DNA of 64,000 nt, taken from contig NZ_JUGU01000001.1 of NCBI RefSeq assembly GCF_000799465.1, positions 3,778,991-3,842,990 of the forward strand. Direction: 5' to 3'. The number at the start of each line of letters is the position of its first letter. The stretch's first letter is position 1. The translations under genes and the position numbers were made by a program. Positions 1 to 64,000 of this stretch are shown here, piece by piece. The notes beneath the pieces are model-generated. The model was not told where the DNA came from and did not search any database. It saw nothing but the letters and a program-made list of their open reading frames with translations. This stretch comes from Psychroserpens sp. Hel_I_66. GTDB taxonomy: Bacteria > Bacteroidota > Bacteroidia > Flavobacteriales > Flavobacteriaceae.

Positions 1-2
1 TT

Positions 3-464
3 CAAAATATTCAAGCAGAAATTATATTGGATATCTATGGACCAGTATACGATCAAGAGTATTGGGAGAAATGCAAAAACGCTGTTAATAAACTTCCCAA
101 GCATGTGACAGTAAACCACAAAGGTTTCATTGATAGTGAGTTGGTGCTCGAGGTTATAAAAGGGTATGATTTTTTCATTTTACTTTCCGAAGGAGAAAAT
201 TTTGGACATTCTATTTTAGAAGCATTATCTGTTGGTTGTCCTGTGATAATATCAAACAATACACCTTGGAAAGACTTGAAATTAAAAAGTATTGGATGGA
301 ATGTAGATATTAACAGCAATAAGGAAATAGAAAACGTTTTTGATGAGATTTTCAATATGAATGAAGATAGCTATAAAGAAATGGTTAAACAATCCTTTAT
401 ATTTGCCAAGAATTTTTCAGAAGACAAAGAGCTTCTCAATCACAACAAAAACTTATTTTTATAA
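3..464 (+). CDS. Glycosyltransferase (GT4/GT1 type), C-terminal part, cut by window edge
   Basis: This is the C-terminal nucleotide-sugar-binding half of a GT-B fold glycosyltransferase. The frame is open to the left edge (it reads [14 protein letters not shown]), so the true start lies outside the window and the TTG at 27 is internal. The visible landmark is the E-x7-E motif inside [19 protein letters not shown], typical of retaining family 4 enzymes, followed by a short C-terminal helix region. Fourteen bases separate it from the downstream UDP-glucuronate decarboxylase, and it lies in the same direction as the other polysaccharide genes, so it probably adds one sugar to the repeat unit. 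Donor and acceptor cannot be read from the sequence. Confidence 0.85.
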
Positions 465-478
465 AATTATATAGAAGT

Positions 479-1420
479 ATGAAAAGAATTTTAGTAACAG
501 GAGGAGCGGGTTTTGTAGGTTCTCATTTATGTGAACGTTTATTAAACGAAGGCAATGAGGTTATTTGTTTAGATAATTACTTTACAGGTAGCAAGAAAAA
601 TATAGAACATTTAATGGATAACAACTATTTTGAATTGGTGCGACATGACGTTATCAATCCTTATATGGTTGAGGTAGATGAAATCTATAATTTAGCGTGT
701 CCTGCATCACCAGTGCATTATCAATATAATCCTATTAAAACGATTAAGACTTCTGTAATGGGAGCAATTAACATGTTGGGTTTGGCTAAGCGCGTCAAAG
801 CAAAAATCTTGCAAGCCTCTACTAGTGAGGTTTATGGCGATCCTGCGATACACCCACAACCAGAATCGTATTGGGGAAATGTAAACCCTATTGGGTTACG
901 TTCGTGTTATGACGAAGGTAAACGTTGTGCAGAGACTTTGTTTATGGATTATCATATTCAGAATAAAGTAAAAATAAAAATCATTAGAATTTTTAATACC
1001 TACGGTCCAAATATGAACCCTAATGATGGTAGAGTGGTCTCTAATTTTATTGTTCAGGCTTTAAAAGGAGAGGACATCACCATATTTGGGGATGGCATGC
1101 AGACGCGCAGTTTTCAGTATGTTGATGATTTAATTGAAGGTACAGTTAGAATGATGAACAGTAGAGATGGTTTTGTTGGACCTGTAAATATTGGAAATCC
1201 GCATGAATTTACTATGCTGGAATTAGCCAATAAAGTGATTGAACTTACAAATTCCAATTCAAAATTGGTATATCTGCCATTACCTCAAGATGATCCATTG
1301 CAGCGTCAGCCTATTATTGATTTAGCAAAAAAGGAACTTAATAATTGGTCTCCAAAAGTAGAACTAGAACAAGGTTTGACTAAAACCATCGCTTATTTTG
1401 ACACCTTATTAAAAGACTAA
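479..1420 (+). CDS. UDP-glucuronate decarboxylase (UDP-xylose synthase), NAD-dependent
   Basis: An extended short-chain dehydrogenase/epimerase of 313 residues, the usual length of bacterial UXS. The N-terminus has the Rossmann GxxGxxG (GGAGFVG, residues 8-14), then [23 protein letters not shown] and the catalytic YxxxK (YDEGK, near residue 144); these blocks are close to the UXS family consensus. The family oxidises and decarboxylates UDP-glucuronate to UDP-xylose in the cytoplasm. The gene sits inside the polysaccharide cluster, directly followed by the acetyltransferase gene, which suggests that pentose (xylose or a derivative) is part of the surface polymer. The substrate is inferred from family identity; UDP-galacturonate-type activity is less likely. 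Confidence 0.92.
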
Positions 1421-1969
1421 TTGAAAGTAGATTTATCATCATATAATAACAGTTGGTACCAACCAGGATCTCGTGTAAAACGTTTGTTATGGTATTTTGT
1501 AAATGAATTATTTTTCAAGAGTGGTTTTTTTCCGATATCTGGATTAAAAGTATTTTGGTTAAGATTGTTTGGTGCAAAAATAGGAGCAGGAGTGACCATA
1601 AAACCTAATGTTAACATTAAATACCCTTGGAAATTATCCATTGACGACCACTGTTGGATTGGTGAATCTGTTTGGATAGATAATCTAGATAACGTCACGA
1701 TAGAATCTAACGTGTGCTTATCCCAGGGCGTATTTTTGCTCTGCGGAAATCATAATTATAAATCCCAATCCTTCGATTTGATAGTAAAACCCATCTTTTT
1801 AAAACAAGGTGCGTGGATTGGTGCAAAAAGTATCATTGGACCCGGAGTAACCGTTCATGACCATGCAGTATTATCAATTGGGTCAACCGCAAGTACAAAT
1901 TTAGAAGCTTATGGAATCTATAGAGGAAATCCTGCACAAAAAATTAAAGAACGTGTGATTGAAAATTAA
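1421..1969 (+). CDS. WcaF-like hexapeptide-repeat acetyltransferase
   Basis: A left-handed beta-helix acyltransferase of 182 residues. The N-terminal NNSWYQPGSRVKRLLWYFV and the later GNHNYKSQSFDL and WIGAKSIIGPGVTVHDHAV are typical of colanic-acid WcaF-like O-acetyltransferases, which use acetyl-CoA to acetylate sugars of extracellular polysaccharides. The start is a TTG immediately after the stop of the upstream gene; there is no ATG nearby and the conserved N-terminal motif needs this start, so translational coupling is likely. The next gene starts 3 bases downstream. Acceptor sugar unknown. Confidence 0.85.
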   Translation: MKVDLSSYNNSWYQPGSRVKRLLWYFVNELFFKSGFFPISGLKVFWLRLFGAKIGAGVTIKPNVNIKYPWKLSIDDHCWIGESVWIDNLDNVTIESNVCLSQGVFLLCGNHNYKSQSFDLIVKPIFLKQGAWIGAKSIIGPGVTVHDHAVLSIGSTASTNLEAYGIYRGNPAQKIKERVIEN

Positions 1970-1972
1970 GAA

Positions 1973-2728
1973 ATGAAAGTATCTATAATCACAGCAACAT
2001 ACAATAGTGCAAAAACGCTTGAGGTTTGCATGTCTTCAGTTTTAAATCAAACGTATAATGATATTGAGTATATTATTATCGACGGAAATTCTAACGACGA
2101 AACACTTTCATTAATCAAAGCAGCATCAGATAAGTATAAGAACATCAAATGTATTTCAGAACCTGATAAAGGTATTTATGATGCCTTAAATAAAGGGATT
2201 AATAAAGCTACTGGTGATATTCTAGGATTTGTGCATTCTGATGATTATTTGGCAGACAAAACTGTTATTGAGGATATTGCGAATTCTTTTATCAAATCCA
2301 ATGTTGATGGTGTTTACGGAGATTTACATTATGTGTCTTTTGAGAATACCGATGTTATTGTAAGAAACTGGATGAGTCAACCCTTTAAAGCCCGATTATT
2401 AAATAGAGGATGGATGCCAGCTCATCCAACTTTATTTTTAAGACGTCAAGTTTATCTTGAGAAAGGACTCTTTAATTTAGATTATAAAATAGCTGCAGAT
2501 TACGATTTTGTCTTAAGGATTTTTAAATCCCAAAACTATAGATTTCATTATTTGCCTAAAGTAATTACAAAAATGAGAGTTGGTGGTGCCAGTAATAAAA
2601 GTTTAAAAAGCATCATCAATAAAACAAGGGAAGATTACAAGGCATTAAAATTAAACGGGTTAAAATTTCCTGCAAAAGTTGTGTTATCAAAAAACTTATC
2701 TAAAATTCCTCAATGGTTTAAAAAGTAG
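1973..2728 (+). CDS. Family 2 glycosyltransferase (WcaA-like)
   Basis: A GT-A fold glycosyltransferase of 251 residues. The start MKVSIITATYNSAKTLEVC is the nucleotide-binding strand, IIIDGNSNDETL the second signature, and VHSDDY (near residue 85) the metal-binding DxD-type motif; ISEPDKGIYDALNKG is typical of the subgroup annotated as colanic acid or PGL/p-HBAD transferases. No membrane segment is seen, so it probably acts at the cytoplasmic face of the inner membrane on a lipid-linked intermediate. It is the last gene of the first polysaccharide run; a 194-bp gap with a promoter follows. Sugar specificity is unknown. Confidence 0.88.
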   Translation: MKVSIITATYNSAKTLEVCMSSVLNQTYNDIEYIIIDGNSNDETLSLIKAASDKYKNIKCISEPDKGIYDALNKGINKATGDILGFVHSDDYLADKTVIEDIANSFIKSNVDGVYGDLHYVSFENTDVIVRNWMSQPFKARLLNRGWMPAHPTLFLRRQVYLEKGLFNLDYKIAADYDFVLRIFKSQNYRFHYLPKVITKMRVGGASNKSLKSIINKTREDYKALKLNGLKFPAKVVLSKNLSKIPQWFKK

Positions 2729-2839
2729 AATTCAACTATTTTAATCAGTTTTGAATACTAAATTATTCAATCATATCAATAGATATTAAGCATTGAACTG
2801 CCAATCCATTAAATAGGATTGTTACGTTTTTTACCCGAT

Positions 2840-2874
2840 TTTTTGCTTAAAATGAGAGTTTCAAACTATATTTG
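2840..2874 (+). promoter_or_regulatory. Bacteroidota-type promoter for the WecA-like gene
   Basis: TTTTTTG at 2840-2846 and TATATTTG at 2867-2874 are separated by 20 bases, matching the -33 TTTG / -7 TAnnTTTG arrangement of Bacteroidota vegetative promoters. The start codon is at 2923, giving a leader of about 40 bases. Confidence 0.7.
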
Positions 2875-2922
2875 CGATATAAAAAAGAAACCCAAACGTA
2901 TTTTTTATATTAATTTGTTGAA

Positions 2923-4041
2923 ATGATAAAAGAATTACTTGAGAATTTTAATCCTCTTGATCATCAAGCATTTTGGCTATTTGGAGCTGCATTTATTGCA
3001 ATGATAGTTTCTATGAGTACATTTCCTGCAATTTTTAATATTTCTGAAGCAAAACATCTTATGGATGAACCTGGCGAAAGAAGTAGTCACTCTAAGAAGA
3101 CGCCAAATCTTGGAGGTGTTGGTATTTATATTAGTTTGGTTGTGGTAATTACATTGATAGGAGGTGCTCTTGATACCAAAATATTAATGCTCATTCTAGG
3201 AAGTTTGACCATACTTTTTTTCTTGGGTCTTAAAGATGATTTGCTCATACTTTCCCCTAGAAAAAAACTATTTGGGCAAATTATAGCAGCAATGGTATTG
3301 ATTGTTTTTACAGATACTAGAATAATAGGTTTGTCTGGTTTGTTTGGAGTTTCCGTTATGCCATATTGGCTTTCTGTAGGTTTTACCTTATTTGTTTATA
3401 TACTTATAATTAATGCCTACAATTTGATTGATGGGGTTGATGGGTTGGCAGGATCTTTAGCACTAATAGCCTCTGCAGCTTTTGCTTTTATTGCCATAAA
3501 AACTGAAGATATCACGATGGCTACTACAGCTGTGGCAACTGTAGGGGCTCTAATCCCTTTTTTGAGACTGAACTTATCAAAGAATAAGAAAATTTTTATG
3601 GGCGATACAGGCTCAATGCTTGTAGGTTTTTTAGTAGCTTTTTATTCGGTTAGATTTATAGGCACCATTCAAGGCAATCCAACATCTTTATTTTTTAACT
3701 CAGCTCCGGTCATGGCATTATCTATTGTGTTTTTTCCTTTATTGGATACCTTTAGGATTTTTGCCATAAGGCTTTTGATTTTTAAGAAAAGTCCATTTTC
3801 AGCAGATAAAAATCATTTGCATCATCGATTTTTAGATTTAGGTTTTTCTCATAGGCAAACTACATCTTTCATTGTGATTTTAAATGTAATGTTGATCACA
3901 TTTTCATATACGATTAGACATATAGATATTCACTTTCAATTCTTTTTGTTAATTGTTGTTGGGACTTTTTTATATTCTTCATTATTTATTTACAATTGGC
4001 TAGTAGTAAACAAATGGTTACCGGAATTTCTCAGGCCTTAA
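2923..4041 (+). CDS. WecA/MraY-family undecaprenyl-phosphate sugar-1-phosphate transferase
   Basis: A polytopic membrane protein of 372 residues in the polyprenyl-phosphate N-acetylhexosamine-1-phosphate transferase family. Diagnostic blocks are LGLKDDLLILSPRKKL (the DD motif near residue 107), NAYNLIDGVDGLAGSL, MGDTGSMLVGF and the C-terminal DKNHLHHRFLDLGFSHRQT, the histidine-rich loop of WecA-type rather than MraY-type enzymes. It would transfer a sugar-1-phosphate from a UDP-sugar to undecaprenyl phosphate, starting assembly of the polysaccharide repeat. Its own promoter and place just before the export genes fit that role. Which sugar is used cannot be told. Confidence 0.88.
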   Translation: MIKELLENFNPLDHQAFWLFGAAFIAMIVSMSTFPAIFNISEAKHLMDEPGERSSHSKKTPNLGGVGIYISLVVVITLIGGALDTKILMLILGSLTILFFLGLKDDLLILSPRKKLFGQIIAAMVLIVFTDTRIIGLSGLFGVSVMPYWLSVGFTLFVYILIINAYNLIDGVDGLAGSLALIASAAFAFIAIKTEDITMATTAVATVGALIPFLRLNLSKNKKIFMGDTGSMLVGFLVAFYSVRFIGTIQGNPTSLFFNSAPVMALSIVFFPLLDTFRIFAIRLLIFKKSPFSADKNHLHHRFLDLGFSHRQTTSFIVILNVMLITFSYTIRHIDIHFQFFLLIVVGTFLYSSLFIYNWLVVNKWLPEFLRP

Positions 4042-4071
4042 ATACCTTGTCTTTTTAAAAATAGCTTTAAC

Positions 4072-4103
4072 TTTTGTTAATCTTTTATTTGCGATTATAT
4101 TTG
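4072..4103 (+). promoter_or_regulatory. Promoter for the polysaccharide export genes
   Basis: TTTTG at 4072-4076 and TATATTTG at 4096-4103 are spaced by 19 bases, again the Bacteroidota -33/-7 arrangement. It lies 23 bases upstream of the ATG of the Wza-like gene. Confidence 0.7.
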
Positions 4104-4126
4104 CAGGTATTTTAATGCAAAATTAA

Positions 4127-4885
4127 ATGAGAAATATTTTAGTTATTGGCTTACTTTTATTGATATTTGGCTCTTGTGCTTCAAAGAAAGACATCTTGTA
4201 TTTACAAGATTCTGCTGAATATAACAATTCTGCTTTAAACTATTCGGTGCCCAAAATTCAGCCTAACGATATTCTTAAAATTGAAATTGGAGCATTGATT
4301 GAAGAGTCTGCGATACCTTATAACAGAAGTCAAGCTGGAACTGGAGGCGCAAGTATCGAGATTATGCAGTTGGAAGGATATTTGGTTTCAGAAGAAAATA
4401 CTATAAATTTTCCAATATTGGGAATTCTTTCTACAAAGGATAAAACGGTTAAGGAATTTGAGAATCATTTAAAAAAAGAGTTGCAAGATGGTGGGCACTT
4501 TAAGTCACCATCTGTTAGTATAAGGTTATTAAATGCAAAAGTTGCAATTTTAGGTGAAGTGAATTCTCCAGGGACATATAATTTTACAGAGCAAAATATC
4601 TCATTGTTTCAAGCGTTGGGTTATGCGGGTGATTTAACCATAAATGGAAAAAGAGAAGACATCATATTTATTAGGGAAACAAATGGTAATAGAACAATAT
4701 CACATATTGATTTAACTTCGGCAGAGTTTTTGAACAGTGAGTTTAATCAAATAAGGCCCAATGATGTGATTATAGTAAACCCAAATGCTCCAAAAATTAA
4801 AAGTGCAGGATTTGTAGGTAATGCATCTTCGGTTATTGCTGTAGTTTCTATTCTCCTAAGTACTGTTATTTTAATTACAAGATAA
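4127..4885 (+). CDS. Wza-like polysaccharide export lipoprotein
   Basis: An outer-membrane polysaccharide export protein of 252 residues. The N-terminus has a lipoprotein signal (LLLLIFGSCASKKD, lipidated Cys near residue 17). A Poly_export domain follows (VPKIQPNDILKIEIG onward), then an SLBB segment with VAILGEVNSPGTYNF near residue 140. The end, ASSVIAVVSILLSTVILIT, is a hydrophobic C-terminal helix, as found in Bacteroidota members that end in a membrane-spanning segment. It would form the outer-membrane exit for the polymer. The next gene, the Wzc-like kinase, starts at the base after its stop codon, so the two are surely co-transcribed. Confidence 0.9.
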   Translation: MRNILVIGLLLLIFGSCASKKDILYLQDSAEYNNSALNYSVPKIQPNDILKIEIGALIEESAIPYNRSQAGTGGASIEIMQLEGYLVSEENTINFPILGILSTKDKTVKEFENHLKKELQDGGHFKSPSVSIRLLNAKVAILGEVNSPGTYNFTEQNISLFQALGYAGDLTINGKREDIIFIRETNGNRTISHIDLTSAEFLNSEFNQIRPNDVIIVNPNAPKIKSAGFVGNASSVIAVVSILLSTVILITR

Positions 4886-7231
4886 ATGGCTAATCAAGAA
4901 TATAATACGTTTACACCTAAAAGAAAAGATCAAGGTGAAACTATAAAATTAGAAATACGAAAGTATTTTCGCTATTGGTATTGGTTTGCTTTAGGTGTTT
5001 TATTAGCCCTTATAGGAGGGAATCTTTATTTGAGATATACGCCAAAAATATATAGTTCTGCTGCAAAAATTAAAATTTTAAATAAAACTAAAGGTCTAGA
5101 GTTGCCCTCATCTGCTTTTGTTTTTAACAGGTCCAATATTAATTTAGAAAATGAAATAGAGATTTTAAAATCTTATAGGATCATTGAAGATGTTGTTAAA
5201 GAATTGGATTTAACAATGTCTTTTTATGAAGAAGGAAATGTTTTGACCACAGAAATTGATAGATTTCCATTTAAAGTCACTAAAAGAGTTAGTAACGACA
5301 GTATTAATTCATATAAGTCTTATAGAATAGTTGTTAATAAAAATTCCTTTGCTGTAAGTTCAGGAGCTTCAGAAAAAGCAGTAATTATTGATAATTTTAA
5401 TTCATACAACATAGATCACGATTTCCCATTTGAACTTTCAGCAGATAATGTTTCAAGCATGAGTGATATAGTGGGGAAAACATATATACTAAGATTTATT
5501 CCCGTTTCTAGTGCTACAATGCAGCTTAAAGGTAGAGTGGGTGTTGGTATGCTAGGTAAAGGGAGTGACTTGCTTAGCTTAAGTTATACTAGTCAGAGTA
5601 GGAATAAATCAGAACGAATCCTGAATACTCTTATTGATGTGTTTGATGAGGATGGTATTTCAGACAGGCGACAAGTTTCTGAGCGTACTATAGATTTTAT
5701 TAATGAACGTTTTAAATATTTAGCCCAAGAGTTGGATTCTATAGAAGTAGGTATAAAAGATTTTAAAAAATCTAATAATTTAATTAATATAGAATCTGAT
5801 GCAGAATTGGGATTGTCTCAACGAACCATGACTGAAGACCAAGTATTTGAAATCGAAAATCAATTGATTATTTCAGATTTGATGAAGGATAATTTAGTTT
5901 CAGAAAATTCAAAAACCGAATTGTTACCTGCAAATATAGGTATCAATGATGCAAATATTAATGTATTGATAAATCAATATAATGAATTGGTTTCAGAAAA
6001 AGAAAAATTAGGCGCAAGTGCTCTGGGTAATAATCCAACAGTACAAATATTAAATGATAAGCTTGAAGATGTTCAGGCAAATATAAAGGCATCATTATCG
6101 GCTTATAATACGCAATTAGAGTCAACTAAGCAGCAATTAGTCAAGCGTAATCAAAAATATGCTTACCAAGTATCTAGTTTGCCTTTAAAAGAGAAACTTT
6201 TAAGGTCTAGAGAACGTGAGCAAGCTATTAAGCAAAGTTTATATCTTTTCTTATTACAAAAAAGAGAAGAAGCTGCTATAAATTTGGCTATAACAGAACC
6301 ATCGATAAAAGTTGTTGAATATGCATTATCTAGTGGAGGGCCAATTTCTCCAAATTCACGGAGCATATATATGATGGCTTTGTTAGCTGGATTTCTTGTT
6401 CCTTTTGGAGGGATTTACATCTTTAATTTGTTAGATACCAAAATTAAAGGAAAAGACGACGTTAATTCTTTAATCGATAATATCCCAGTACTTGCTGAGC
6501 TTCCAAAAATAAAAAGTAAAAATTTAGTATTTGATAATCCAACAGATCGATCAGTTCAATCTGAAGCATTTAGAATATTAAGTTCAAATGTAGAGTTTAT
6601 CTTACCTCCTAATGATGATTCAAATCCAAAAGGAAAAGTGATTTATTGTACTTCAACTATAAAAGGGGAAGGTAAAACTTATACAGCGCTTAATTTATCT
6701 TTAGCACTATCAAGTATAAATAAGAAAGTATTATTGATAGGTGCTGATTTAAGAAACCCTCAAATTCACACTTATGTTTCAAAAGATAAAAATGAAAAAG
6801 GACTGTCAAATTATTTATATGAAGATTTATTTAATTGGAAAAATATCTTAGTTAAAGGTTTTGATAAGCATCCTAATCACGATCTTCTATTATCTGGAAG
6901 TATTCCTCCAAACCCAACCCAGCTTTTAACAAATGGTCGTTTTAAAACGCTCATAAATGAAGCTAAAGAAATTTATGATTACATAATTGTTGATACAGCT
7001 CCAACTATTTTGGTAACAGATACGATGTTGATTTCTAGATTAGCAGATGCAACTATTTATCTATTGAGAGCAGGCTATACTGAGAAAAATTTGATAGAAT
7101 TTTCTAAAGGTTTAAGTGATAGTGGGAAATTGAAAAACGTAGCCTACGTCATTAACGGGGTTGGAGATAACAGGTCTTATGGTTATTCCTACAATTACGG
7201 TTATGGGTATGGTTATGGTAATAATGACTAA
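4886..7231 (+). CDS. Wzc-like polysaccharide co-polymerase and BY tyrosine kinase
   Basis: A 781-residue fusion of a Wzz chain-length domain with a cytoplasmic bacterial tyrosine kinase. A first membrane helix (WYWFALGVLLALIGGNLYL) is near residue 35, a long periplasmic coiled region runs to about residue 490, and a second helix is MALLAGFLVPFGGIYIF. The kinase has Walker A STIKGEGKTYTALNL (about 590-602), Walker A' LLIGADLRNPQ (about 616) and Walker B YIIVDTAPT (about 700). It ends in a tyrosine cluster, YGYSYNYGYGYGYG, the expected autophosphorylation tail. It would control polymer length and export together with the Wza-like protein just upstream. No separate phosphatase gene is visible. 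Confidence 0.93.
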   Translation: MANQEYNTFTPKRKDQGETIKLEIRKYFRYWYWFALGVLLALIGGNLYLRYTPKIYSSAAKIKILNKTKGLELPSSAFVFNRSNINLENEIEILKSYRIIEDVVKELDLTMSFYEEGNVLTTEIDRFPFKVTKRVSNDSINSYKSYRIVVNKNSFAVSSGASEKAVIIDNFNSYNIDHDFPFELSADNVSSMSDIVGKTYILRFIPVSSATMQLKGRVGVGMLGKGSDLLSLSYTSQSRNKSERILNTLIDVFDEDGISDRRQVSERTIDFINERFKYLAQELDSIEVGIKDFKKSNNLINIESDAELGLSQRTMTEDQVFEIENQLIISDLMKDNLVSENSKTELLPANIGINDANINVLINQYNELVSEKEKLGASALGNNPTVQILNDKLEDVQANIKASLSAYNTQLESTKQQLVKRNQKYAYQVSSLPLKEKLLRSREREQAIKQSLYLFLLQKREEAAINLAITEPSIKVVEYALSSGGPISPNSRSIYMMALLAGFLVPFGGIYIFNLLDTKIKGKDDVNSLIDNIPVLAELPKIKSKNLVFDNPTDRSVQSEAFRILSSNVEFILPPNDDSNPKGKVIYCTSTIKGEGKTYTALNLSLALSSINKKVLLIGADLRNPQIHTYVSKDKNEKGLSNYLYEDLFNWKNILVKGFDKHPNHDLLLSGSIPPNPTQLLTNGRFKTLINEAKEIYDYIIVDTAPTILVTDTMLISRLADATIYLLRAGYTEKNLIEFSKGLSDSGKLKNVAYVINGVGDNRSYGYSYNYGYGYGYGNND

Positions 7232-7233
7232 TA

Positions 7234-7896
7234 TTAGCTATTAGCAATATCTTTTAATTGTTTAATGGTTTCTGTTTGGTCATTACTTTTGAATACATGA
7301 CTACCAGCAACAAAAACATCAGCTCCTGCATCAACAAGTTGCTTAATATTTTGATCTGTTACGCCACCATCAATCTCAATAAGAGTATTTAAACCTTGAT
7401 CGTCTATCATCTTACGTAATTTTTTGATACGATTATAGGTTATATCTTCAAATTTTTGACCCCCAAAACCTGGGTTAATTGACATTAATAGAATCATATA
7501 GCATTCTGGTAATATGTCTTCTAAAACTGAAACAGGAGTCGTTAAATTAAGTACAATGCCCGCTTTGCAACCCGCATCTTTAATTTGCCTCAATGTTCTA
7601 TGTAAGTGTACGGTCGATTCGTGATGGACTGTAATAATATCTGCTCCTACTTTTGCGAATTCTTCAATATATCGTTCTGGTTTTTCTATCATTAAATGCA
7701 CATCTAATGGTTTTCTAGCATGCTTTTTAATTGCTTGAATAACAGGCATTCCATAAGATATATTTGGGACAAAATGTCCATCCATGACATCAATATGAAA
7801 CCAATCGGCTTCACTGTTATTCACCATTTCTACATCACGTTGAAGATTACCAAAGTCGGCAGCTAGCATTGAAGGGGCAATTAATTTTTGAGACAT
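7234..7896 (-). CDS. rpe: Ribulose-phosphate 3-epimerase
   Basis: A TIM-barrel enzyme of 220 residues that interconverts ribulose 5-phosphate and xylulose 5-phosphate in the pentose phosphate pathway. Visible family blocks are IAPSMLAADFGNL at the start, WFHIDVMDGHFVPNISYG, LDVHLMIEKPERY, MSINPGFGGQKF and EIDGGV; the Asp/His metal ligands lie in these blocks. Length and motifs are complete. It converges with the Wzc-like gene with only 2 bases between stops, and it has its own promoter-like TATCTTTG 23 bases upstream of the ATG. Confidence 0.97.
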   Translation of the reverse strand: MSQKLIAPSMLAADFGNLQRDVEMVNNSEADWFHIDVMDGHFVPNISYGMPVIQAIKKHARKPLDVHLMIEKPERYIEEFAKVGADIITVHHESTVHLHRTLRQIKDAGCKAGIVLNLTTPVSVLEDILPECYMILLMSINPGFGGQKFEDITYNRIKKLRKMIDDQGLNTLIEIDGGVTDQNIKQLVDAGADVFVAGSHVFKSNDQTETIKQLKDIANS

Positions 7897-7918
7897 TTTT
7901 ACGCAATTTAATTAGATT

Positions 7919-7926
7919 CAAAGATA
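7919..7926 (-). promoter_or_regulatory. Promoter -7 element of rpe
   Basis: On the minus strand this reads TATCTTTG, a TAnnTTTG element, 22 bases before the rpe start codon. No convincing -33 element was identified. Confidence 0.45.
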
Positions 7927-8042
7927 TGTAAAAAAATAAGTTTGATATAATTGAATTTGATTTGAGATATTTAATTGGAGGTAAATTTCCGAAGAATATA
8001 AAATCAATACTTTATTACATTAACAGCTGATATTTAAAAAAT

Positions 8043-8069
8043 GAACCCAGAGTAATCAGCTCTGGGTTC
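8043..8069 (-). terminator. Rho-independent terminator after rpoD
   Basis: A perfect 10-bp stem (GAACCCAGAG paired with CTCTGGGTTC) with a 7-base loop, followed on the minus strand by a run of six T. It lies about 75 bases after the rpoD stop codon. Confidence 0.75.
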
Positions 8070-8144
8070 TTTCATCAATCAAAAAACGAACAGTTATGTT
8101 ATTAACTGTTGTTGTCTTTATTTAGTCGTAATATATCTTAATTA

Positions 8145-9008
8145 CTAACCTAAATATGTTTTTAATATTTTACTTCTAGATGTGTGTTTTAATCTACGAA
8201 TTGCCTTTTCTTTGATTTGTCTTACACGCTCTCGGGTTAAATCAAATGTTTCACCTATTTCCTCTAAAGTCATTGGGTGTTGATTCCCAAGACCAAAATA
8301 CAAACGAATAACGTCAGCTTCACGAGGTGTTAAGGTTTCTAGAGCGCGTTCTATTTCAGTACGCAAAGATTCATGTAATAAATCACGATCAGGATTTGGT
8401 GACTCACCACTACGTAAAACGTCGTAAAGATTAGAATCTTCACCTTCAACTAAAGGTGCATCCATTGAGACGTGACGTCCAGAATTTTTCATCGACTCTT
8501 TAACATCGTTAATAGTCATATCCAATTCTTTTGCAATCTCTTCTGCACTTGGCGGGCGCTCATGGCTTTGCTCTAAAAACGCAAAGGTTTTATTGATTTT
8601 GTTTATAGATCCAATTTTGTTTAATGGTAACCTAACAATACGAGATTGCTCAGCCAAAGCTTGTAATATCGATTGACGAATCCACCAAACAGCATAAGAT
8701 ATAAATTTGAACCCACGGGTTTCATCAAAACGCTGGGCAGCTTTGATTAATCCTAAATTACCTTCATTAATTAAATCTGGCAACGTTAATCCTTGATTTT
8801 GATATTGTTTTGCTACGGAAACAACAAAACGCAAGTTGGCTTTTGTTAGTTTTTCTAGAGCCAGTTGATCTCCTGCTTTGATGCGTTGAGCTAATTCAAC
8901 TTCTTCATCTGCAGTGATTAAATCAACTTTACCTATTTCTTGTAAGTATTTGTCTAACGACGCAGTTTCTCTGTTAGTAACCTGCTTCGTAATTTTTAGC
9001 TGTCTCAT
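8145..9008 (-). CDS. rpoD: Primary sigma factor RpoD/SigA (short Bacteroidota form)
   Basis: A sigma-70 family factor of 287 residues. It lacks region 1.1 and the long non-conserved insert of proteobacterial RpoD, as is usual in Bacteroidota. Region 1.2 is [20 protein letters not shown], region 2 contains [20 protein letters not shown] and [13 protein letters not shown], region 3 SIVRLP-type sequence ([12 protein letters not shown]), and region 4 the helix-turn-helix [20 protein letters not shown]. It directs core RNA polymerase to housekeeping promoters. It is a single gene with a terminator downstream. Confidence 0.96.
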
Positions 9009-9115
9009 TTAATTTTTCTTTTAAAATTTGGGTAAACAATCGTACTATAAGGGTAATGTACCATATAGTTATACGTAACAAGTGCTAAAAAAGTTACACG
9101 AAAAGTGGTTTTTTT

Positions 9116-9490
9116 TTAAATTTTAATTAATTTCTTATCGTTAAGGTTAATGTCATCAAGCATTTCGTTCGTGAACTTGTAATGACCTCTCGTTGTAATT
9201 AATCTAAATCTTGATGACTTAAGTGTGCTTAAAGTGTTTAGAAATAGCCACTTTGATTTTAATAATTTTGGTTTTTCACTTTTTAAACTAATGTCAAAAT
9301 AGTGTTTTCTTCCTTCTTTAGTGGCTACAATGTCTGGAGTGATTGAAATGTCACTTCCTTTTTTTGCATAAGATTTTGGAGTTTCATAACCTTCGGTATC
9401 TGCTTTGATGTTTTCAAAACCATGTTGCTCTAGGTACTCCACTGAATTGTCTAAAATGTCCTTGTATTTTACTTTGTCTGCTTGTATCAT
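9116..9490 (-). CDS. Small conserved protein, nuclease-like sequence pattern, function unknown
   Basis: I do not recognise a named family. The 124-residue protein has no signal peptide or membrane segment, so it is probably cytoplasmic. The central part reads DISITPDIVATKEGRKHYFDISLKSEKPK, then KWLFLNTLSTLKSSRFRLITTRGHYKF. The order 'PD, about 15 residues, hydrophobic-D-hydrophobic-x-L-K' resembles the core of PD-(D/E)xK nuclease-fold proteins, but the D-x-x-x-K spacing is not canonical, so this is only a hint. It lies between rpoD and the sigma/barrel operon, with gaps of about 100 and 50 bases, and is probably transcribed on its own. Confidence 0.7.
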   Translation of the reverse strand: MIQADKVKYKDILDNSVEYLEQHGFENIKADTEGYETPKSYAKKGSDISITPDIVATKEGRKHYFDISLKSEKPKLLKSKWLFLNTLSTLKSSRFRLITTRGHYKFTNEMLDDINLNDKKLIKI

Positions 9491-9543
9491 AGCTAGTAAA
9501 CTACGGAAAAATTATGAGTTTTGCAAATTTATTAGTCGTTTTT

Positions 9544-10886
<1,343 letters not shown>

Positions 10887-10890
<4 letters not shown>

Positions 10891-11441
10891 TTTGTAGTTT
10901 TAGAATTAAATATTGTAGGATTTAAATCTATTATCCTTTGCTTTAATATTAATTTGGCTCTGTGTAAATTAGATTTAGAGGTATTAACGCTTATATTTAA
11001 TAACTCTGCAATTTCTTGATGTTTATATTGATCTAGTTCATAAAGATTAAATACCATGCGATATCTTGTTGGTAATTCTTGGATGCACTCTAAGATTTTA
11101 TCTAATGGTACACTATCAATATCCACAGTGTTTATTGTAGTATCTTCAATAATCTCATCATTAATTTCTATATTAATTGGTGTCTTTTTTTTGTACTTAT
11201 CTATTGCCTTATAAATTGTAATTCGTTTCATCCAGCCTTCAAAAGATCCAGAACCTTTGTAAGATTTAATACTTTTAAATATCTCTAGAAATGAATCTTG
11301 TAAATTGTCTTGAGCCTCTTCTTTGTTTTTGCAATATTTTAAGCATAAAATAAACAGGTCATCCTTATACAGCGAGTATAATTGACTTTGTGCCTTTAAA
11401 TTATTGCGCTTACAGGCTTTTATTATTTGTTGTAAATCCAA
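10887..11441 (-). CDS. ECF-type RNA polymerase sigma factor
   Basis: A sigma-70 family factor of 184 residues with only regions 2 and 4. Region 2 includes EEAQDNLQDSFLEIFKSI and the DNA-melting segment FEGWMKRITIYKAIDKYK. Region 4 includes LPTRYRMVFNLYELDQYKHQEI and the helix-turn-helix IAELLNISVNTSKSNLHRAK. The start is a TTG (MDLQQIIKACKRNN), preceded in frame by a stop after three codons and with no ATG nearby. It is translationally coupled by a 4-base overlap to the trans-envelope barrel protein, so it likely answers an envelope signal. Target genes are unknown. Confidence 0.93.
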
Positions 11442-11573
11442 ATAGATGCTCTAGTTGTAAATTAATTTATACTTAAAAAAGTCAATTTATAATTTTAAAT
11501 AATTTATGTATTCTTAATTTAGTTTTTTACCATACTTTTTTGATTATTTTCAAATTGTTGGTTAGCGTGGAGA

Positions 11574-12644
11574 TTAATCACAGCTTATTGATTGTAAATT
11601 TATTATTGCAATATAGAATTCATCGTCTTCGGTATCTTCCTCAATTCCAAAGTCATTTATTCTTACATAGATACTTTGGTTTTCTTCGGAATTTAAATAT
11701 ACCTCACTAGAAACTATTGGATTTATTTCTAATTGTGCATCATCTTCGGTCTCATAAAATAGAATTGGTAGTTCGTCATCAAGTTCAAGAGTATCAAAAA
11801 TACATTCTGAATAATCATCAAATATAAACTCTGAAACGCCTTCCCCTTGCTCAAGTTCACATTCTTCAAAACTAAAATTACCACAATCTGTAAAATTGAG
11901 ATCACATCTTCGGTTTAAAATAAGTTCTCGATCTTGATTGGTCAACTGTAACGTGTTTTCATCAAGATATGTAACCTTCCAGTCAAAATTGAAAAACGCT
12001 CCAATTTCAGTATCATCAATAATACTTATATTGATATGTAATTCATTTTCAATAAATAATGGAGACCATGAGCCAAACAAAAGTTCATCCTCTAGATTTA
12101 AAGAAGTAAAACCATAATTCTGATAAAAATAACCTCCTAAATAAGGATTTTCATCATTGTAACTATATCCAATCTTTAGCGGACAATTTTGTATAAATGT
12201 GTTACACTCCATTAATATTTCTTCGTTAAGGCAATTGTCTATAGCTACTTTTAGTTCTTCAGTAGTATTGATTATGATTTCCTCACCAGATTCTAAAGTT
12301 CCAGTAATTGGAAAACTAATACTAGTAGAATAATCTATTTCCAAATTTCCAAGAATAGAACTAAACTGTTCATCATCTAATATGAAATTAGTGGAAACGT
12401 ACACATCACTATCATCAAAAATAAAAAGTGTCAAGGGATAAATAAAATCTATACATGCAATACTCTCGTCTGGTCGAGCTTCATCATTTGTGATGCCCTT
12501 AACGTTATCATATAAATCAGAATCTGAGCGTATCACTTCAACACTGTCAATATCTATGGTTGCAGAGAGATTATCATCTTGGTCATAGGAGCAAGATGAC
12601 AAGAAAATAAATAATGCTAGAATCGATAACTTTAATAGTTTCAT
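11574..12644 (-). CDS. Acidic secreted lipoprotein, function unknown
   Basis: I recognise no family. The 356-residue protein starts with a lipoprotein signal (LSILALFIFLSSCSYDQDD, lipidated Cys at 19). The mature part is very acidic and beta-rich, with six or more Cys residues, among them the paired patterns NTFIQNCPLKIGY, CDLNFTDCGNF and ECELEQGEGVSE. Similar acidic lipoproteins are common in marine flavobacteria and are thought to be surface or periplasmic. It sits alone between the ECF sigma gene and the proA terminator. No enzymatic motif is visible. Confidence 0.8.
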   Translation of the reverse strand: MKLLKLSILALFIFLSSCSYDQDDNLSATIDIDSVEVIRSDSDLYDNVKGITNDEARPDESIACIDFIYPLTLFIFDDSDVYVSTNFILDDEQFSSILGNLEIDYSTSISFPITGTLESGEEIIINTTEELKVAIDNCLNEEILMECNTFIQNCPLKIGYSYNDENPYLGGYFYQNYGFTSLNLEDELLFGSWSPLFIENELHINISIIDDTEIGAFFNFDWKVTYLDENTLQLTNQDRELILNRRCDLNFTDCGNFSFEECELEQGEGVSEFIFDDYSECIFDTLELDDELPILFYETEDDAQLEINPIVSSEVYLNSEENQSIYVRINDFGIEEDTEDDEFYIAIINLQSISCD

Positions 12645-12701
12645 GGTACCTTCTTTACCTATAGTCTACAATATTTAAAAAAGGTTGCGTGAAATCATAA
12701 A

Positions 12702-12731
12702 AAAAATCGTTTCAGCAATGAAACGATTTTT
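12702..12731 (-). terminator. Terminator of the proCBA operon
   Basis: A 13-bp stem (AAAAATCGTTTCA / TGAAACGATTTTT) with a GCAA loop on the plus strand, followed on the minus strand by a T run. It lies just after the proA stop codon. Confidence 0.8.
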
Positions 12732-12754
12732 AATTTTTAAACATTATTGAAGTT

Positions 12755-13954
12755 TTAAACCCTCACATGGCCATCTCCAAACACATAATATTTGTTGGTA
12801 ACCAACTGTTTTAATCCCAGTGGACCTCTATGATGCAGCTTATCTGTGCTTATCGCTAATTCTGCACCAACACCCATTTGTCCACCATCGGTAAATCTCG
12901 TCGAGGCGTTGTGGTAGACTGCAGCACTATCTACACGTTCCATAAATTTTTTAGCTAGTTCTTTATCTTCAGTAATTATAGAAGCAGAATGTCCTCCAGA
13001 ATACGTATTGACCATTTCAATAGCCTCATCTGCACCATCAACTTGTGCAATCAATAACTTCATAGCTAAAAATTCCTCATACCAAATAGCCTCATTGTCA
13101 ATGATTTTTTCTTCGGAAAGCGTCTCGCTCACCTTTTCATCTACAACGATTTCAACTTTAAGTTTAGATAAAATGGAGTGTAGCTCTCTAAGTTTGATAG
13201 CAAGATTAGGTAGATTCTTATCAATCAAAACCTTATCCAATGCATTGCATCCTGAGATTTTATCGGTTTTTGCATTAATGATGACTTTTACTGCCTTTAG
13301 CCAATCTGCATTTTCAGCAACATATAAAAAGTTATTACCGCGTCCACTTATGAGTACAGCACAATTAGCATTGTCCTTAACAAATTTGATCAACCGCTCT
13401 CCACCTCTTGGTACAATAAGATCTAACTTCTCAGTAGGATTTTTCAAAAAAGCTTGGGTTTCATCTCTATTAAAATGTAAGAGTTTAATCCAATCTTTTG
13501 AAAGACCATTGGTTTCTAAAGCTTCATGCCAGCATTTTTCAAGAATAATGTTACTATTTTTAGCTTCTTTACCACCTTTCAATAGTATTTTGTTATTTGC
13601 CTTAAATGCTAGAACCGCAGCTTCAATAGTCACATCTGGACGCGACTCATAGATAATCATAATGGTTCCAAAAGGAGCAGTTTTATTAGTAATTTGTAAT
13701 CCGCTATCCAGAGTAAGGTCAGAAATCTCTTGTCCTACAGGATCATTTTGGGATTTTACTTCTTTAATAGCTCTAATCATGTCATCAATTTTAGACTCAT
13801 TGACAACCAATCTATCATAAAGCGCTTTATCATCTTTGTCAAAAGCAGATAAATCTTTTTGATTTTCTATTAATATGTGCTTACGCTCTCTATCAATAAT
13901 GTCAATCATAGATTGGAGTACGTTGTTTTTTATTTTTGAACTTAAAAGTTCCAT
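12755..13954 (-). CDS. proA: Glutamate-5-semialdehyde dehydrogenase (gamma-glutamyl phosphate reductase)
   Basis: An NADPH-dependent aldehyde-dehydrogenase-fold enzyme of 399 residues that reduces gamma-glutamyl phosphate to glutamate semialdehyde, step two of proline synthesis. Family blocks seen: FGTIMIIYESRPDVTIEAA, ALAFKANNKILLKGGKEA, DLIVPRGGERLI, KTDKISGCNALDKVL (catalytic Cys in the CNALD motif), and near the end NASTRFTDGGQMGVGAELAIS. Full length. It is the last gene of proC-proB-proA, 15 bases after proB. Confidence 0.96.
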   Translation of the reverse strand: MELLSSKIKNNVLQSMIDIIDRERKHILIENQKDLSAFDKDDKALYDRLVVNESKIDDMIRAIKEVKSQNDPVGQEISDLTLDSGLQITNKTAPFGTIMIIYESRPDVTIEAAVLAFKANNKILLKGGKEAKNSNIILEKCWHEALETNGLSKDWIKLLHFNRDETQAFLKNPTEKLDLIVPRGGERLIKFVKDNANCAVLISGRGNNFLYVAENADWLKAVKVIINAKTDKISGCNALDKVLIDKNLPNLAIKLRELHSILSKLKVEIVVDEKVSETLSEEKIIDNEAIWYEEFLAMKLLIAQVDGADEAIEMVNTYSGGHSASIITEDKELAKKFMERVDSAAVYHNASTRFTDGGQMGVGAELAISTDKLHHRGPLGLKQLVTNKYYVFGDGHVRV

Positions 13955-13969
13955 AATCTCTTTCTTTTT

Positions 13970-14746
13970 TTAATTAATAAATTTTGTTCCTACAGGCTTG
14001 TTATTGAGAATGTCAATAATCACATTTTGGCGTTTACCGTTAGCGATGTATGTAGGAATGTTTTTTCTCGCAGAGCCTTTGGCAATCTTTAACTTTGAAG
14101 CCATTCCGCCACGACCTTCTCCTTCTTTTTTGTTAGAGGCTTTAACGTATTGCTCTACATTTTCACCAACTTTAACTTCGTTTAGTTTTTTAGAACCTTC
14201 ATCGTCTGGGTGCCCTGTGTAGAGTCCATCTGTATCAGATAGAATAATAAGGCGATCTGCATCTATCAATTCTGCAACTAAACTTGCCAACTCATCATTA
14301 TCTGAAAACATTGACATGGTCAAAGAGACCGCATCATCTTCATTGGCAATGGGAATGATACCTTCGGAAAGTAATCCTTCATAACAATTAATCATGTTAT
14401 CTCGGTGCAATCCTATGTCAAAATCTCTTTTCGTGGCTAGTACTTGCGCGCAGCGCATTCCGTAGTCATGAAAAATACTATAATAATGACGCATCATACG
14501 CGGTTGCCCAACCGAAGAATAGACCTGGCGTCTAATAGAAGGATCTTTAATACTGGTTTCGCCCAATATCTCCTTTCCTGCCATTGCAGATCCAGAGGAC
14601 ACAAGGATGACCATGATTTCTTCTTCATATAATACAGAAATTTGTCTTACAAGCTCTCTTAAAACCGGACCAAATATTCTGTTATCTCTGTTTGTTAATA
14701 CGTTGGTTCCAACTTTTACGACCACACGTTTTATATCACTATCCAT
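13970..14746 (-). CDS. proB: Glutamate 5-kinase
   Basis: An amino-acid kinase of 258 residues that phosphorylates glutamate with ATP as the first step of proline synthesis. Blocks: VVVKVGTNVLTN at the start, VILVSSGSAMAGKE, IPIANEDDAVS, FSDNDELASLVAELIDADRLIILSDTDGLYTG (split over several motifs) and GRGGMASKLKIAK. It lacks the C-terminal PUA domain of the E. coli enzyme and is therefore about 110 residues shorter; short forms are normal in this phylum. It starts 2 bases after proC, so the genes are co-transcribed. Feedback inhibition by proline is usual for the family. Confidence 0.95.
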   Translation of the reverse strand: MDSDIKRVVVKVGTNVLTNRDNRIFGPVLRELVRQISVLYEEEIMVILVSSGSAMAGKEILGETSIKDPSIRRQVYSSVGQPRMMRHYYSIFHDYGMRCAQVLATKRDFDIGLHRDNMINCYEGLLSEGIIPIANEDDAVSLTMSMFSDNDELASLVAELIDADRLIILSDTDGLYTGHPDDEGSKKLNEVKVGENVEQYVKASNKKEGEGRGGMASKLKIAKGSARKNIPTYIANGKRQNVIIDILNNKPVGTKFIN

Positions 14747-14748
14747 AA

Positions 14749-15555
14749 TTATTTTTCTTTTCCTAATTCAACAGCTCTATCAAAGGCTGCATAAGCAGCA
14801 TCCTTTATGAGTGTTTTTATATTATTGTCTTCCATAGAATCAATAGCAGCTTGGGTTGTGCCACCTTTTGAAGCCACTTTGTCTATCCATGATTTTGGAG
14901 AGATATCATTTTCATTAAAGAGTGCTATGGCTCCCTCAAAAGTACTGCTAACCAAAACTTTCGAGTCGTAATCTGAGAATCCCATTTGCAACGCTGCTTC
15001 TAACATAGACTGCATAAAATAAAATACATATGCTGGTCCACTTCCTGAAATTCCCGTAGACGCATCAATAAAATTCTCTGTACTTACATGTATAGAAGTA
15101 CCTGTCGTGTCTAAAAGGTTTCTCACCATAATGAGCTCTACTTTAGAGACTTCGCCAGACTCTGTATAAGATGTCACGCCTTTACCAACCTGAGCTGGCA
15201 AATTGGGCATCGTTCTTATTACCTTTTTGGCCTCTAGTTGTTCTTTAATTGTGTCTATGGTTACACCTGCCATTAAGGATACCATAATTTGGTGGTCACT
15301 TAACATAGGTTTCATTTGTTCAAAAAGAGAAGCACTGTGATAGGGTTTTACTGCTATGAAAACAATATGTGATTTTGGAAGGCAATCTTCCAAATTGTCA
15401 TAAACATCAAACCTTCCGTCTTTTCTTAAGGTTTCAATTTTTTTTGGATCCGTATCGTAAATACGTAATTTGTGTTTACTTAAAAGGGGAGAACTTGACA
15501 TGCCTTCGGCATAAGTTAATCCCATATTTCCTGCTCCAATAACTAATACTTTCAT
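14749..15555 (-). CDS. proC: Pyrroline-5-carboxylate reductase
   Basis: A 268-residue NAD(P)H enzyme that makes proline from pyrroline-5-carboxylate. The Rossmann start VLVIGAGNMGLTYAEG, the motif VFIAVKPYHS, VSLMAGVTIDTIK, RTMPNLPAQVGKG and the C-terminal signature GISGSGPAYVFYFMQSM are all present. It is the first gene of the proC-proB-proA operon, the complete route from glutamate to proline. The opposing catabolic enzyme PruA is encoded separately near 43 kb. Confidence 0.96.
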   Translation of the reverse strand: MKVLVIGAGNMGLTYAEGMSSSPLLSKHKLRIYDTDPKKIETLRKDGRFDVYDNLEDCLPKSHIVFIAVKPYHSASLFEQMKPMLSDHQIMVSLMAGVTIDTIKEQLEAKKVIRTMPNLPAQVGKGVTSYTESGEVSKVELIMVRNLLDTTGTSIHVSTENFIDASTGISGSGPAYVFYFMQSMLEAALQMGFSDYDSKVLVSSTFEGAIALFNENDISPKSWIDKVASKGGTTQAAIDSMEDNNIKTLIKDAAYAAFDRAVELGKEK

Positions 15556-15812
15556 GTTTTTTCATTGTAATTCACTCTATATAGAGCAATTACCGTACGA
15601 TAGTACCGATTTGTAGATTTTATTATGGGAATTAATAGATACTCAAGTAATAGAGTGATTTTTTAGGATTTTGTAAATTTTAAACACTGTAGCTTATGAA
15701 TCCTTAAATTAAAATATTTCTAAATTTGATTAAGGTGACAGTGTGTCGGTGACAAAAATGGGAAAAAGCAATTTAAATAGTAATTGATTTTAAGAATAAA
15801 GAGGTCTCTTGA

Positions 15813-16781
15813 TTACTCAAAATCTAAAATAGAAGATGCTTCAATAAGCTTTCGCAGAGCATCAATTTTGTTTTGAATTTTATTGAAGAAAGTCAATTTT
15901 TCTTTTTCTCCAGCTGTATTAAGAAGTTTAGAACTTTGTAATTGCTTTTTCAAGAACGCTTCAGCTTCGAGACAAGTTAATTTATCTGAAGTTTGAAAGT
16001 ATGATAAAATCGTAAATGGCACAAAAAGCGACTGTTGGTTTGGGGTGCTTACCAACACGTTGTTATTCATTAAAAGCAATTCATTGTAATAAAATAAATA
16101 ATTTTGTGTGTCTGCTTTAACGTTTTCTGAAATTTGAAGAATTAACGCTTTTAAATCCACGCATAATTGTAAAGCAGTACCATTTGAAAGATGACCAGCC
16201 TGATTGTAAAAATGAATCTGCTTTAAGGTGCTATTGATTGTTGTAACATCCCAAATTTCTATCGTATTTAAGTTTTTATAAAGTCGCCCTAATGCTTTTG
16301 CTGATTTTACGGTTTCTACCTTTGGCGAGAATGATTCAAAATCTTTATTGTAAAAATCAATATCCAAAAGTTTCAGCCAAACATACATTTTAAAACGACT
16401 TAAAAGGTTATTCTCTAAGGTGTAAAATAAGGGAATGTCTTTTGCTGAATATAAAATTCGGCTCTCCTTTTGATGCAGTAAAGGTTGTAAGGACTCGTAT
16501 GATGTATTGAAGTAGTTTTGCAACTCTACTTCGTTGTGAATTGGCTTCGTTTTCTCAACAGCGATGATATCATCCTTAGTATTTTCAAACAGACGATCAA
16601 GCGATAAATTATAATATTTTGCCAGGATCACACTTTCTTCTAATGAGAATTTACTTTTAAGGCTCGTTCTCCTATGTGCAGCATCATAACTCATATCTAG
16701 CGCAGTTGCAACAGCATCAATTAATGATATACCTGCTGGTAACCCAACTTTTAATTTCTCTAATAATTGCTTTTGAAACAT
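15813..16781 (-). CDS. Helix-turn-helix protein, conserved in flavobacteria, function unknown
   Basis: A 322-residue cytoplasmic protein. The first 65 residues contain a Cro/XRE-like helix-turn-helix (SLIDAVATALDMSYDAAHRRTS, then FSLEESVILAKYYNLSLDRLF). The remainder is alpha-helical, rich in Leu, Phe, Tyr and Asn, with no recognised enzyme motif; it may be a helical-repeat sensor or dimerisation part. It is divergent from the GIQIG-repeat gene at 16898, with about 115 bases between, so it could regulate that gene; this is inference from position only. Confidence 0.75.
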   Translation of the reverse strand: MFQKQLLEKLKVGLPAGISLIDAVATALDMSYDAAHRRTSLKSKFSLEESVILAKYYNLSLDRLFENTKDDIIAVEKTKPIHNEVELQNYFNTSYESLQPLLHQKESRILYSAKDIPLFYTLENNLLSRFKMYVWLKLLDIDFYNKDFESFSPKVETVKSAKALGRLYKNLNTIEIWDVTTINSTLKQIHFYNQAGHLSNGTALQLCVDLKALILQISENVKADTQNYLFYYNELLLMNNNVLVSTPNQQSLFVPFTILSYFQTSDKLTCLEAEAFLKKQLQSSKLLNTAGEKEKLTFFNKIQNKIDALRKLIEASSILDFE

Positions 16782-16897
16782 ATCCCAATATATAATAATT
16801 TGTGATTATCGCAAAAAATAGATTTGTGATTCGTGATTTTAGGGCTATTAGATGTGTTTATAGCAATAATTTTGGATTGAATTTAAAACTCTGAACT

Positions 16898-17599
16898 ATG
16901 AAAAAAAATATCATCTTTATCTTTATTGTTCTTCTTGCAACTTCATCACTTGTTCAATCACAAAATACTAATGAAAGAAAATTGCGTTTCCCGGTTTGGA
17001 TAACACATAGCCAAAATTCTGATATTATAGGACTGTCGTTAGCTGCTTTTCCTAAAGGAGTTATAGAAAAAGATACTACCTTAACTCGAACTTATGGTAT
17101 TCGATTTGAAGCTTCTCTAATTGCTATGCTATCTCCGTTAATGGGCAGGTCACCTGTTTCTACTCGTAAAGATTTTTATAAATCAAAGCAAAATACTTTA
17201 CGTACGGAAATTATTAACGGACTCAATTTATCTTCTGGTACATTTGGCGAAACTACAGTGAATGGCTTTTCAGCAAGTTTGATGATTCAATATTTATATA
17301 ATATGGATGGAGTTGCGATAGCGGGATTAAGCAATTTGATCGAAAAGCATAATGGTATTGCAATCTCAGCATTAGGTAATGAAGTGTATAAATCCAATGG
17401 TTTACTGGTGGGATTTGGTAATGAGGTAAATGAGTTTAATGGTATTCAAATAGGTGCAATAAATGGTGTCTTAGATAAAGGAGTAGGAATACAAATAGGT
17501 ATTTTTAATAAAGCTAAAAACTTTAAAGGAATACAAATTGGACTCTGGAATAAAAATGATAAAAGGTCTTTTCCTATTATAAACTGGCAGTTTAAATAG
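16898..17599 (+). CDS. Secreted GIQIG-repeat protein, function unknown
   Basis: A 233-residue protein with a cleavable signal peptide (FIFIVLLATSSLVQSQNTN). The last 90 residues consist of short imperfect repeats with the core N-G-(I/L)-x-(I/V)-(S/G)-(A/F)-x-N: NGIAISALGNE, NGLLVGFGNE, NGIQIGAINGV, VGIQIGIFNKA and KGIQIGLWNKN, ending in FPIINWQFK. Such repeats suggest a small beta-helix or beta-solenoid; similar tails occur in several Bacteroidota and spirochaete surface proteins. There are no catalytic motifs. A TAATTTTG word at 16867-16874 may be its -7 promoter element. Confidence 0.8.
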   Translation: MKKNIIFIFIVLLATSSLVQSQNTNERKLRFPVWITHSQNSDIIGLSLAAFPKGVIEKDTTLTRTYGIRFEASLIAMLSPLMGRSPVSTRKDFYKSKQNTLRTEIINGLNLSSGTFGETTVNGFSASLMIQYLYNMDGVAIAGLSNLIEKHNGIAISALGNEVYKSNGLLVGFGNEVNEFNGIQIGAINGVLDKGVGIQIGIFNKAKNFKGIQIGLWNKNDKRSFPIINWQFK

Positions 17600-17654
17600 T
17601 AAAAAACCTTTTTCAAAATTTATAAGTGGAAATTTTTGAAGAAATTTCGAATAT

Positions 17655-19103
17655 TTATTTCTTCTCAACCAATCCACGAGTTAACCAACCTCTTCTACTC
17701 GCAGTTGCGATAGCATACGGTGTGATCCAGAATAAACCGAAAGTATATAGAATGCTGTAAGAATATGCCCAAATAGATTCTGAAATATTATACCGCTTAG
17801 AATAGAAAATAACAGAAAACGATGACAGTATTAAGATGCTAAAAAATGTAGATCCTAAAAAGAGTAGTGGATGAACCATAACAAAAAGCAACATCATTAA
17901 AACAAATGGATAGCTCAACAACATTTCTAAAAACTGACTAACAAACAATAATCTTATTCCAGATTTATTGCCTTCTCTAAAATTAGTAAATACATATTTT
18001 GCCATAGCAAGGTTTTCACGCACATTACTTCGTCCCCATCTAATAAACATTTTGTAGAGTCCAGTAAAATCTTCTGGTACGTTTGTATAAGCCACAGCAT
18101 TTTTTTGAAACAATACATGCTTACCTTGCTTTAAAATCATATTGGTCATCGCGCGATCCTCGCCAATATCTGATGGTTTACCCATAAATGTTTGGTTGAT
18201 CCATTCTGGTAAACATTTATGCACAGCGCTGCTTCTATATGCTGCCAATGCTCCTGGAGTACACAAAACGGAATTTAATTTGCTTTCTGCAGATCTAACG
18301 AATTCAAAACTCAGTACAAAGCTAACATCCAGCATTTTTGGAAGTATTGCTTTTTTATTGTTCAACACTCTTATGTTTCCTGCAACCGCTCCACATTTTT
18401 CATCTTTTACAAATGGACTTACCAAATTTCTTAAAGTATCTCCGTTTACAATAGAATCACTATCTACAGTAACAAATATGTCTCCTATTCCCAAATTAAA
18501 ACCTCTGTAAAGTGCGTGACGTTTTCCTTTGTTTTCTGGTTGTTGCAAAATAACCAAACGGTCTCCCAATTTATGTTTAGCATCTTGCATCCAGCTCCAA
18601 GTATCATCTTTACTACCATCATCAATAGATAATATTTCGATTTTTTCTTGCGGATAATCACTTTCTGCTAAACTCATTAATGTGTCCCAAACTTGCTTTC
18701 CTTCATTGTAAGCTGGTACAATAACCGTTATTCTTGGTAACTCAGTATCAGATACTGATGACACAGGTTTATACCTAAAAAATTTGTAGAGCATAAACAG
18801 AAACAAACCTGCTTTAAAAGAAAATAATGTGGTTGTGAACACAACCAACGTGGTTCCCCAAAAAGAAGTAAGACGTTCTGCATTAATTATTGTAAAATCA
18901 TCACGAAATACACTAAAAAAGTAAATCCCAATGCTTATCAATACAAACGTGCTAAAAATTACCCAGAGGTTACGACGAATTTCGCTATCGTGGGTATCTA
19001 CATCAAAGCGGTTAAAGAAAGAGTGAATGTTATTTGAAAGTTTATTTTTTTTGTTGGAGATAATTGACTTTGGTTCGTTTAGAGTCTGTTTGTTAAAGTT
19101 CAT
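17655..19103 (-). CDS. Processive family 2 glycosyltransferase (hyaluronan/chitin synthase-like), membrane bound
   Basis: A 482-residue protein with two N-terminal membrane helices (LWVIFSTFVLISIGIYFF and TLVVFTTTLFSFKAGLFLF), a cytoplasmic GT2 domain, and three or four C-terminal helices. GT2 motifs: ITVIVPAYNEGKQVWDTL, ILSIDDGSKDDTW, VTVDSDSIVNGDTL (DxD), SDIGEDRAMTNMILKQG (GED) and FIRWGRSNVREN, which takes the place of the Q/RxxRW motif of processive enzymes. The family (NodC, HasA, chitin synthases, PgaC) polymerises and extrudes UDP-hexosamine or related polymers. Polymer identity is unknown; no deacetylase or export partner lies next to it. Confidence 0.88.
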   Translation of the reverse strand: MNFNKQTLNEPKSIISNKKNKLSNNIHSFFNRFDVDTHDSEIRRNLWVIFSTFVLISIGIYFFSVFRDDFTIINAERLTSFWGTTLVVFTTTLFSFKAGLFLFMLYKFFRYKPVSSVSDTELPRITVIVPAYNEGKQVWDTLMSLAESDYPQEKIEILSIDDGSKDDTWSWMQDAKHKLGDRLVILQQPENKGKRHALYRGFNLGIGDIFVTVDSDSIVNGDTLRNLVSPFVKDEKCGAVAGNIRVLNNKKAILPKMLDVSFVLSFEFVRSAESKLNSVLCTPGALAAYRSSAVHKCLPEWINQTFMGKPSDIGEDRAMTNMILKQGKHVLFQKNAVAYTNVPEDFTGLYKMFIRWGRSNVRENLAMAKYVFTNFREGNKSGIRLLFVSQFLEMLLSYPFVLMMLLFVMVHPLLFLGSTFFSILILSSFSVIFYSKRYNISESIWAYSYSILYTFGLFWITPYAIATASRRGWLTRGLVEKK

Positions 19104-19228
19104 TTAATAATCTAGATATTTGAGTTACTATTATGTTTTCTAGATGTACGTTTACTACTCGAGTTATAGATTTTTTTTAGTATTCTTTTATGACTAATTG
19201 TTGAATTTTAACTTTTCCGAAGAAAAAA

Positions 19229-19262
19229 AAACCTCAAACAGAATGACTTCCATTTGAGGTTT
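19229..19262 (-). terminator. Terminator of pnp
   Basis: A 10-bp stem (AAACCTCAAA / TTTGAGGTTT) with a 14-base loop; on the minus strand it runs into a long T tract. A copy of the CTTCGGAA word (19215-19222) lies directly after this T tract. Confidence 0.75.
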
Positions 19263-19285
19263 ATTTAATGATTGAGAATTAGAAA

Positions 19286-21547
19286 TTAATCGTCTTTTCT
19301 GTCTTCTCTAGCTTTACGATCATCACGACGATCATCACGACGATTATCACGTCCGCGATTATCTCTTCCTCTGTTATTGTCACGTCCACCAGAACGTTTA
19401 TCATCTCTTGGTGGTCTTTCCTTAAAGCCTTCTGGTTTTGGTAAAATTGCTTTACGGGATACTTTCTCTTTACGTGTTCTAGAATCTATTCCGAAGTATT
19501 TTACATCAAAAACATCTCCCATGTTGACCACATCAGATACATTTTCGGTACGTTCCCAAGCTAGCTCAGATACGTGCAATAACACTTCGTTTCCTGGTGC
19601 GTCCATATACTCAACAACAGCTCCAAAATCTAGCATCTTGATCACTTTTACTTCGTAAACGCTACCAACTTCTGGCTTAAACAAAATAGCATCAATTCTT
19701 GCCATAACAGCATCAATACCTTTTTTACCTACACCTAAAATTTCAACGATACCTTCTTCGGTCACTGGATCTTCGTTAATAACGATAGTCGTTTCAGTTT
19801 CCTTTTGCATTTCTTGAATCACTTTTCCTCCTGGTCCAATCAACGCTCCAATAAATTCGTTAGGAACTCTTCTTGTAACCATAGTAGGTGCATGTTCTTT
19901 AACATCTGCATTAGGTGTAGCAATTGTATCTGTCAATTTCTCTAGGATATGTAAACGACCTTCACGAGCTTGTTTTAATGCATTCACTAAAATCTCATAT
20001 GATAAACCTTTTACTTTAATGTCCATTTGGCAAGCTGTAATACCATCTGCAGTACCAGTTACTTTAAAATCCATATCTCCTAAATGATCTTCATCACCTA
20101 AAATATCAGACAATACAGCATACTTTTCGCCTTGCGAAATTAATCCCATTGCAATACCCGAAACTGGTTTCTTTAATTGAACACCAGCATCCATAAGTGC
20201 CATTGTACCAGCACAAACAGTTGCCATAGAAGAAGAACCGTTAGATTCTAAAACTTCAGAAACCACACGTACCGTATAAGGACATTCATCTGGAACCATA
20301 CCTTTTAAAGCACGTTGTGCTAAGTTACCGTGACCTACTTCTCTACGAGATGTTCCACGAATTGGTCTAGCTTCTCCAGTTGAAAAAGGAGGGAAGTTGT
20401 AATGTAAATAGAAACGCTCTTCACCTTCTTGAGATGGCATATCTATTTGATTTGCATCTCTAGACGTACCTAAAGTTACGGTTGCCAAAGCTTGAGTTTC
20501 CCCACGTGTAAAGATTGAAGAACCGTGTGTTGATGGTAAGTAATCTACCTCGCACCAAATTGGTCTAATCTCGTCAGTCTTACGACCATCTAAACGCAAA
20601 CCTTCGTTTAAGGTTAAATCTCTAATGGCAGCTTTTTCAGCCTTATAATAATATTTTGAAAGTAAATCTCCGTATTCTTCCTGCTCTTCTTCGGAAAATG
20701 TCGCCTTGATGTCTTCTTTGATTTCAGAAAAAGAATTGCTTCTTTCATGTTTGGCAGATCCAGCTTTTGCAATTGCATACACTTTATCATAAGCCATGTC
20801 ATGAATTTTCTTTTCTAAATCCTCATCTTCTCTTTCACCTTCGTATTCACGAGTTTCTTTCTTTCCGAAAGCTTCAGCTAATCTTACCTGAGCAGCACAT
20901 TGTGCTTTTATAGCTTCATGAGCGAACTTAATGGCTTCAGCCATTTCTTCTTCGGAAATTTCATCCATTTCACCTTCTACCATCATAACAGAATCTGCAG
21001 AAGCACCAATCATCATATCGATGTCAGACTCTGCTAATTGAGCAAATGTAGGGTTGATGACAAACTCACCATTGATACGACCAACTCTAGCTTCAGAAAT
21101 TGGGCATTCAAAAGGAAAATCTGATAATTGGATAGCAGCAGAAGCAGCTAAACCAGCCATTGCATCTGGCATCACATTCTCATCATGAGACATTAATTGA
21201 ATCATCACCTGAGTTTCAGAGTGGTAATCTTTTGGGAATAATGGACGTAATACTCTATCCACCAAACGCATCGTTAATACTTCACCATCACTAGGTCTTG
21301 CTTCTCTTTTAAAGAAACCACCTGGATAACGACCAGCTGCAGCGAACTTCTCGCGATAATCTACTGTTAATGGTAAAAAGTCTACTGGACTTTGTTTGTA
21401 ATTGGAAACAACTGTACATAATAACATACATTTTCCTGATTGCACAACAACAGAACCGTGTGCCTGTTTTGCTAATTTTCCGGTTTCGATAGAGATTTCT
21501 CTACCATCACCAAGGTCAATGACCTCTCTAAAAACTTTTGGAATCAT
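19286..21547 (-). CDS. pnp: Polyribonucleotide nucleotidyltransferase (PNPase)
   Basis: A 753-residue phosphorolytic 3'-5' exoribonuclease. Two RNase PH domains are visible (first: [20 protein letters not shown]...[16 protein letters not shown]; second: [37 protein letters not shown]), then a KH domain ([19 protein letters not shown], about 577) and an S1 domain ([20 protein letters not shown]). The last 50 residues are a repetitive, highly charged tail of Arg, Asp, Gly and Asn ([18 protein letters not shown]). It follows rpsO on the same strand, the classic rpsO-pnp pair, and should act in mRNA turnover. Confidence 0.97.
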
Positions 21548-21709
21548 AAATTTTTTTAATTCTTGTACAAATGTGCCAAAGCATCATTAGTACTGTTAAA
21601 CAATGGTCGTTGTGTTGTTGTGTAGTTGTTGTAGTATGACCAATGAAAAACTATATAAGCTTCTTCAATTCGATTTTTAGACGCTTTCGATTGCGTGGTA
21701 TATAAACAA

Positions 21710-21731
21710 AAAGAGGCTATAAAGCCTCTTT
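21710..21731 (-). terminator. Hairpin between rpsO and pnp
   Basis: A 9-bp stem (AAAGAGGCT / AGCCTCTTT) with a 4-base loop and T runs on both sides, just after the rpsO stop codon. It may terminate rpsO transcripts, partly uncoupling them from pnp, or be an RNA processing site. Confidence 0.7.
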
Positions 21732-21734
21732 TTT

Positions 21735-22004
21735 TTATTTTCTTAATCCTAATTCTTTAACAATTGCACGATATCTTAAGACATCTTTCTTGGTTAAGTA
21801 ATCTAATAATGATCTTCTCTTACCAACTAATTTTACTAGAGAGCGCTCAGTGTTATAATCTTTACGATTATTTTTTAAGTGCCCAGTTAAGTGGTTTATT
21901 CTGTAAGTGAATAATGCGATTTGACCTTCTGCAGTTCCAGTGTCTTGCGCACTTTTGCCATGTTTTTTAAAGATGGCTTCTTTTTCTTTTTGATCTAAAT
22001 ACAT
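21735..22004 (-). CDS. rpsO: 30S ribosomal protein S15
   Basis: The 89-residue S15 primary 16S rRNA-binding protein: MYLDQKEKEAIFKKHG at the start, AQDTGTAEGQIALFTYRINHLTGHLK in the middle and RRSLLDYLTKKDVLRYRAIVKELGLRK at the end. I chose the ATG at 22004: the family begins here, and a longer frame from 22055 would begin only about five bases downstream of the promoter -7 element. A gap of 187 bases with a hairpin separates it from pnp. Confidence 0.97.
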   Translation of the reverse strand: MYLDQKEKEAIFKKHGKSAQDTGTAEGQIALFTYRINHLTGHLKNNRKDYNTERSLVKLVGKRRSLLDYLTKKDVLRYRAIVKELGLRK

Positions 22005-22059
22005 GCTAATATTATTGTAAATGATTTTTATGTACGTTGAAAGTCTTTCTTTCAAGCTG

Positions 22060-22067
22060 CAAAGATA
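22060..22067 (-). promoter_or_regulatory. Promoter -7 element of rpsO
   Basis: On the minus strand this reads TATCTTTG (TAnnTTTG) and gives a leader of about 50 bases before the S15 ATG. Its position excludes the longer S15 reading frame. Confidence 0.55.
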
Positions 22068-22194
22068 CTCTTTTTTTACAATTCTAAAAGTTCTTCAAAA
22101 AAGTTTTTGAGTTAATATTTTATGTTTTTTTTATAAAATAGCTATTATATAAACGTTAAATTTATTTGATTAATCCATTTTAAACCCTTAGCAA

Positions 22195-23292
22195 TTGCAT
22201 AAAAACCTAAGTTTAGTAAAAGACGAACTTTTTGAAAACATCTTCACATATGCTTATGGAGGTATAGCTATTGTTGGTCTAAAAGGCAATTGGGTTAAAG
22301 TAAATGACAGTATTTGCGAATTGTTTGGTTATACCAAAGAAGAACTTTACAATTTATCTTTTCAAGATATTACTCATCGTGATGATCTAGATGTCGATTT
22401 AGATCATATGAACCAATTATTGGGAGATGAGATTCAAAACTATCAAATAGAGAAACGATATTTTCATAAAAAAGGTCATGTTGTTTGGGCGTTATTATCT
22501 GTTTCTATTGTTAGGGATACTCTTGGGAATCCATTATATTTTATTTCGCAAATAATAGATATTTCAAATCAAAAATCTGCAAATTGGCACATGCAATTTT
22601 TAATGAATGTGGTTAAAGGTCAAAACGAAAAGTTAAACGATTTTGCACATATTGCTACTCATGATATAAGAACACATGTAGGTAATCTAGGCTCTATTAC
22701 TGAGTTCCTTGAAGAAGATATAGACTCGCTCGCTGATAATGAAAATTATAAAATGCTAAAAGAGTCTATCAAAAACCTTGATGAGACCATAAAACATCTT
22801 AATGATATTCGATTGGATAAGCCTAAAAAATTTAATTCTTTAAATGAACTGGACTTATATGATTATGTAAAAAAAGCAATGTATAATATTAGTGCTATTG
22901 CTAAAAAGGAGCAATGTGAAATAATTAATCTTGTAGATAAGGATTTAAGGGTTTTAGGTATTGAAGCTTACTTAGATAGTATAATCTTAAACTTTTTAAC
23001 TAATTCAATTAAATATAGGTCTCCAGATCGTAATGCAGTTATTGAAATCAGCACAGCAGTTAAGGGAATTTATGTTATTTTAAAAATAAAAGATAATGGC
23101 TTAGGTATTGATCTTGAAAAGAATAAAGATAAATTATTCACTTTAAATGGAACTTTACATAAACATCACGATTCTCGAGGAGTTGGTTTGTATATTACTA
23201 AAAGCCATATTGAAAGCATTGGTGGTAAAATAGAGGTAGAGAGTAAAGTTGATGAGGGCACCTGCTTCACCATTTATCTTTTAAAAGGATAA
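22195..23292 (+). CDS. PAS-domain sensor histidine kinase (copy 1)
   Basis: A cytoplasmic hybrid-free histidine kinase of 365 residues without membrane segments. PAS domain about 10-125 (GGIAIVGLKGNWVKVNDSIC...YFISQIIDISNQK). The phosphoacceptor His is about residue 156 in FAHIATHDIRTHVGN. The ATPase domain has an N box (ILNFLTNSIKYRS), G1 (IKDNGLGIDL) and G2 (SRGVGLYITKSHIESIGG). The start is a TTG preceded directly by an in-frame stop; the neighbouring copy at 23434 aligns with it from the first residue with an ATG, which supports this start. No response regulator lies beside it, so its partner is elsewhere. Copy 2 follows 141 bases downstream. Confidence 0.9.
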   Translation: MHKNLSLVKDELFENIFTYAYGGIAIVGLKGNWVKVNDSICELFGYTKEELYNLSFQDITHRDDLDVDLDHMNQLLGDEIQNYQIEKRYFHKKGHVVWALLSVSIVRDTLGNPLYFISQIIDISNQKSANWHMQFLMNVVKGQNEKLNDFAHIATHDIRTHVGNLGSITEFLEEDIDSLADNENYKMLKESIKNLDETIKHLNDIRLDKPKKFNSLNELDLYDYVKKAMYNISAIAKKEQCEIINLVDKDLRVLGIEAYLDSIILNFLTNSIKYRSPDRNAVIEISTAVKGIYVILKIKDNGLGIDLEKNKDKLFTLNGTLHKHHDSRGVGLYITKSHIESIGGKIEVESKVDEGTCFTIYLLKG

Positions 23293-23433
23293 AGAGCTAA
23301 ATCTTTAAATAGGTTAAAAGCCTAAAGAAGTATGTTCACATAATCGTTTTGAGTTAAATAAATCAAATAATAAGGCAATCCTTAAAATTGATTTCTCTTT
23401 ATTTTATTGATTAGTAATCAATAACACTTCATT

Positions 23434-24530
23434 ATGCCTAAAAGGTTGAACTCAGTTAAACGTCAACTATTCGAAAATATTTTTAAATATTCTAATGGCG
23501 GAATAGCAATAGTAGGTTTAGATGGGAGTTGGATAGAAGTAAATGATAGTATATCAAATATGTTTGGATATAGTAAATCTGAACTTTATAAAATGTCGTT
23601 TCAAGATATAACACATAAAGAAGATTTAGATAAAGATATACAATATGTACACGATTTATTAAATGGTCAAATTGAAGATTTCCAAGATGAGAAGAGGTAT
23701 TTCCATAAATACGGTCATGTTATTTGGACTTTAATTTCAGTATCTTTAATGAGAGATGAAAACGGTGATCCTATGTATTTCATTTCTCAAATAGTCGATA
23801 TTTCTGAGCAAAAAGAATCCAATAGACAACTTGAGCTGTTAATGCATATTGCAGATAAGCAAAATGATAAATTGATGAGTTTTGCCCACATCGCGACTCA
23901 TGATATAAGAACCCATGTTGGAAATTTAAATACCATATCTAACTTCATTGAAGAAGAACATGAGTATTTGAGAAAAGACGATAATTTCACGCTTTTAAAA
24001 GATGCCCTCAATCAACTTAATGATACTCTATCGCATTTGAACACGATAAGAAAGCAAGATTTGACTGATGTTAAAAACCTCAAAGTCTTAAACCTTAAAA
24101 AATTATAACAGCAGTCTCTTATAACGTAACAGCAATTGCTAATCTTTACAAATTTAAAATTATCAATAATGTTAGCAACCAGATTAATGTATTGGGAATT
24201 GAAGCCTATCTGGATAGTATTCTATTAAACTTTATTACAAATGCCATAAAATATAGAGAAGAAGAAAGACAATCATTTATAGAAATAAATGCAACCGAAA
24301 AAGATGCCTTTGTTGTTATCACTTTTGAAGATAATGGATTGGGTATTGATCTAAATGAAAATGGAAAGAAATTATTTAAACTAAACTCAACTTTTCATAA
24401 AAAAAAGGATTCTAGAGGCATAGGGTTATTCATCACAAAAAACCATATTGAAAGTATGGGTGGTAAAATTCAAGTCTCTAGCAAAGTTGGAGTAGGTACA
24501 CGTTTTACTGTATTTCTTCGGAAAGCTTAA
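23434..24530 (+). pseudogene. PAS-domain sensor histidine kinase (copy 2), frameshifted in an A6 run
   Basis: A tandem paralogue of the preceding kinase, similar along its whole length (PAS from GGIAIVGLDGSWIEVNDSI, His 156 in FAHIATHDIRTHVGN, G1 FEDNGLGIDL, G2 SRGIGLFITKNHIESMGG). The first frame runs 23434-24108 and stops at LNLKKL just after the PAS/HisKA part; the ATPase half continues in the -1 frame to 24530. The switch lies in the A6 run at 24097-24102: read in the -1 frame the protein goes on as KKIITAVSYNVTAIA and then matches copy 1. One missing A explains it. It may be a true null, a slippage-dependent gene, or a sequencing error. Confidence 0.85.
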
Positions 24531-24544
24531 ATTAAATAAAGCAT

Positions 24545-24576
24545 AAAAAAAGCGAGCCGAATGGCTCGCTTTTTTT
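24545..24576. terminator. Bidirectional terminator between the kinase and accD
   Basis: Perfect stem AGCGAGCC / GGCTCGCT with a GAAT loop, flanked by A7 and T8 so that both strands have a T run after the stem. It separates two convergent genes. Confidence 0.85.
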
Positions 24577-25433
24577 TATGCTCTCAAAGGCTGATTCGTT
24601 ATCAAATCTATATATAAATTCACCTTATCTTTTAGTTTGCTTCTCTGTGTAATGAAATCTAAAAATCCATGTTCCAATAAAAACTCAGAGGTTTGGAAAT
24701 CTTCTGGTAAATCTTGACCTGTTGTATCCTTAACAACCCTTGGTCCTGCGAAACCTATTAACGCACCAGGCTCACTAATATTAATATCACCTAACATGGC
24801 AAAAGACGCTGTTGTGCCTCCTGTAGTTGGATCTGTTGCTAAAGATATATACGGTATTCCTGCGTCTGCAAGTTGTGCTAAACGCACCGATGTTTTTGCT
24901 AATTGCATAAGTGATAATGCAGCTTCCATCATACGAGCGCCTCCAGATTTTGAAATAATCATAAAAGGTATTTTTTTGTCAAGTGAATATTTTGCTGCTC
25001 GAGCAATTTTTTCACCAACAACGCTTCCCATAGAACCTCCAATAAATGTAAAATCCATACAGGCTACTACTAAATCCTTTCCTTTAGATTTACCTACTGC
25101 TGTACGAACTGCATCCTTTAGGTTTGTTTTTTCTTGCGCAGCTTTTAAGCGGTCTGGATATTTTTTTGTGTCCTCAAATTTTAAAGGATCTTTAGACGTT
25201 AGGTTAGCGTCTAATTCTTTAAATTTATTGTCATCAAATAGTATTTCAAAATATTCTCTACTACCAATCCTTACGTGGTATCCATCTTCTGGACTTACAT
25301 AAAAGTTCTTTTCAAGTTCTTCTGTATCAATTATTTTACCGGTTGGAGATTTGTACCACAGCCCTTTGGGTGTGTCTTTCTTTTCTTCGGTTGAGGTTGT
25401 TATCCCTTTTTCTTTTCTTTTAAACCAAGACAT
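24576..25433 (-). CDS. accD: Acetyl-CoA carboxylase carboxyltransferase subunit beta, zinc ribbon lost
   Basis: A crotonase-fold carboxyltransferase subunit of 285 residues for malonyl-CoA synthesis; AccA would be its partner and is not in the window. Core blocks: [68 protein letters not shown] and [12 protein letters not shown]. In E. coli-type AccD the N-terminus holds a four-Cys zinc ribbon; here the aligned segment [12 protein letters not shown]...[13 protein letters not shown] has Ser and other residues in place of all four Cys, so zinc cannot be bound in that way. I recall the same in other flavobacterial AccD. Confidence 0.95.
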
Positions 25434-25489
25434 ATTTTAAATTTTCGATATTAAATATACGAAATTAGATCTGTTCTAAATCGAAATCT

Positions 25490-25620
25490 GCGTTAAGGAT
25501 CGTAGCGACATCCTTTTTTGAAATTGGTTTCCTTTTTTGAAAACCAATCTTAAAAAAGATATAGCGTAGAGCCTGACGACAAAATTAAACACAAAAAGTT
25601 TAATTTTGTGGTAACGCCCA
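25490..25620 (-). ncRNA. Structured intergenic element with nested hairpins (candidate RNA or repeat)
   Basis: The 241-bp gap between fba and accD holds an element whose ends pair (GCGTTA at 25490-25495 with TAACGC at 25612-25617). Inside are a long hairpin (CAAAATTAAAC / GTTTAATTTTG, 25580-25608) and a second one (AATTGGTTT around 25521 with AAACCAATC around 25543, extended by TTTTTT/AAAAAA arms). On the minus strand it begins GGGCGTTACC and ends GATCCTTAACGC. From memory, elements with such ends recur between genes in Flavobacteriaceae; it may be the Flavo-1 RNA or a REP-like repeat. No coding capacity was seen. Confidence 0.5.
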
Positions 25621-25675
25621 AAAAAATATTGAATCAAATAAGCTTAAATATTTTGTGAAAGCCTAATTTATTTGA

Positions 25676-26743
25676 TTATAAGGTGTTTACGTTATTGAGG
25701 TCTTCAAACGCTTTTTTAAGACGTTCTACAAATGCATCTTCGCCTTTTCGTAACCAAACGCGAGGATCGTAATATTTTTTGTTTGGTGATGCTGGACCGT
25801 CTGGAGAGCCTAATTGTGTTTTTAAATAGTCTACTTTTTCTCCCATATAATCACGAACACCGCTCATGAAAGCGTATTGCATATCGGTATCGATATTCAT
25901 TTTTATGACACCATAGCCAATAGCTTCTTGAATTTCTTCTTCGGTTGAACCAGATCCACCGTGAAATACAAAATCAATATGGTTGTGCGGTAAGTTGTGT
26001 TTTTTCGATAAAAACTCTTGAGAGTTCTTTAAGATTTTTGGTGTTAATTTTACATTTCCCGGTTTGTAAACACCGTGCACGTTACCAAAAGCTGCAGCGA
26101 TTGTAAATTGGTCACTTATTTTGCTAAGCTCTTCGTAAGCATATGCAACTTCTTCTGGTTGTGTGTATAATTTAGATTCATCAACATCACTATTGTCTAC
26201 ACCATCTTCTTCACCACCTGTAATCCCTAATTCTATTTCTAGAGTCATGCCCATTTTGCTCATGCGCTCAAGGTATGTTTTACAGATTTCTATATTTTCT
26301 TCAATTGGTTCTTCGGAAAGATCTATCATGTGGGAACTGTAAAGAGACTTACCAGTTTCTTTATAATGTTGTTCACTTGCATCTAGCAAACCGTCAATCC
26401 AGGGCAATAATTTTTTTGCGCAATGGTCTGTATGTAAAATAACTGGTACTCCATAAGCTTCTGCCATGAGGTGAACATGTTTTGCACCTGCAATTGAACC
26501 TGCGATAGCTGCTTTTTGGTCTTCATTGCTTAGTCCTTTTCCTGCATTGAATTGCGCGCCTCCATTTGAAAATTGAATGATTACCGGAGCATTTAATGCT
26601 TTTGCGGTTTCTAAAACTCCGTTTATGGTGTTAGAGCCAATAACGTTTACTGCTGGTAAAGCAAATCCTTTTTTTTTTGCGAGTTTAAATATTGCTTGAA
26701 CTTCTTTTCCTGTAGCAACTCCTGGTTTTATGTTGTGAGCCAT
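25676..26743 (-). CDS. fba: Class II fructose-bisphosphate aldolase
   Basis: A zinc-dependent aldolase of 355 residues for glycolysis and gluconeogenesis. Blocks: FALPAVNVIGSNTINGVLE, VPVILHTDHCAKKLLPW (zinc ligand His and catalytic Asp), SHMIDLSEEPIEENIE, LEIELGITGGEEDGVDN, IAAAFGNVHGVYKPGNV, DFVFHGGSGSTEEEI and VIKMNIDTDMQYAF. This is the longer class IIA form similar to E. coli FbaA. It is a single gene with a promoter -7 element just upstream. Confidence 0.97.
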   Translation of the reverse strand: MAHNIKPGVATGKEVQAIFKLAKKKGFALPAVNVIGSNTINGVLETAKALNAPVIIQFSNGGAQFNAGKGLSNEDQKAAIAGSIAGAKHVHLMAEAYGVPVILHTDHCAKKLLPWIDGLLDASEQHYKETGKSLYSSHMIDLSEEPIEENIEICKTYLERMSKMGMTLEIELGITGGEEDGVDNSDVDESKLYTQPEEVAYAYEELSKISDQFTIAAAFGNVHGVYKPGNVKLTPKILKNSQEFLSKKHNLPHNHIDFVFHGGSGSTEEEIQEAIGYGVIKMNIDTDMQYAFMSGVRDYMGEKVDYLKTQLGSPDGPASPNKKYYDPRVWLRKGEDAFVERLKKAFEDLNNVNTL

Positions 26744-26770
26744 GATTTATTTTAGTTGTATGTTAAGTTT

Positions 26771-26778
26771 CAAAAGTA
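26771..26778 (-). promoter_or_regulatory. Promoter -7 element of fba
   Basis: Reads TACTTTTG on the minus strand, 27 bases before the fba start codon. No clear -33 element. Confidence 0.45.
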
Positions 26779-26880
26779 CGTAAAATTTGAATAATTGTCC
26801 TGGTTTTTAAGACTTTCATAAGATAGAAATTAACGCAAACGTTATCGTTTCCGAAGAAAAATAAGATAAAAAAAGTGCTT

Positions 26881-29448
26881 TTAAAAAGGGTAGTTTACTC
26901 CAATATTATAAACTGCGTTATTGAAATTATAGTCTTTGAACCATCTATTGCCAAGCGGTCTTGAAGGGTCATAAGTTTTGAAACCAATATCTCCTCTAAG
27001 TACAAAAAAACTAAAGTCATAACGAATACCAAAACCAGAGCCAACTGCAATATCCTTTAAGGACGAGAAACCATCAAAGGTGGCAGCTTCATCTTCTACG
27101 TTATCGAAAACATTCCAAATATTGCCTGCGTCTACAAAAACAGCTCCATTAAATCGACCAAGTAAATTAAAGCGTTGCTCTGCACTTAAGGTTATTTTCA
27201 TATTGGCTTCGTTAAACTCATTGGTGGATAATGAGCTTCCCGGACCTAAATTGTATGCGGTCCAAGCTCTAATATCATTAGGTCCACCCGCAAAAAAACT
27301 CTTTGCAAACGGGATGTTTTCTGAATTACCATAAGGAATGGCAATTCCAAAATAACTGCGTATTGCAAATTCATTTTTTCTGCCTAGATCCCAATGTTTT
27401 ACGTAATCAATTTCTGTTTTGATATACTGGGAAAAAGGGACACCAAACACTTCGTACCTACCGTCTTGGTTCTTGTTTAGATTTAAAACGTTGGATAGGT
27501 TAGAAAGGAGGTTTCCTGCAAACTCTATTCTGAACCTTACAAGCGAGAAGTTTTTATCCAATAGATTTTCTCTTCTGTTTTTTATGTAGTTAAAACTGGA
27601 TGAGAAAATAAGGTTGTCTTCTGTAAGTCGGTCTTTTCTTTGTTTTATATTATTAACCGTTATAAAATCTTCGTCTGCACTGGTGAGTGCGGTGTTGCCA
27701 TTTACGACATCATTTATAAATTGATCTGCTGGAGCGTAAGACCCACCTTCTGTTACTGGGTCTCTTAAAACTTCATTTTGGCCAATAAACCCTATGTTTT
27801 GAGCTATAATATTTAACCTGTCAAACGAATTTTGATACACTCCAAAATAGTTGCCAATATTGAGGTTTTTTACAAACTGTACATTAAATAAATCAAAATT
27901 ATTGGTTACTTTTTTTGTAGGATACCAATTGTAGTTCACTGCACCCGTAAATGCTTGTTTATCAAGACCAATATTTCTTTGACTTGTCGCGCTAAGGTTG
28001 ATTCTTGTGCTAGGTGACATGTATTTGGGTATTATTTTTTCCGTATTGAAAGGGAGAAAAAATCTAGGGATATTTAATCTTATGTTTCCGCCAACTTCAG
28101 TAATATCAAAAAATTGATCATTAGTATTCGAGGCGTCTCTGGAAGACCCAATAGAACCAAGTCCAGAAATTTCTAAGGTCTCTGCACCTCTAAAAATGTT
28201 TCTTATCAACAACCCTGTATTGAATGCAAAACCAACCGTTTGAATGTTACTTTGTGAAATTTCAAAGCTAGTGGTGAGTTCAAATTTTTTCTTCGGAATG
28301 AGATACACATTTGCGGTTAATGTTGAATCTTGCTCATTTGGGATATAGTCAATTCTTGGATATCTAAAGGCTTGTAGTTCGCTTAAATAGCGATAGGTTC
28401 TGGTTCTGTCAATATCTTTAAATACATCATTTTTATTGATGAATACTGCGTCTGTTATGGCTTTTGGTCTGTATTTTAATTTGTTAAAACTATAAAGGTT
28501 ATAACCTTTAAAGGTCACAGAATCGGTAATGGTAGAATCCCGATATTCATTTTTGAAATCTGTAAAAATATTGACATCCTTGATTTTGTAAACCTTAAAA
28601 GGAACACGAGCAACAGAATCTTCATTTCTAATCGCTCTATTGGCGATAATCAAATCAGTATTTATTTTTTTATTGGTACGAACGGTATCAATATCGAACG
28701 TTATATAATCTTGTCCAAAATAATAAAACCCAGAGTTTCTTAATTGCGTAGTAAGTCTGTCGCGCTCGTTAGCATAGTTCTCCTCGTCATATTGTTGTCC
28801 TTTCTTGATTAGAGAACCGTTTTTTAATTGAGAACGATATATAGAATCAATAACAGGTGTTTTGATGGTTGCTCGAATAGAGTCTAAGATAAAAGGATCT
28901 CCAGTGGTAACATTATACGTGACTTTCGCCTTTTGGGAGCTATCCTTTTCGGTTTCAAAAGAAGTTTCTACTTCAAACCAGCCTTTACTAAAATAGTATT
29001 TTTTGAGAGCTAGTGCTGTTTTTTCAGCTCTGGCTTCATTGTAAATCGCTGGTGCTTCGCCAGTTTTTTTGAGCCAAGTATTAACGCTTTTCTTAGACCG
29101 TATTAAGGCCTCATATTGTTTAATAGATAATAATTTTTTTAATCCTGTTTTAGGATTTTCAGGATTACGGTATTTATTGTTTAAAATTGAATCTATATTT
29201 GGTCTCGCTAAATTATAGATGTGAACTCTAAGAGGTATTCCCAAAAGTGTCCCGTTTGGTTTTTGGTATTGTAGGTTGTCAATAGTTTCAGAAGTTGTTT
29301 TTTTCTCATTGACCAAAACAGTATTGCTCACCAATAAATGCTCATCTTTTTTAACGCGTTTCATGACATCGCAGGAGTAGTTCGTGCATATCATGGTAAT
29401 GATCAACAATCTTAAAACGTTATTTTTCAAAAAGGAAAAGTTTTGCAT
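26881..29448 (-). CDS. tamL: TamL-like Omp85 outer-membrane lipoprotein
   Basis: An 855-residue BamA/TamA superfamily protein. The N-terminus is a lipoprotein signal (LRLLIITMICTNYSCDVMKRVKKDE), the mark of the Bacteroidota variant TamL rather than BamA. POTRA-like repeats occupy about residues 40-380 (FSKGWFEVETSFETE, YNVTTGDPFILDSI, YRYLSELQAFRYPRIDYI). The last 450 residues form a 16-strand-type barrel with the surface-antigen region KSFFAGGPNDIRAWTAYNLGPG and end in YNIGVNYPF. The family inserts or translocates outer-membrane material, usually with a TamB partner, which is not adjacent here. Confidence 0.88.
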   Translation of the reverse strand: MQNFSFLKNNVLRLLIITMICTNYSCDVMKRVKKDEHLLVSNTVLVNEKKTTSETIDNLQYQKPNGTLLGIPLRVHIYNLARPNIDSILNNKYRNPENPKTGLKKLLSIKQYEALIRSKKSVNTWLKKTGEAPAIYNEARAEKTALALKKYYFSKGWFEVETSFETEKDSSQKAKVTYNVTTGDPFILDSIRATIKTPVIDSIYRSQLKNGSLIKKGQQYDEENYANERDRLTTQLRNSGFYYFGQDYITFDIDTVRTNKKINTDLIIANRAIRNEDSVARVPFKVYKIKDVNIFTDFKNEYRDSTITDSVTFKGYNLYSFNKLKYRPKAITDAVFINKNDVFKDIDRTRTYRYLSELQAFRYPRIDYIPNEQDSTLTANVYLIPKKKFELTTSFEISQSNIQTVGFAFNTGLLIRNIFRGAETLEISGLGSIGSSRDASNTNDQFFDITEVGGNIRLNIPRFFLPFNTEKIIPKYMSPSTRINLSATSQRNIGLDKQAFTGAVNYNWYPTKKVTNNFDLFNVQFVKNLNIGNYFGVYQNSFDRLNIIAQNIGFIGQNEVLRDPVTEGGSYAPADQFINDVVNGNTALTSADEDFITVNNIKQRKDRLTEDNLIFSSSFNYIKNRRENLLDKNFSLVRFRIEFAGNLLSNLSNVLNLNKNQDGRYEVFGVPFSQYIKTEIDYVKHWDLGRKNEFAIRSYFGIAIPYGNSENIPFAKSFFAGGPNDIRAWTAYNLGPGSSLSTNEFNEANMKITLSAEQRFNLLGRFNGAVFVDAGNIWNVFDNVEDEAATFDGFSSLKDIAVGSGFGIRYDFSFFVLRGDIGFKTYDPSRPLGNRWFKDYNFNNAVYNIGVNYPF

Positions 29449-29567
29449 TTAAATTCAATCCAAATTTACAGTTTTTATCGTGTTCTCTTGTGTTAGAATA
29501 ACAAATAATACACCAAAAAAGTATTACTTTGTATTTTAATTAGAATTAGAGAAAATTTATCGATTCA

Positions 29568-30281
29568 ATGCTTACAAAAAACCATATAAAACTAATTACG
29601 AGTCTAAGTCAAAAAAAGTTTAGACAACAACATCAATTATTTGTGGTTGAGGGTATAAAGGGTGTTGAGGAGTTCTTAAATTCTAGTTTTGAGTTACATC
29701 TCCTGTTTTCTACGGAATCTATTTTTAATGCGGAAACTGTTATTATTTCTGAAAAGGAACTCCAAAAGATAAGTCAGTTAAAGACAGCAAATACTGCGCT
29801 TGCGGTTTTTGAAATTCCGAAGAAAAAAGAATTACTTCACACTGGGTTGATATTGGCGTTGGATGACGTTCGCGATCCCGGAAATTTAGGCACAATCATT
29901 AGGCTTTGTGATTGGTTTGGAATAAAACATCTTGTCTGTAGCAATACAACCGTAGATTGTTACAACTCAAAAGTGGTGCAGGCTACTATGGGATCATTGA
30001 CAAGGGTCGATATTCAATTTGTGGATTTAGAGGCGTATTTGAGAGCGTATAAAGGCGATATCTTCGGAACGTTTATGGACGGAAACACGATCTACAAAGA
30101 AAGCTTACCAAACAAAGGTGTAATCGTTATGGGTAATGAGGCCAACGGGATTTCGGCAGAAATAGAACAACTGGTCACCAAAAAAATAAGCATCCCAAGA
30201 TTTGGAGCATTACAAGCTACTGAAAGTTTGAATGTTGCCACTGCTACAGCAATTGTATTAAATGAGTTTAAGAGGGATTGA
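29568..30281 (+). CDS. SpoU/TrmH-family RNA 2'-O-methyltransferase
   Basis: A SPOUT-fold methyltransferase of 237 residues. A substrate-binding N-terminal part (LTKNHIKLITSLSQKKFRQQHQLFVVEG) precedes the catalytic domain with the three SpoU motifs: DPGNLGTIIRLCDWFG, VMGNEANGIS and IPRFGALQATESLNVATATAIVLNEF. It uses SAM to methylate a ribose 2'-OH of rRNA or tRNA; the N-terminal segment is like 23S-type RlmB/TsnR relatives, but the target nucleotide cannot be assigned. It is divergent from tamL. Confidence 0.92.
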   Translation: MLTKNHIKLITSLSQKKFRQQHQLFVVEGIKGVEEFLNSSFELHLLFSTESIFNAETVIISEKELQKISQLKTANTALAVFEIPKKKELLHTGLILALDDVRDPGNLGTIIRLCDWFGIKHLVCSNTTVDCYNSKVVQATMGSLTRVDIQFVDLEAYLRAYKGDIFGTFMDGNTIYKESLPNKGVIVMGNEANGISAEIEQLVTKKISIPRFGALQATESLNVATATAIVLNEFKRD

Positions 30282-30367
30282 TTTTGAAGAATCAAATTTC
30301 CGAAGAAAGCATCTGAAAAATTCTTGAACTACATAAAATATCCAATACCTCAACGCTGAGCAGGCTT

Positions 30368-31081
30368 TTACTGAAACGTAAAATTCAAGAAAATACCACG
30401 AGTTTTCATAGTATTTATATTTCCTGTCCATGGGCTATTTGGATCTTCATCTCTCACCAACTCGTCATTAAGTGCAAAAACACCTCGAATAGATGGTGTA
30501 AATTTAAACCACTGGTTGTAAAAATCTATCCCAAAACCTAACTCATAAAAAAGCACGCTTTTTTTAGTTCTAAACTGCCCAGCAGCATTATCGTCTGGAT
30601 TTTCTTCATTACTTGAGAGGTTTAGAGCTGTAGAAAAACCGCCTATAAGAAAAGGCTTTATGTTATTGATTCTTTTTGTGGACACTTTTAACAATAAAGG
30701 AAAATGTACATAAGTTGATTTGACCTCACGCATTAAATCAGAATCATTAAACTCCAAACCGGTAAAGTAGGCTGGATCATATTGTAGGTTTCTAGTCGTG
30801 ATGAACAAACCAGGTTCAAAACGTAAATCAAAATAATCGTTAATTCTAAGATTTGATATTAAGCCTACACTAAAGCCCAGGGTATTATCAACTAAAATAT
30901 CTGGTTGATCTTCTTCGTACTGAAATTGATAATCATAGCTATTAAAGCCCAGGTAAAATCCCCATGACAATCTTTGCTTATCAAAGTTTTCAATATTTTT
31001 TATCTTTTCCTTGGTAAATAATTGCGCACTAACGGTTTGCGACGCAATCAAAAAGGCTAAAATTATAAGTACTCTCTTCAT
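30368..31081 (-). CDS. porT: PorT-family outer-membrane protein of the type IX secretion system
   Basis: A 237-residue outer-membrane beta-barrel with a signal peptide (VLIILAFLIASQTVSAQLFT). Family blocks: KQRLSWGFYLGFNSYDYQF, GFSVGLISNLRINDYFDLRFEPGLF, YVHFPLLLKVSTKRINNIKPFLIGG, ELGFGIDFYNQWFKFTPSIRGVFALNDE. PorT is required for type IX secretion in the phylum. It lies 27 bases after menG on the same strand, an arrangement I recall as common in flavobacteria, so the two are probably co-transcribed. Confidence 0.9.
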   Translation of the reverse strand: MKRVLIILAFLIASQTVSAQLFTKEKIKNIENFDKQRLSWGFYLGFNSYDYQFQYEEDQPDILVDNTLGFSVGLISNLRINDYFDLRFEPGLFITTRNLQYDPAYFTGLEFNDSDLMREVKSTYVHFPLLLKVSTKRINNIKPFLIGGFSTALNLSSNEENPDDNAAGQFRTKKSVLFYELGFGIDFYNQWFKFTPSIRGVFALNDELVRDEDPNSPWTGNINTMKTRGIFLNFTFQ

Positions 31082-31108
31082 AAATTACATTAATGACTTA
31101 GAAACGTG

Positions 31109-31840
31109 TTAGGCTTTTGTTGCGGTATAAATTGTGGCAACACCTAAAGTTTGCGGTTTGTCTTGCACGTTAATAAACCCAATTTTACGTAAAATATTGT
31201 TTAAAACCTCACCATATGGAAAAACTGATGCAGATTCACTCAAATAGGTGTAAGCCGATTGGTCTTTAGAAAACAATTTGCCTATGTTAGACATTACGTA
31301 TTTGGTATAAAACTTATAGCCTTGTTTAAATGGTGTTTTTGTAGGAACAGAAGTTTCTAATATGACGAAAATCCCGTTTGGTTTTAATACTCTCAGTATT
31401 TCTGCCAGTCCTTTTTCTAGAGTTTCGAAATTTCTAACACCAAACGCAACGGTAATGGCATCAAAGCTGTTATCTTCAAAAGGGAGATTTTCAGAATCAC
31501 CAACAACCATATTAATAAGATTGTCTAAATTTTTATTCTTAATTTTTGTACGACCAACCTCTAACATGCCATCGCTAATATCCAAACCTATAATTTCCTT
31601 AGCATTCGTTTTGGCTAAACTTATGGCAAGGTCACCAGTACCAGTTGCGATGTCCAAAATGCGCTCAGGATTTGTTTTTGAAACAATATCGACCACTTTA
31701 TTGCGCCATTTAATGTCTATGCCAAAAGAAATAACACGATTTAAACCATCATATTCTTTTGATATATTATCAAACATTTGAGTGACTTGTTGCTTTTTGT
31801 TAAGCTCACTATCCTTGTATGGAGTAACTTTTGAGGACAT
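31109..31840 (-). CDS. menG: Demethylmenaquinone methyltransferase (UbiE/MenG)
   Basis: A class I SAM methyltransferase of 243 residues, last step of menaquinone synthesis. Blocks: [28 protein letters not shown] (in parts), [18 protein letters not shown] (SAM motif I), [28 protein letters not shown] and [15 protein letters not shown]. The product supplies menaquinone for NQR and the respiratory chain. Its promoter -7 element ends about a dozen bases before the ATG, so the mRNA may have almost no leader. Upstream partner of porT. Confidence 0.95.
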
Positions 31841-31851
31841 TATTTTTTTTG

Positions 31852-31859
31852 CAAATATA
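31852..31859 (-). promoter_or_regulatory. Promoter -7 element of menG-porT
   Basis: Reads TATATTTG on the minus strand; its last base is 11 bases from the A of the ATG (31840), predicting a leader of only a few bases. Confidence 0.6.
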
Positions 31860-31927
31860 CTTAAAACTAACCGCTTTATACAATTTATAACCTATTTTGA
31901 AACGATTACTATGATAGAATAATGTAG

Positions 31928-31935
31928 TATATTTG
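31928..31935 (+). promoter_or_regulatory. Promoter -7 element of trkA-trkH
   Basis: TATATTTG 26 bases before the trkA ATG; no -33 element at the usual distance. Confidence 0.5.
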
Positions 31936-31961
31936 TATGCTTTTTTGAATAAAAAAAATCT

Positions 31962-33311
31962 ATGAAAATTATTATTGCAGGTGCAGGAGAGGTTGGATTT
32001 CATTTAGCTAAACTATTATCATACGAGTCACAAGAGATAACACTAATTGATACTGATAAAAATAGTCTAGCCTATGCCAGTAACCATTTAGATATTAGAG
32101 TTATAAAGGGAGATGTAACATCCATTTCTATACTAAAGGATGCAAGAATTGATACTTCGGAATTATTTATAGCAGTAACATCTTCAGAAACTACGAACAT
32201 TACAGCTTGCGTACTCGCTAAGCAATTGGGAGCAAAGCAAACCATTGCCAGAATCTCAAATTCAGAATTTTTAGATCAAGAAGATGGTCTTGGTTTTACA
32301 AAATTTGGAATTGATGAGCTCATTTCCCCTGAAAATCTAGCAGCTTCGGAAATTGAACTATTACTCAACCAATATGGTTTTAATGATACCTATGAGTTTG
32401 AAGAAGGTAAATTAAAGATGTTGAGTTTGCGTTTGTCAAGAACAGCAAGTTTTGTAGGTAAAACAGTAAGGGAAGCAGCAAAAGTATTTCCAGAATTACA
32501 TTTTGTACCTATCGTTATACAGCGTTTTGGGACACAATATACCATTATCCCAAGAGGAGATACCGAATTTAAAGAAGGAGACAAAGTTGTGTTTATGACA
32601 TCCAAAGGTGGAGATGCGGAGCTCTTCGAACTTTCAGGAAAAGTAAAAGCAGAACTTAAAAACATCATGATTTTAGGCGGTAGTAAAATAGGTTATAAAA
32701 CCGCAAAAGATCTCTGTCAAGGTAAATACAAAGTGAAACTTATTGAGAGTGATGCAGAAATTGCTTTTGAATGTGCAGACGATCTGCCAAATGCACTCGT
32801 TATTAATGGAGACGGTAGAAATGTAGAGCTTCTTGAAGAAGAAAACATTTCAGATATGGATGCTTTTATATCTGTAACAGGAAATTCTGAAACAAATATT
32901 ATGTCATGCCTTGTTGCGAAATCTAAAGGTGTGAAAAAAACCATAGCACTGGTAGAGAATATGGATTATTATCAACTATCACAATCTATTGGTATTGATA
33001 CATTGATTAACAAAAAACTACTTGCTGCCAATAATATATTTAGATATATAAGACGAGGAGAAGTTTTAGCAATGACAAAACTTACAAATATGAATGCAGA
33101 GTTATTGGAGTTTGAGGTGAATTCAAACTCAAAAATCACTCAAAATAAAATCAAGGATCTTGATTTTCCGCGTTCTGCAATAATAGGAGGTGTCATTAGG
33201 GATGATGTAGGCATTATTCCTTTAGGGGATTTTAAAATAGAAATAGGAGATAAGGTCGTGGTTTGCAGTTTGCCTAGAGCAATCACACAAGTAGAACGTT
33301 TCTTTTTCTAA
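31962..33311 (+). CDS. trkA: Trk potassium uptake regulatory subunit TrkA
   Basis: A peripheral membrane protein of 449 residues with two tandem RCK modules. RCK1 opens with IIIAGAGEVGFHLAKLLS (NAD(H)-binding Rossmann), DTDKNSLAYASN and VTSSETTNITACVLAKQLGA; RCK2 with IMILGGSKIGYKTAKDL and VTGNSETNIMSCLVAKSKG. Each is followed by a TrkA-C domain (for example FVGKTVREAAKVFPELHFV). It gates the TrkH channel in response to nucleotides. The trkH gene follows at once. Confidence 0.96.
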   Translation: MKIIIAGAGEVGFHLAKLLSYESQEITLIDTDKNSLAYASNHLDIRVIKGDVTSISILKDARIDTSELFIAVTSSETTNITACVLAKQLGAKQTIARISNSEFLDQEDGLGFTKFGIDELISPENLAASEIELLLNQYGFNDTYEFEEGKLKMLSLRLSRTASFVGKTVREAAKVFPELHFVPIVIQRFGTQYTIIPRGDTEFKEGDKVVFMTSKGGDAELFELSGKVKAELKNIMILGGSKIGYKTAKDLCQGKYKVKLIESDAEIAFECADDLPNALVINGDGRNVELLEEENISDMDAFISVTGNSETNIMSCLVAKSKGVKKTIALVENMDYYQLSQSIGIDTLINKKLLAANNIFRYIRRGEVLAMTKLTNMNAELLEFEVNSNSKITQNKIKDLDFPRSAIIGGVIRDDVGIIPLGDFKIEIGDKVVVCSLPRAITQVERFFF

Positions 33312-33326
33312 TTGATATCAAAAATA

Positions 33327-34820
33327 ATGAAGCTCAATTATAAAATCATTTTTCATTTCTTCGGGTTGCTTTGTCTATTTAATGGCGGTTTCATGATCTT
33401 ATCAACACTAATTAGCCTTATTTATGATGATGGTGTTACTTTAGAGCTATTTGGAGCTGGTCTTCTCGTGCTTTTAGTAGGTGGGATTTCTATGTTTCTT
33501 ACAAAAGGGCATAAAAAAGAACTTAATAAAAGAGATGGTTACATTGTAGTTGCTTTTGGTTGGATCGTAATGGCCTTGACTGGGACAATACCTTATTTAA
33601 CCACAGGAGCCATACCAGGATTCACAAATGCTTTTTTTGAAACCATGTCTGGTTATACCACAACTGGAGCCACTATTTTAAGCGATATTGAAGCAGTTCC
33701 AAAAGGCGTTTTATTCTGGAGAAGTATGACCCATTGGATTGGTGGAATGGGAATTATCGTTTTAGCCATTGCCATTTTACCATTGTTGGGCATTGGAGGC
33801 ATGCAGTTATTTGCTGCGGAAGCTCCAGGTCCCAATGCAGATAAACTTCATCCTAGAATTACAGATACCGCTAAACGTTTATGGTTAATTTATTTTGGTT
33901 ATACAGCAGCTGAAACTATTTTGCTTCAAGTTGCAGGAATGAGCTTTTTTGATGCTATAAACCACTCATTATGTACCCTCTCTACTGGCGGATTTTCAAC
34001 CAAAAACGCAAGTGTTGCCTATTGGAATGGGCAACCTATAATTCAATATATTATTATATTATTTATGTTTTTAGCAGGTACAAACTTTGTATTGAGCTAT
34101 TTTGCATTTAAGGGGAAAATTCAAAAAGCAATATTTGACGAAGAGTTTAAATTGTACTTCAAATTCATAGCTTTGTTTACAATCATAGCGTCATTGATTA
34201 TATATTTTAATGCAGATTTTTCAATATCTTCTATTGATCATCCAATGGTTTATGGAAAAGCCGAAGCTTCTTTTAGGCACGCCTTGTTTCAAGTAATTTC
34301 GGTTATCACCACAACTGGTTTTATTACTGCAGATTATACTTTATGGACACCGTTTTTGGTGGTTTTCTTTTTCGGTTTGATGTTTTTGGGAGGTTCCGCA
34401 GGAAGCACTTCTGGAGGTGTTAAAGTCGTACGCCATATGATTATGATAAAAAATGGCTTTCTAGAATTTAAGCGCGCATTGCATCCTAACGCGATTCTGC
34501 CAGTGCGATACAATCAAAAAGCGGTACCAGGAAATATTGTATTTAATATTCTTGGCTTTTTTATTTTATACATGTTATCCTTTATTGTTGGTGCTTTAGT
34601 GTTTTCTATGTTTAAAATAGATTTTGAATCTGCAATTGGTCTATCCGCCTCAAGTTTAGGAAATGTTGGACCAGCGTTGGGCAATTTCGGACCCGTAAAT
34701 AATTATGAAGCATTGCCAGCTTTGGGTAAATGGTGGTCATCCTTTTTGATGCTTATAGGTCGATTAGAACTCTTCACTGTTTTAATATTATTGACACCCT
34801 TTTTCTGGAGAAATCGTTAA
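33327..34820 (+). CDS. trkH: Trk potassium uptake membrane subunit TrkH
   Basis: A polytopic K+ transporter of 497 residues with four pore repeats. Selectivity-filter-like segments include ETMSGYTTTGATIL, HSLCTLSTGGFSTKN, VISVITTTGFITADY and SASSLGNVGPALGNFGP, each with the conserved Gly. The start could be the TTG at 33312 right after the trkA stop or the ATG at 33327; I prefer the ATG, since MKLNYKIIFHFFGLLCLFNGG matches the usual family start. Works with TrkA. Confidence 0.95.
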   Translation: MKLNYKIIFHFFGLLCLFNGGFMILSTLISLIYDDGVTLELFGAGLLVLLVGGISMFLTKGHKKELNKRDGYIVVAFGWIVMALTGTIPYLTTGAIPGFTNAFFETMSGYTTTGATILSDIEAVPKGVLFWRSMTHWIGGMGIIVLAIAILPLLGIGGMQLFAAEAPGPNADKLHPRITDTAKRLWLIYFGYTAAETILLQVAGMSFFDAINHSLCTLSTGGFSTKNASVAYWNGQPIIQYIIILFMFLAGTNFVLSYFAFKGKIQKAIFDEEFKLYFKFIALFTIIASLIIYFNADFSISSIDHPMVYGKAEASFRHALFQVISVITTTGFITADYTLWTPFLVVFFFGLMFLGGSAGSTSGGVKVVRHMIMIKNGFLEFKRALHPNAILPVRYNQKAVPGNIVFNILGFFILYMLSFIVGALVFSMFKIDFESAIGLSASSLGNVGPALGNFGPVNNYEALPALGKWWSSFLMLIGRLELFTVLILLTPFFWRNR

Positions 34821-35002
34821 AATTCCAATTATTTTTAAAATTATTTTTTCTTCGGAAATATGAATATCCATAGCTATTTCGGGAATTTTGTATTGGTTTT
34901 TAAGGGTTTATAAATAAAATTGCCTGTAACATTTTATGTAACTGTACGTCTTATTTGTATAATCAACAACCGCTGAATGTTTCAGCATTAAACCAATCAA
35001 TC

Positions 35003-35257
35003 ATGGAATTAGTAATAACATCATCGCATTTAAAGCCAGAATCAAAACGTAGATTAAAAACCCAATTTGTAAGACCAGAAGGTTTATTGAATTCAAACTA
35101 CAAGTCTATCGTAAACGGTAATTTAAAAAATGCAAATTCATCATCAATCTTTGGTATTAAGCAAAGCTTAAAAGGCAGACAATATCAATTTACTTCAAGT
35201 ATCGATACACTTTTAAAACTGTCTGTTTTTGCGATCGTATTAGCTTTTGTAATCTAA
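35003..35257 (+). CDS. Small putative membrane protein, function unknown
   Basis: I recognise no family. From the ATG at 35003 the product has 84 residues: a basic, Ser- and Asn-rich soluble part (SSHLKPESKRRLKTQFVRPEG, FGIKQSLKGRQYQF) and one C-terminal hydrophobic helix (LLKLSVFAIVLAFVI) ending the protein, so it may be tail-anchored. A TTG at 34955 would add 16 residues. It lies 180 bases after trkH and 176 bases before a second small basic protein with a C-terminal helix. Confidence 0.55.
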   Translation: MELVITSSHLKPESKRRLKTQFVRPEGLLNSNYKSIVNGNLKNANSSSIFGIKQSLKGRQYQFTSSIDTLLKLSVFAIVLAFVI

Positions 35258-35433
35258 AAAAGCTTTTATAATTAGACCTTTTTAACTGGTACGATTAGGT
35301 GCTCACCTAAAACTATCTTTTATATTTTTTAACTATCGCTTTTTGATTCATTTTATGATTTCTAAAGCACTAGTGTACTTCAATTTTAACTGTTGAACCT
35401 CTGAAAGAAATTTTTAGGATAAATAAAGATATT

Positions 35434-35706
35434 ATGAGCATCGCATCAATGAATAGCGTAATTAACAATAATAGAAAGTTATTAAAAAACGGAAAACGTG
35501 TACCTTTTACCAAAATGAACGGTGGTTCTGGTAAAAAACGAGACTATAAAAGATATGTGTTACCAGAGGTGTTTCCTCATGTTTTGAGACGTGTAAGAAT
35601 AAAAATTAAGAGACAGAATAGGCTATTGCTAATAAGGAAAATTGGTGTTGGAACTTTTGTGGTATTAATATTTTTATACTGGTTTTATAGATTACAATAT
35701 GGATAA
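35434..35706 (+). CDS. Small basic protein with C-terminal membrane helix, function unknown
   Basis: No family recognised. The 90-residue product is strongly basic (NRKLLKNGKRVPFTKMNGG, KKRDYKRY, VLRRVRIKIKRQNRLLLIRK) and ends with a membrane helix (IGVGTFVVLIFLYWFYRLQYG). The N-terminal part could bind nucleic acid or phospholipid; this is inference. It has the same build as its upstream neighbour at 35003 (basic head, terminal helix), though the sequences are not clearly alike. A terminator follows the stop codon. Confidence 0.6.
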   Translation: MSIASMNSVINNNRKLLKNGKRVPFTKMNGGSGKKRDYKRYVLPEVFPHVLRRVRIKIKRQNRLLLIRKIGVGTFVVLIFLYWFYRLQYG

Positions 35707-35708
35707 AA

Positions 35709-35748
35709 AAAGACCTTTTAGATTGTTTTTGATTTCTAAAAGGTCTTT
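35709..35748. terminator. Terminator between small ORF and aminotransferase
   Basis: A perfect 14-bp stem (AAAGACCTTTTAGA / TCTAAAAGGTCTTT) with a 12-base loop. The T run is strong on the minus strand (aminotransferase) and weak on the plus strand. Confidence 0.8.
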
Positions 35749-35770
35749 AAATTGTTTGTAACTGATTTCT

Positions 35771-36955
35771 TTAACTAACCGCTTCCTTGATTCTTTTTAT
35801 AGCTTCAATAATCTGCTCTTGTGACGCAGCGTAAGATATACGAATACAATCTGGATTTCCAAAAGCGACTCCTGTCACTGTAGCAACATTTGCATGTTCT
35901 AAAATGTAAAGAGAAAAGTCTGTTGCGTTCTCAATTTTTTTTCCTTTTAAGGTTTTTCCGAAGAAAAAAGAAATATTTGGGAACACATAAAATGCACCTT
36001 CTGGAACGTTTGTTTTAAAGCCTTCGATTTCGTTTAATAGCCCTAAAATTAACTCTCGTCTTACTTTAAACTCGTCAATCATAAATTGAACACGACTTGG
36101 AGATTCATTCAATGCGGTTATTACAGCACGTTGTGCTATACAATTTGCACCACTAGTGATTTGACCTTGCATTTTAGTGGAAGCTCTTGCTATTTTTTCT
36201 GGAGCACCAATATATCCAATTCTCCAGCCCGTCATGGCGAATGCTTTTGAAACACCATTTACGGTAACAGTTCTATCAAACATATCATCAAATTGTGCCA
36301 TACTTGCATGACCACCAATAAAGTTGATGTGCTCATATATTTCATCTGAAACGACTATGATATCTGGATGGTTTTGCAATACATCTGCAAGTGCTCTCAA
36401 TTCTGATTCACTATAAACAGATCCACTGGGATTGCATGGAGAACTGTACCAAATCATTTTAGTTTTTGGAGTAATTGCAGCTTCTAATTGTTTGGGTGTA
36501 AGCTTAAAGTCGTTCTCAATGGAAGTCTTCACTTCAACAGGAACACCTTCATTAAGTTTAACAATATCACTGTAACTTACCCAGTAAGGACATGGTAAAA
36601 TAACTTCATCGCCTTTGTTTAACAAAACTGCTGCAATATTGGCCAGCGACTGTTTTGCACCTGTAGACACTACAATTTGTGCATGGGTATAAGTAAGATG
36701 GTTATCTCTTTTGAATTTAGTGATAATGGCATCTTTTAAATCTACATAACCATCTACAGGAGAATAAGAGTTATAATTATCATTGATAGCTTGAATTGCT
36801 GCCTCTTTAATATAGTCTGGTGTATTAAAATCTGGCTCTCCAAGACTTAAGCCAATTATATCTTTGCCTTCTGCTTTTAGTTCTCTGGTTTTTGCTGCCA
36901 TTGCTAATGTGGCAGAAGTTGCCATATTAAGAACTCTATCTGAAAGTTGTGTCAT
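35771..36955 (-). CDS. Class I PLP-dependent aminotransferase (aspartate aminotransferase type)
   Basis: A fold-type I aminotransferase of 394 residues. Family blocks: IIGLSLGEPDFNTPDYIKEAA, YSPVDGYVDLKDAI, VVSTGAKQSLANIAAVLLN, WYSSPCNPSGSVYSE, VVSDEIYEHINF and the PLP lysine in VNGVSKAFAMTGWRIGYIG. The closest familiar group is thermophile-type aspartate/prephenate aminotransferases (AspC/AspB subgroup I-gamma). Substrate cannot be fixed from sequence. Single gene, starting 26 bases downstream of the desaturase stop on the same strand. Confidence 0.92.
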   Translation of the reverse strand: MTQLSDRVLNMATSATLAMAAKTRELKAEGKDIIGLSLGEPDFNTPDYIKEAAIQAINDNYNSYSPVDGYVDLKDAIITKFKRDNHLTYTHAQIVVSTGAKQSLANIAAVLLNKGDEVILPCPYWVSYSDIVKLNEGVPVEVKTSIENDFKLTPKQLEAAITPKTKMIWYSSPCNPSGSVYSESELRALADVLQNHPDIIVVSDEIYEHINFIGGHASMAQFDDMFDRTVTVNGVSKAFAMTGWRIGYIGAPEKIARASTKMQGQITSGANCIAQRAVITALNESPSRVQFMIDEFKVRRELILGLLNEIEGFKTNVPEGAFYVFPNISFFFGKTLKGKKIENATDFSLYILEHANVATVTGVAFGNPDCIRISYAASQEQIIEAIKRIKEAVS

Positions 36956-36981
36956 TTAAAATAGTTGGTTGTTGTGATTGA

Positions 36982-38079
36982 TTAGCTCATTGCTGGTTTC
37001 ATTCCCATTTGTTTTAGGAATCTAAAATGTGCAACAATAGCTTTTCTTGTGGTTTCGTATTCTTTGTATGGTAAATTAAATTCGTTTGCGGTTTCTCTGA
37101 CTATTTTAGAGATTTTTCCGTAGTGAATATGACTTATATGCGGAAAAATATGATGCTCGACTTGATGATTAAGTCCGCCGGTATACCAATTTATAATTTT
37201 ACTTTTTGCGCCAAAATTAACAGTTGTATTAAGTTGATGAATAGCCCAAGTATTTTTCATAGTTCCGCATTCTTCTGGTAAAGGCATTTCTGCTTCATCC
37301 ATGACATGTGCCAATTGAAATGTAACGCTCAAAATCAATCCTGCTACATAGTGCATCACGAAGAAACCAATTAAGATCTTCCACCAAGCGATGTCTAAAA
37401 CGAGCATAGGTATTACAATCCAAATAGAAATATAAACAATTTTTGAAATCACTAATTTAGTCCAATTAGTTACTGGGTTTGGTAATTTGCCATAAGATAA
37501 CTTGCGTTTCATATAACGATACATCTGCTGAAAATCTGTTGTGATTGCCCAGTTTATTGTCAAAAGACCGTAAAGTAATACTGAATAATAATGTTGAAAT
37601 CTATGGTGCTTGTGCCATTCTGAATGTTTAGAAAAACGTAAGACGCGACCTGCCTCTAGGTCTTCATCATGACCGTGAATATTGGTATAAGTATGATGAA
37701 GCACATTGTGTTGTACTTTCCAGTTATAAACGTTTCCTGCAAGAATATAAATACTACTTCCCATTAAGCGGTTAACCCACTCTTTATTTGAAAATGAACC
37801 ATGATTACCATCGTGCATCACATTCATTCCCACTCCAGCCATGCCAATTCCCATGACTATTGTTAAGATTAACTGTAACCATCCTGGAATATCTAAGGTT
37901 AGAATTAAAAAATAAGGCAATAAAAATATAGTAAACATGATTATGGTTTTTAACCATATTTTCCAATTCCCGGTACGCTTTAAATTGTTTTCTTTAAAGT
38001 AAGTATTGACACGCTTATTTAGAGTTCTGAAGAATTTAGCAGAATCTGTTCTTGAGAAAGATAATGTTTGTGTACTCAT
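36982..38079 (-). CDS. Membrane fatty acid desaturase (acyl-lipid/acyl-CoA type)
   Basis: A 365-residue diiron membrane desaturase. The three His boxes are visible: HDGNHGSF, HNVLHHTYTNIHGHDED and HQVEHHIFPHISHIHYGK, the last of the HxxHH type found in front-end/delta-type desaturases. Four membrane helices surround them (for example MFTIFLLPYFLILTLDI and LQLILTIVMGIGMAGVGMNV). It would introduce a double bond into membrane acyl chains with reduced ferredoxin or cytochrome b5-like donor. Probably co-transcribed with the aminotransferase downstream. Confidence 0.92.
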   Translation of the reverse strand: MSTQTLSFSRTDSAKFFRTLNKRVNTYFKENNLKRTGNWKIWLKTIIMFTIFLLPYFLILTLDIPGWLQLILTIVMGIGMAGVGMNVMHDGNHGSFSNKEWVNRLMGSSIYILAGNVYNWKVQHNVLHHTYTNIHGHDEDLEAGRVLRFSKHSEWHKHHRFQHYYSVLLYGLLTINWAITTDFQQMYRYMKRKLSYGKLPNPVTNWTKLVISKIVYISIWIVIPMLVLDIAWWKILIGFFVMHYVAGLILSVTFQLAHVMDEAEMPLPEECGTMKNTWAIHQLNTTVNFGAKSKIINWYTGGLNHQVEHHIFPHISHIHYGKISKIVRETANEFNLPYKEYETTRKAIVAHFRFLKQMGMKPAMS

Positions 38080-38128
38080 GCTATTAATTTTTGAATATAA
38101 CGTAATATGTCACGTTTTCATATCTGAG

Positions 38129-38136
38129 CAAAGATA
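38129..38136 (-). promoter_or_regulatory. Promoter -7 element of the desaturase
   Basis: Reads TATCTTTG on the minus strand, about 50 bases before the desaturase start. Confidence 0.45.
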
Positions 38137-38193
38137 ATTAATAATTACTGTGCTTTAGATAATAAAATCTTAAAAATATCGACATAAAAATAC

Positions 38194-38201
38194 ATACTTT
38201 T
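38194..38201 (+). promoter_or_regulatory. Promoter -7 element of rsmG
   Basis: TACTTTTG, 18 bases before the rsmG start codon. Confidence 0.5.
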
Positions 38202-38218
38202 GTGAAAATCTTAAAAGA

Positions 38219-38848
38219 ATGGAGCTTTTACAACATTATTTTCCTGATTTAACTGGGGAACAAATTGTTCAGTTTAAAAAATTAGAGGACCTTTATAAAG
38301 ACTGGAATTTAAAAATCAATGTCGTTTCACGTAAAGATATTGATGAGCTGTATCTACGCCATGTTTTGCATTCTTTGGGTATTGCAAAGTTAATTAGGTT
38401 TAAGCCAGACTCTAATATTTTAGATGTAGGTACTGGAGGAGGTTTTCCAGGAATACCGTTAGCTATTTTGCATCCCGAAAGTCAATTTCATCTGGTAGAT
38501 AGTATTGCTAAAAAATTAAAAGTGGTTGGTGAGGTTGTAGAAGGTTTGGGTCTTACAAATGTAAGAACGACTCATAGTAGAGTTGAGGAGATTGATGAAC
38601 AATTTGATTTTATTGTAAGTAGGGCAGTAGCTGCAATGCCAACTTTTGTGCATTGGGTAAAAGGTAAAATTGCAAAAACACAAAATCACGAACTAAAAAA
38701 CGGAATTTTATATTTAAAAGGTGGTGATCTTAGCGAGGAGTTAGAGACCTACCAAACTGCAACAGTTTATAATCTTCAGGATTATTTTAAAGAAGAGTTT
38801 TTTGAAACTAAAAAACTGGTGCACTTACCAATAAAATACCGTGGATAA
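38219..38848 (+). CDS. rsmG: 16S rRNA (guanine-527 N7)-methyltransferase RsmG
   Basis: A 209-residue SAM methyltransferase (GidB family). Blocks: FKKLEDLYKDWNLKINVVSRKD, RHVLHSLGIAKLI, NILDVGTGGGFPGIPLAIL (motif I), FHLVDSIAKKLKVV, FDFIVSRAVAAMP and YLKGGDL. It methylates G527 in the 530 loop of 16S rRNA. It is a single gene between the divergent desaturase and a terminator. Confidence 0.97.
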   Translation: MELLQHYFPDLTGEQIVQFKKLEDLYKDWNLKINVVSRKDIDELYLRHVLHSLGIAKLIRFKPDSNILDVGTGGGFPGIPLAILHPESQFHLVDSIAKKLKVVGEVVEGLGLTNVRTTHSRVEEIDEQFDFIVSRAVAAMPTFVHWVKGKIAKTQNHELKNGILYLKGGDLSEELETYQTATVYNLQDYFKEEFFETKKLVHLPIKYRG

Positions 38849-38882
38849 AAAGAAGCTTCATGATTTTTTATGAAGCTTCTTT
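38849..38882. terminator. Bidirectional terminator between rsmG and the DUF6029 gene
   Basis: A perfect 13-bp stem (AAAGAAGCTTCAT / ATGAAGCTTCTTT) with an 8-base loop between two convergent genes. Confidence 0.8.
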
Positions 38883-38898
38883 GTTTATTCTATTTGAT

Positions 38899-40683
38899 TT
38901 AGAATGCAGTTGATACGTTTAAAGATAATCCTGTGTTTTCTGGTACAAACCTGCAAACACCTCCAACACAAAATAAACCACCACGCTGTCTTCCGTAGTT
39001 AAGGGCTACTCTTGTTGCTCCCTTGGTATAACTTCCACCAAAATTATAATAATGGTTTTGATCCTCTTCAATATCATTTCCGTAGTTATAAATATCAGCA
39101 ACGTAGAAAGCTAAATTACGATTGACCACATACTCTAATGTGCCTCCAGCCCAATTTTTATTGTCTTCTTTGGAAAATAGATGCTGAGCCTCAAGTCTTA
39201 TTGATTTGCCATAATCAAATTTTCTTGTTGTTTCAGCAACGATAATATTAGATGTTATGGCTTCATCATTAGGGATATATGAACCTTCAATTGCTAGGTT
39301 TTTATTGATTTTTAAGTTTTGATAGAATAAAACGCTACTCCAGTCTTTAGACCATTTTTTCTTAATTTCAAAATTGATGTCCTTGTAGAGTTTTTCTCCA
39401 AATTTTAAAAATTCAGCATCGTAAGTAGAATTGTCTTGGTTAAATGTTGCATCCAAAAGAGACCAGTAAGACATGTTACCGGTTATCTTGGTGCCATATT
39501 TACCTCCAATTGGAGATCCTTTCTTAAAGGTGTAATAGATATCTATTTGTCCGCCAATTTCCCCAGCTTGTCCTCCAAAATTTTGAATAAAAAGTGGAGA
39601 CTGTGCTTGGTACAAATATATGTTAGACAATGCGTAATCTTGCTGCTTTGTTAGTGCAGGTAAAAAATTTATACTTCCCATCCCAAAAGGATTGTTTCCA
39701 GGTTTTAGTAATTCTCTTTCAGAGAAAAAGGTCATGTTTTCCAAACGCCTAAACGTACTGGAGACACCAAAGCCTTTAACGGTGTAGCCTGTAGTGAATA
39801 AAAGTGCGCTACCATCAAAGTATTGTCCTTCAATAATATTTGGCTGGCCTATTGAGGCAGGAGTGTAGGATATGTCTTCACCTTTAATAGAGTATTCTGA
39901 ATTAATAAAAAATTTGCCAAAGTCAATATCAAATCTAAAGGCATAAGAATTTATTAATTCTGGGAAATCTGTATCGTCAAAAGTGTTTTCAGGGTCAAAT
40001 TCATCAACAGGGGGAGTGAAATCTTCACTCTTGCCAACATAACTTGCTCCAAAATTAAATCGAGATAAATTTTCAATATCTAAGACTTCTTTTAAGTCTA
40101 AGTTTAAATCTAATCCAAATACATCACCTTCAGAATGATCAAATCCAATTCTATTTTTCCCATATAAAGCAGTTAAATTTAAATAATTGGTTGGCATGTA
40201 TTTTATGCGTCCACCTCTTAAAGCATTATTAAGACCTAATTGTCGTTCTTCAAAAGCTCTTAATAATAATCCACTACCAAATTGCTCATAAAAATGGCCT
40301 GCAGTGATATCTAATTTTTCATTTCTAAAATTAATATAGTAGTTAGAGAGTTCAGTTCCTCTATACTCGGGGAAGTAGCTCAATAAAGGTAAAGGCTCGT
40401 AACTTTCTACTTGTACACCAATAGTGAAGTTTTTTAAGAAATTATAATCCAGTCTCAAATAACTGTTAGCTCTTAGATGTTTATTTTCCAAATCAAATTC
40501 TGGGATAGGATCTTCAAAGTCTCCTAAAACATTATCATTGACATACCATTGGGCATTGGATTCGAAACTACCCGTTAGATTATTTAAAAATTGATTAAAA
40601 ATAGTTTCTTTATCGCTCTCTGTTTCTTGAGAAAAACTAAATAGGGGAAGTATAAGCAAAAATAAAACCGTAGTTTTTTTCAT
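38899..40683 (-). CDS. Outer-membrane barrel protein, DUF6029-like
   Basis: A 594-residue protein with a signal peptide (TTVLFLLILPLFSFSQETES) and a long run of amphipathic beta strands (NFTIGVQVESYEPLP, LNLTALYGKNRIGFDHSEG, FGVSSTFRRLENMTFF, VALNYGRQRGGLFCVGGVCRF) ending in LSLNVSTAF with a C-terminal Phe, as expected of a barrel. It matches what I remember of DUF6029 proteins; function is unknown. Two Cys near the C-terminus (CVGGVC) are notable because a thiol-disulfide protein gene (TlpA-like) lies 50 bases upstream and an Omp28-like gene beyond it. Confidence 0.8.
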   Translation of the reverse strand: MKKTTVLFLLILPLFSFSQETESDKETIFNQFLNNLTGSFESNAQWYVNDNVLGDFEDPIPEFDLENKHLRANSYLRLDYNFLKNFTIGVQVESYEPLPLLSYFPEYRGTELSNYYINFRNEKLDITAGHFYEQFGSGLLLRAFEERQLGLNNALRGGRIKYMPTNYLNLTALYGKNRIGFDHSEGDVFGLDLNLDLKEVLDIENLSRFNFGASYVGKSEDFTPPVDEFDPENTFDDTDFPELINSYAFRFDIDFGKFFINSEYSIKGEDISYTPASIGQPNIIEGQYFDGSALLFTTGYTVKGFGVSSTFRRLENMTFFSERELLKPGNNPFGMGSINFLPALTKQQDYALSNIYLYQAQSPLFIQNFGGQAGEIGGQIDIYYTFKKGSPIGGKYGTKITGNMSYWSLLDATFNQDNSTYDAEFLKFGEKLYKDINFEIKKKWSKDWSSVLFYQNLKINKNLAIEGSYIPNDEAITSNIIVAETTRKFDYGKSIRLEAQHLFSKEDNKNWAGGTLEYVVNRNLAFYVADIYNYGNDIEEDQNHYYNFGGSYTKGATRVALNYGRQRGGLFCVGGVCRFVPENTGLSLNVSTAF

Positions 40684-40733
40684 GATTAGGTTGTTGATTA
40701 GTTAGAAAGGGTTGATTTGTTAATTGTTGAGAA

Positions 40734-41213
40734 TTATGAGTGTTTTTTGATTTCTTCAAAAAGTTCATTTTCTGATCCAGGAGTATATCCTGAATGTCTA
40801 TATAAAATTTTACCGTCTTTAACTATTAATGTAACTGGTATTGTTGCTGCTCCTAATTCCCTTTTTAGATCGTTATTAGTATCTAATAAAATCTCAAAAT
40901 CCCAGGCTTTGCCATTTACTAAAGGTTTTACCCTGCTTACTGTTCTTGAATCATCAACAGAAATCGCATACAATTTTACATTAGTTTCATCAATCCAATC
41001 ATCATAAACTTCATTGATAGCATCTAATTCATTCTTACATGGAACACACCAAGTTGCCCAAAGTGATATAACCACTAATTGATCTTTAGAAATGTCTTCT
41101 AGTTCAACATTTTTGCCATCTAAGTTTTTCAACTGCATTCTTGGTAATTCATCCTGTGAGAACGATAAGCCTGTAATGGAAAGTGTAAGTAATAATGTAA
41201 TTAGGGATTTCAT
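40734..41213 (-). CDS. TlpA-family thiol-disulfide oxidoreductase
   Basis: A periplasmic thioredoxin-fold protein of 159 residues with a signal peptide (SLITLLLTLSITGLSFSQDE). The active site is SLWATWCVPCKNELDAI (WCVPC), followed by the cis-Pro region ATIPVTLIVKDG. I chose the ATG at 41213 since it starts directly with the signal peptide; an ATG at 41246 would add 11 residues before it. It probably reduces or reshuffles disulfides in exported proteins; its neighbours, an outer-membrane protein with CVGGVC and an Omp28-like lipoprotein, are candidate clients. Confidence 0.92.
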   Translation of the reverse strand: MKSLITLLLTLSITGLSFSQDELPRMQLKNLDGKNVELEDISKDQLVVISLWATWCVPCKNELDAINEVYDDWIDETNVKLYAISVDDSRTVSRVKPLVNGKAWDFEILLDTNNDLKRELGAATIPVTLIVKDGKILYRHSGYTPGSENELFEEIKKHS

Positions 41214-41384
41214 AGTTTTAAATTTTTTGATAAATATATTAAACAATGTTTGCTTTTTGTATAATAATCGTCATAATTAGTTCATTAATTTTCAAACTCT
41301 ATGCCATAATCTTAAATAAAATGAAATATATTTTTATATTCGTAAACTAATAATTTAATTCTAAACATTTCAAATTCAATTACT

Positions 41385-42659
41385 ATGAAACTCAAAAATT
41401 ACGCTAAAGTTTTCCTGTTCGTTTTAACAGCTGCATTATTTTCATGTGGTGGTTCAGATGATGGTTCTGGGGCTGCAAGTTCTATAACTGTAACAGCAAA
41501 TTCCTCATCTGTTTTTGTGGGTGAATCGGTGACCTTTACGGTTACAAATAATTTAGGGAACAATGTGACTTCAGGTTCAGTTCTAGAAGTTAATGGTGAA
41601 TCAATATCAAACCCTTATGCATTTGATACAACAGGAAGCTTTCAGGTTACAGCAACAAATGGAGGTTTGACAAGTTCTATTACAATTTCTGTGCAAGCAG
41701 TACCTGTTCCTAGCTCAATAACTTTGTCTACGAACAGTGATTCCTTTTGGTTTGATGACGGTCAAACATCACTATTGGTACTTACTGATTTGGGATATGA
41801 AGTTACACTGCAATCTACTATGATTGCTGAATCAGGTACAGTAACAAATCCTGTAAGTTTTGATAATCCAGGAACTTACAACGTAGTTGCAACCTATACC
41901 TTAGAAAATGGTACGGTACTAACCTCTAATACAGTTCAATTAAAAGCTGTAGAGTCTACGCATAGTACTAAAGTAATGATTGAAGATTATACTGGAACAT
42001 GGTGTCAATATTGTCCTAGATTAGCTTATGCTGTTGAACAAGCAGTTCAAGCAAATAGTAATATCATTCCTGTAGCTATACACGATGATAATGAAATGTT
42101 ATTTCCATTTGCAACTCAAATGGAAAGTGCTTTTGGAGTTACTGGTTTCCCTTCAGGAAGATTAAATAGAACAATCAATTGGAACGAATCAACTAGCCAA
42201 CCTGTTTCTCTATTAAGTAATAGACAAAATATGGGGTTAGCAATTAATTCATCTATTCAGGGTGGTACAATAACTGCAGAAGTAAAAGTTCACTATGATT
42301 TAAAAGTAAATTCTCAAAATAGATTAGTCGTATACTTATTAGAGAATGGTCTAGTTTATCCTCAAGTTAATTTTTATAATACAGATCCTTCTAGTCCTTT
42401 TTACCAACAAGGAAATCCTATTCCAGATTTTGTACATGACCATACAGCTCGAACCGTTTTTACAGGTATCTTTGGAGATGATATTCCAGCAGCTCAATCT
42501 GTCACAGGTAACACTTATACAGCAAATTATAACGTTTCTGTACCGTCTAGTGTTCAAAACACAGCTAATTTAGAGCTTGTGGCTTTCGTGGTTGGTCCAG
42601 ATAATAAAGTATTAAATGTTCAAAAAGCAGATTTAGGAGAGAATAAAGATTTCGATTAA
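41385..42659 (+). CDS. Omp28-like lipoprotein with thioredoxin-like WCxxC domain
   Basis: A 424-residue lipoprotein (signal VFLFVLTAALFSCGGSDDG, lipidated Cys at 21). Two immunoglobulin-like/PKD-like repeats (SITVTANSSSVFVGESVTF, and TLSTNSDSFWFDDG) fill about residues 30-190. The Omp28 domain then begins with VMIEDYTGTWCQYCPRLAYAVEQ, a CxxC motif in thioredoxin-like context, and FGVTGFPSGRLNRT as the cis-Pro loop. Omp28 is a major surface protein in Porphyromonas; its role is unclear. It diverges from the TlpA-like gene. Confidence 0.88.
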   Translation: MKLKNYAKVFLFVLTAALFSCGGSDDGSGAASSITVTANSSSVFVGESVTFTVTNNLGNNVTSGSVLEVNGESISNPYAFDTTGSFQVTATNGGLTSSITISVQAVPVPSSITLSTNSDSFWFDDGQTSLLVLTDLGYEVTLQSTMIAESGTVTNPVSFDNPGTYNVVATYTLENGTVLTSNTVQLKAVESTHSTKVMIEDYTGTWCQYCPRLAYAVEQAVQANSNIIPVAIHDDNEMLFPFATQMESAFGVTGFPSGRLNRTINWNESTSQPVSLLSNRQNMGLAINSSIQGGTITAEVKVHYDLKVNSQNRLVVYLLENGLVYPQVNFYNTDPSSPFYQQGNPIPDFVHDHTARTVFTGIFGDDIPAAQSVTGNTYTANYNVSVPSSVQNTANLELVAFVVGPDNKVLNVQKADLGENKDFD

Positions 42660-42679
42660 ATAAGATAAAATAAATAATA

Positions 42680-42708
42680 AAAAAGCCAGATATTTAGTCT
42701 GGCTTTTT
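42680..42708 (+). terminator. Terminator of the Omp28-like gene
   Basis: An 11-bp stem (AAAAAGCCAGA / TCTGGCTTTTT) with a 7-base loop and a T run, 20 bases after the stop. Confidence 0.85.
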
Positions 42709-42798
42709 TTATTCTGAATTTTTAAAACAAAATCTAATTAAATTTTTATTAAAAAATTTGTTCTAAGGTATGGAGCAACTTTAAAAAAAATTCAAATA

Positions 42799-42832
42799 AA
42801 AAATCCTCAGACTTTACAGTTTGAGGATTTTT
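42799..42832 (-). terminator. Terminator of pruA
   Basis: A 14-bp stem with one G-T pair (left arm 42799-42812, right arm 42819-42832) and a 6-base loop, T run on the minus strand, 20 bases after the pruA stop. Confidence 0.8.
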
Positions 42833-42851
42833 ATTTTAACAGAGATAATAA

Positions 42852-44477
42852 TTATCCTAAAAACGGATAACGATAATCAGTTGGTGTTACAAATGTTTCT
42901 TTTATCATTCTTGGAGATACCCAACGTAATAAATTAAGTGCGCTACCAGCTTTATCATTTGTTCCAGATGCTCTTGCACCTCCAAAAGGTTGTTGTCCAA
43001 CAACTGCACCAGTAGGTTTATCATTGATGTAGAAGTTACCCGCACAGTTTTGTAATGCTTTTGTAGCTTGTTGTATCGCATATCTATCTGTTGCCAAAAT
43101 GGCTCCAGTTAGCGCGTATTCGCTAGTTTCGTCAACTAGTGTTAAGGTTTCAGCATATTTGTCTTCATCATACACATAAATCGTGATGACAGGTCCAAAT
43201 AATTCGGTACACATCGTTGTGTATTTTGGGTCTTTTGTGACAATTACTGTAGGCTCTATAAAGTACCCTTTGCTTTTATCGTAGTTTCCACCAACGATGA
43301 TTTCAGCATCAGTATCAGATTTAGCTTGATCAATAAATTTTGCCAGTTTATCAAAAGAACCTTCATGGATCACTGCAGTAACAAAATTATTCGTGTCTTC
43401 CGGAGAACCCATTTTAAAAGATTTTACATCTTTAATTACGCGTTCTTTAACTTCGTCCCATAAATTTGATGGTACATAAGCTCTAGAGGCTGCACTACAT
43501 TTTTGACCTTGAAACTCAAAAGCACCTCTGGAAATAGCAGTGGCTACTTGTATTGGGTTCGCAGTTTTATGAGCTACGATAAAATCTTTACCACCAGTTT
43601 CACCAACAATTCTTGGGTATGTTTTGTAGTTATGGATGTTATTTCCTATTTTTTTCCAAAGTTCTTTAAAGATATATGTAGAACCTGTAAAATGCAATCC
43701 AGAAAAGTCTGGGCTGTCCATTACAGTATCTGTAATCATTTCAGGATCACCAAACACGACGTTAATAACTCCAGCAGGAACTCCAGCTTCCTTAAAGACA
43801 TCCATAATTACTTTTGCTGAAAATATCTGACTATCACTAGGCTTCCAAACCACAACATTACCCATCATTGCCATACATGCAGGAAGATTTCCAGCAATAG
43901 CAGTGAAATTGAAAGGTGTTACAGCATATACAAATCCTTCAAGCGGACGATACTCTAATCTATTCCATGCATCACTCGTGCTCTCTGGCTGTTCATGATA
44001 AATATCGGTCATAAACTGAACATTGAAACGCAAAAAATCAATCAGCTCACAAGCAGCATCAATTTCAGCTTGATGCACCGTTTTGGATTGTGCGATCATT
44101 GTTGCAGCATTTATTTTTGCTCTATAAGGTCCAGCAATTAATTCCGCAGCTTTCAAAAAGATTCCAGCACGTTGTTCCCAAGGTAGTTGGGACCATTCTT
44201 TTCTAGCCTCTAATGCAGTGGCAATGGCATCTTCCACATGAGTTTTTTCAGCTAAATGGTAGTTTCCAACCACATGCTGGTGATCATGGGGAGCAGACAT
44301 CGTTTTTGTGTTTCCTGTCTTAACATCCTTACCGTTTATATATAAAGGAACGTCAATTTTACTGTTCCACATATCTTTGTAAGCTTCTAAAACTGCTTCA
44401 CGTTCTTGAGAACCTGGAGCATATGATTTTACAGGCTCATTTATTGCTATTGGTACATTGAAAAATCCTTTTCCCAT
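42852..44477 (-). CDS. pruA: L-glutamate gamma-semialdehyde (1-pyrroline-5-carboxylate) dehydrogenase
   Basis: An aldehyde dehydrogenase of 541 residues, ALDH4-like, as long as the mitochondrial type. Blocks: FNVPIAINEPVKSYAPGS at the start (typical of this family), FVYAVTPFNFTAIAGNLPA, GVINVVFGDPEMI, LHFTGSTYIFKELWK, RIVGETGGKDFIV (catalytic Glu), FEFQGQKCSAASRAYVP (catalytic Cys) and PFGGARASGTNDKAG. It oxidises glutamate semialdehyde to glutamate in proline catabolism, the reverse direction of proCBA. No PutA/proline dehydrogenase gene is in the window. Confidence 0.96.
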   Translation of the reverse strand: MGKGFFNVPIAINEPVKSYAPGSQEREAVLEAYKDMWNSKIDVPLYINGKDVKTGNTKTMSAPHDHQHVVGNYHLAEKTHVEDAIATALEARKEWSQLPWEQRAGIFLKAAELIAGPYRAKINAATMIAQSKTVHQAEIDAACELIDFLRFNVQFMTDIYHEQPESTSDAWNRLEYRPLEGFVYAVTPFNFTAIAGNLPACMAMMGNVVVWKPSDSQIFSAKVIMDVFKEAGVPAGVINVVFGDPEMITDTVMDSPDFSGLHFTGSTYIFKELWKKIGNNIHNYKTYPRIVGETGGKDFIVAHKTANPIQVATAISRGAFEFQGQKCSAASRAYVPSNLWDEVKERVIKDVKSFKMGSPEDTNNFVTAVIHEGSFDKLAKFIDQAKSDTDAEIIVGGNYDKSKGYFIEPTVIVTKDPKYTTMCTELFGPVITIYVYDEDKYAETLTLVDETSEYALTGAILATDRYAIQQATKALQNCAGNFYINDKPTGAVVGQQPFGGARASGTNDKAGSALNLLRWVSPRMIKETFVTPTDYRYPFLG

Positions 44478-44518
44478 CTTTTATTTTTGTTTATAAATTC
44501 GTAATTATTTTGAAGATG

Positions 44519-44526
44519 CAAAGTTA
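44519..44526 (-). promoter_or_regulatory. Promoter -7 element of pruA
   Basis: Reads TAACTTTG on the minus strand, about 42 bases before the pruA start. Confidence 0.4.
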
Positions 44527-44616
44527 CGATATTTTCACGACTATTAAATTAATCACTATTAAAACAAGGTTAAAAGTCATGGCAATTTTTTGTAAGTTGT
44601 ACGCTTTAAATTTTAT

Positions 44617-45633
44617 ATGAACGACGCAATAATTCTTACTCTCGCCTATCCCGAAACTATTGTTTCTCATGCTGAAGAATGGTACTCTAAATTTTTAAGG
44701 TTTTTTTTCATCGGAAGTAAAAAACATGTGAGAGCAGGTCACGCAGCTTTGGTTCTAATTGATAAGTCAACAGGGGTTTTAGAATACCATGACTTCGGAA
44801 GATATATCACGCCTTCTCCCAACGGAAGGGTTCGCGGGCGTGAGACAGACTTTGAACTGGATTTTCCAATTTCCGCAGAAATAAAGAAAGATAAGATTGA
44901 AAACCTAGACGAGATCCTAAAATTTTTGGCAACACATCCCAAATTAACTCATGGTGATGGGCTACTTTATGCATCGGTTTGCAATGCCATTGACTATAAA
45001 AAAGCGAGAACACACATAACAGCAATGCAAAAAAAAAGTTTTGTTAGATATGCTGCTTTTGTAAAAGATGCCTGTAATTGTGCTCGTTTTGTAACCGATG
45101 CCTTGATTGCCAGTGTTACAGACAAAACGATTAAAACCAAACTCATAAGATCCAAAAATTTCACCCCAAGTACAATTGGTAATGTGGTAATCGCAGATAC
45201 TGAAAAAAATGTTTTTGTGGTTTCTGAAAATGGAGAGATACAGGGTTTTAAATCTAGCGTAAGTCGGGAAAACAGGCGTTTGTTTTTAGATATTCTTAAA
45301 GGTTATAGCCCAAGTTTGATAGGGACGCTAAAGCCAAAGCATAACAATGAAAAAGAAGATCACGCACAATGGTTAAGTGGTATTGCTGCTGGTGCATGGT
45401 TTGAAATTTACGATACGGGAAGTGAAACCGAATACAGATACAGACGTATTTCTCCCTATGGAAATGTAGATTGCGACGCTGTTTATGCCATAGATAAAAA
45501 GGGATTTAATATAAAATCAAATTATCAATTTGTGCATTATTCAAACTGTAGATTCTTTCATATCGAGCAAAACAATACAAAGTATAGATTTCATTACTTG
45601 AAAGATTTCTTTTTGGATTTAAGTAAAAAGTAA
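44617..45633 (+). CDS. DUF6695-like protein, possible permuted papain-like fold
   Basis: A 338-residue cytoplasmic protein; I recall the opening MNDAIILTLAYPETIV and EYHDFGRYITP from the flavobacterial family DUF6695. The N-terminal domain contains VRAGHAALVLID (conserved His) and, about 100 residues later, DACNCARFVTDALIAS (conserved Cys), an order and spacing like the His/Cys pair of permuted NlpC/P60 (YiiX-like) proteins. The C-terminal third (AQWLSGIAAGAWFEIYDTGSETEYRYRRIS) is beta-rich. Catalytic function is only a suggestion. The stop codon lies in the first units of a heptanucleotide tandem repeat. Confidence 0.75.
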   Translation: MNDAIILTLAYPETIVSHAEEWYSKFLRFFFIGSKKHVRAGHAALVLIDKSTGVLEYHDFGRYITPSPNGRVRGRETDFELDFPISAEIKKDKIENLDEILKFLATHPKLTHGDGLLYASVCNAIDYKKARTHITAMQKKSFVRYAAFVKDACNCARFVTDALIASVTDKTIKTKLIRSKNFTPSTIGNVVIADTEKNVFVVSENGEIQGFKSSVSRENRRLFLDILKGYSPSLIGTLKPKHNNEKEDHAQWLSGIAAGAWFEIYDTGSETEYRYRRISPYGNVDCDAVYAIDKKGFNIKSNYQFVHYSNCRFFHIEQNNTKYRFHYLKDFFLDLSKK

Positions 45634-45713
45634 AAAGTAAAAAGTAAAAAGTAAAAAGTAAAAAGTGAAAAGTGAAAAGTGAAAAGTGAAAAGTGAAAAG
45701 TGAAAAGTGAAAA
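45623..45713 (+). repeat. Heptanucleotide array: 6 x GTAAAAA then 7 x GTGAAAA
   Basis: Thirteen 7-base units with no interruption; the first six read GTAAAAA and the last seven GTGAAAA, so the variant units are cleanly grouped. The array begins inside the last codons of the upstream gene and supplies its stop codon. Confidence 0.95.
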
Positions 45714-45871
45714 GGATAATACAAAAAAGATTTTGAAGTTTTTAATTAAATAGAAGTATTCAAAAATTATTATGTTTTGAGTCTTTAACCTTTATTATAA
45801 AAAAAGAACTATATAAAATTTTGGAAAAGAAGATCTACAGTTAGATTAAAGGAAATAATTTTTTAATTAAA

Positions 45872-45920
45872 GTCTAAAGTCTAAAGTCTAAAGTCTAAAG
45901 TCTAAAGTCTAAAGTCTAAG
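45872..45920 (+). repeat. Heptanucleotide array: 7 x GTCTAAA
   Basis: Seven 7-base units between the first array and apaG, 160 bases from it, with the same period but a different unit. The DNA between the arrays (45714-45871) is AT-rich and shows no gene or hairpin that I can support. Confidence 0.95.
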
Positions 45921-45926
45921 ATAAAA

Positions 45927-46313
45927 TTAATTAAGGGCAAAAGGAGCACTCAACTTAAACGTAGGAATAATGACCTTAAATTTATTGGTGTTTGTGAAGT
46001 TGACCATATTATAATGACCTTGCATGGCGCCAAAAGGAGAGGTTAATAAACAACCAGAATTATAAGTGTGGGATTCTCCAGGTTTTAAAACGGGCTTTTT
46101 GCCAATCACCCCTTCGCCATCAACAATCTCTTCATTGTTAAGTGCATCAAGAATTCTCCAGTGCCTAGAGTTTAATTGAACAGAATCTTTACTTTGGTTC
46201 TCTATGGTTACTTTATAGCCAAATGCGAAGTGCACTTTATAATTTTTATAAAATGTACCTTCAAATGTTGTTTCAACAGAAATCTTTATGCCACTTGTAA
46301 CTTGTTGTACCAT
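45927..46313 (-). CDS. apaG: ApaG/DUF525 protein
   Basis: A 128-residue FN3-like beta-sandwich protein of the ApaG family. Blocks: ISVETTFEGTFYKNYKVHFAFGYKVTIENQSKDSVQLNSRHWRI (in parts), EEIVDGEGVIGKKPVLKPGESHTYNSGCLLTSPFGAMQGHY. ApaG has been linked to cobalt/magnesium efflux phenotypes and binds pyrophosphate compounds; the mechanism is unclear. It is close to the heptanucleotide array, which starts 7 bases after its stop codon. Confidence 0.94.
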   Translation of the reverse strand: MVQQVTSGIKISVETTFEGTFYKNYKVHFAFGYKVTIENQSKDSVQLNSRHWRILDALNNEEIVDGEGVIGKKPVLKPGESHTYNSGCLLTSPFGAMQGHYNMVNFTNTNKFKVIIPTFKLSAPFALN

Positions 46314-46335
46314 GTTCTAATCCCAATAGTTGCTA

Positions 46336-46343
46336 CAAAAATA
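46336..46343 (-). promoter_or_regulatory. Promoter -7 element of apaG
   Basis: Reads TATTTTTG on the minus strand, 23 bases before the apaG start. Confidence 0.45.
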
Positions 46344-46416
46344 AATAATTTTATAGTAAAACGATTGCTTTTTGGGAATAATGCATATTTTTAACATTTT
46401 AGGAAAATTCTTTCGA

Positions 46417-47787
46417 TTAATTGATTAAATTCTCAGATGAAATCACAAATTTCTCGATGGTTTTGAAAAAGTTGGTGATGTCTTCTTTCTTTAAGATGCT
46501 ATTTATGGTTACCATTCTCACAAATTCTTGATTTTTAAAGTTTCCGAAGCCAACCATTAATTGGGATTGTTCATAAAGCGCTGTACATAATGTATTCGCA
46601 GGTATATCTTTATAGTTAAAACATACCGATATGGAATCATCAAAACTGTAAAGTGTGTAGTCTGGATGATTGGTGATGTAGTTGCGAGCAAATTTCGCTA
46701 GATTAAATTGATGGTCGACAATTTTTTCTAAACCTTTATTCCCAACAGATTTCCATAGTGTCCAAAGCTTTAAGGCATCGTTTCTGCGACCGCATTGTAT
46801 TGAGGTTTTACCAAGGTTGAACTCATCATCGTTGGTTTGGTAAAGATATTCCGCTTCATTAGAAAATGATTTTTTGAGATGTTCTTTGTTTTGAGTGACT
46901 ATAACAGAACAACTCAGCGGAGTGCCCAGCATTTTATGGGCATTGACGCTAAAAGAGTCCGTAAGTTCTATACCATTAACTAAATGTTTGTAGGCTTCGC
47001 TAAAAATAACTGCTCCACAATAGGCACCGTCCAAATGAAGCCATAAACCGTATTTTTTGCAAACTTTACTTATACTTTTTACATCATCAAAGGCACCTAA
47101 TACAGTGGTTCCTGCGGTGGCATTTACGAAAAACGGTTGGTAGCCTTGGTCTTTGTCTATCTGGATTTGCTGATCTAGATGACTTGAAAGCATTTCTCCC
47201 TTATCATTTGTTTTTATAGCTCTTACTTGATCGCGTCCAACGCCTATAAAAGAAGCATTTTTTGCGATTGAGTAATGCGAAGCTTCCGAAGTGTAAAGTG
47301 TCATTTTATTTGTAATCCCTTCAGTTCTTGCTTTGGGGTTGTATTTGTCTCTAGCCATTAAAACAGCCATATAATTACTCATAGAACCACCTGGGGCAAA
47401 AGTGCCATCGGCAGTTTTAGGATAACCTATCATATCACAAATTTTGTGAAGAATTGTTTTTTCAATGCCAACCTGAGGTCCTGCAACTTTATAGGTATAC
47501 ATGCTGTTATTAAGCATTACAGCCAACAGATCACCAAGTGTAGCTCTGTCTATTCGACCACCAAATAACTGATTGAAAAAGGATGTTGAAGCGGTTTTTG
47601 GAGTGCTTTTAATGATATCCTTTAGTGTCTTTATAAAATCCTCATCTATAGTTGGCTCGTCATCTAAGCTTAGATTTAGAGTCTCATAGAGTTTAGAAGT
47701 GTCAATTGGAGTGGCTACAGGATTGTTTTTTTCTTCGGAAATTAGAAATTCTGCAAGCTCTGTAAATAATTTAAGGTTGTTATGCAT
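46417..47787 (-). CDS. Group II PLP-dependent decarboxylase, candidate cysteine sulfinate decarboxylase
   Basis: A 456-residue glutamate-decarboxylase-like enzyme. Blocks: FAPGGSMSNYMAVLMARDKYNP, YTSEASHYSIAKNASFIGVG, FVNATAGTTVLGAFDDVKSI, WLHLDGAYCGAVIFSE and DSFSVNAHKMLGTPLSCSVI, whose Lys in the NAHK motif binds PLP. The group acts on acidic or aromatic amino acids (glutamate, aspartate, cysteine sulfinate, diaminobutyrate). The divergent neighbour, 86 bases away, is a cysteine dioxygenase, whose product is cysteine sulfinate; decarboxylation to hypotaurine is therefore the best guess. Aspartate 1-decarboxylase is the main alternative. Confidence 0.85.
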   Translation of the reverse strand: MHNNLKLFTELAEFLISEEKNNPVATPIDTSKLYETLNLSLDDEPTIDEDFIKTLKDIIKSTPKTASTSFFNQLFGGRIDRATLGDLLAVMLNNSMYTYKVAGPQVGIEKTILHKICDMIGYPKTADGTFAPGGSMSNYMAVLMARDKYNPKARTEGITNKMTLYTSEASHYSIAKNASFIGVGRDQVRAIKTNDKGEMLSSHLDQQIQIDKDQGYQPFFVNATAGTTVLGAFDDVKSISKVCKKYGLWLHLDGAYCGAVIFSEAYKHLVNGIELTDSFSVNAHKMLGTPLSCSVIVTQNKEHLKKSFSNEAEYLYQTNDDEFNLGKTSIQCGRRNDALKLWTLWKSVGNKGLEKIVDHQFNLAKFARNYITNHPDYTLYSFDDSISVCFNYKDIPANTLCTALYEQSQLMVGFGNFKNQEFVRMVTINSILKKEDITNFFKTIEKFVISSENLIN

Positions 47788-47804
47788 ATGTTAAGTGAAC
47801 GCTT

Positions 47805-47812
47805 TAATTTTG
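47805..47812 (+). promoter_or_regulatory. Candidate promoter -7 element of the cysteine dioxygenase
   Basis: TAATTTTG in the 86-bp divergent gap, 61 bases before the CDO start. Confidence 0.35.
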
Positions 47813-47873
47813 GGTTTTGTAAATTTATTCCTATTTTCTCGAAATCTTAAATAAATATCCTTTTAAATATAAA

Positions 47874-48413
47874 TTGCGTCTATTGAAATCTCCCGAAAAC
47901 ATTCAGTCATTAATTAACTTATTGTCGAAATCGTCACTTAAAGATTACAATTCAATTCTCAAGAATTTTGATTTTGAGTCTATTGATTTCTCGACGTTTC
48001 AAAGTTGGTCAAAAGATCGATACACCAGAAACTGCTTGTTTAGAGATGTGAATTTTGAACTTATCCTGATATGCTGGAATCAAGATCAAGAAACATCTAT
48101 TCATGGGCATAATGGAGAAGATTGCTGGGTCTATCTCATAGACGGGGAAATGGAAGAAGTGTTTTTCGAGCAAGACCAGCAACATAAACTATTGCAAAGT
48201 GGATCTCAAAAAGTGAAGCCAAAACAGCTTACGTTTATGAACGATAAGATTGGGTTTCATAAATTGAAAAATAGCAATGACGGTAAATCTATGAGTTTGC
48301 ACGTGTATGCCAAACCTATTGAGAACTGTGTTTCTTTTGATGAGACATCAAATGAATTTATTGAGAGGACTTTAAGTTATGATACTTTTAAAGAGCTAAC
48401 AATTAGAGATTAA
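47874..48413 (+). CDS. Cysteine dioxygenase with eukaryote-like active site
   Basis: A 179-residue cupin iron enzyme that oxidises cysteine with O2 to cysteine sulfinate. Using the TTG at 47874 as residue 1, iron ligands H77 and H79 are in SIHGHNGEDCWVYLIDG and H129 in KIGFHKL; substrate Arg is R52 (RYTRNCLF); H143 and Y145 are in SLHVYAKP. Cys84 falls at the place of rat Cys93 (five residues after the second His), so the Cys-Tyr crosslink of mammalian CDO is possible; bacterial forms usually have Gly. No ATG is near the 5' end; a second TTG at 47883 is possible. The 3' end overlaps the convergent T9SS plug gene by 4 bases. Confidence 0.93.
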   Translation: MRLLKSPENIQSLINLLSKSSLKDYNSILKNFDFESIDFSTFQSWSKDRYTRNCLFRDVNFELILICWNQDQETSIHGHNGEDCWVYLIDGEMEEVFFEQDQQHKLLQSGSQKVKPKQLTFMNDKIGFHKLKNSNDGKSMSLHVYAKPIENCVSFDETSNEFIERTLSYDTFKELTIRD

Positions 48414-49663
48414 TTAGAAATATTTACCGAGTTGGCTTCTCCATAACCTATGAGCTCATCAAAACGAGCGCCTAGATCTCTGTAATACACCAAAACTTTG
48501 TAATTGTTTTCGGTTTGCCAGAAATTACCGCTAATTCTGCCTTCGTCCAGTTGCCCATTTCTGTCAACAACAACATATTTGTAGTTGTAGAATCCCTGTT
48601 TTAGCTTTACTATGGCTTGGTACAGATTTTCTGTCTTATCAAAAGTGAGTCTGTTTTCATTAGTCAGTGCGTAGTTGTTGAAATTTCCGTAGATATAAAT
48701 ACCGCTGCCATCTTTTAATTCTGGATATTGTAATGCAAAATGTACATTGGTGTAATCTGCCTCAATATCAACATCATCTGTGTCTATGGCTGTAATTAAA
48801 AAATTACCGTTAATATCTGGGTTATAGGTGTAGGGTCTGTTTGCTCGTGGTCCTTCAATAAATAAATAGCTATTATAAATGTCTTTTAAATCAATAAATT
48901 GGACGCCAACATTTGCGCCTCTCACATCTTTGGTTTCAAAAAACCGAAACTCATTACTTGCCCAAAAAGCGGTCTCCTTAACATATTTATAAATCAGTTC
49001 TTTGCCAATAGTGTACTGAGGTTTTATATTTTTAATGGACGTGTGTAAATTGTTATTTTGAATGATCAGTGTTTTGATTCTTTCTTTTGGATTGTTTAAA
49101 ATCAAGGCTCCAGAGTTTATCACAATATCAACACTTTGCTTCCTGTCTATAAATTTTACATCTCTGGATCTTTTAATCGAAACGCCAACTCCTACTTGTT
49201 CTTTGTACATCATAAATTTTCTTGTAAAGACAACCTCTTGGTTTTCATTATAGATTGAGATGATGTAATTGCCAGATTTTGTCAATGCGCGAGTTTGCTC
49301 ATTCGGGATTTGTAAATCATAATGGGAGTAAAGTTGGTAGGCGTTGAAAGAATTTTGGTAGTTCACAATTCTATAGTTGTCAAAACCATCCATGAATTCC
49401 ATTTTAACGAGATTAGACCTTGTCCAGTCATAGTTGTAATGCTCTATGGTGTAATAGAAATCTGGCTCATCTGTAGTCAAAACGTCAAATTCTAGATTGA
49501 AAGATTCACCTAATCTTAGAATTGGCAATTGGCCTTGTGATGAGGTTCTGCTTTTAAAGGTGACGGTTTTGATGTAATCTGGTGGATTGATTTCTTCGGT
49601 TTGAGAAAACCCTAAGGCAGATATGAGTACAGCGAACAGAGATAAATAAAAATTCTTAATCAT
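48410..49663 (-). CDS. Type IX secretion system plug protein (DUF5103)
   Basis: A 417-residue secreted protein with a signal peptide (NFYLSLFAVLISALGFSQTEE). DUF5103 features are visible: YIKTVTFKSRTSSQGQLPILRLGESFNLEFDVL (in parts), FYYTIEHYNYDWTRSNLVKMEFMDG, and the C-terminal FALQYPELKDGSGIYIYGNFNNYALTNENRL with LKQGFYNYKYVVVDRNG, a carbohydrate-module-like part. Proteins of this family close the periplasmic side of the T9SS translocon pore. porT, another T9SS gene, lies at 30.4 kb in this window. Confidence 0.88.
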   Translation of the reverse strand: MIKNFYLSLFAVLISALGFSQTEEINPPDYIKTVTFKSRTSSQGQLPILRLGESFNLEFDVLTTDEPDFYYTIEHYNYDWTRSNLVKMEFMDGFDNYRIVNYQNSFNAYQLYSHYDLQIPNEQTRALTKSGNYIISIYNENQEVVFTRKFMMYKEQVGVGVSIKRSRDVKFIDRKQSVDIVINSGALILNNPKERIKTLIIQNNNLHTSIKNIKPQYTIGKELIYKYVKETAFWASNEFRFFETKDVRGANVGVQFIDLKDIYNSYLFIEGPRANRPYTYNPDINGNFLITAIDTDDVDIEADYTNVHFALQYPELKDGSGIYIYGNFNNYALTNENRLTFDKTENLYQAIVKLKQGFYNYKYVVVDRNGQLDEGRISGNFWQTENNYKVLVYYRDLGARFDELIGYGEANSVNISN

Positions 49664-49783
49664 TAATAGTAGTTTGATATGTAAAGATAAACAAAATCTG
49701 TGCCTTAATAATAATTAACTTATTTAGAATATTTAAAAATAACAAACTTCGATAATATGTTACTTTTTTACTCAATTTATTCG

Positions 49784-49791
49784 TATTTTTG
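49784..49791 (+). promoter_or_regulatory. Promoter -7 element of the nqr operon
   Basis: TATTTTTG, 38 bases before the nqrA ATG; no other promoter-like sequence is seen within the operon, whose gaps are short. Confidence 0.5.
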
Positions 49792-49828
49792 CACCGATTT
49801 TTAGACAACTAATTTCAATATAAAGCGT

Positions 49829-51178
49829 ATGTCAAAAGACATTAAGATTAAAAAAGGTCTGGATATAAAACTTGTAGGCGAAGCTGAAAAAACAGTTGAA
49901 CAAGCCATTATAAGTAACTTCTGCACTATTAGACCCGAAGATTTTCATAGCATTACCCCTAAACTTGTTGCAAAAGAAGGCGCAAGTGTAAAAGCGGGTG
50001 ACGTTCTTTTTTATAATAAGGATGTAGAAGCTATGAAATTTGTTTCACCTGTTTCTGGAGAAGTAGTTGAAATTGAAAGAGGACCAAGACGTCGTATTGA
50101 TGCTATTAAGATTCAGACCAATAAACCACAGTCATTCAAAGATTTTGGTAAATTTGATGTGAATTCTAACGCAGATGCAACTAAAGCACATTTATTGGCT
50201 TCAGGATGTTGGACGTTCATTAAGCAAAGACCTTATGATGTCATTGCAAATCCAGAAAAATCACCAAAGGCTATTTTTATTTCGGGTTACGCAACAGCAC
50301 CTCTAGCAGCAGATTTAGATTATGTTCTTGCAGGTAAAGAGGCTGAATTACAAGCAGCAGTATCTGCCTTGGCAAAACTAATCGAAGGGAAAGTTCATAT
50401 TGGTATTGGGTCTAACAACTCACCGTTGGCAAATATCAAAGACGCTTTAACTCATAAAGTTTCTGGTCCTCATCCATCAGGAAATGTTGGCACACATATT
50501 AATAAATTGAGCCCAATAAATAAAGGGGAGATAGTTTGGACAATCAACGCGCAAGATCTTGTGATTATTGGAGAATTGTTGCTTACAGGTAAATTTAATG
50601 CAGAGCGTATGGTCGCTTTAGCAGGATCTTCAGTAAAAAAACCAAGATATTTCAAAACTATTATTGGTAGCGAAGTATCGACAATGGTTTATGATAATGG
50701 CGTCGATAAAGATGGAAATGATCGTATTATCTCCGGAAATGTGCTATCGGGAAAACAACTTAAGCCAGATGGAGCTTTAGGCTATTACGATAACTTGATT
50801 ACAGTAATTCCTGAAGGTGACGATTACGAATTTTTTGGATGGAACAAACCTGTTTTTAATAAAATCTCTACATCAAGAGCATTGACGTTTTCTTGGCTAA
50901 ACCCAAAGAAAAAATATGAGCTTGATACCAATACAAATGGTGAGCATCGTGCATTTGTAATTACAGGATCTTACGAAGAAGTGTTTCCGTTGGATATTTA
51001 TCCAATGCAAATACTTAAAGCCTGTAAATATGAAGATTTAGACGAAATGGAAGCCCTTGGAATGTACGAAGTTGCACCAGAGGATTTTGCATTGACAGAA
51101 TTTATTTGTGTGTCTAAACAACCACATCAAGATATTATTAGAAAAGGATTAGACTTAATGCTTAAAGAAATTGGATAA
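49829..51178 (+). CDS. nqrA: Na+-translocating NADH-quinone reductase subunit A
   Basis: A 449-residue peripheral subunit of NQR. Blocks: KKGLDIKLVGEAEKTVEQA, RPEDFHSITPKLVAKEGASVKAGDVLF, FVSPVSGEVVEIERGPRRRIDAIKI, GPHPSGNVGTHINKLSPINKGEIVWTIN (in parts) and the C-terminal EEVFPLDIYPMQILKACKYEDLDEMEALGMYE. First gene of a six-gene operon that couples NADH oxidation and quinone reduction to Na+ export at the inner membrane. Confidence 0.97.
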   Translation: MSKDIKIKKGLDIKLVGEAEKTVEQAIISNFCTIRPEDFHSITPKLVAKEGASVKAGDVLFYNKDVEAMKFVSPVSGEVVEIERGPRRRIDAIKIQTNKPQSFKDFGKFDVNSNADATKAHLLASGCWTFIKQRPYDVIANPEKSPKAIFISGYATAPLAADLDYVLAGKEAELQAAVSALAKLIEGKVHIGIGSNNSPLANIKDALTHKVSGPHPSGNVGTHINKLSPINKGEIVWTINAQDLVIIGELLLTGKFNAERMVALAGSSVKKPRYFKTIIGSEVSTMVYDNGVDKDGNDRIISGNVLSGKQLKPDGALGYYDNLITVIPEGDDYEFFGWNKPVFNKISTSRALTFSWLNPKKKYELDTNTNGEHRAFVITGSYEEVFPLDIYPMQILKACKYEDLDEMEALGMYEVAPEDFALTEFICVSKQPHQDIIRKGLDLMLKEIG

Positions 51179-51211
51179 TTATTCATTTAGAATAAATGAA
51201 ATATAAGACTT

Positions 51212-52435
51212 ATGGGTTTAAAAAGTAATTTACATAACTTAAAAGAAAAGTATAAAGGGACCAAAATGGCTCCTGCATTTAATGCATTACATACTTTTTT
51301 ATATTTACCAAACGAGACCACTCACAATGGTACTCATATCAAAGCTGCAGATGATTTAAAGCGTACTATGAATACGGTAATCATGGCATTAGTGCCATGT
51401 TTAGTGTTTGGTATGTTTAATGCAGGATATCAACATTACGTTGCTTTGAAAGAAATTGATAGAAGTTCTGGTTTTTTAGCATCTACATTTTGGACGTGGG
51501 ATAATTTCGTAGTAGGACTTTGGCAAGTATTACCACTTGTGATTGTGTCTTACGGAGTTGGTCTTGCAGTAGAATTTGTTTTTGCTATTATAAAAGGACA
51601 TGAAGTTGAAGAAGGTTACTTAGTTACAGGTATGTTAGTGCCATTGATTGTTCCTGTTGATATTCCATTATGGATGTTGGCTGTAGCAGTAATATTTGGT
51701 GTCGTTATTGGTAAAGAGGTATTTGGAGGAACAGGAATGAATATTTTAAATCCTGCTTTAACAATTAGAGCCTTTTTGTTCTTCGCTTATCCAACTTGGA
51801 TGTCTGGAGATAAAGTTTGGGTTCATGGAGCTGTAGAACGTGATCAAATGATTGCTAACGGTTCTAATTTAGATGCTATTTCTGGAGAAACAATCTTAGG
51901 TAGTTATGCGCAAAGCAATAGTGTTGTTTATGATTATTGGGATATGTTCTGGGGACTTATTCCAGGATCAGTTGGAGAAACATCTAAATTTTTAATCATT
52001 ATTGGAGCACTATTTTTAATATTTACAAAAGTAGGAAGCTGGAGAATTATTCTATCTACTTTAGTTGGTGCTTTAGTAATGGGACTTATCTTTAATGGTG
52101 TTGTTGACGCTGGTTGGATCGGTGATACAAGTAAATTCTACGGATTGATGAGTGTCCCATTTTGGCAACATTTAATTATTGGTAGTATTTTATTTGGAGC
52201 AGTGTATATGGCAACAGATCCTGTTACCGCATCACAAACTAATAAAGGAAAATGGATTTATGGATTCTTAATAGGTTTCTTATCTATTATGATTCGTGTA
52301 TTTAATCCAGCCTATCCAGAAGGTGTATTCTTGGCAATCTTATTGATGAACGTATTTGCACCAACTATTGATCACTATGTTGTTCAAGGAAATATAAAGA
52401 AAAGAATGAAGCGTTTAAAACTTAAAACAGCTTAA
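51212..52435 (+). CDS. nqrB: Na+-translocating NADH-quinone reductase subunit B
   Basis: A 407-residue integral membrane subunit. The flavin-attachment motif S-x-x-T is seen in LDAISGETILGSY (Thr to which FMN is covalently bound). Further family blocks: KEVFGGTGMNILNPALTIRAFLFFAYPTWMSGDKVW (in parts) and GAVYMATDPVTASQTNKGKWIYGFLIGF. Membrane helices are numerous. It binds FMN and riboflavin and forms part of the Na+ and quinone path; it follows nqrA by 33 bases. Confidence 0.97.
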   Translation: MGLKSNLHNLKEKYKGTKMAPAFNALHTFLYLPNETTHNGTHIKAADDLKRTMNTVIMALVPCLVFGMFNAGYQHYVALKEIDRSSGFLASTFWTWDNFVVGLWQVLPLVIVSYGVGLAVEFVFAIIKGHEVEEGYLVTGMLVPLIVPVDIPLWMLAVAVIFGVVIGKEVFGGTGMNILNPALTIRAFLFFAYPTWMSGDKVWVHGAVERDQMIANGSNLDAISGETILGSYAQSNSVVYDYWDMFWGLIPGSVGETSKFLIIIGALFLIFTKVGSWRIILSTLVGALVMGLIFNGVVDAGWIGDTSKFYGLMSVPFWQHLIIGSILFGAVYMATDPVTASQTNKGKWIYGFLIGFLSIMIRVFNPAYPEGVFLAILLMNVFAPTIDHYVVQGNIKKRMKRLKLKTA

Positions 52436-52437
52436 TC

Positions 52438-53238
52438 ATGGAGAAGAAAACAGATAAAAATATATATACTATTATTTTCGCAGTTGCGATGGTCGTGGTT
52501 GTTGGGTCATTATTGGCATTTACAGCTTCATCTTTAAAACCAGCAATTACAGAGAATGAGAGAATAGAAAAACAACAAAATATCCTTTACGCACTGGGTG
52601 AAAATGAAAATGAAGGAGATGGAGATATCGCTTTTGTGTCTACAGATAAGGTTTCCGAAGCATTTAAAACAAAAGTGTCAGAGCAATTGGTTTTAGAATC
52701 TAAAGATGGGAACATCGTAAAAACGATGACCAGAGAAGAATATATGTCTGCCAATAATAATCAAGAGCCTTATTTGATTGACGTAAAAAAACAGCAGGCT
52801 AATGCAAAAGCGGGTGAATCTCGTTTATTGCCACTTTTTGTTGGTAAATCAGAGGAAGGAGAAACCTTATATGTAGCGCCTATAAGAGGTAAAGGTCTTT
52901 GGGATGCAATTTGGGGTTATGTTGCTGTTGATAAAGATATGATCGTAAGAGGAACATTTTTTGACCACGCTGGAGAAACTCCTGGTTTAGGTGCAAACAT
53001 CAAGCAACGTTACTTTATGGATGATTTTTACGGAGAACATTTATTGACAGAAGCAGGAGTATTTAAAGGAATTGACGTTGCTAAAGGTAATGCAGATCCT
53101 AAAAATAATGATAAAACAGATTATGAGGTAGATGCTTTAGCAGGAGCGACCATTACAGGTGATGGTGTGTCTGCAATGATCAAAGCAGATTTGAAATTAT
53201 ATTTACCTTATTTCCAAAATTTAAAAACAGCTAACTAA
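52438..53238 (+). CDS. nqrC: Na+-translocating NADH-quinone reductase subunit C
   Basis: A 266-residue subunit with one N-terminal helix (IYTIIFAVAMVVVVGSLLAFTA) and a periplasmic FMN-binding domain. The covalent FMN threonine is in VDALAGATITGDGVSAMI (S/AGAT motif), and GLWDAIWGYVAVDKD and FFDHAGETPGLGANIK are typical. ApbE would attach the flavin; no apbE gene is present in this window. Two bases separate it from nqrB. Confidence 0.97.
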   Translation: MEKKTDKNIYTIIFAVAMVVVVGSLLAFTASSLKPAITENERIEKQQNILYALGENENEGDGDIAFVSTDKVSEAFKTKVSEQLVLESKDGNIVKTMTREEYMSANNNQEPYLIDVKKQQANAKAGESRLLPLFVGKSEEGETLYVAPIRGKGLWDAIWGYVAVDKDMIVRGTFFDHAGETPGLGANIKQRYFMDDFYGEHLLTEAGVFKGIDVAKGNADPKNNDKTDYEVDALAGATITGDGVSAMIKADLKLYLPYFQNLKTAN

Positions 53239-53241
53239 ACT

Positions 53242-53886
53242 ATGGGACTACTTTCAAAAAAAGACGGAAAGTTAATTACTGATCCGTTAGCAGATAACAA
53301 CCCAATCACCATTCAAGTACTTGGTATTTGTTCCGCTTTAGCAATTACAGCAGAGCTCAAAGCCTCTTTAGTAATGGCAATCGCAGTAATATTTGTATTG
53401 GGTATTGGTAATGTGGTTATTTCTTTGATGCGTAATATCATTCCATCAAAAATTAGAATTATCGTACAACTAATCGTTGTAGCAACCCTGGTGATTATTG
53501 TAGATCAAGTGCTAAAAGCATTTGCCTATGAGTTGAGTAAGACACTTTCAGTATTTATTGGTTTAATTATTACCAATTGTATCATTATGGGACGTTTTGA
53601 AGCTTTTGCCCTCGGAAACGGACCATGGAGATCATTTCTTGACGGAATAGGAAACGCTTTAGGTTATGGTGTAATTTTAATAATTGTCGGATTTTTTAGA
53701 GAATTATTAGGATCTGGAACATTATTCGGAATCCCTGTATTGGGAGATGCCATTGAAAAGACAGGAGTTTATGCATCAGGTTATGAAAACAACGGTTTTA
53801 TGTTAATGCCACCAATGGCATTGATTATCGTTGGTTTATTAATTTGGGTACAACGTAGTAGAAACAAAGATTTAATAGAAGATTAA
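53242..53886 (+). CDS. nqrD: Na+-translocating NADH-quinone reductase subunit D
   Basis: A 214-residue integral subunit with six helices, homologous to RnfE. Blocks: VQVLGICSALAITAELKASLVMAIAVIFVLG-type N-terminus, LIITNCIIMGRFEAFALGNGPWRSFLDGIGNALGYG (in parts, with the conserved Cys of the membrane [2Fe-2S] cluster shared with NqrE in TNCIIMGR) and FRELLGSGTLFGIPV. It starts three bases after nqrC. Confidence 0.97.
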   Translation: MGLLSKKDGKLITDPLADNNPITIQVLGICSALAITAELKASLVMAIAVIFVLGIGNVVISLMRNIIPSKIRIIVQLIVVATLVIIVDQVLKAFAYELSKTLSVFIGLIITNCIIMGRFEAFALGNGPWRSFLDGIGNALGYGVILIIVGFFRELLGSGTLFGIPVLGDAIEKTGVYASGYENNGFMLMPPMALIIVGLLIWVQRSRNKDLIED

Positions 53887-53962
53887 AAAGAAATCAGTTG
53901 AAATGATTTGTTTGAAACTATTAGCAAATTAACAAAAACTGAAACCTATAAAATAAAAGACA

Positions 53963-54691
53963 ATGATAGAACACATCGAACTATTTTTTAAGTCCATTTT
54001 TATTGATAACATGGTATTTGCTGTATTCTTGGGTATGTGCTCATACTTAGCGGTATCTAAAAAAGTATCAACAGCAGTTGGTCTTGGAGCAGCAGTAATC
54101 TTTGTATTGGCCATCACGGTACCTTTAAACTGGTTATTGGATCAATACCTTTTACAGCCTGGAGCATTAACATGGTTAGGCCCAGAGTATGCAGATTATG
54201 ATTTAAGTTTCTTATCGTTTATCATGTTTATTGCAACCATTGCAACAATGGTACAATTGGTAGAAATTGTAGTTGAGAAATTCTCACCATCGTTATACAA
54301 CTCACTGGGTATATTTTTACCGCTTATTGCTGTAAACTGTGCTATTTTAGGAGGATCTTTATTCATGCAAGCACGTGAAATTGAAACTTTAGGTCTAGCG
54401 TTTAACTACGGTATTTCTTCTGGTATTGGTTGGTTCTTGGCTATTTTAGCGATTGCTGCCATTCGTGAAAAAATCAGATATTCTAATGTGCCAGCACCTT
54501 TAAGAGGTTTAGGGATTACATTTATCATTACTGGATTAATGGGAATTGGTTTTTTAAGTTTTGGAGGTATGTTAACAGGAGGAGATGAAGAGGGAGAGCC
54601 TACAACTGAGCCAAGAGGAGAAGTGAATACAATACAAACCAATGAAGAAGACGCTAAGATATTAGCAGATAACACTAAAATAATTGAGTAG
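53963..54691 (+). CDS. nqrE: Na+-translocating NADH-quinone reductase subunit E, with acidic C-terminal extension
   Basis: A 242-residue integral subunit homologous to RnfA and NqrD, with six helices. Blocks: ELFFKSIFIDNMVFAVFLGMCSYLAVSKKV, IAVNCAILGGSLFM (conserved Cys of the membrane iron-sulfur site) and YGISSGIGWFLAILAIAAIREKI. The typical family length is about 200 residues; here the end carries about 40 extra residues that are polar and acidic (GGDEEGEPTTEPRGEVNT). It ends one base before the nqrF ATG. Confidence 0.96.
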   Translation: MIEHIELFFKSIFIDNMVFAVFLGMCSYLAVSKKVSTAVGLGAAVIFVLAITVPLNWLLDQYLLQPGALTWLGPEYADYDLSFLSFIMFIATIATMVQLVEIVVEKFSPSLYNSLGIFLPLIAVNCAILGGSLFMQAREIETLGLAFNYGISSGIGWFLAILAIAAIREKIRYSNVPAPLRGLGITFIITGLMGIGFLSFGGMLTGGDEEGEPTTEPRGEVNTIQTNEEDAKILADNTKIIE

Positions 54692-54692
54692 T

Positions 54693-56006
54693 ATGATAGT
54701 TTTAGAAGCAGGAACAATAGGAACAGTAGTAGCAACTGTAGTAGCGTTTTTAGTCATCTCGCTTATACTTATAAGTCTATTACTAGTTGTAAAACAAAAA
54801 TTATCTCCATCTGGACCCGTAACAATTAAGATTAACGGTGAAAAAGAAATTGAGGTTGCCTCTGGAGGTACACTATTATCTACTTTAGGTGGTGAAAAAA
54901 TATTCTTACCATCTGCTTGTGGTGGAGGTGGAACATGTATTCAATGTGAATGTCACGTACTTTCTGGTGGTGGTGAAGCATTGCCAACTGAAACCCCTCA
55001 CTTTAGTAGAAAAGAATTAGCACATGGCGCACGATTATCCTGCCAGGTAAAAGTGAAGCAGGATATGGAAATTACAATTCCTGAGGAGGTCTTCGGAATT
55101 AAAAAATGGGAAGCAACCGTTGTGCGTAACTACAACGTAGCCTCGTTTATCAAAGAATTTGTTGTGGAGATTCCTGAAGATATGGGCTATAAAGCTGGAG
55201 GTTATATTCAAATTGAAATTCCGCCATGTGAGGTGAAGTTTGAGGATATGGATATCACTGCGCACCCAGAAGAGCACGAAACTCCAAATAAGTTTCAAGC
55301 AGAGTGGGATAAATTTGGTCTTTGGCCATTGGTGATGAAAAATGCTGAAACTGTAGAAAGAGCCTACTCTATGGCCTCTTATCCTGCAGAAGGGCGTGAA
55401 ATCATGCTTAACGTACGTATTGCAACTCCGCCTTGGGATCGCGCAAAAAATCAATGGATGAACGTAAACCCTGGAATTGCATCTTCATACATTTTCAATC
55501 AGAAAAAAGGTGATAAAGTAGTTATTTCTGGACCTTACGGTGAATTCTTTATCAATGAATCTGAAAGTGAGATGCTTTACGTTGGAGGAGGAGCTGGTAT
55601 GGCGCCAATGCGTTCTCATCTATACGAATTATTTAGAACCATCAAAACCGGTCGTAAAGTAACGTATTGGTATGGTGGACGTTCAAAAAGAGAATTATTC
55701 TACATTGAGCACTTTAGAAAATTAGAAAAAGATTTCCCTAACTTTAAATTCTACATGGCACTTTCTGAGCCTGCAGAAGAAGACAACTGGAAAGTCAAAA
55801 AAGATATTAATGATGAAGCAGGTGATGGTTTTGTAGGTTTTATTCACAATTGTGTAATAGACAACTACCTTAAGCACCATGAAGCACCAGAAGATATTGA
55901 GCTTTATTTCTGTGGACCACCATTAATGAACCAAGCGGTTCAAAAAATGGGTGAGGATTATGGTATCCCAGATGAGCACATTAGATTTGATGACTTTGGT
56001 GGCTAA
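54693..56006 (+). CDS. nqrF: Na+-translocating NADH-quinone reductase subunit F
   Basis: A 437-residue electron-input subunit. One N-terminal helix (TVVATVVAFLVISLILISLL), then a [2Fe-2S] ferredoxin domain with Cys in SACGGGGTCIQCECHVLSG and the fourth Cys in GARLSCQVKV, a FAD domain (ERAYSMASYPAEG, GIASSYIFN) and a NADH-binding domain (LYVGGGAGMAPMRSHL, LYFCGPPLMNQ). It oxidises NADH and passes electrons into the complex. I chose the ATG at 54693, one base after the nqrE stop, over a TTG at 54684 that overlaps nqrE. Confidence 0.97.
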   Translation: MIVLEAGTIGTVVATVVAFLVISLILISLLLVVKQKLSPSGPVTIKINGEKEIEVASGGTLLSTLGGEKIFLPSACGGGGTCIQCECHVLSGGGEALPTETPHFSRKELAHGARLSCQVKVKQDMEITIPEEVFGIKKWEATVVRNYNVASFIKEFVVEIPEDMGYKAGGYIQIEIPPCEVKFEDMDITAHPEEHETPNKFQAEWDKFGLWPLVMKNAETVERAYSMASYPAEGREIMLNVRIATPPWDRAKNQWMNVNPGIASSYIFNQKKGDKVVISGPYGEFFINESESEMLYVGGGAGMAPMRSHLYELFRTIKTGRKVTYWYGGRSKRELFYIEHFRKLEKDFPNFKFYMALSEPAEEDNWKVKKDINDEAGDGFVGFIHNCVIDNYLKHHEAPEDIELYFCGPPLMNQAVQKMGEDYGIPDEHIRFDDFGG

Positions 56007-56030
56007 GTCGCTAAACGACATTATACAAAA

Positions 56031-56058
56031 AACGTCATGCTGAACTTGTTTCAGTATG
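56031..56058 (+). repeat. Possible dispersed intergenic repeat GTCATGCTGAACTTGTTTCA
   Basis: A short imperfect hairpin (CTGAA / TTCAG) in the word GTCATGCTGAACTTGTTTCA, which I recall as a frequent intergenic repeat in Bacteroidota genomes. Only one copy occurs in this window, so the repeat status is from memory. Confidence 0.4.
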
Positions 56059-56069
56059 TTATATAAAAT

Positions 56070-56101
56070 TAAAAACCAACTCAATTGAGTTGGTTTTTAA
56101 T
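56070..56101. terminator. Bidirectional terminator between nqrF and the next gene
   Basis: A perfect palindrome around AACTCAATTGAGTT, extended by CCAA/TTGG and A/T arms, so both strands end in T runs. It ends transcription of nqrABCDEF and of the convergent small gene. Confidence 0.85.
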
Positions 56102-56120
56102 TTTATAATAATTCAATTTT

Positions 56121-56582
56121 TTAAACGGACACTAACTCATATTTAGGTTCACCATTAAGTTGGGTTTCAAATAATTTGGTATAATCCATCACATTAGGAA
56201 CACAATCTAATTGACAGAGCAAACCTATTACTGCTGAAAGCCCATTAAACAACAAATCCTTATCCTGCGGATTTTCTGGTCTTTTGTTATTTTTTCTCCG
56301 GAAAGGAAGCTGGTAGCCACAAGCCTTTAAAAAGGTAGCTTCAATTTGTAATAATTCTTGAGGTGTATAGCCATTAAAACGCCTATTTAGCATTTGGTGC
56401 ACATTTCCGAGGTAATTTAATTTTGTAGAGCCATGATCGTCTGAGAGATGTTGCCAAGCATCTGTACGGTCTAAAATATTGCCTACTGCGCAACTTTTAC
56501 AGCATTCTGGATGGAGTTCATTATTGTGAAAAGCCATATAAAGTTTGTTAATGGCGCTTTCTAATCGGTTTGAGGTGTTCAT
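56121..56582 (-). CDS. Small conserved Cys-containing protein next to nqr, function unknown
   Basis: A 153-residue protein without signal or membrane helix. Conserved-looking features are LYMAFHNNELHPECCKSCAVGNILDR, with three close Cys (CCKSC), WQHLSDDHGSTKLNYLG, and RRFNGYTPQELLQIEATFLKACGYQLPF; another Cys cluster is LLCQLDCVPN. The pattern could bind iron or zinc. I recall homologues in flavobacteria labelled as NQR subunit F, a mislabel that probably reflects their position beside the nqr operon; here it is convergent with nqrF. A role with NQR is unproven. Confidence 0.75.
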   Translation of the reverse strand: MNTSNRLESAINKLYMAFHNNELHPECCKSCAVGNILDRTDAWQHLSDDHGSTKLNYLGNVHQMLNRRFNGYTPQELLQIEATFLKACGYQLPFRRKNNKRPENPQDKDLLFNGLSAVIGLLCQLDCVPNVMDYTKLFETQLNGEPKYELVSV

Positions 56583-56666
56583 AGCAAATTGTTTTCAAGT
56601 TCTTTTTCCGAAGTAAAAGATACAAAAAATGGGACTTAAAATCAAGCCATGATAAATAACTGCACC

Positions 56667-57050
56667 TTATTTATACTCAACTATTAAAAAAACCGCAGTA
56701 CTATCTCCAATATTTAATACTTCATGCGTTGAAATTTCGTCTTTACTAAAACTGTAACCCGTTGGAACGTTGACTTCTCGTGTACCTGTGGTATCTGTTA
56801 TTCTAAATGTACTTCCAGCAACCGTGTAACCATAATGTGGATCGTGATAATGTTTTTCATGCCCAACTCCAGGCTCGAAAGTACATCTTAATACACGCAC
56901 GTTTTTGTTGTCTTCAACGACTTCGCAAACCGCTTTATTGTTCCAACCTGCTTCTAAGGGATCTGGTAATTCTGGTTTATTTTTGCATCCCAATAAAATA
57001 ATCGAGATCAATAAAAGGTAATAGTATCTATTGTTTTTTAGGTGTACCAT
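56667..57050 (-). CDS. Cupin-domain lipoprotein
   Basis: A 127-residue lipoprotein (signal YYLLLISIILLGCKNKP). The single cupin barrel shows the metal-binding pattern GVGHEKHYHDPHYGYTVAG (H-x-H type motif) and a second motif SKDEISTHEVLNIGDS. Ligand and enzymatic activity are unknown; it might bind a metal or small sugar-like compound in the periplasm. It diverges from the DUF4846 gene by 64 bases. Confidence 0.85.
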   Translation of the reverse strand: MVHLKNNRYYYLLLISIILLGCKNKPELPDPLEAGWNNKAVCEVVEDNKNVRVLRCTFEPGVGHEKHYHDPHYGYTVAGSTFRITDTTGTREVNVPTGYSFSKDEISTHEVLNIGDSTAVFLIVEYK

Positions 57051-57114
57051 TATTTAAAAATGCTATTTTTATTGACAGTATAACAAAATTAAAGTTTTTC
57101 GCGTTCTATTTACT

Positions 57115-57981
57115 ATGAAGAAATTATTACTTACCATTTTAATCTTAACATCACTTGTAGTTTTGGCATTTCAGTTTAAGCCTGTAAAACGAGTGGTCAA
57201 TACCGTTAGAGCAAGTATTGAAACACCAAGCCTTATTGATAAAGATAGTTTGACCATTACTTCTAGAGTAAATATTCCTGACGGTTACAAACGTGTTTCC
57301 TACGGAAATGGGAGTTTTGAGGAATATCTTCGGAATTATAAACTGAAACCCTTTGGAAGCAAAATTATAAATTACGACGATTCTGAATATTTCTGGCAAG
57401 GTGGTCATATTGGTATTTTAGAAATTCCTGTGCCAAAAAACGGATTGCAACAATGCGCAGATGCACTTATTAGAATTAGAAGTGAATACCTTTGGAAACA
57501 TAATAGAAAAGATGAAATAGGCTTCAACTTTACCTCAGGTCATTATTGTTCATGGAAACAATATGCTGATGGTTACCGACCAAAAATAAGTGGAAATAAA
57601 GTATCGTTTCATAAAACTGCGAGTGCCAATACTTCCGAAGAAAACTTTTACAACTACCTCAATTTAATTTATATGTATTCTGGCACATTATCTCTTTATA
57701 ATGAGCTTAAATCTATTGATGCAAAGGATTTAAAAATTGGTGATATGTTGATTAAAGGTGGCTCTCCAGGGCATATTGTAATGATTTGTGATGAGATTAT
57801 AAATGATAATGGTGATAAACGCTTTTTGTTATTTCAAGGCAATACACCTGCCCAAAGTGTACATTTAGTAAAGAATCTTGAGGATGCGACGTTTTCACCA
57901 TGGTATCAATTGGAGAATGACGCTGTTGTTCCTGTTTCTAATTATACATTTGGGAGTGCAAAGTTTGTGCGATTTAAATAA
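57115..57981 (+). CDS. DUF4846 protein, secreted or membrane-anchored
   Basis: A 288-residue protein with an N-terminal signal/anchor (LLLTILILTSLVVLAFQF). It matches what I remember of DUF4846: INIPDGYKRVSYGNGSFEEYLRNY-type opening, VLEIPVPKNGLQQCADALIRIRSEYLW (in parts), GFNFTSGHYCSWKQYADGYRPK and GDMLIKGGSPGHIVMICD, where the last resembles NlpC/P60-like PGH motifs. Function is unknown. The region of its last 40 codons is duplicated, in decayed form, about 650 bases downstream. Confidence 0.8.
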   Translation: MKKLLLTILILTSLVVLAFQFKPVKRVVNTVRASIETPSLIDKDSLTITSRVNIPDGYKRVSYGNGSFEEYLRNYKLKPFGSKIINYDDSEYFWQGGHIGILEIPVPKNGLQQCADALIRIRSEYLWKHNRKDEIGFNFTSGHYCSWKQYADGYRPKISGNKVSFHKTASANTSEENFYNYLNLIYMYSGTLSLYNELKSIDAKDLKIGDMLIKGGSPGHIVMICDEIINDNGDKRFLLFQGNTPAQSVHLVKNLEDATFSPWYQLENDAVVPVSNYTFGSAKFVRFK

Positions 57982-58000
57982 AGGAATTCAAATAATTTAT

Positions 58001-58438
58001 TTAAATCCTTTGATAAGTATTAATGGTTACATTACCATCTGAAGATGTAGAAATCCTTTCAAATGAAGTATCATCAATATTTAAGACAGTCCAAATTGAG
58101 GGATCGTCACTAAAAGGGGTGTTGATTACAATCATGTTTCCATCAATACTGTAATTTCCACTATAGGGTACATCTGCGCAACCATTGCCATCATCAAAAT
58201 CTACATCAAAGGAAAATACAGGGTCATCAAAAGAGACAATGGTACTAAGACCATTTAAACAATCTAATTCTACAGCTTCTCCATTTAAAGTTCTAGAATC
58301 AATTTTCCAATCTCCAATGATTAATGTTTCCAACTCAGCGATTGAATCATCATCGTTAACAATATTATCATCATTTTTTGAGCAATTAAATAATAAGATT
58401 GCTAGTGCACAAAGGGAAATAAATTTAAAAGTTTTCAT
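58001..58438 (-). CDS. Lipocalin-like lipoprotein
   Basis: A 145-residue lipoprotein (signal FISLCALAILLFNCSKNDD). The mature part contains IGDWKIDSRTLNGEAVELDC and the short beta-strand series YSGNYSIDGNMIVINTPF and WTVLNIDDTSFERIS, the usual 'G-x-W' opening and alternating strands of lipocalin-like domains in Bacteroidota. Ligand unknown. It sits, in reverse orientation, between the DUF4846 gene and the decayed copy of its 3' end, which suggests it was inserted there or that a duplicate degenerated around it. Confidence 0.8.
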   Translation of the reverse strand: MKTFKFISLCALAILLFNCSKNDDNIVNDDDSIAELETLIIGDWKIDSRTLNGEAVELDCLNGLSTIVSFDDPVFSFDVDFDDGNGCADVPYSGNYSIDGNMIVINTPFSDDPSIWTVLNIDDTSFERISTSSDGNVTINTYQRI

Positions 58439-58512
58439 TTTTAAGGAGTTTAATGTTTAACTGGTTTTCTTTTACATCGAAGTAATGTGATAATGTCATC
58501 ATTTAAAAAGCA

Positions 58513-58634
58513 TACATTTAGTGAAAAACTTTGAGTAGGCATCTATTTCTCTTTGATATAATTTGATAGCTATTGTGTTGATTACGGTCTCAAATTATGC
58601 GTATGGGAGTGTCAAGTTTGTGAGTTTTTAATAA
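58513..58634 (+). pseudogene. Decayed 3' end of a second DUF4846 gene
   Basis: The stretch aligns without gaps to 57860-57981, the 3' end of the DUF4846 gene, at a constant offset of 653 bases; by hand about two thirds of the bases are identical. Its last codons read NYAYGSVKFVSF then stop, against NYTFGSAKFVRFK in the intact gene. In-frame stops upstream show that it is not a functional reading frame. The gap 58439-58690 otherwise holds nothing that I can name. Confidence 0.8.
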
Positions 58635-58641
58635 AAAAAAT

Positions 58642-58683
58642 AGGTTTTCCTTTGTTGAAGACTAACTCAAAAAAGGAAAACCT
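58642..58683 (-). terminator. Terminator of the FN3 lipoprotein gene
   Basis: A perfect 12-bp stem (AGGTTTTCCTTT / AAAGGAAAACCT) with an 18-base loop, followed on the minus strand by a T8 run; 8 bases after the stop codon. Confidence 0.75.
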
Positions 58684-58690
58684 TATTAAA

Positions 58691-59404
58691 TTATTCTGTT
58701 GCGATATTGACGAGCACTTCGGCTTCTCCTGTTACACCAATAACATTGTTGTAAAGTGTATCATAATTTTCGTTAACGGTATTGACGCTTACACCTGTAA
58801 GCAATATTCGAAAACTGTTTTCTTCTGGAACAAATGTTACATCACCACTTTGGGACTCATTGGTCCAAGTATACACGTTACCAACGTCGTATGGGAAGTC
58901 ATCAAATCTGTAATCGATAACTTCAATTTGATAAGAACTAGCATCTTCATTTTTAGGTACAACAAATCCATTGCCATAAATAAAACGTGTTCCTTCGCCT
59001 TCTGGGTAGCTATCTCTGATCCAGAATGTTGGCTCTAGGCTTAGAATTATGAGTTCTGGTTCTGTTACAAAAGAGAAATCGTCTTCTGAAATTCCGCCTC
59101 GTCCATCATCTGCTACGATAGTACCATCATAGAGTGTTTCTGGATCTAGACCATTAAAATTGTAAGTCAATGCGGTTCCTCCAATTGAGACCAATTGATC
59201 ATTAAGATAAATGGAATAGGTGACCGGGTCGTCATCGATGTCTATGGCTTCTGTCCATTCTATAGATGCGCCATCTATTCTGGTTTCAAGGATGGTTACT
59301 GAAAATGGTCCTGGAGCAATGTTATCTGGATCGATAGTATCATCTTCCGAAGAACAATTTATTAGAGAAAAAGTAAATAGGATTAAATAGAGGTAATTTT
59401 TCAT
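58691..59404 (-). CDS. Fibronectin type III-like lipoprotein
   Basis: A 237-residue lipoprotein (signal LYLILFTFSLINCSSEDDT). A single FN3-like domain fills residues 30-115: GPFSVTILETRIDGASIEWTEAIDIDDDPVTYSIYLND (in parts), TALTYNFNGLDPETLYDGTI and the FVTEPE end. The C-terminal half is beta-rich (FIYGNGFVVPKNEDASSYQIEVIDY) without known motif. Probably anchored in the outer membrane and possibly surface-exposed. Its terminator overlaps the region of the DUF4846 remnant. Confidence 0.8.
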   Translation of the reverse strand: MKNYLYLILFTFSLINCSSEDDTIDPDNIAPGPFSVTILETRIDGASIEWTEAIDIDDDPVTYSIYLNDQLVSIGGTALTYNFNGLDPETLYDGTIVADDGRGGISEDDFSFVTEPELIILSLEPTFWIRDSYPEGEGTRFIYGNGFVVPKNEDASSYQIEVIDYRFDDFPYDVGNVYTWTNESQSGDVTFVPEENSFRILLTGVSVNTVNENYDTLYNNVIGVTGEAEVLVNIATE

Positions 59405-59590
59405 TTTTAAAAATTTAGTGATTATTTACTATAGCATCGTAAACGATGGAAAAGGTCATCATTAAATCTTCAGTTTTTTGATCTATTTTTTTTGTATTGG
59501 TTTTTGCTCACATTTAAAGAAACATACGATGATTAATAAACAAACTTTAAGCTATTAATTTTAGGGGATTATTAATTAAAGAGTTTGTTT

Positions 59591-59624
59591 AAAGAGCGTT
59601 TTCTTGTTATTGAAAACGCTCTTT
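59591..59624. terminator. Hairpin after the TPR-CHAT gene
   Basis: A 13-bp stem (AAAGAGCGTTTTC / GAAAACGCTCTTT) with an 8-base loop. The T8 run is on the plus strand; on the minus strand only a weak T run follows. Confidence 0.7.
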
Positions 59625-59627
59625 TTT

Positions 59628-61796
59628 TTATGAAAGTCTTTTCTTTTTTATGATTATGGTAATTGAAATACATATAATGATACCGAGTATCATCCAAATG
59701 ATCCAATTATTATTGGTATTTAAATCTATTGGAGCTGTGTCGCCAATAAAAACCAGTCCTGCCCAATATTGCGGAGCATTTGTTCTACCATTTGCTTTGG
59801 CTAGATAATCTAATTTTGCTTTTTGCAAAGCTTTGTCTTTTGGGAGTCCCTTTTTTATATATCCATAAAAGTTTTCAATGATTTGGGCACTGGATTGCTC
59901 GTCAATTTTCCAAAGGCTTGTTAAAATGCTTTCACTTCCTGCGTAGTTAAATGCATGTGCGAGAGAAATCATCCCTTCTCCAGCTTGATAGGTTGGTTTT
60001 CCTGTTTCGCAAGCTGTTAGGATTGCCAGATTGGATGAAAGGTTTTGGTTATAGATTTCGTAGCTGTAAAGCGAATTATGTTCCGAAGAAATGGTATCGT
60101 TTACATTTTTTGCAAAAATAAGTCTTGAGAGTTCTGGTGATATGTTATTGGATTCTGCGTGCGTACCAATATGAATTATTTTATGCTCTTTGGCATTTTG
60201 GGTAAAAATAGCTTTGGAGGCATTTTCGTTGATAAATGAGCTACCATTAAAAATACGAGATGACTCTTGTGCTAAGTTTTTACTGAATGGTTGTGGCAAC
60301 AGTGTTAAATACGTTCTATCTAGATTTATGGAATCTTTTATGGCAATCTCATAATCTGATTTCATTTTTGAGTTGAACTCTGGTGCAAAACCAATAAAAT
60401 TAGAATCGTATCCAATGGTTTTACTGCCTTTATCTACGAGAAACAAACTGTAATTGTATGAGATAACATATGTGTTTAAAAGGCTGTTTTCTGCTAATTC
60501 CTTATGTGATTTTACCAGCTGGTTGGTTAGCATCTCAAAATTTAAATTAAACAGAATTTGATCGGGAATGATGATAACCCGTTCTGTCTTTATATGTGAT
60601 TCTATAGGTTTCCAAAGCGAAAGGTATAAATTATGTAAAACTTCAAAATTAACTTGAGATATTACATTATTATCTTGAATGGAATTTATCTTTTGGGTTA
60701 AATGATCGTTATTTAATTTAAAGATTTTAATGTCTTGGTCATGAATGATAAACGCATAAAGTTGTTGATCTATAAATGTATACCTAACAAGCGTTTTGTC
60801 TACTAAGTTACTTGCTTTTAGCTGCTCATTGATAGATTTGGATATTGAAGCAAATTTTAAGTTATAATATTTGGGATAGTCATCTTTTAACACTTTTAAA
60901 AAGCCTTGCCATTCCTTATTTACTTCAAAAAAAGATTCTAGTGCGTCGTTTTTTGAAATAGATGAACTTAATGCTTCTTTAAGCCTATTTTCTTCCTTTA
61001 TGATATGCTCAGGAATATTGGCATAGTTTATTGAGCTTTGCGAGTTTAACCTATTTCTAATACGATTGTAAAGCATAGACTCATGCAAACCTAAAACTTG
61101 GCTTAAATATGCTTTAGATTTGGTCATCTCATATAGCTCGAGAGCCAATTGTTTGGCATACTCAAACAGTTCGCCATTATTTAAAAGTAAAATAGAAACA
61201 CTACTATCATCTGAAAGTACAGATTTTTGCTCTTCTAGAATAGAAATGGCACTTTGAAGTTCTTGCAATTTAGATTTTAAGAATATACTGTCTTTTTGTG
61301 TTTTTAATTGGTACTCAGCTTTGACTTTGGTTAGTATTGCAAAAGGTTTTTGTACCTCAATGGTTAATTTGCTTAAGCCTGTGTTTTTAGTAAAAATGGA
61401 GTCGTTAAGCAATTCTAAAGCTATTTTGCTTTTTATTAATGCAGCATCATAATGTTCAAGTTTGTATTCAATGCCTGCAAGGTTTAACACTTGATGGTAC
61501 TCTAATAGTGTTTTCTCGCCTTGGTTTTTTACAATGTATTGATAGCCTTCATTTGCCATTTCCGAGGCTTTTTCGGGATAGCCATTTTCAGCATAAAAAG
61601 TAGAAGCCGAATTTATAAAATCTAAATACAGTTCATCATAAGAGTCACCTAGAGCAGATTTGTAATAGTCTTCAGACTTTTGATAACAATTAAAGGCGCC
61701 TTTAATATTATTAGTATCTTCATATAATCTTGCTTTGTAATAATAAGCATCAGCTAACCAATTGAAATAATCACTTGGGTTTTCACTAAATTCCAA
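59628..61796 (-). CDS. TPR-CHAT protein, C-terminal main part (gene is frameshifted upstream)
   Basis: The longest open part (722 residues) of a TPR-CHAT gene. Residues 1-220 contain tetratricopeptide-like repeats (YYYKARLYEDTNNIKGAFNCYQKSEDYY); about 300-690 is a CHAT caspase-like peptidase domain. The catalytic pair is visible: His at about 546 in HIGTHAESNN and Cys at about 596 in LAILTACETGKPTYQAGEG, followed by GSESILTSLWKID. A C-terminal membrane helix (WIIWMILGIIICISITIII) with basic KKKRLS end anchors it. The true start lies upstream (at about 62866, with a signal peptide) but is separated by at least one frameshift near 61851. It could be an envelope-anchored, periplasm-facing protease; substrate unknown. 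Confidence 0.85.
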   Translation of the reverse strand: MEFSENPSDYFNWLADAYYYKARLYEDTNNIKGAFNCYQKSEDYYKSALGDSYDELYLDFINSASTFYAENGYPEKASEMANEGYQYIVKNQGEKTLLEYHQVLNLAGIEYKLEHYDAALIKSKIALELLNDSIFTKNTGLSKLTIEVQKPFAILTKVKAEYQLKTQKDSIFLKSKLQELQSAISILEEQKSVLSDDSSVSILLLNNGELFEYAKQLALELYEMTKSKAYLSQVLGLHESMLYNRIRNRLNSQSSINYANIPEHIIKEENRLKEALSSSISKNDALESFFEVNKEWQGFLKVLKDDYPKYYNLKFASISKSINEQLKASNLVDKTLVRYTFIDQQLYAFIIHDQDIKIFKLNNDHLTQKINSIQDNNVISQVNFEVLHNLYLSLWKPIESHIKTERVIIIPDQILFNLNFEMLTNQLVKSHKELAENSLLNTYVISYNYSLFLVDKGSKTIGYDSNFIGFAPEFNSKMKSDYEIAIKDSINLDRTYLTLLPQPFSKNLAQESSRIFNGSSFINENASKAIFTQNAKEHKIIHIGTHAESNNISPELSRLIFAKNVNDTISSEHNSLYSYEIYNQNLSSNLAILTACETGKPTYQAGEGMISLAHAFNYAGSESILTSLWKIDEQSSAQIIENFYGYIKKGLPKDKALQKAKLDYLAKANGRTNAPQYWAGLVFIGDTAPIDLNTNNNWIIWMILGIIICISITIIIKKKRLS

Positions 61797-62866
61797 AATA
61801 CCTTCATCTAAAAATTTTTCGGCTTCATCATATTCTTTTAAATCCAGGTTATTTGACCTAACAGTATTTTCCCTTTGGAAATCTCAGGGCTGTTTGCATT
61901 TAGATGTTTTCTTTTTTGATTATAAGAATAACTAATAAGTGCTTTGGCTTTTTCGAAATCTCCAATATCCTTGTAAATCCCAGCATAATTATCGATAGCC
62001 TGAAATAAAAATTCTTGCGCATAATCTTTTCTGGCTTCAGTAATATCAGACTTTAGAAACGTATCAAGATTAGAGACAGTTTTCTGCATTGCTATTATAG
62101 CAGCATTTAGATCGCCCTTTATGCTATTAATACCTGCAATATTATTATTGAGAATTGCAGGTCTTAGGTATTTGTTATCTGGCGTAGGCTCAAGTGTTTT
62201 GAGAATTTGCTCTGCTTTTTTATAATATACTAAAGCACTATCGATTTTTGAAGAATACCACATCATACCTCCCAGTGCATTATGGGTGATATATAAGCGC
62301 TCTTTTTTGGTGTCTGGAAATGTTTTATAGGCTTTTAATGCTTTTTTATGATAGTCTAACGCAGTTGTTAAATTACCCATTCTCATATTAAATGTGCCAA
62401 GATTACTGTAGATAATACCAAAAAGTTCACCATTTTTGTTGGGCATCTTATTAGTGTATTCTATAGCCTCCAAATTTATTCACTTGCAGTTTTAGAATCA
62501 CCCATAAATTCATAAAATGAGGCAACTTCAAGTTTTAATTGTCTAATGGCTTTTGGATTTGAAGTAAGGGAAACAATGCGTTTTTCAAAATCTAGAACCG
62601 CTTTTCTGCAGCTTGATTATTTTTGAGTTCAAAATTTATTTGCCTAAATAATACGTGTAATCAGTAACTTCATAAACAATTTTTCTCAATTAGATCTTCA
62701 ATATTTTTCTGCAAATGTTCTTGGGCTATATCAAATTTTTCTTCTGAAATGAGCCTGTCTAACTTTTTCAATTCTGAAATAGAATCCTGCTGTGCAAACC
62801 AACCTGAGCTAAACTCATATGAAAATAAGAGCATAGTATATCTAAGCAATTTTTTAATTGATTCAT
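61797..62866 (-). pseudogene. N-terminal TPR part of the CHAT gene, broken by several small indels
   Basis: The intended protein can be followed through all three frames: start MNQLKKLLRYTMLLFSYEF at 62866 (signal peptide), then AQQDSISELKKLDRLISEEK, INFELKNNQAAEK, AVLDFEKRIVSLTSNPKAI, SFYEFMGDSKTASE and NLEAIEYTNKMPNKNGELFG with further TPR helices (GNLTTALDYHKKALKAYK, KIDSALVYYKKAEQILK). Frame changes are near 61851, 62479 and 62600, and at least two more near 62655-62675; most look like single missing bases. The 211-residue segment 61838-62473 is open. Whether this is real decay or poor sequence cannot be decided here. Confidence 0.75.
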
Positions 62867-62879
62867 AATGAGTTATTTA

Positions 62880-63597
62880 TTAAGCAGTTAGTTGTTTAGT
62901 TTAGATAATAGGCTTTACTGTTATCTGTATTTGAAAGTTCTAGATTAGATTTTGCCTTTTCAATATTTCTTCTTTTAGATATGCCATACCTAAATAATAA
63001 TGAGCATCGTTTACTAAAGAAACTCAGCATTATCAACTGCTTTGTTTAAAAACGATTGCTTTATTTTCGTTTTTTTATAGCAAGATAAGCGATCCTAAAA
63101 GTAATCCGCGTATCATTATCTGGCTGATTTGCTTTTAAAGTCTCCCATTTGCCAATCGCAGTTTTATAATCGCCTTGCTTATAATTCACCATCGCATCAT
63201 AAATCAAGTTAGAGTTGCTACTCATCACGTTGGTAAACCAGGATCTGGCGTAAAATATTTCGCGTACAAACGCTCGTTTTGAGGCACACTATACACCAAA
63301 GTAGAGCAATGGCCAATAAAATTGCTGCTGCTGCTGCTGCATATTTTCCTAAATGTGGAAATGCTCCAATTCTCCTTTTTTCTTCGGAAATCCCTTCGGG
63401 CAAATCCTTATGAAATTCATCTAACTGTTCTTTTAAGGATTGGTTCTCGATACCAAAAATCAACTTTTGATATCCTCAACTTGAGTTCTAAACTCAGGAT
63501 CTTCATTAAGTCTTTTCGCTTTGTTTAGACATGGTATTATTATAGTAAGTTCAACCGTTTCTAGTAATTCTTGTGATATGTCGCTATTATCTTTCAA
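62880..63597 (-). pseudogene. TPR membrane protein of the sigma/CHAT cluster, broken by small indels
   Basis: Joined across frames the product reads KDNSDISQELLETVE, LNEDPEFRTQVEDIK, then SLKEQLDEFHKDLPEGISEEKRR, one membrane helix (AAAAAAILLAIALLW), PQNERLYAKYFTPDPGLPT, MSSNSNLIYDAMVNYKQGDY and TPR repeats ending in KAKSNLELSNTDNSKAYYL. This is the layout of the Bacteroidota anti-sigma-like/TPR protein found between an ECF sigma gene and a TPR-CHAT gene. Frame changes occur near 63466, 63288, 63230 and several times between 62880 and 63080, so no full-length product is possible as the sequence stands. Probable start is the TTG at 63597. Confidence 0.7.
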
Positions 63598-63614
63598 TAT
63601 TTATAATTTAGAGG

Positions 63615-64000
63615 CTAATACTGTTGCACGTAATTTTCCATGCATCTATATTTTTTGTTTCGTACGGAAGATTCTTCGATCCCTAAATCTAAAGCAATAT
63701 CCCGTAATGACTTTTTTTCAAAATAAAAGATCTTTAATAAATCCTTACAAGGCTGACCTAAATCCTTGAAAGCTGTCATTGTTACATTTAATTTTTTCTC
63801 GTACCCATCATCTTCGATATCTTCATCTTGTCTAAGAAATAATGTGCGTTCTTCAGACAATGATTGTGTTTTCTTAAAACGTTTTGACCTTAAAACATCC
63901 ATCCACTTATTCTTCGCGATTTGATATAAATACCCTTGTAAAGCCGAATCATTTTGTGGTGTAAAAGACTCATTTCTAATGTTGTTCCACATGCTTATAA
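63615..64000 (-). CDS. ECF sigma factor of the CHAT cluster, 5' end outside the window
   Basis: The C-terminal 125 or more residues of a sigma-70 family factor: region 2 end (GYLYQIAKNKWMDVLRSKRFKK) and region 4 (LGQPCKDLLKIFYFEKKSLRDIALDLGIEESSVRNKKYRCMENY), a helix-turn-helix for the -35 region. The frame continues past the ATG at 63992 to the window edge, so the start is not visible. Two downstream genes on the same strand (TPR membrane protein and TPR-CHAT protein) make an expected sigma/TPR/CHAT operon. The frame is intact here, unlike the next two genes. Confidence 0.85.
   Translation of the reverse strand, partial: ISMWNNIRNESFTPQNDSALQGYLYQIAKNKWMDVLRSKRFKKTQSLSEERTLFLRQDEDIEDDGYEKKLNVTMTAFKDLGQPCKDLLKIFYFEKKSLRDIALDLGIEESSVRNKKYRCMENYVQQY

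Follow-up and report, generated by a model that had tools for sequence, protein, structure and literature searches.

The window analysed here, a 64-kb stretch of a genome labelled G000 (most likely a Winogradskyella, as judged from a single-gene tree), carries a polysaccharide locus near its start, the PNPase gene at 19286-21547, which served as the query gene for relatives, and a short word dispersed within and between the genes. The core word CTTCGGAA was found in 32 exact copies, including its reverse complement TTCCGAAG (17 on the + strand and 15 on the - strand). The initial annotation had listed 31, split 17 and 14 by direction; all 31 starts and the 17 were confirmed, whereas the copy at 19489 on the - strand had been overlooked, which brings the other direction to 15. 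Its six intergenic copies (7987, 19215, 26849, 30298, 34850 and 56606) were confirmed as well, and 63382 is a seventh. The copies, the variants of the word and the stretch free of the core word are as follows.

185..192, - strand, CTTCGGAA, antisense in ORF 27-464
7987..7994, - strand, CTTCGGAA, intergenic; G014 and G008 have it at the aligned position
11684..11691, + strand, CTTCGGAA, antisense in 11574-12644
13111..13118, + strand, CTTCGGAA, antisense in 12755-13954
14362..14369, + strand, CTTCGGAA, antisense in 13970-14746
19215..19222, - strand, CTTCGGAA, intergenic
19489..19496, - strand, CTTCGGAA, sense in the PNPase gene; G005, G009, G013, G015 and G017 have it at the aligned position
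20689..20696, + strand, CTTCGGAA, antisense in the PNPase gene; relatives mostly have CTTCAGAA or a near form
20950..20957, + strand, CTTCGGAA, antisense in the PNPase gene; CTTCAGAA in nearly all aligned relatives
24516..24523, + strand, CTTCGGAA, sense in 24192-24530
26311..26318, + strand, CTTCGGAA, antisense in 25676-26743
26849..26856, - strand, CTTCGGAA, intergenic
28291..28298, + strand, CTTCGGAA, antisense in 26881-29448
29815..29822, - strand, CTTCGGAA, antisense in 29568-30281
30062..30069, + strand, CTTCGGAA, sense in 29568-30281
30298..30305, - strand, CTTCGGAA, intergenic
32155..32162, + strand, CTTCGGAA, sense in 31962-33311
32344..32351, + strand, CTTCGGAA, sense in 31962-33311
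34850..34857, + strand, CTTCGGAA, intergenic
35956..35963, - strand, CTTCGGAA, sense in 35771-36955
44793..44800, + strand, CTTCGGAA, sense in 44617-45633
46542..46549, - strand, CTTCGGAA, sense in 46417-47787
47284..47291, - strand, CTTCGGAA, sense in 46417-47787
47733..47740, + strand, CTTCGGAA, antisense in 46417-47787
52653..52660, - strand, CTTCGGAA, antisense in 52438-53238
55091..55098, + strand, CTTCGGAA, sense in 54684-56006
56606..56613, - strand, CTTCGGAA, intergenic
57328..57335, + strand, CTTCGGAA, sense in 57115-57981
57633..57640, - strand, CTTCGGAA, antisense in 57115-57981
59345..59352, - strand, CTTCGGAA, sense in 58691-59404
60081..60088, - strand, CTTCGGAA, sense in 59628-61796
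63382..63389, + strand, CTTCGGAA, intergenic by our gene calls
1741..1748, + strand, variant CTGCGGAA
8813..8820, + strand, variant CTACGGAA
9501..9508, + strand, variant CTACGGAA, intergenic
14458..14465, - strand, variant CTACGGAA
29710..29717, + strand, variant CTACGGAA
33814..33821, + strand, variant CTGCGGAA
34394..34401, - strand, variant CTGCGGAA
37116..37123, - strand, variant CTACGGAA
38991..38998, - strand, variant CTACGGAA
39078..39085, - strand, variant CTACGGAA
43398..43405, - strand, variant CTCCGGAA
44142..44149, - strand, variant CTGCGGAA
44871..44878, - strand, variant CTGCGGAA
48685..48692, - strand, variant CTACGGAA
50731..50738, + strand, variant CTCCGGAA
56296..56303, + strand, variant CTCCGGAA
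57300..57307, + strand, variant CTACGGAA
193..7986, unstranded, 7.8 kb free of the core word; genes include an epimerase, two glycosyltransferases and an AAA_31/GNVR protein; one variant, at 1741

One or two copies had been expected by chance, in agreement with dinucleotide shuffles of the window (mean 1.37, largest 4), none of which reached 32 in 100 trials. Across the 3.84 Mb of G000 there are 2,174 copies (1,085 and 1,089 per strand, or 0.57 per kb), and the reversed word, used as a control, occurs 118 times. Against a third-order Markov background, 506 copies were seen and 23.4 expected in 864 kb (22% of G000), where CTTCGGAA is the top over-represented 8-mer; counts matching that background, named beforehand as grounds for dropping the DNA-level interpretation, were thus not found. 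Spacing, which the initial annotation had proposed to examine, is random in the sampled stretches (CV 1.01, mean about 1.5 kb).

The full motif, tttCTNCGGAAa, is set in a longer frame, T-rich on the left and A/C-rich on the right, which extends over about 40 bp, includes A/T tracts and is common to copies of all three kinds (sense, antisense and intergenic). With a model of the flanks built from 102 intergenic copies, scores were -0.62 ± 0.22 for sense coding copies (n = 219) and 0.46 ± 0.24 for antisense ones (n = 184); for one-off words they were -3.28 ± 0.32 (n = 126) and -2.38 ± 0.25 (n = 173), respectively. Within genes, 363 copies were counted against 23.9 ± 5.3 under synonymous-codon shuffling, in which protein sequences and codon usage are preserved (20 shuffles), a 15-fold excess. 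Between genes, 143 copies compare with 2.4 expected by a second-order Markov model, about 60-fold, the intergenic number depending on the gene caller (103 vs. 143; the second caller forbids gene overlap), and the intergenic 12-mer TTTCTTCGGAAA was seen 57 times against 0.1 expected. Given these two excesses, the constraint acts on DNA and not on protein, as had been claimed. Confinement to one codon context such as SEE, which would have spoken for the protein, did not occur: in the same 864 kb the coding copies fall in 88 distinct peptide contexts, in both orientations and all three phases, SSE (58) and ISEE (28) being the commonest.

Related TTCWGAA words are mildly enriched in many relatives. 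That enrichment and the leading SSE and ISEE contexts would be expected if the word merely reflected biases in codon use, amino-acid use or mutation; with the excess over synonymous shuffling, the larger excess between genes and the conservation of sites in place described below, this explanation is barely credible.

The UNCG tetraloop has the consensus C(UNCG)G, and in the motif position 3 is free and the C(UNCG)G portion is required. TTTC and GAAA can pair and some sites are intergenic, so that an RNA hairpin (UUUC-UUCG-GAAA) serving as terminator or processing signal might be considered. The near equality of sense and antisense gene copies (219/184) contradicts a hairpin as the main cause, however, and divergent gaps (16 copies in 17.4 kb) and convergent gaps (17 in 14.2 kb) have similar densities. 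Changes at A8 are not tolerated, yet its would-be partner, position T-1, is T in only 67%; no other paired stems rank high, and flanks outside the hairpin are conserved. The sense/antisense balance, the gap densities and the unpaired-stem pattern rule against the hairpin, which we regard as very improbable. No gene-end bias of copies was found in G000, and no terminator-like placement in the sampled G000 genes.

The absence of copies from about 0.2 to 8 kb had been taken to fit recently acquired DNA. The gap is real for the core word (185-7987), with the variant at 1741 inside it. Since mean spacing is about 1.5 kb and the longest core-word gap in the window, 8.8 kb (35956-44793), lies outside the polysaccharide locus, the single 7.8-kb gap is weak evidence when taken alone. 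Support for the general point comes from elsewhere in G000, where a 91-kb stretch (104,961-195,720), chosen after the copy list had been viewed, has 2 forward copies against 25.6 expected (P = 2.6e-9, forward copies only), contains at least one reverse copy (sampled stretch L009, 8414), and holds 5 of the 14 PF00589 recombinases. This word-scarce island looks foreign. Annotated after selection, the four sparsest 20-kb stretches proved to hold genes for defence, for metal efflux (one with an integrase) and for glycosyltransferases; the test of acquired DNA is thus not blind.

Presence in related genomes, another proposed check, was surveyed in 397 genomes, counting as word-rich those in which TTCTTCGGAA reaches 100 copies and four times the count of the reversed-word control, which is unmatched for GC-rich genomes. 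Word-rich genomes number 37, in 23 of 237 genera (counted and recounted by eye from the table), and form a patchwork of Flavobacteriaceae genera. Sister species differ widely: 440 copies in G016 vs. 63 in G020 (7-fold), and 294 in G003 vs. 18 in W. costae (16-fold), the last below its own control of 35. In genus g53 the word is shifted by one base, with 164 and 150 copies of TTCTTCAGAA vs. 38 and 31 of TTCTTCGGAA. Among aligned sites of relatives, 41 of 65 are intact in G000 (some being one site counted in several relatives) compared with 12% for control words, so that sites are kept about five times better. In word-poor relatives (160 kb of G002, 100 kb of G011 and a 400-kb pool from 13 further low-count species), a search for a replacement word showed no dispersed word of like strength among the top words listed. 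Nor did the 63 loci 14 kb or longer (of 80 named) give one, the top z being 13 for 8-mers and 18 for 10-mers, as compared with 29-34 for the word itself in three individual 20-kb stretches taken from G000.

Strand and ori/ter bias, also proposed for checking, were absent: copies divide 252/254 between replication strands, no polarity appeared with any of four placements of the origin and terminus, and no ori/ter pattern was seen over 41 sampled stretches of G000. A role as a Chi-like signal to a recombination enzyme of the AddAB/RecBCD type would suit a strongly over-represented 8-base core that is scarce in the integrase-rich stretch. A long frame with A/T tracts, however, does not resemble a word recognised on single strands of DNA, and sister species differ many-fold in copy number. 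The missing leading-strand polarity disfavours Chi and KOPS alike, polarity being a working criterion for Chi in the portion of PMC8022716 consulted, and we consider a Chi-like role quite unlikely. Somewhat less improbable, though still not favoured, is a chromosome-organising or nucleoid-protein site, in which an intracellular protein would bind the long motif chromosome-wide and selection would keep the copies spread. The roughly 40-bp motif with A/T tracts is what a DNA-bending protein might prefer, copies are spread over the sampled chromosome, sites are conserved in place, and the integrase-rich stretch is word-poor; a chromosomal binding protein gained or lost among species would account for much of the pattern. 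Against it stand the random rather than regular spacing, the lack of an ori/ter pattern, the few copies in the sister species G020 and W. costae, and the word-poor islands.

Of the three kinds of word that the initial annotation had named, an uptake signal fits best, and CTTCGGAA is probably an uptake or self-recognition sequence of flavobacterial natural transformation, similar to USS and DUS, a function suggested by its distribution. A surface or periplasmic receptor would prefer double-stranded DNA bearing the word, and the favoured fragments would recombine via ComEC, DprA and RecA; biased uptake would then raise the word in recombining own DNA, with newly acquired islands lagging behind. 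Decay products would be expected of such a drive, yet one-off words are mostly without enrichment in G000, which counts against it. ComEC and DprA genes occur in 23 of 23 Winogradskyella, word-rich or word-poor, and therefore do not explain the swings in copy number. The type IV pilus/T2SS ATPase family PF00437 has no match in G000 at E 1e-20, so the receptor would not be a ComP-type pilin. PF00437 is carried by 8 of 37 word-rich and 66 of 360 other genomes and does not track the word; a link to the type IV pilus is thus unsupported. The receptor may instead belong to a Riemerella-type machine (a DUF5689 surface protein, a barrel and an HhH protein). The R. anatipestifer machine is described, in parts of two reports, as ComEC, DprA, ComF and RecA together with four essential proteins that do not resemble those of known systems (PMC7965970, PMC8459023). 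Its DUF5689, barrel and HhH genes were not found in the sampled 22% of G000, where a pattern filter gave no HhH match and 11 lipoprotein/large-protein pairs, two of which are by Pfam a GDSL lipase with a TonB receptor and a GSDH with a TonB receptor. Genes adjoining comEC, viewed without a Pfam scan, gave no lead, and the literature searched contained no demonstration of a competent Winogradskyella.

Same-orientation pairs in G000 are too few at 60-1000 bp, with no deficit below 60 bp (11 seen vs. 9.3 expected). As a guess from one genome, this would fit directional action, one copy per orientation per kilobase sufficing; it would fit a directional Chi-like element as well. Outside the genus the deficit was not seen, the ratio of observed to expected same-orientation pairs at 60-2000 bp being 0.86-1.20; it is opposite pairs that there exceed expectation (1.93 at 60-250 bp, 1.34 at 1-2 kb). 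In other Winogradskyella, with small numbers, same-orientation pairs stand at 1.78 and 1.37 below 500 bp and 0.47 at 500-1000 bp. For Haemophilus, part of PMC1939737 reports orientation to be without effect on uptake. Tentatively, the word could mark a third independent origin of DNA self-recognition in natural transformation, in Bacteroidota, with a pilus-free outer-membrane machine of the Riemerella type as reader, genus dialects and, in G000 at least, directional action; the lack of the deficit outside the genus lowers the probability of this proposition, which we regard as less likely than not. If true, the spacing rule would be a trace that directional uptake has left in the genome.

Uptake words have been reported from Pasteurellaceae and Neisseriaceae (PMC7811141, in part), and no report of one for Bacteroidota was found in the literature searched, thin in subscription journals; among the matches listed for the word itself, none concerned it as judged from the title or the opening of the abstract. 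The present candidate comes from another phylum and from a genome with no type IV pilus ATPase match; it offers a testable fragment for uptake assays and a route to the receptor, with word-rich and word-poor sister species for comparison, and it might explain how a flavobacterium could come to favour DNA of its own kind.

Among known words, Chi (Escherichia coli GCTGGTGG and others) is likewise short, over-represented and scarce in acquired DNA, but the G000 word lacks its leading-strand polarity and has a longer motif with A/T tracts. KOPS/matS/SlmA-type words either show polarity or are restricted to, or kept out of, the ori or ter region, unlike the G000 word in the 41 sampled stretches. 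The sequence CTNCGGAA bears no relation to the USS and DUS words compared (PMC2346458, in part). The Haemophilus influenzae USS (core AAGTGCGGT), at about one per kb, has a density similar to that in G000 and is likewise found on both strands as a core with AT-rich flanks, according to sections of PMC7811141, with no orientation bias round the chromosome and a non-coding excess, according to sections of PMC1939737. The G000 word differs from the Pasteurellaceae USS in its unrelated core, its phylum, the missing T4P/T2SS ATPase match and the absence of gene-end bias (compare PMC2346458, in part); close inverted pairs, which Haemophilus uses as terminators, are few in G000, where 8 opposite pairs lie within 60 bp among 506 copies, as compared with 109 pairs within 14 bp given for H. 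influenzae 86-028NP in part of PMC7811141. The same-orientation deficit measured in G000 may be a further difference. Neisseriaceae DUS are unrelated in sequence, and G000 has no pilus ATPase match; as with DUS and its dialects, however, copies are very many, the constraint is at the DNA level, strength varies between species, and a one-base shift occurs, here in genus g53. For Riemerella, the k-mer table in the portion of PMC7965970 consulted gives raw counts of A/T-rich words only, a role in uptake being left open by its authors. Riemerella is placed in Flavobacteriaceae by its authors (PMC7965970, PMC8459023, in part), and Riemerella columbina is reported to prefer its own DNA in uptake (PMC7965970).

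The word CTTCGGAA, counted together with its reverse complement, occurs as 32 exact copies in the window (17 on the plus strand and 15 on the minus strand) compared to 1.4 in shuffled sequences, which bears out the dispersed, over-represented word described in the initial annotation. The window is the final 64 kb of a single contig of 3,842,990 bases; the whole contig holds 2,174 copies (1,085 and 1,089 on the two strands), whereas the word read backwards, which served as control unless stated otherwise, is found 118 times. The 12-mer TTTCTTCGGAAA occurs 485 times and its control 3 times. In a sample of the source genome (G000) comprising 40 stretches of 20 kb across the chromosome plus the window (864 kb), the word is the top over-represented 8-mer, and it stays far in excess of a third-order Markov background (506 vs. 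23.4). Also enriched in this sample are CTACGGAA (125 vs. 13.4 expected), CTGCGGAA (128 vs. 14.2) and CTCCGGAA (27 vs. 6.0). The remaining single-base changes are mostly at or below expectation, with some exceptions at position 7 (C, 16 vs. 3.9; G, 26 vs. 10.8; T, 35 vs. 20.7). Expectation is also exceeded by CTTCAGAA (64 vs. 37.7) and by CTTCCGAA (94 vs. 23.4); here, 85 copies of CTTCCGAAG include the word's own reverse complement. The counts of single-base variants thus define the core as CTNCGGAA, with T favored.

The constraint was proposed to act on DNA rather than protein. When synonymous codons were shuffled within genes, 23.9 ± 5.3 coding copies were expected, whereas 363 were observed; between genes, 143 copies were observed vs. 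2.4 expected, and the full 12-mer was found 57 times vs. 0.1. Both the shuffle and the intergenic excess support that proposal. Confinement to one codon context such as SEE is contradicted by the genic copies, which lie in both orientations (219 sense, 184 antisense), in all phases and in 88 peptide contexts. Codon bias as the cause is ruled out by the synonymous shuffle, the intergenic excess, and the spread over sense, antisense and context. No preference for gene ends was seen among genic copies, and the density of intergenic copies is about equal in divergent and convergent gaps; together with the sense/antisense spread, this argues against a likely role as terminator or hairpin. The word does contain C(UNCG)G, the consensus of UNCG tetraloops, by chance or not.

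The flanks of the copies were also found to be patterned. Intergenic copies are T-rich on the left from about −8 to 0, and on the right they favor A at +9, +14/15 and +22 to +24 and C at +18 and +20. Genic sense and antisense copies show the same tendencies more weakly, and under a flank model trained on intergenic copies only, coding copies score approximately 2.7–2.8 bits above one-off words.

A spacing rule was noticed incidentally, during another analysis. Neighboring copies in the source genome are mostly opposite in direction (280 opposite vs. 185 same, P = 1.2×10−5); none of four control words shows such an excess, and one shows the reverse. The bias arises because same-orientation pairs are scarce at 60–1000 bp (0.36–0.72 of expectation; 90 vs. 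122.5 ± 7.9 when orientations were shuffled within stretches, with none of 5000 shuffles as low). This deficit is absent below 60 bp and vanishes past 2 kb, and no deficit of opposite pairs was seen in this genome. Taken at face value, the rule would point, for the source genome only, to a directional element for which a single copy per kilobase in each orientation is enough. Replication elsewhere is partial. Other Winogradskyella genomes gave 32 opposite and 23 same (P = 0.28). In five sampled sets plus one Salinimicrobium locus from outside the genus, neighbors within 2 kb pointed in opposite directions 137 times and in the same direction 99 times (P = 0.016), with no single set significant. 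The same-orientation deficit was not found there (0.86–1.20 at 60–2000 bp), and opposite pairs were in excess at 60–250 bp (37 vs. 19.2 expected) and at 1–2 kb (126 vs. 93.8) in loci L219–L234, L239–L258, L052, L065 and L074. As a separate observation, the CT[AG]CGGAA variants in the sampled stretches of the source genome differ from the T form: opposite orientations are not in excess among them (104/109), and within 150 bp they cluster facing the same way (12 same, 2 opposite).

With origin and terminus placed by GC skew, copies show no replication-strand bias (252 leading, 254 lagging), nor do they under three other origin/terminus choices. Spacing between copies is exponential (CV 1.01), and counts in the 20-kb stretches show over-dispersion (mean 11.9, variance 19.8). 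Of the 40 stretches, those with the fewest copies are:

L038 (G000:C1 1800001-1820000), 2 copies: defence island with a pair of neighboring reverse-transcriptase genes, a SIR2 protein and genes for type I restriction-modification
L046, 2 copies: metal efflux
L026, 3 copies: metal efflux and an integrase
L019, 5 copies: glycosyltransferases

These stretches were chosen for low density and annotated afterwards, and they therefore illustrate rather than test the suggested scarcity of the word in acquired DNA. In line with that suggestion is one stretch of approximately 91 kb (G000:C1 104,961-195,720), which has 2 forward copies among the matches listed vs. 25.6 expected (P = 2.6×10−9); the depletion refers to forward copies only, and at least one reverse copy lies at the left end (L009 8414). 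The stretch carries 5 of the 14 PF00589 (tyrosine) recombinases of the genome and resembles an integrated element or an island rich in integrases. Elsewhere, two integrases 73 kb apart (G000:C1 1724963 and 1798159) have equal scores and equal open-frame length (467 aa), and are perhaps a duplicated element end. Other features of the window are:

22002-22067, minus strand: S15-Flavobacteria ribosomal protein leader (Rfam match)
25487-25582, plus strand: Flavo-1 RNA (Rfam match)
48410-49663, minus strand: protein with PF17116, a type 9 secretion system plug domain
59628-61796, minus strand: CHAT-domain protein, its N-terminal part looking TPR-like

The word is present in related genomes, patchily over Flavobacteriaceae. 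A PNPase tree places Winogradskyella costae as sister to G003 (99/98), and a supported clade (96/95) encloses both together with the source genome and all but one of 21 same-genus genomes. The source genome most likely belongs to Winogradskyella, judging from this tree, which leaves genus limits unsettled because it is a single gene, with G021 outside the clade and an uncultured 'Flaviramulus' contig inside. Across 23 same-genus genomes, TTCTTCGGAA ranges from 53 to 970 copies (970 in the source genome). Genomes with high counts are dispersed over the tree, with unequal counts between sister species (G016, 440 vs. G020, 63; G003, 294 vs. W. costae, 18, control 35). Word-rich genomes (at least 100 copies and at least four times the control), tallied by eye, number 37 of 397 Flavobacteriaceae in 23 of 237 genera, with strands roughly alike. 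Among 35 named genomes searched, the word-rich ones are Salinimicrobium marinum (273), Altibacter lentus (258), an Altibacter MAG (224) and Tenacibaculum aquimarinum (105; strands 67 and 38; control 13). None of 196 genomes outside the family (218 across the phylum) reaches 100 copies, the highest being G492 (73, control 9), G037 (68, control 29) and G501 (66, control 5). Several genomes of group f29 are at least five-fold above their low controls, a possible weak enrichment. The one-base neighbor TTCTTCAGAA outnumbers the word in genus g53 (164 and 150 vs. 38 and 31) and co-occurs with it in g8, g51, g73 and g119. The pattern looks like dialects, but part of it may be background because this A form is a commoner coding word; in the source genome it equals codon expectation.

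In aligned orthologous DNA, 41 of 65 copies in relatives are intact in the source genome, compared to 12% of control 8-mers of like composition, and, of 174 aligned source copies, the relative preserves 41 (11.7% for the control). Relatives' copies are therefore mostly shared sites, with many more in the source genome; this points to old sites having been kept and many gained on its line or lost in others. Separately, TTTCTGAA and TTTCAGAA reach 3–4 times the synonymous shuffle in L239–L248 and L052 (Altibacter) and L219–L223 (G322), and only 1.3 and 1.6 times in the source genome; they are perhaps a separate related word in Altibacter and G322. The palindrome GGCTAGCC (20, both strands counted) and other words are sharply enriched in 41 kb of G008 (L129–L130), probably a local repeat array.

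ComEC and DprA families were matched in all 23 Winogradskyella genomes. The pilus/T2SS ATPase family PF00437 is present in 74 of 397 family genomes and in 8 of the 37 word-rich ones. Transformation of Riemerella anatipestifer is described as requiring ComEC, DprA, ComF and RecA, plus four proteins that do not resemble those of other systems and have homologues throughout the family (PMC8459023). R. columbina is reported to favor its own DNA, and a raw-count search for uptake words by the same authors yielded A/T-rich runs (PMC7965970).

The sequence features mostly fit an uptake sequence, and several of them argue against Chi (a recombination signal), KOPS (a chromosome-polarity word), terminators and codon bias. 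The main rival is that the word is a chromosomal binding site. Judged by sequence, it would work like the uptake words of Haemophilus (USS) and Neisseria (DUS), and we infer that word-bearing DNA would be preferred in uptake. It belongs to neither family: the core is different, there is no habit of inverted pairs, and the source genome has no match to PF00437. Like the Haemophilus USS, described as a core flanked by AT-rich tracts (PMC7811141), it consists of a core with adjoining AT-rich tracts.
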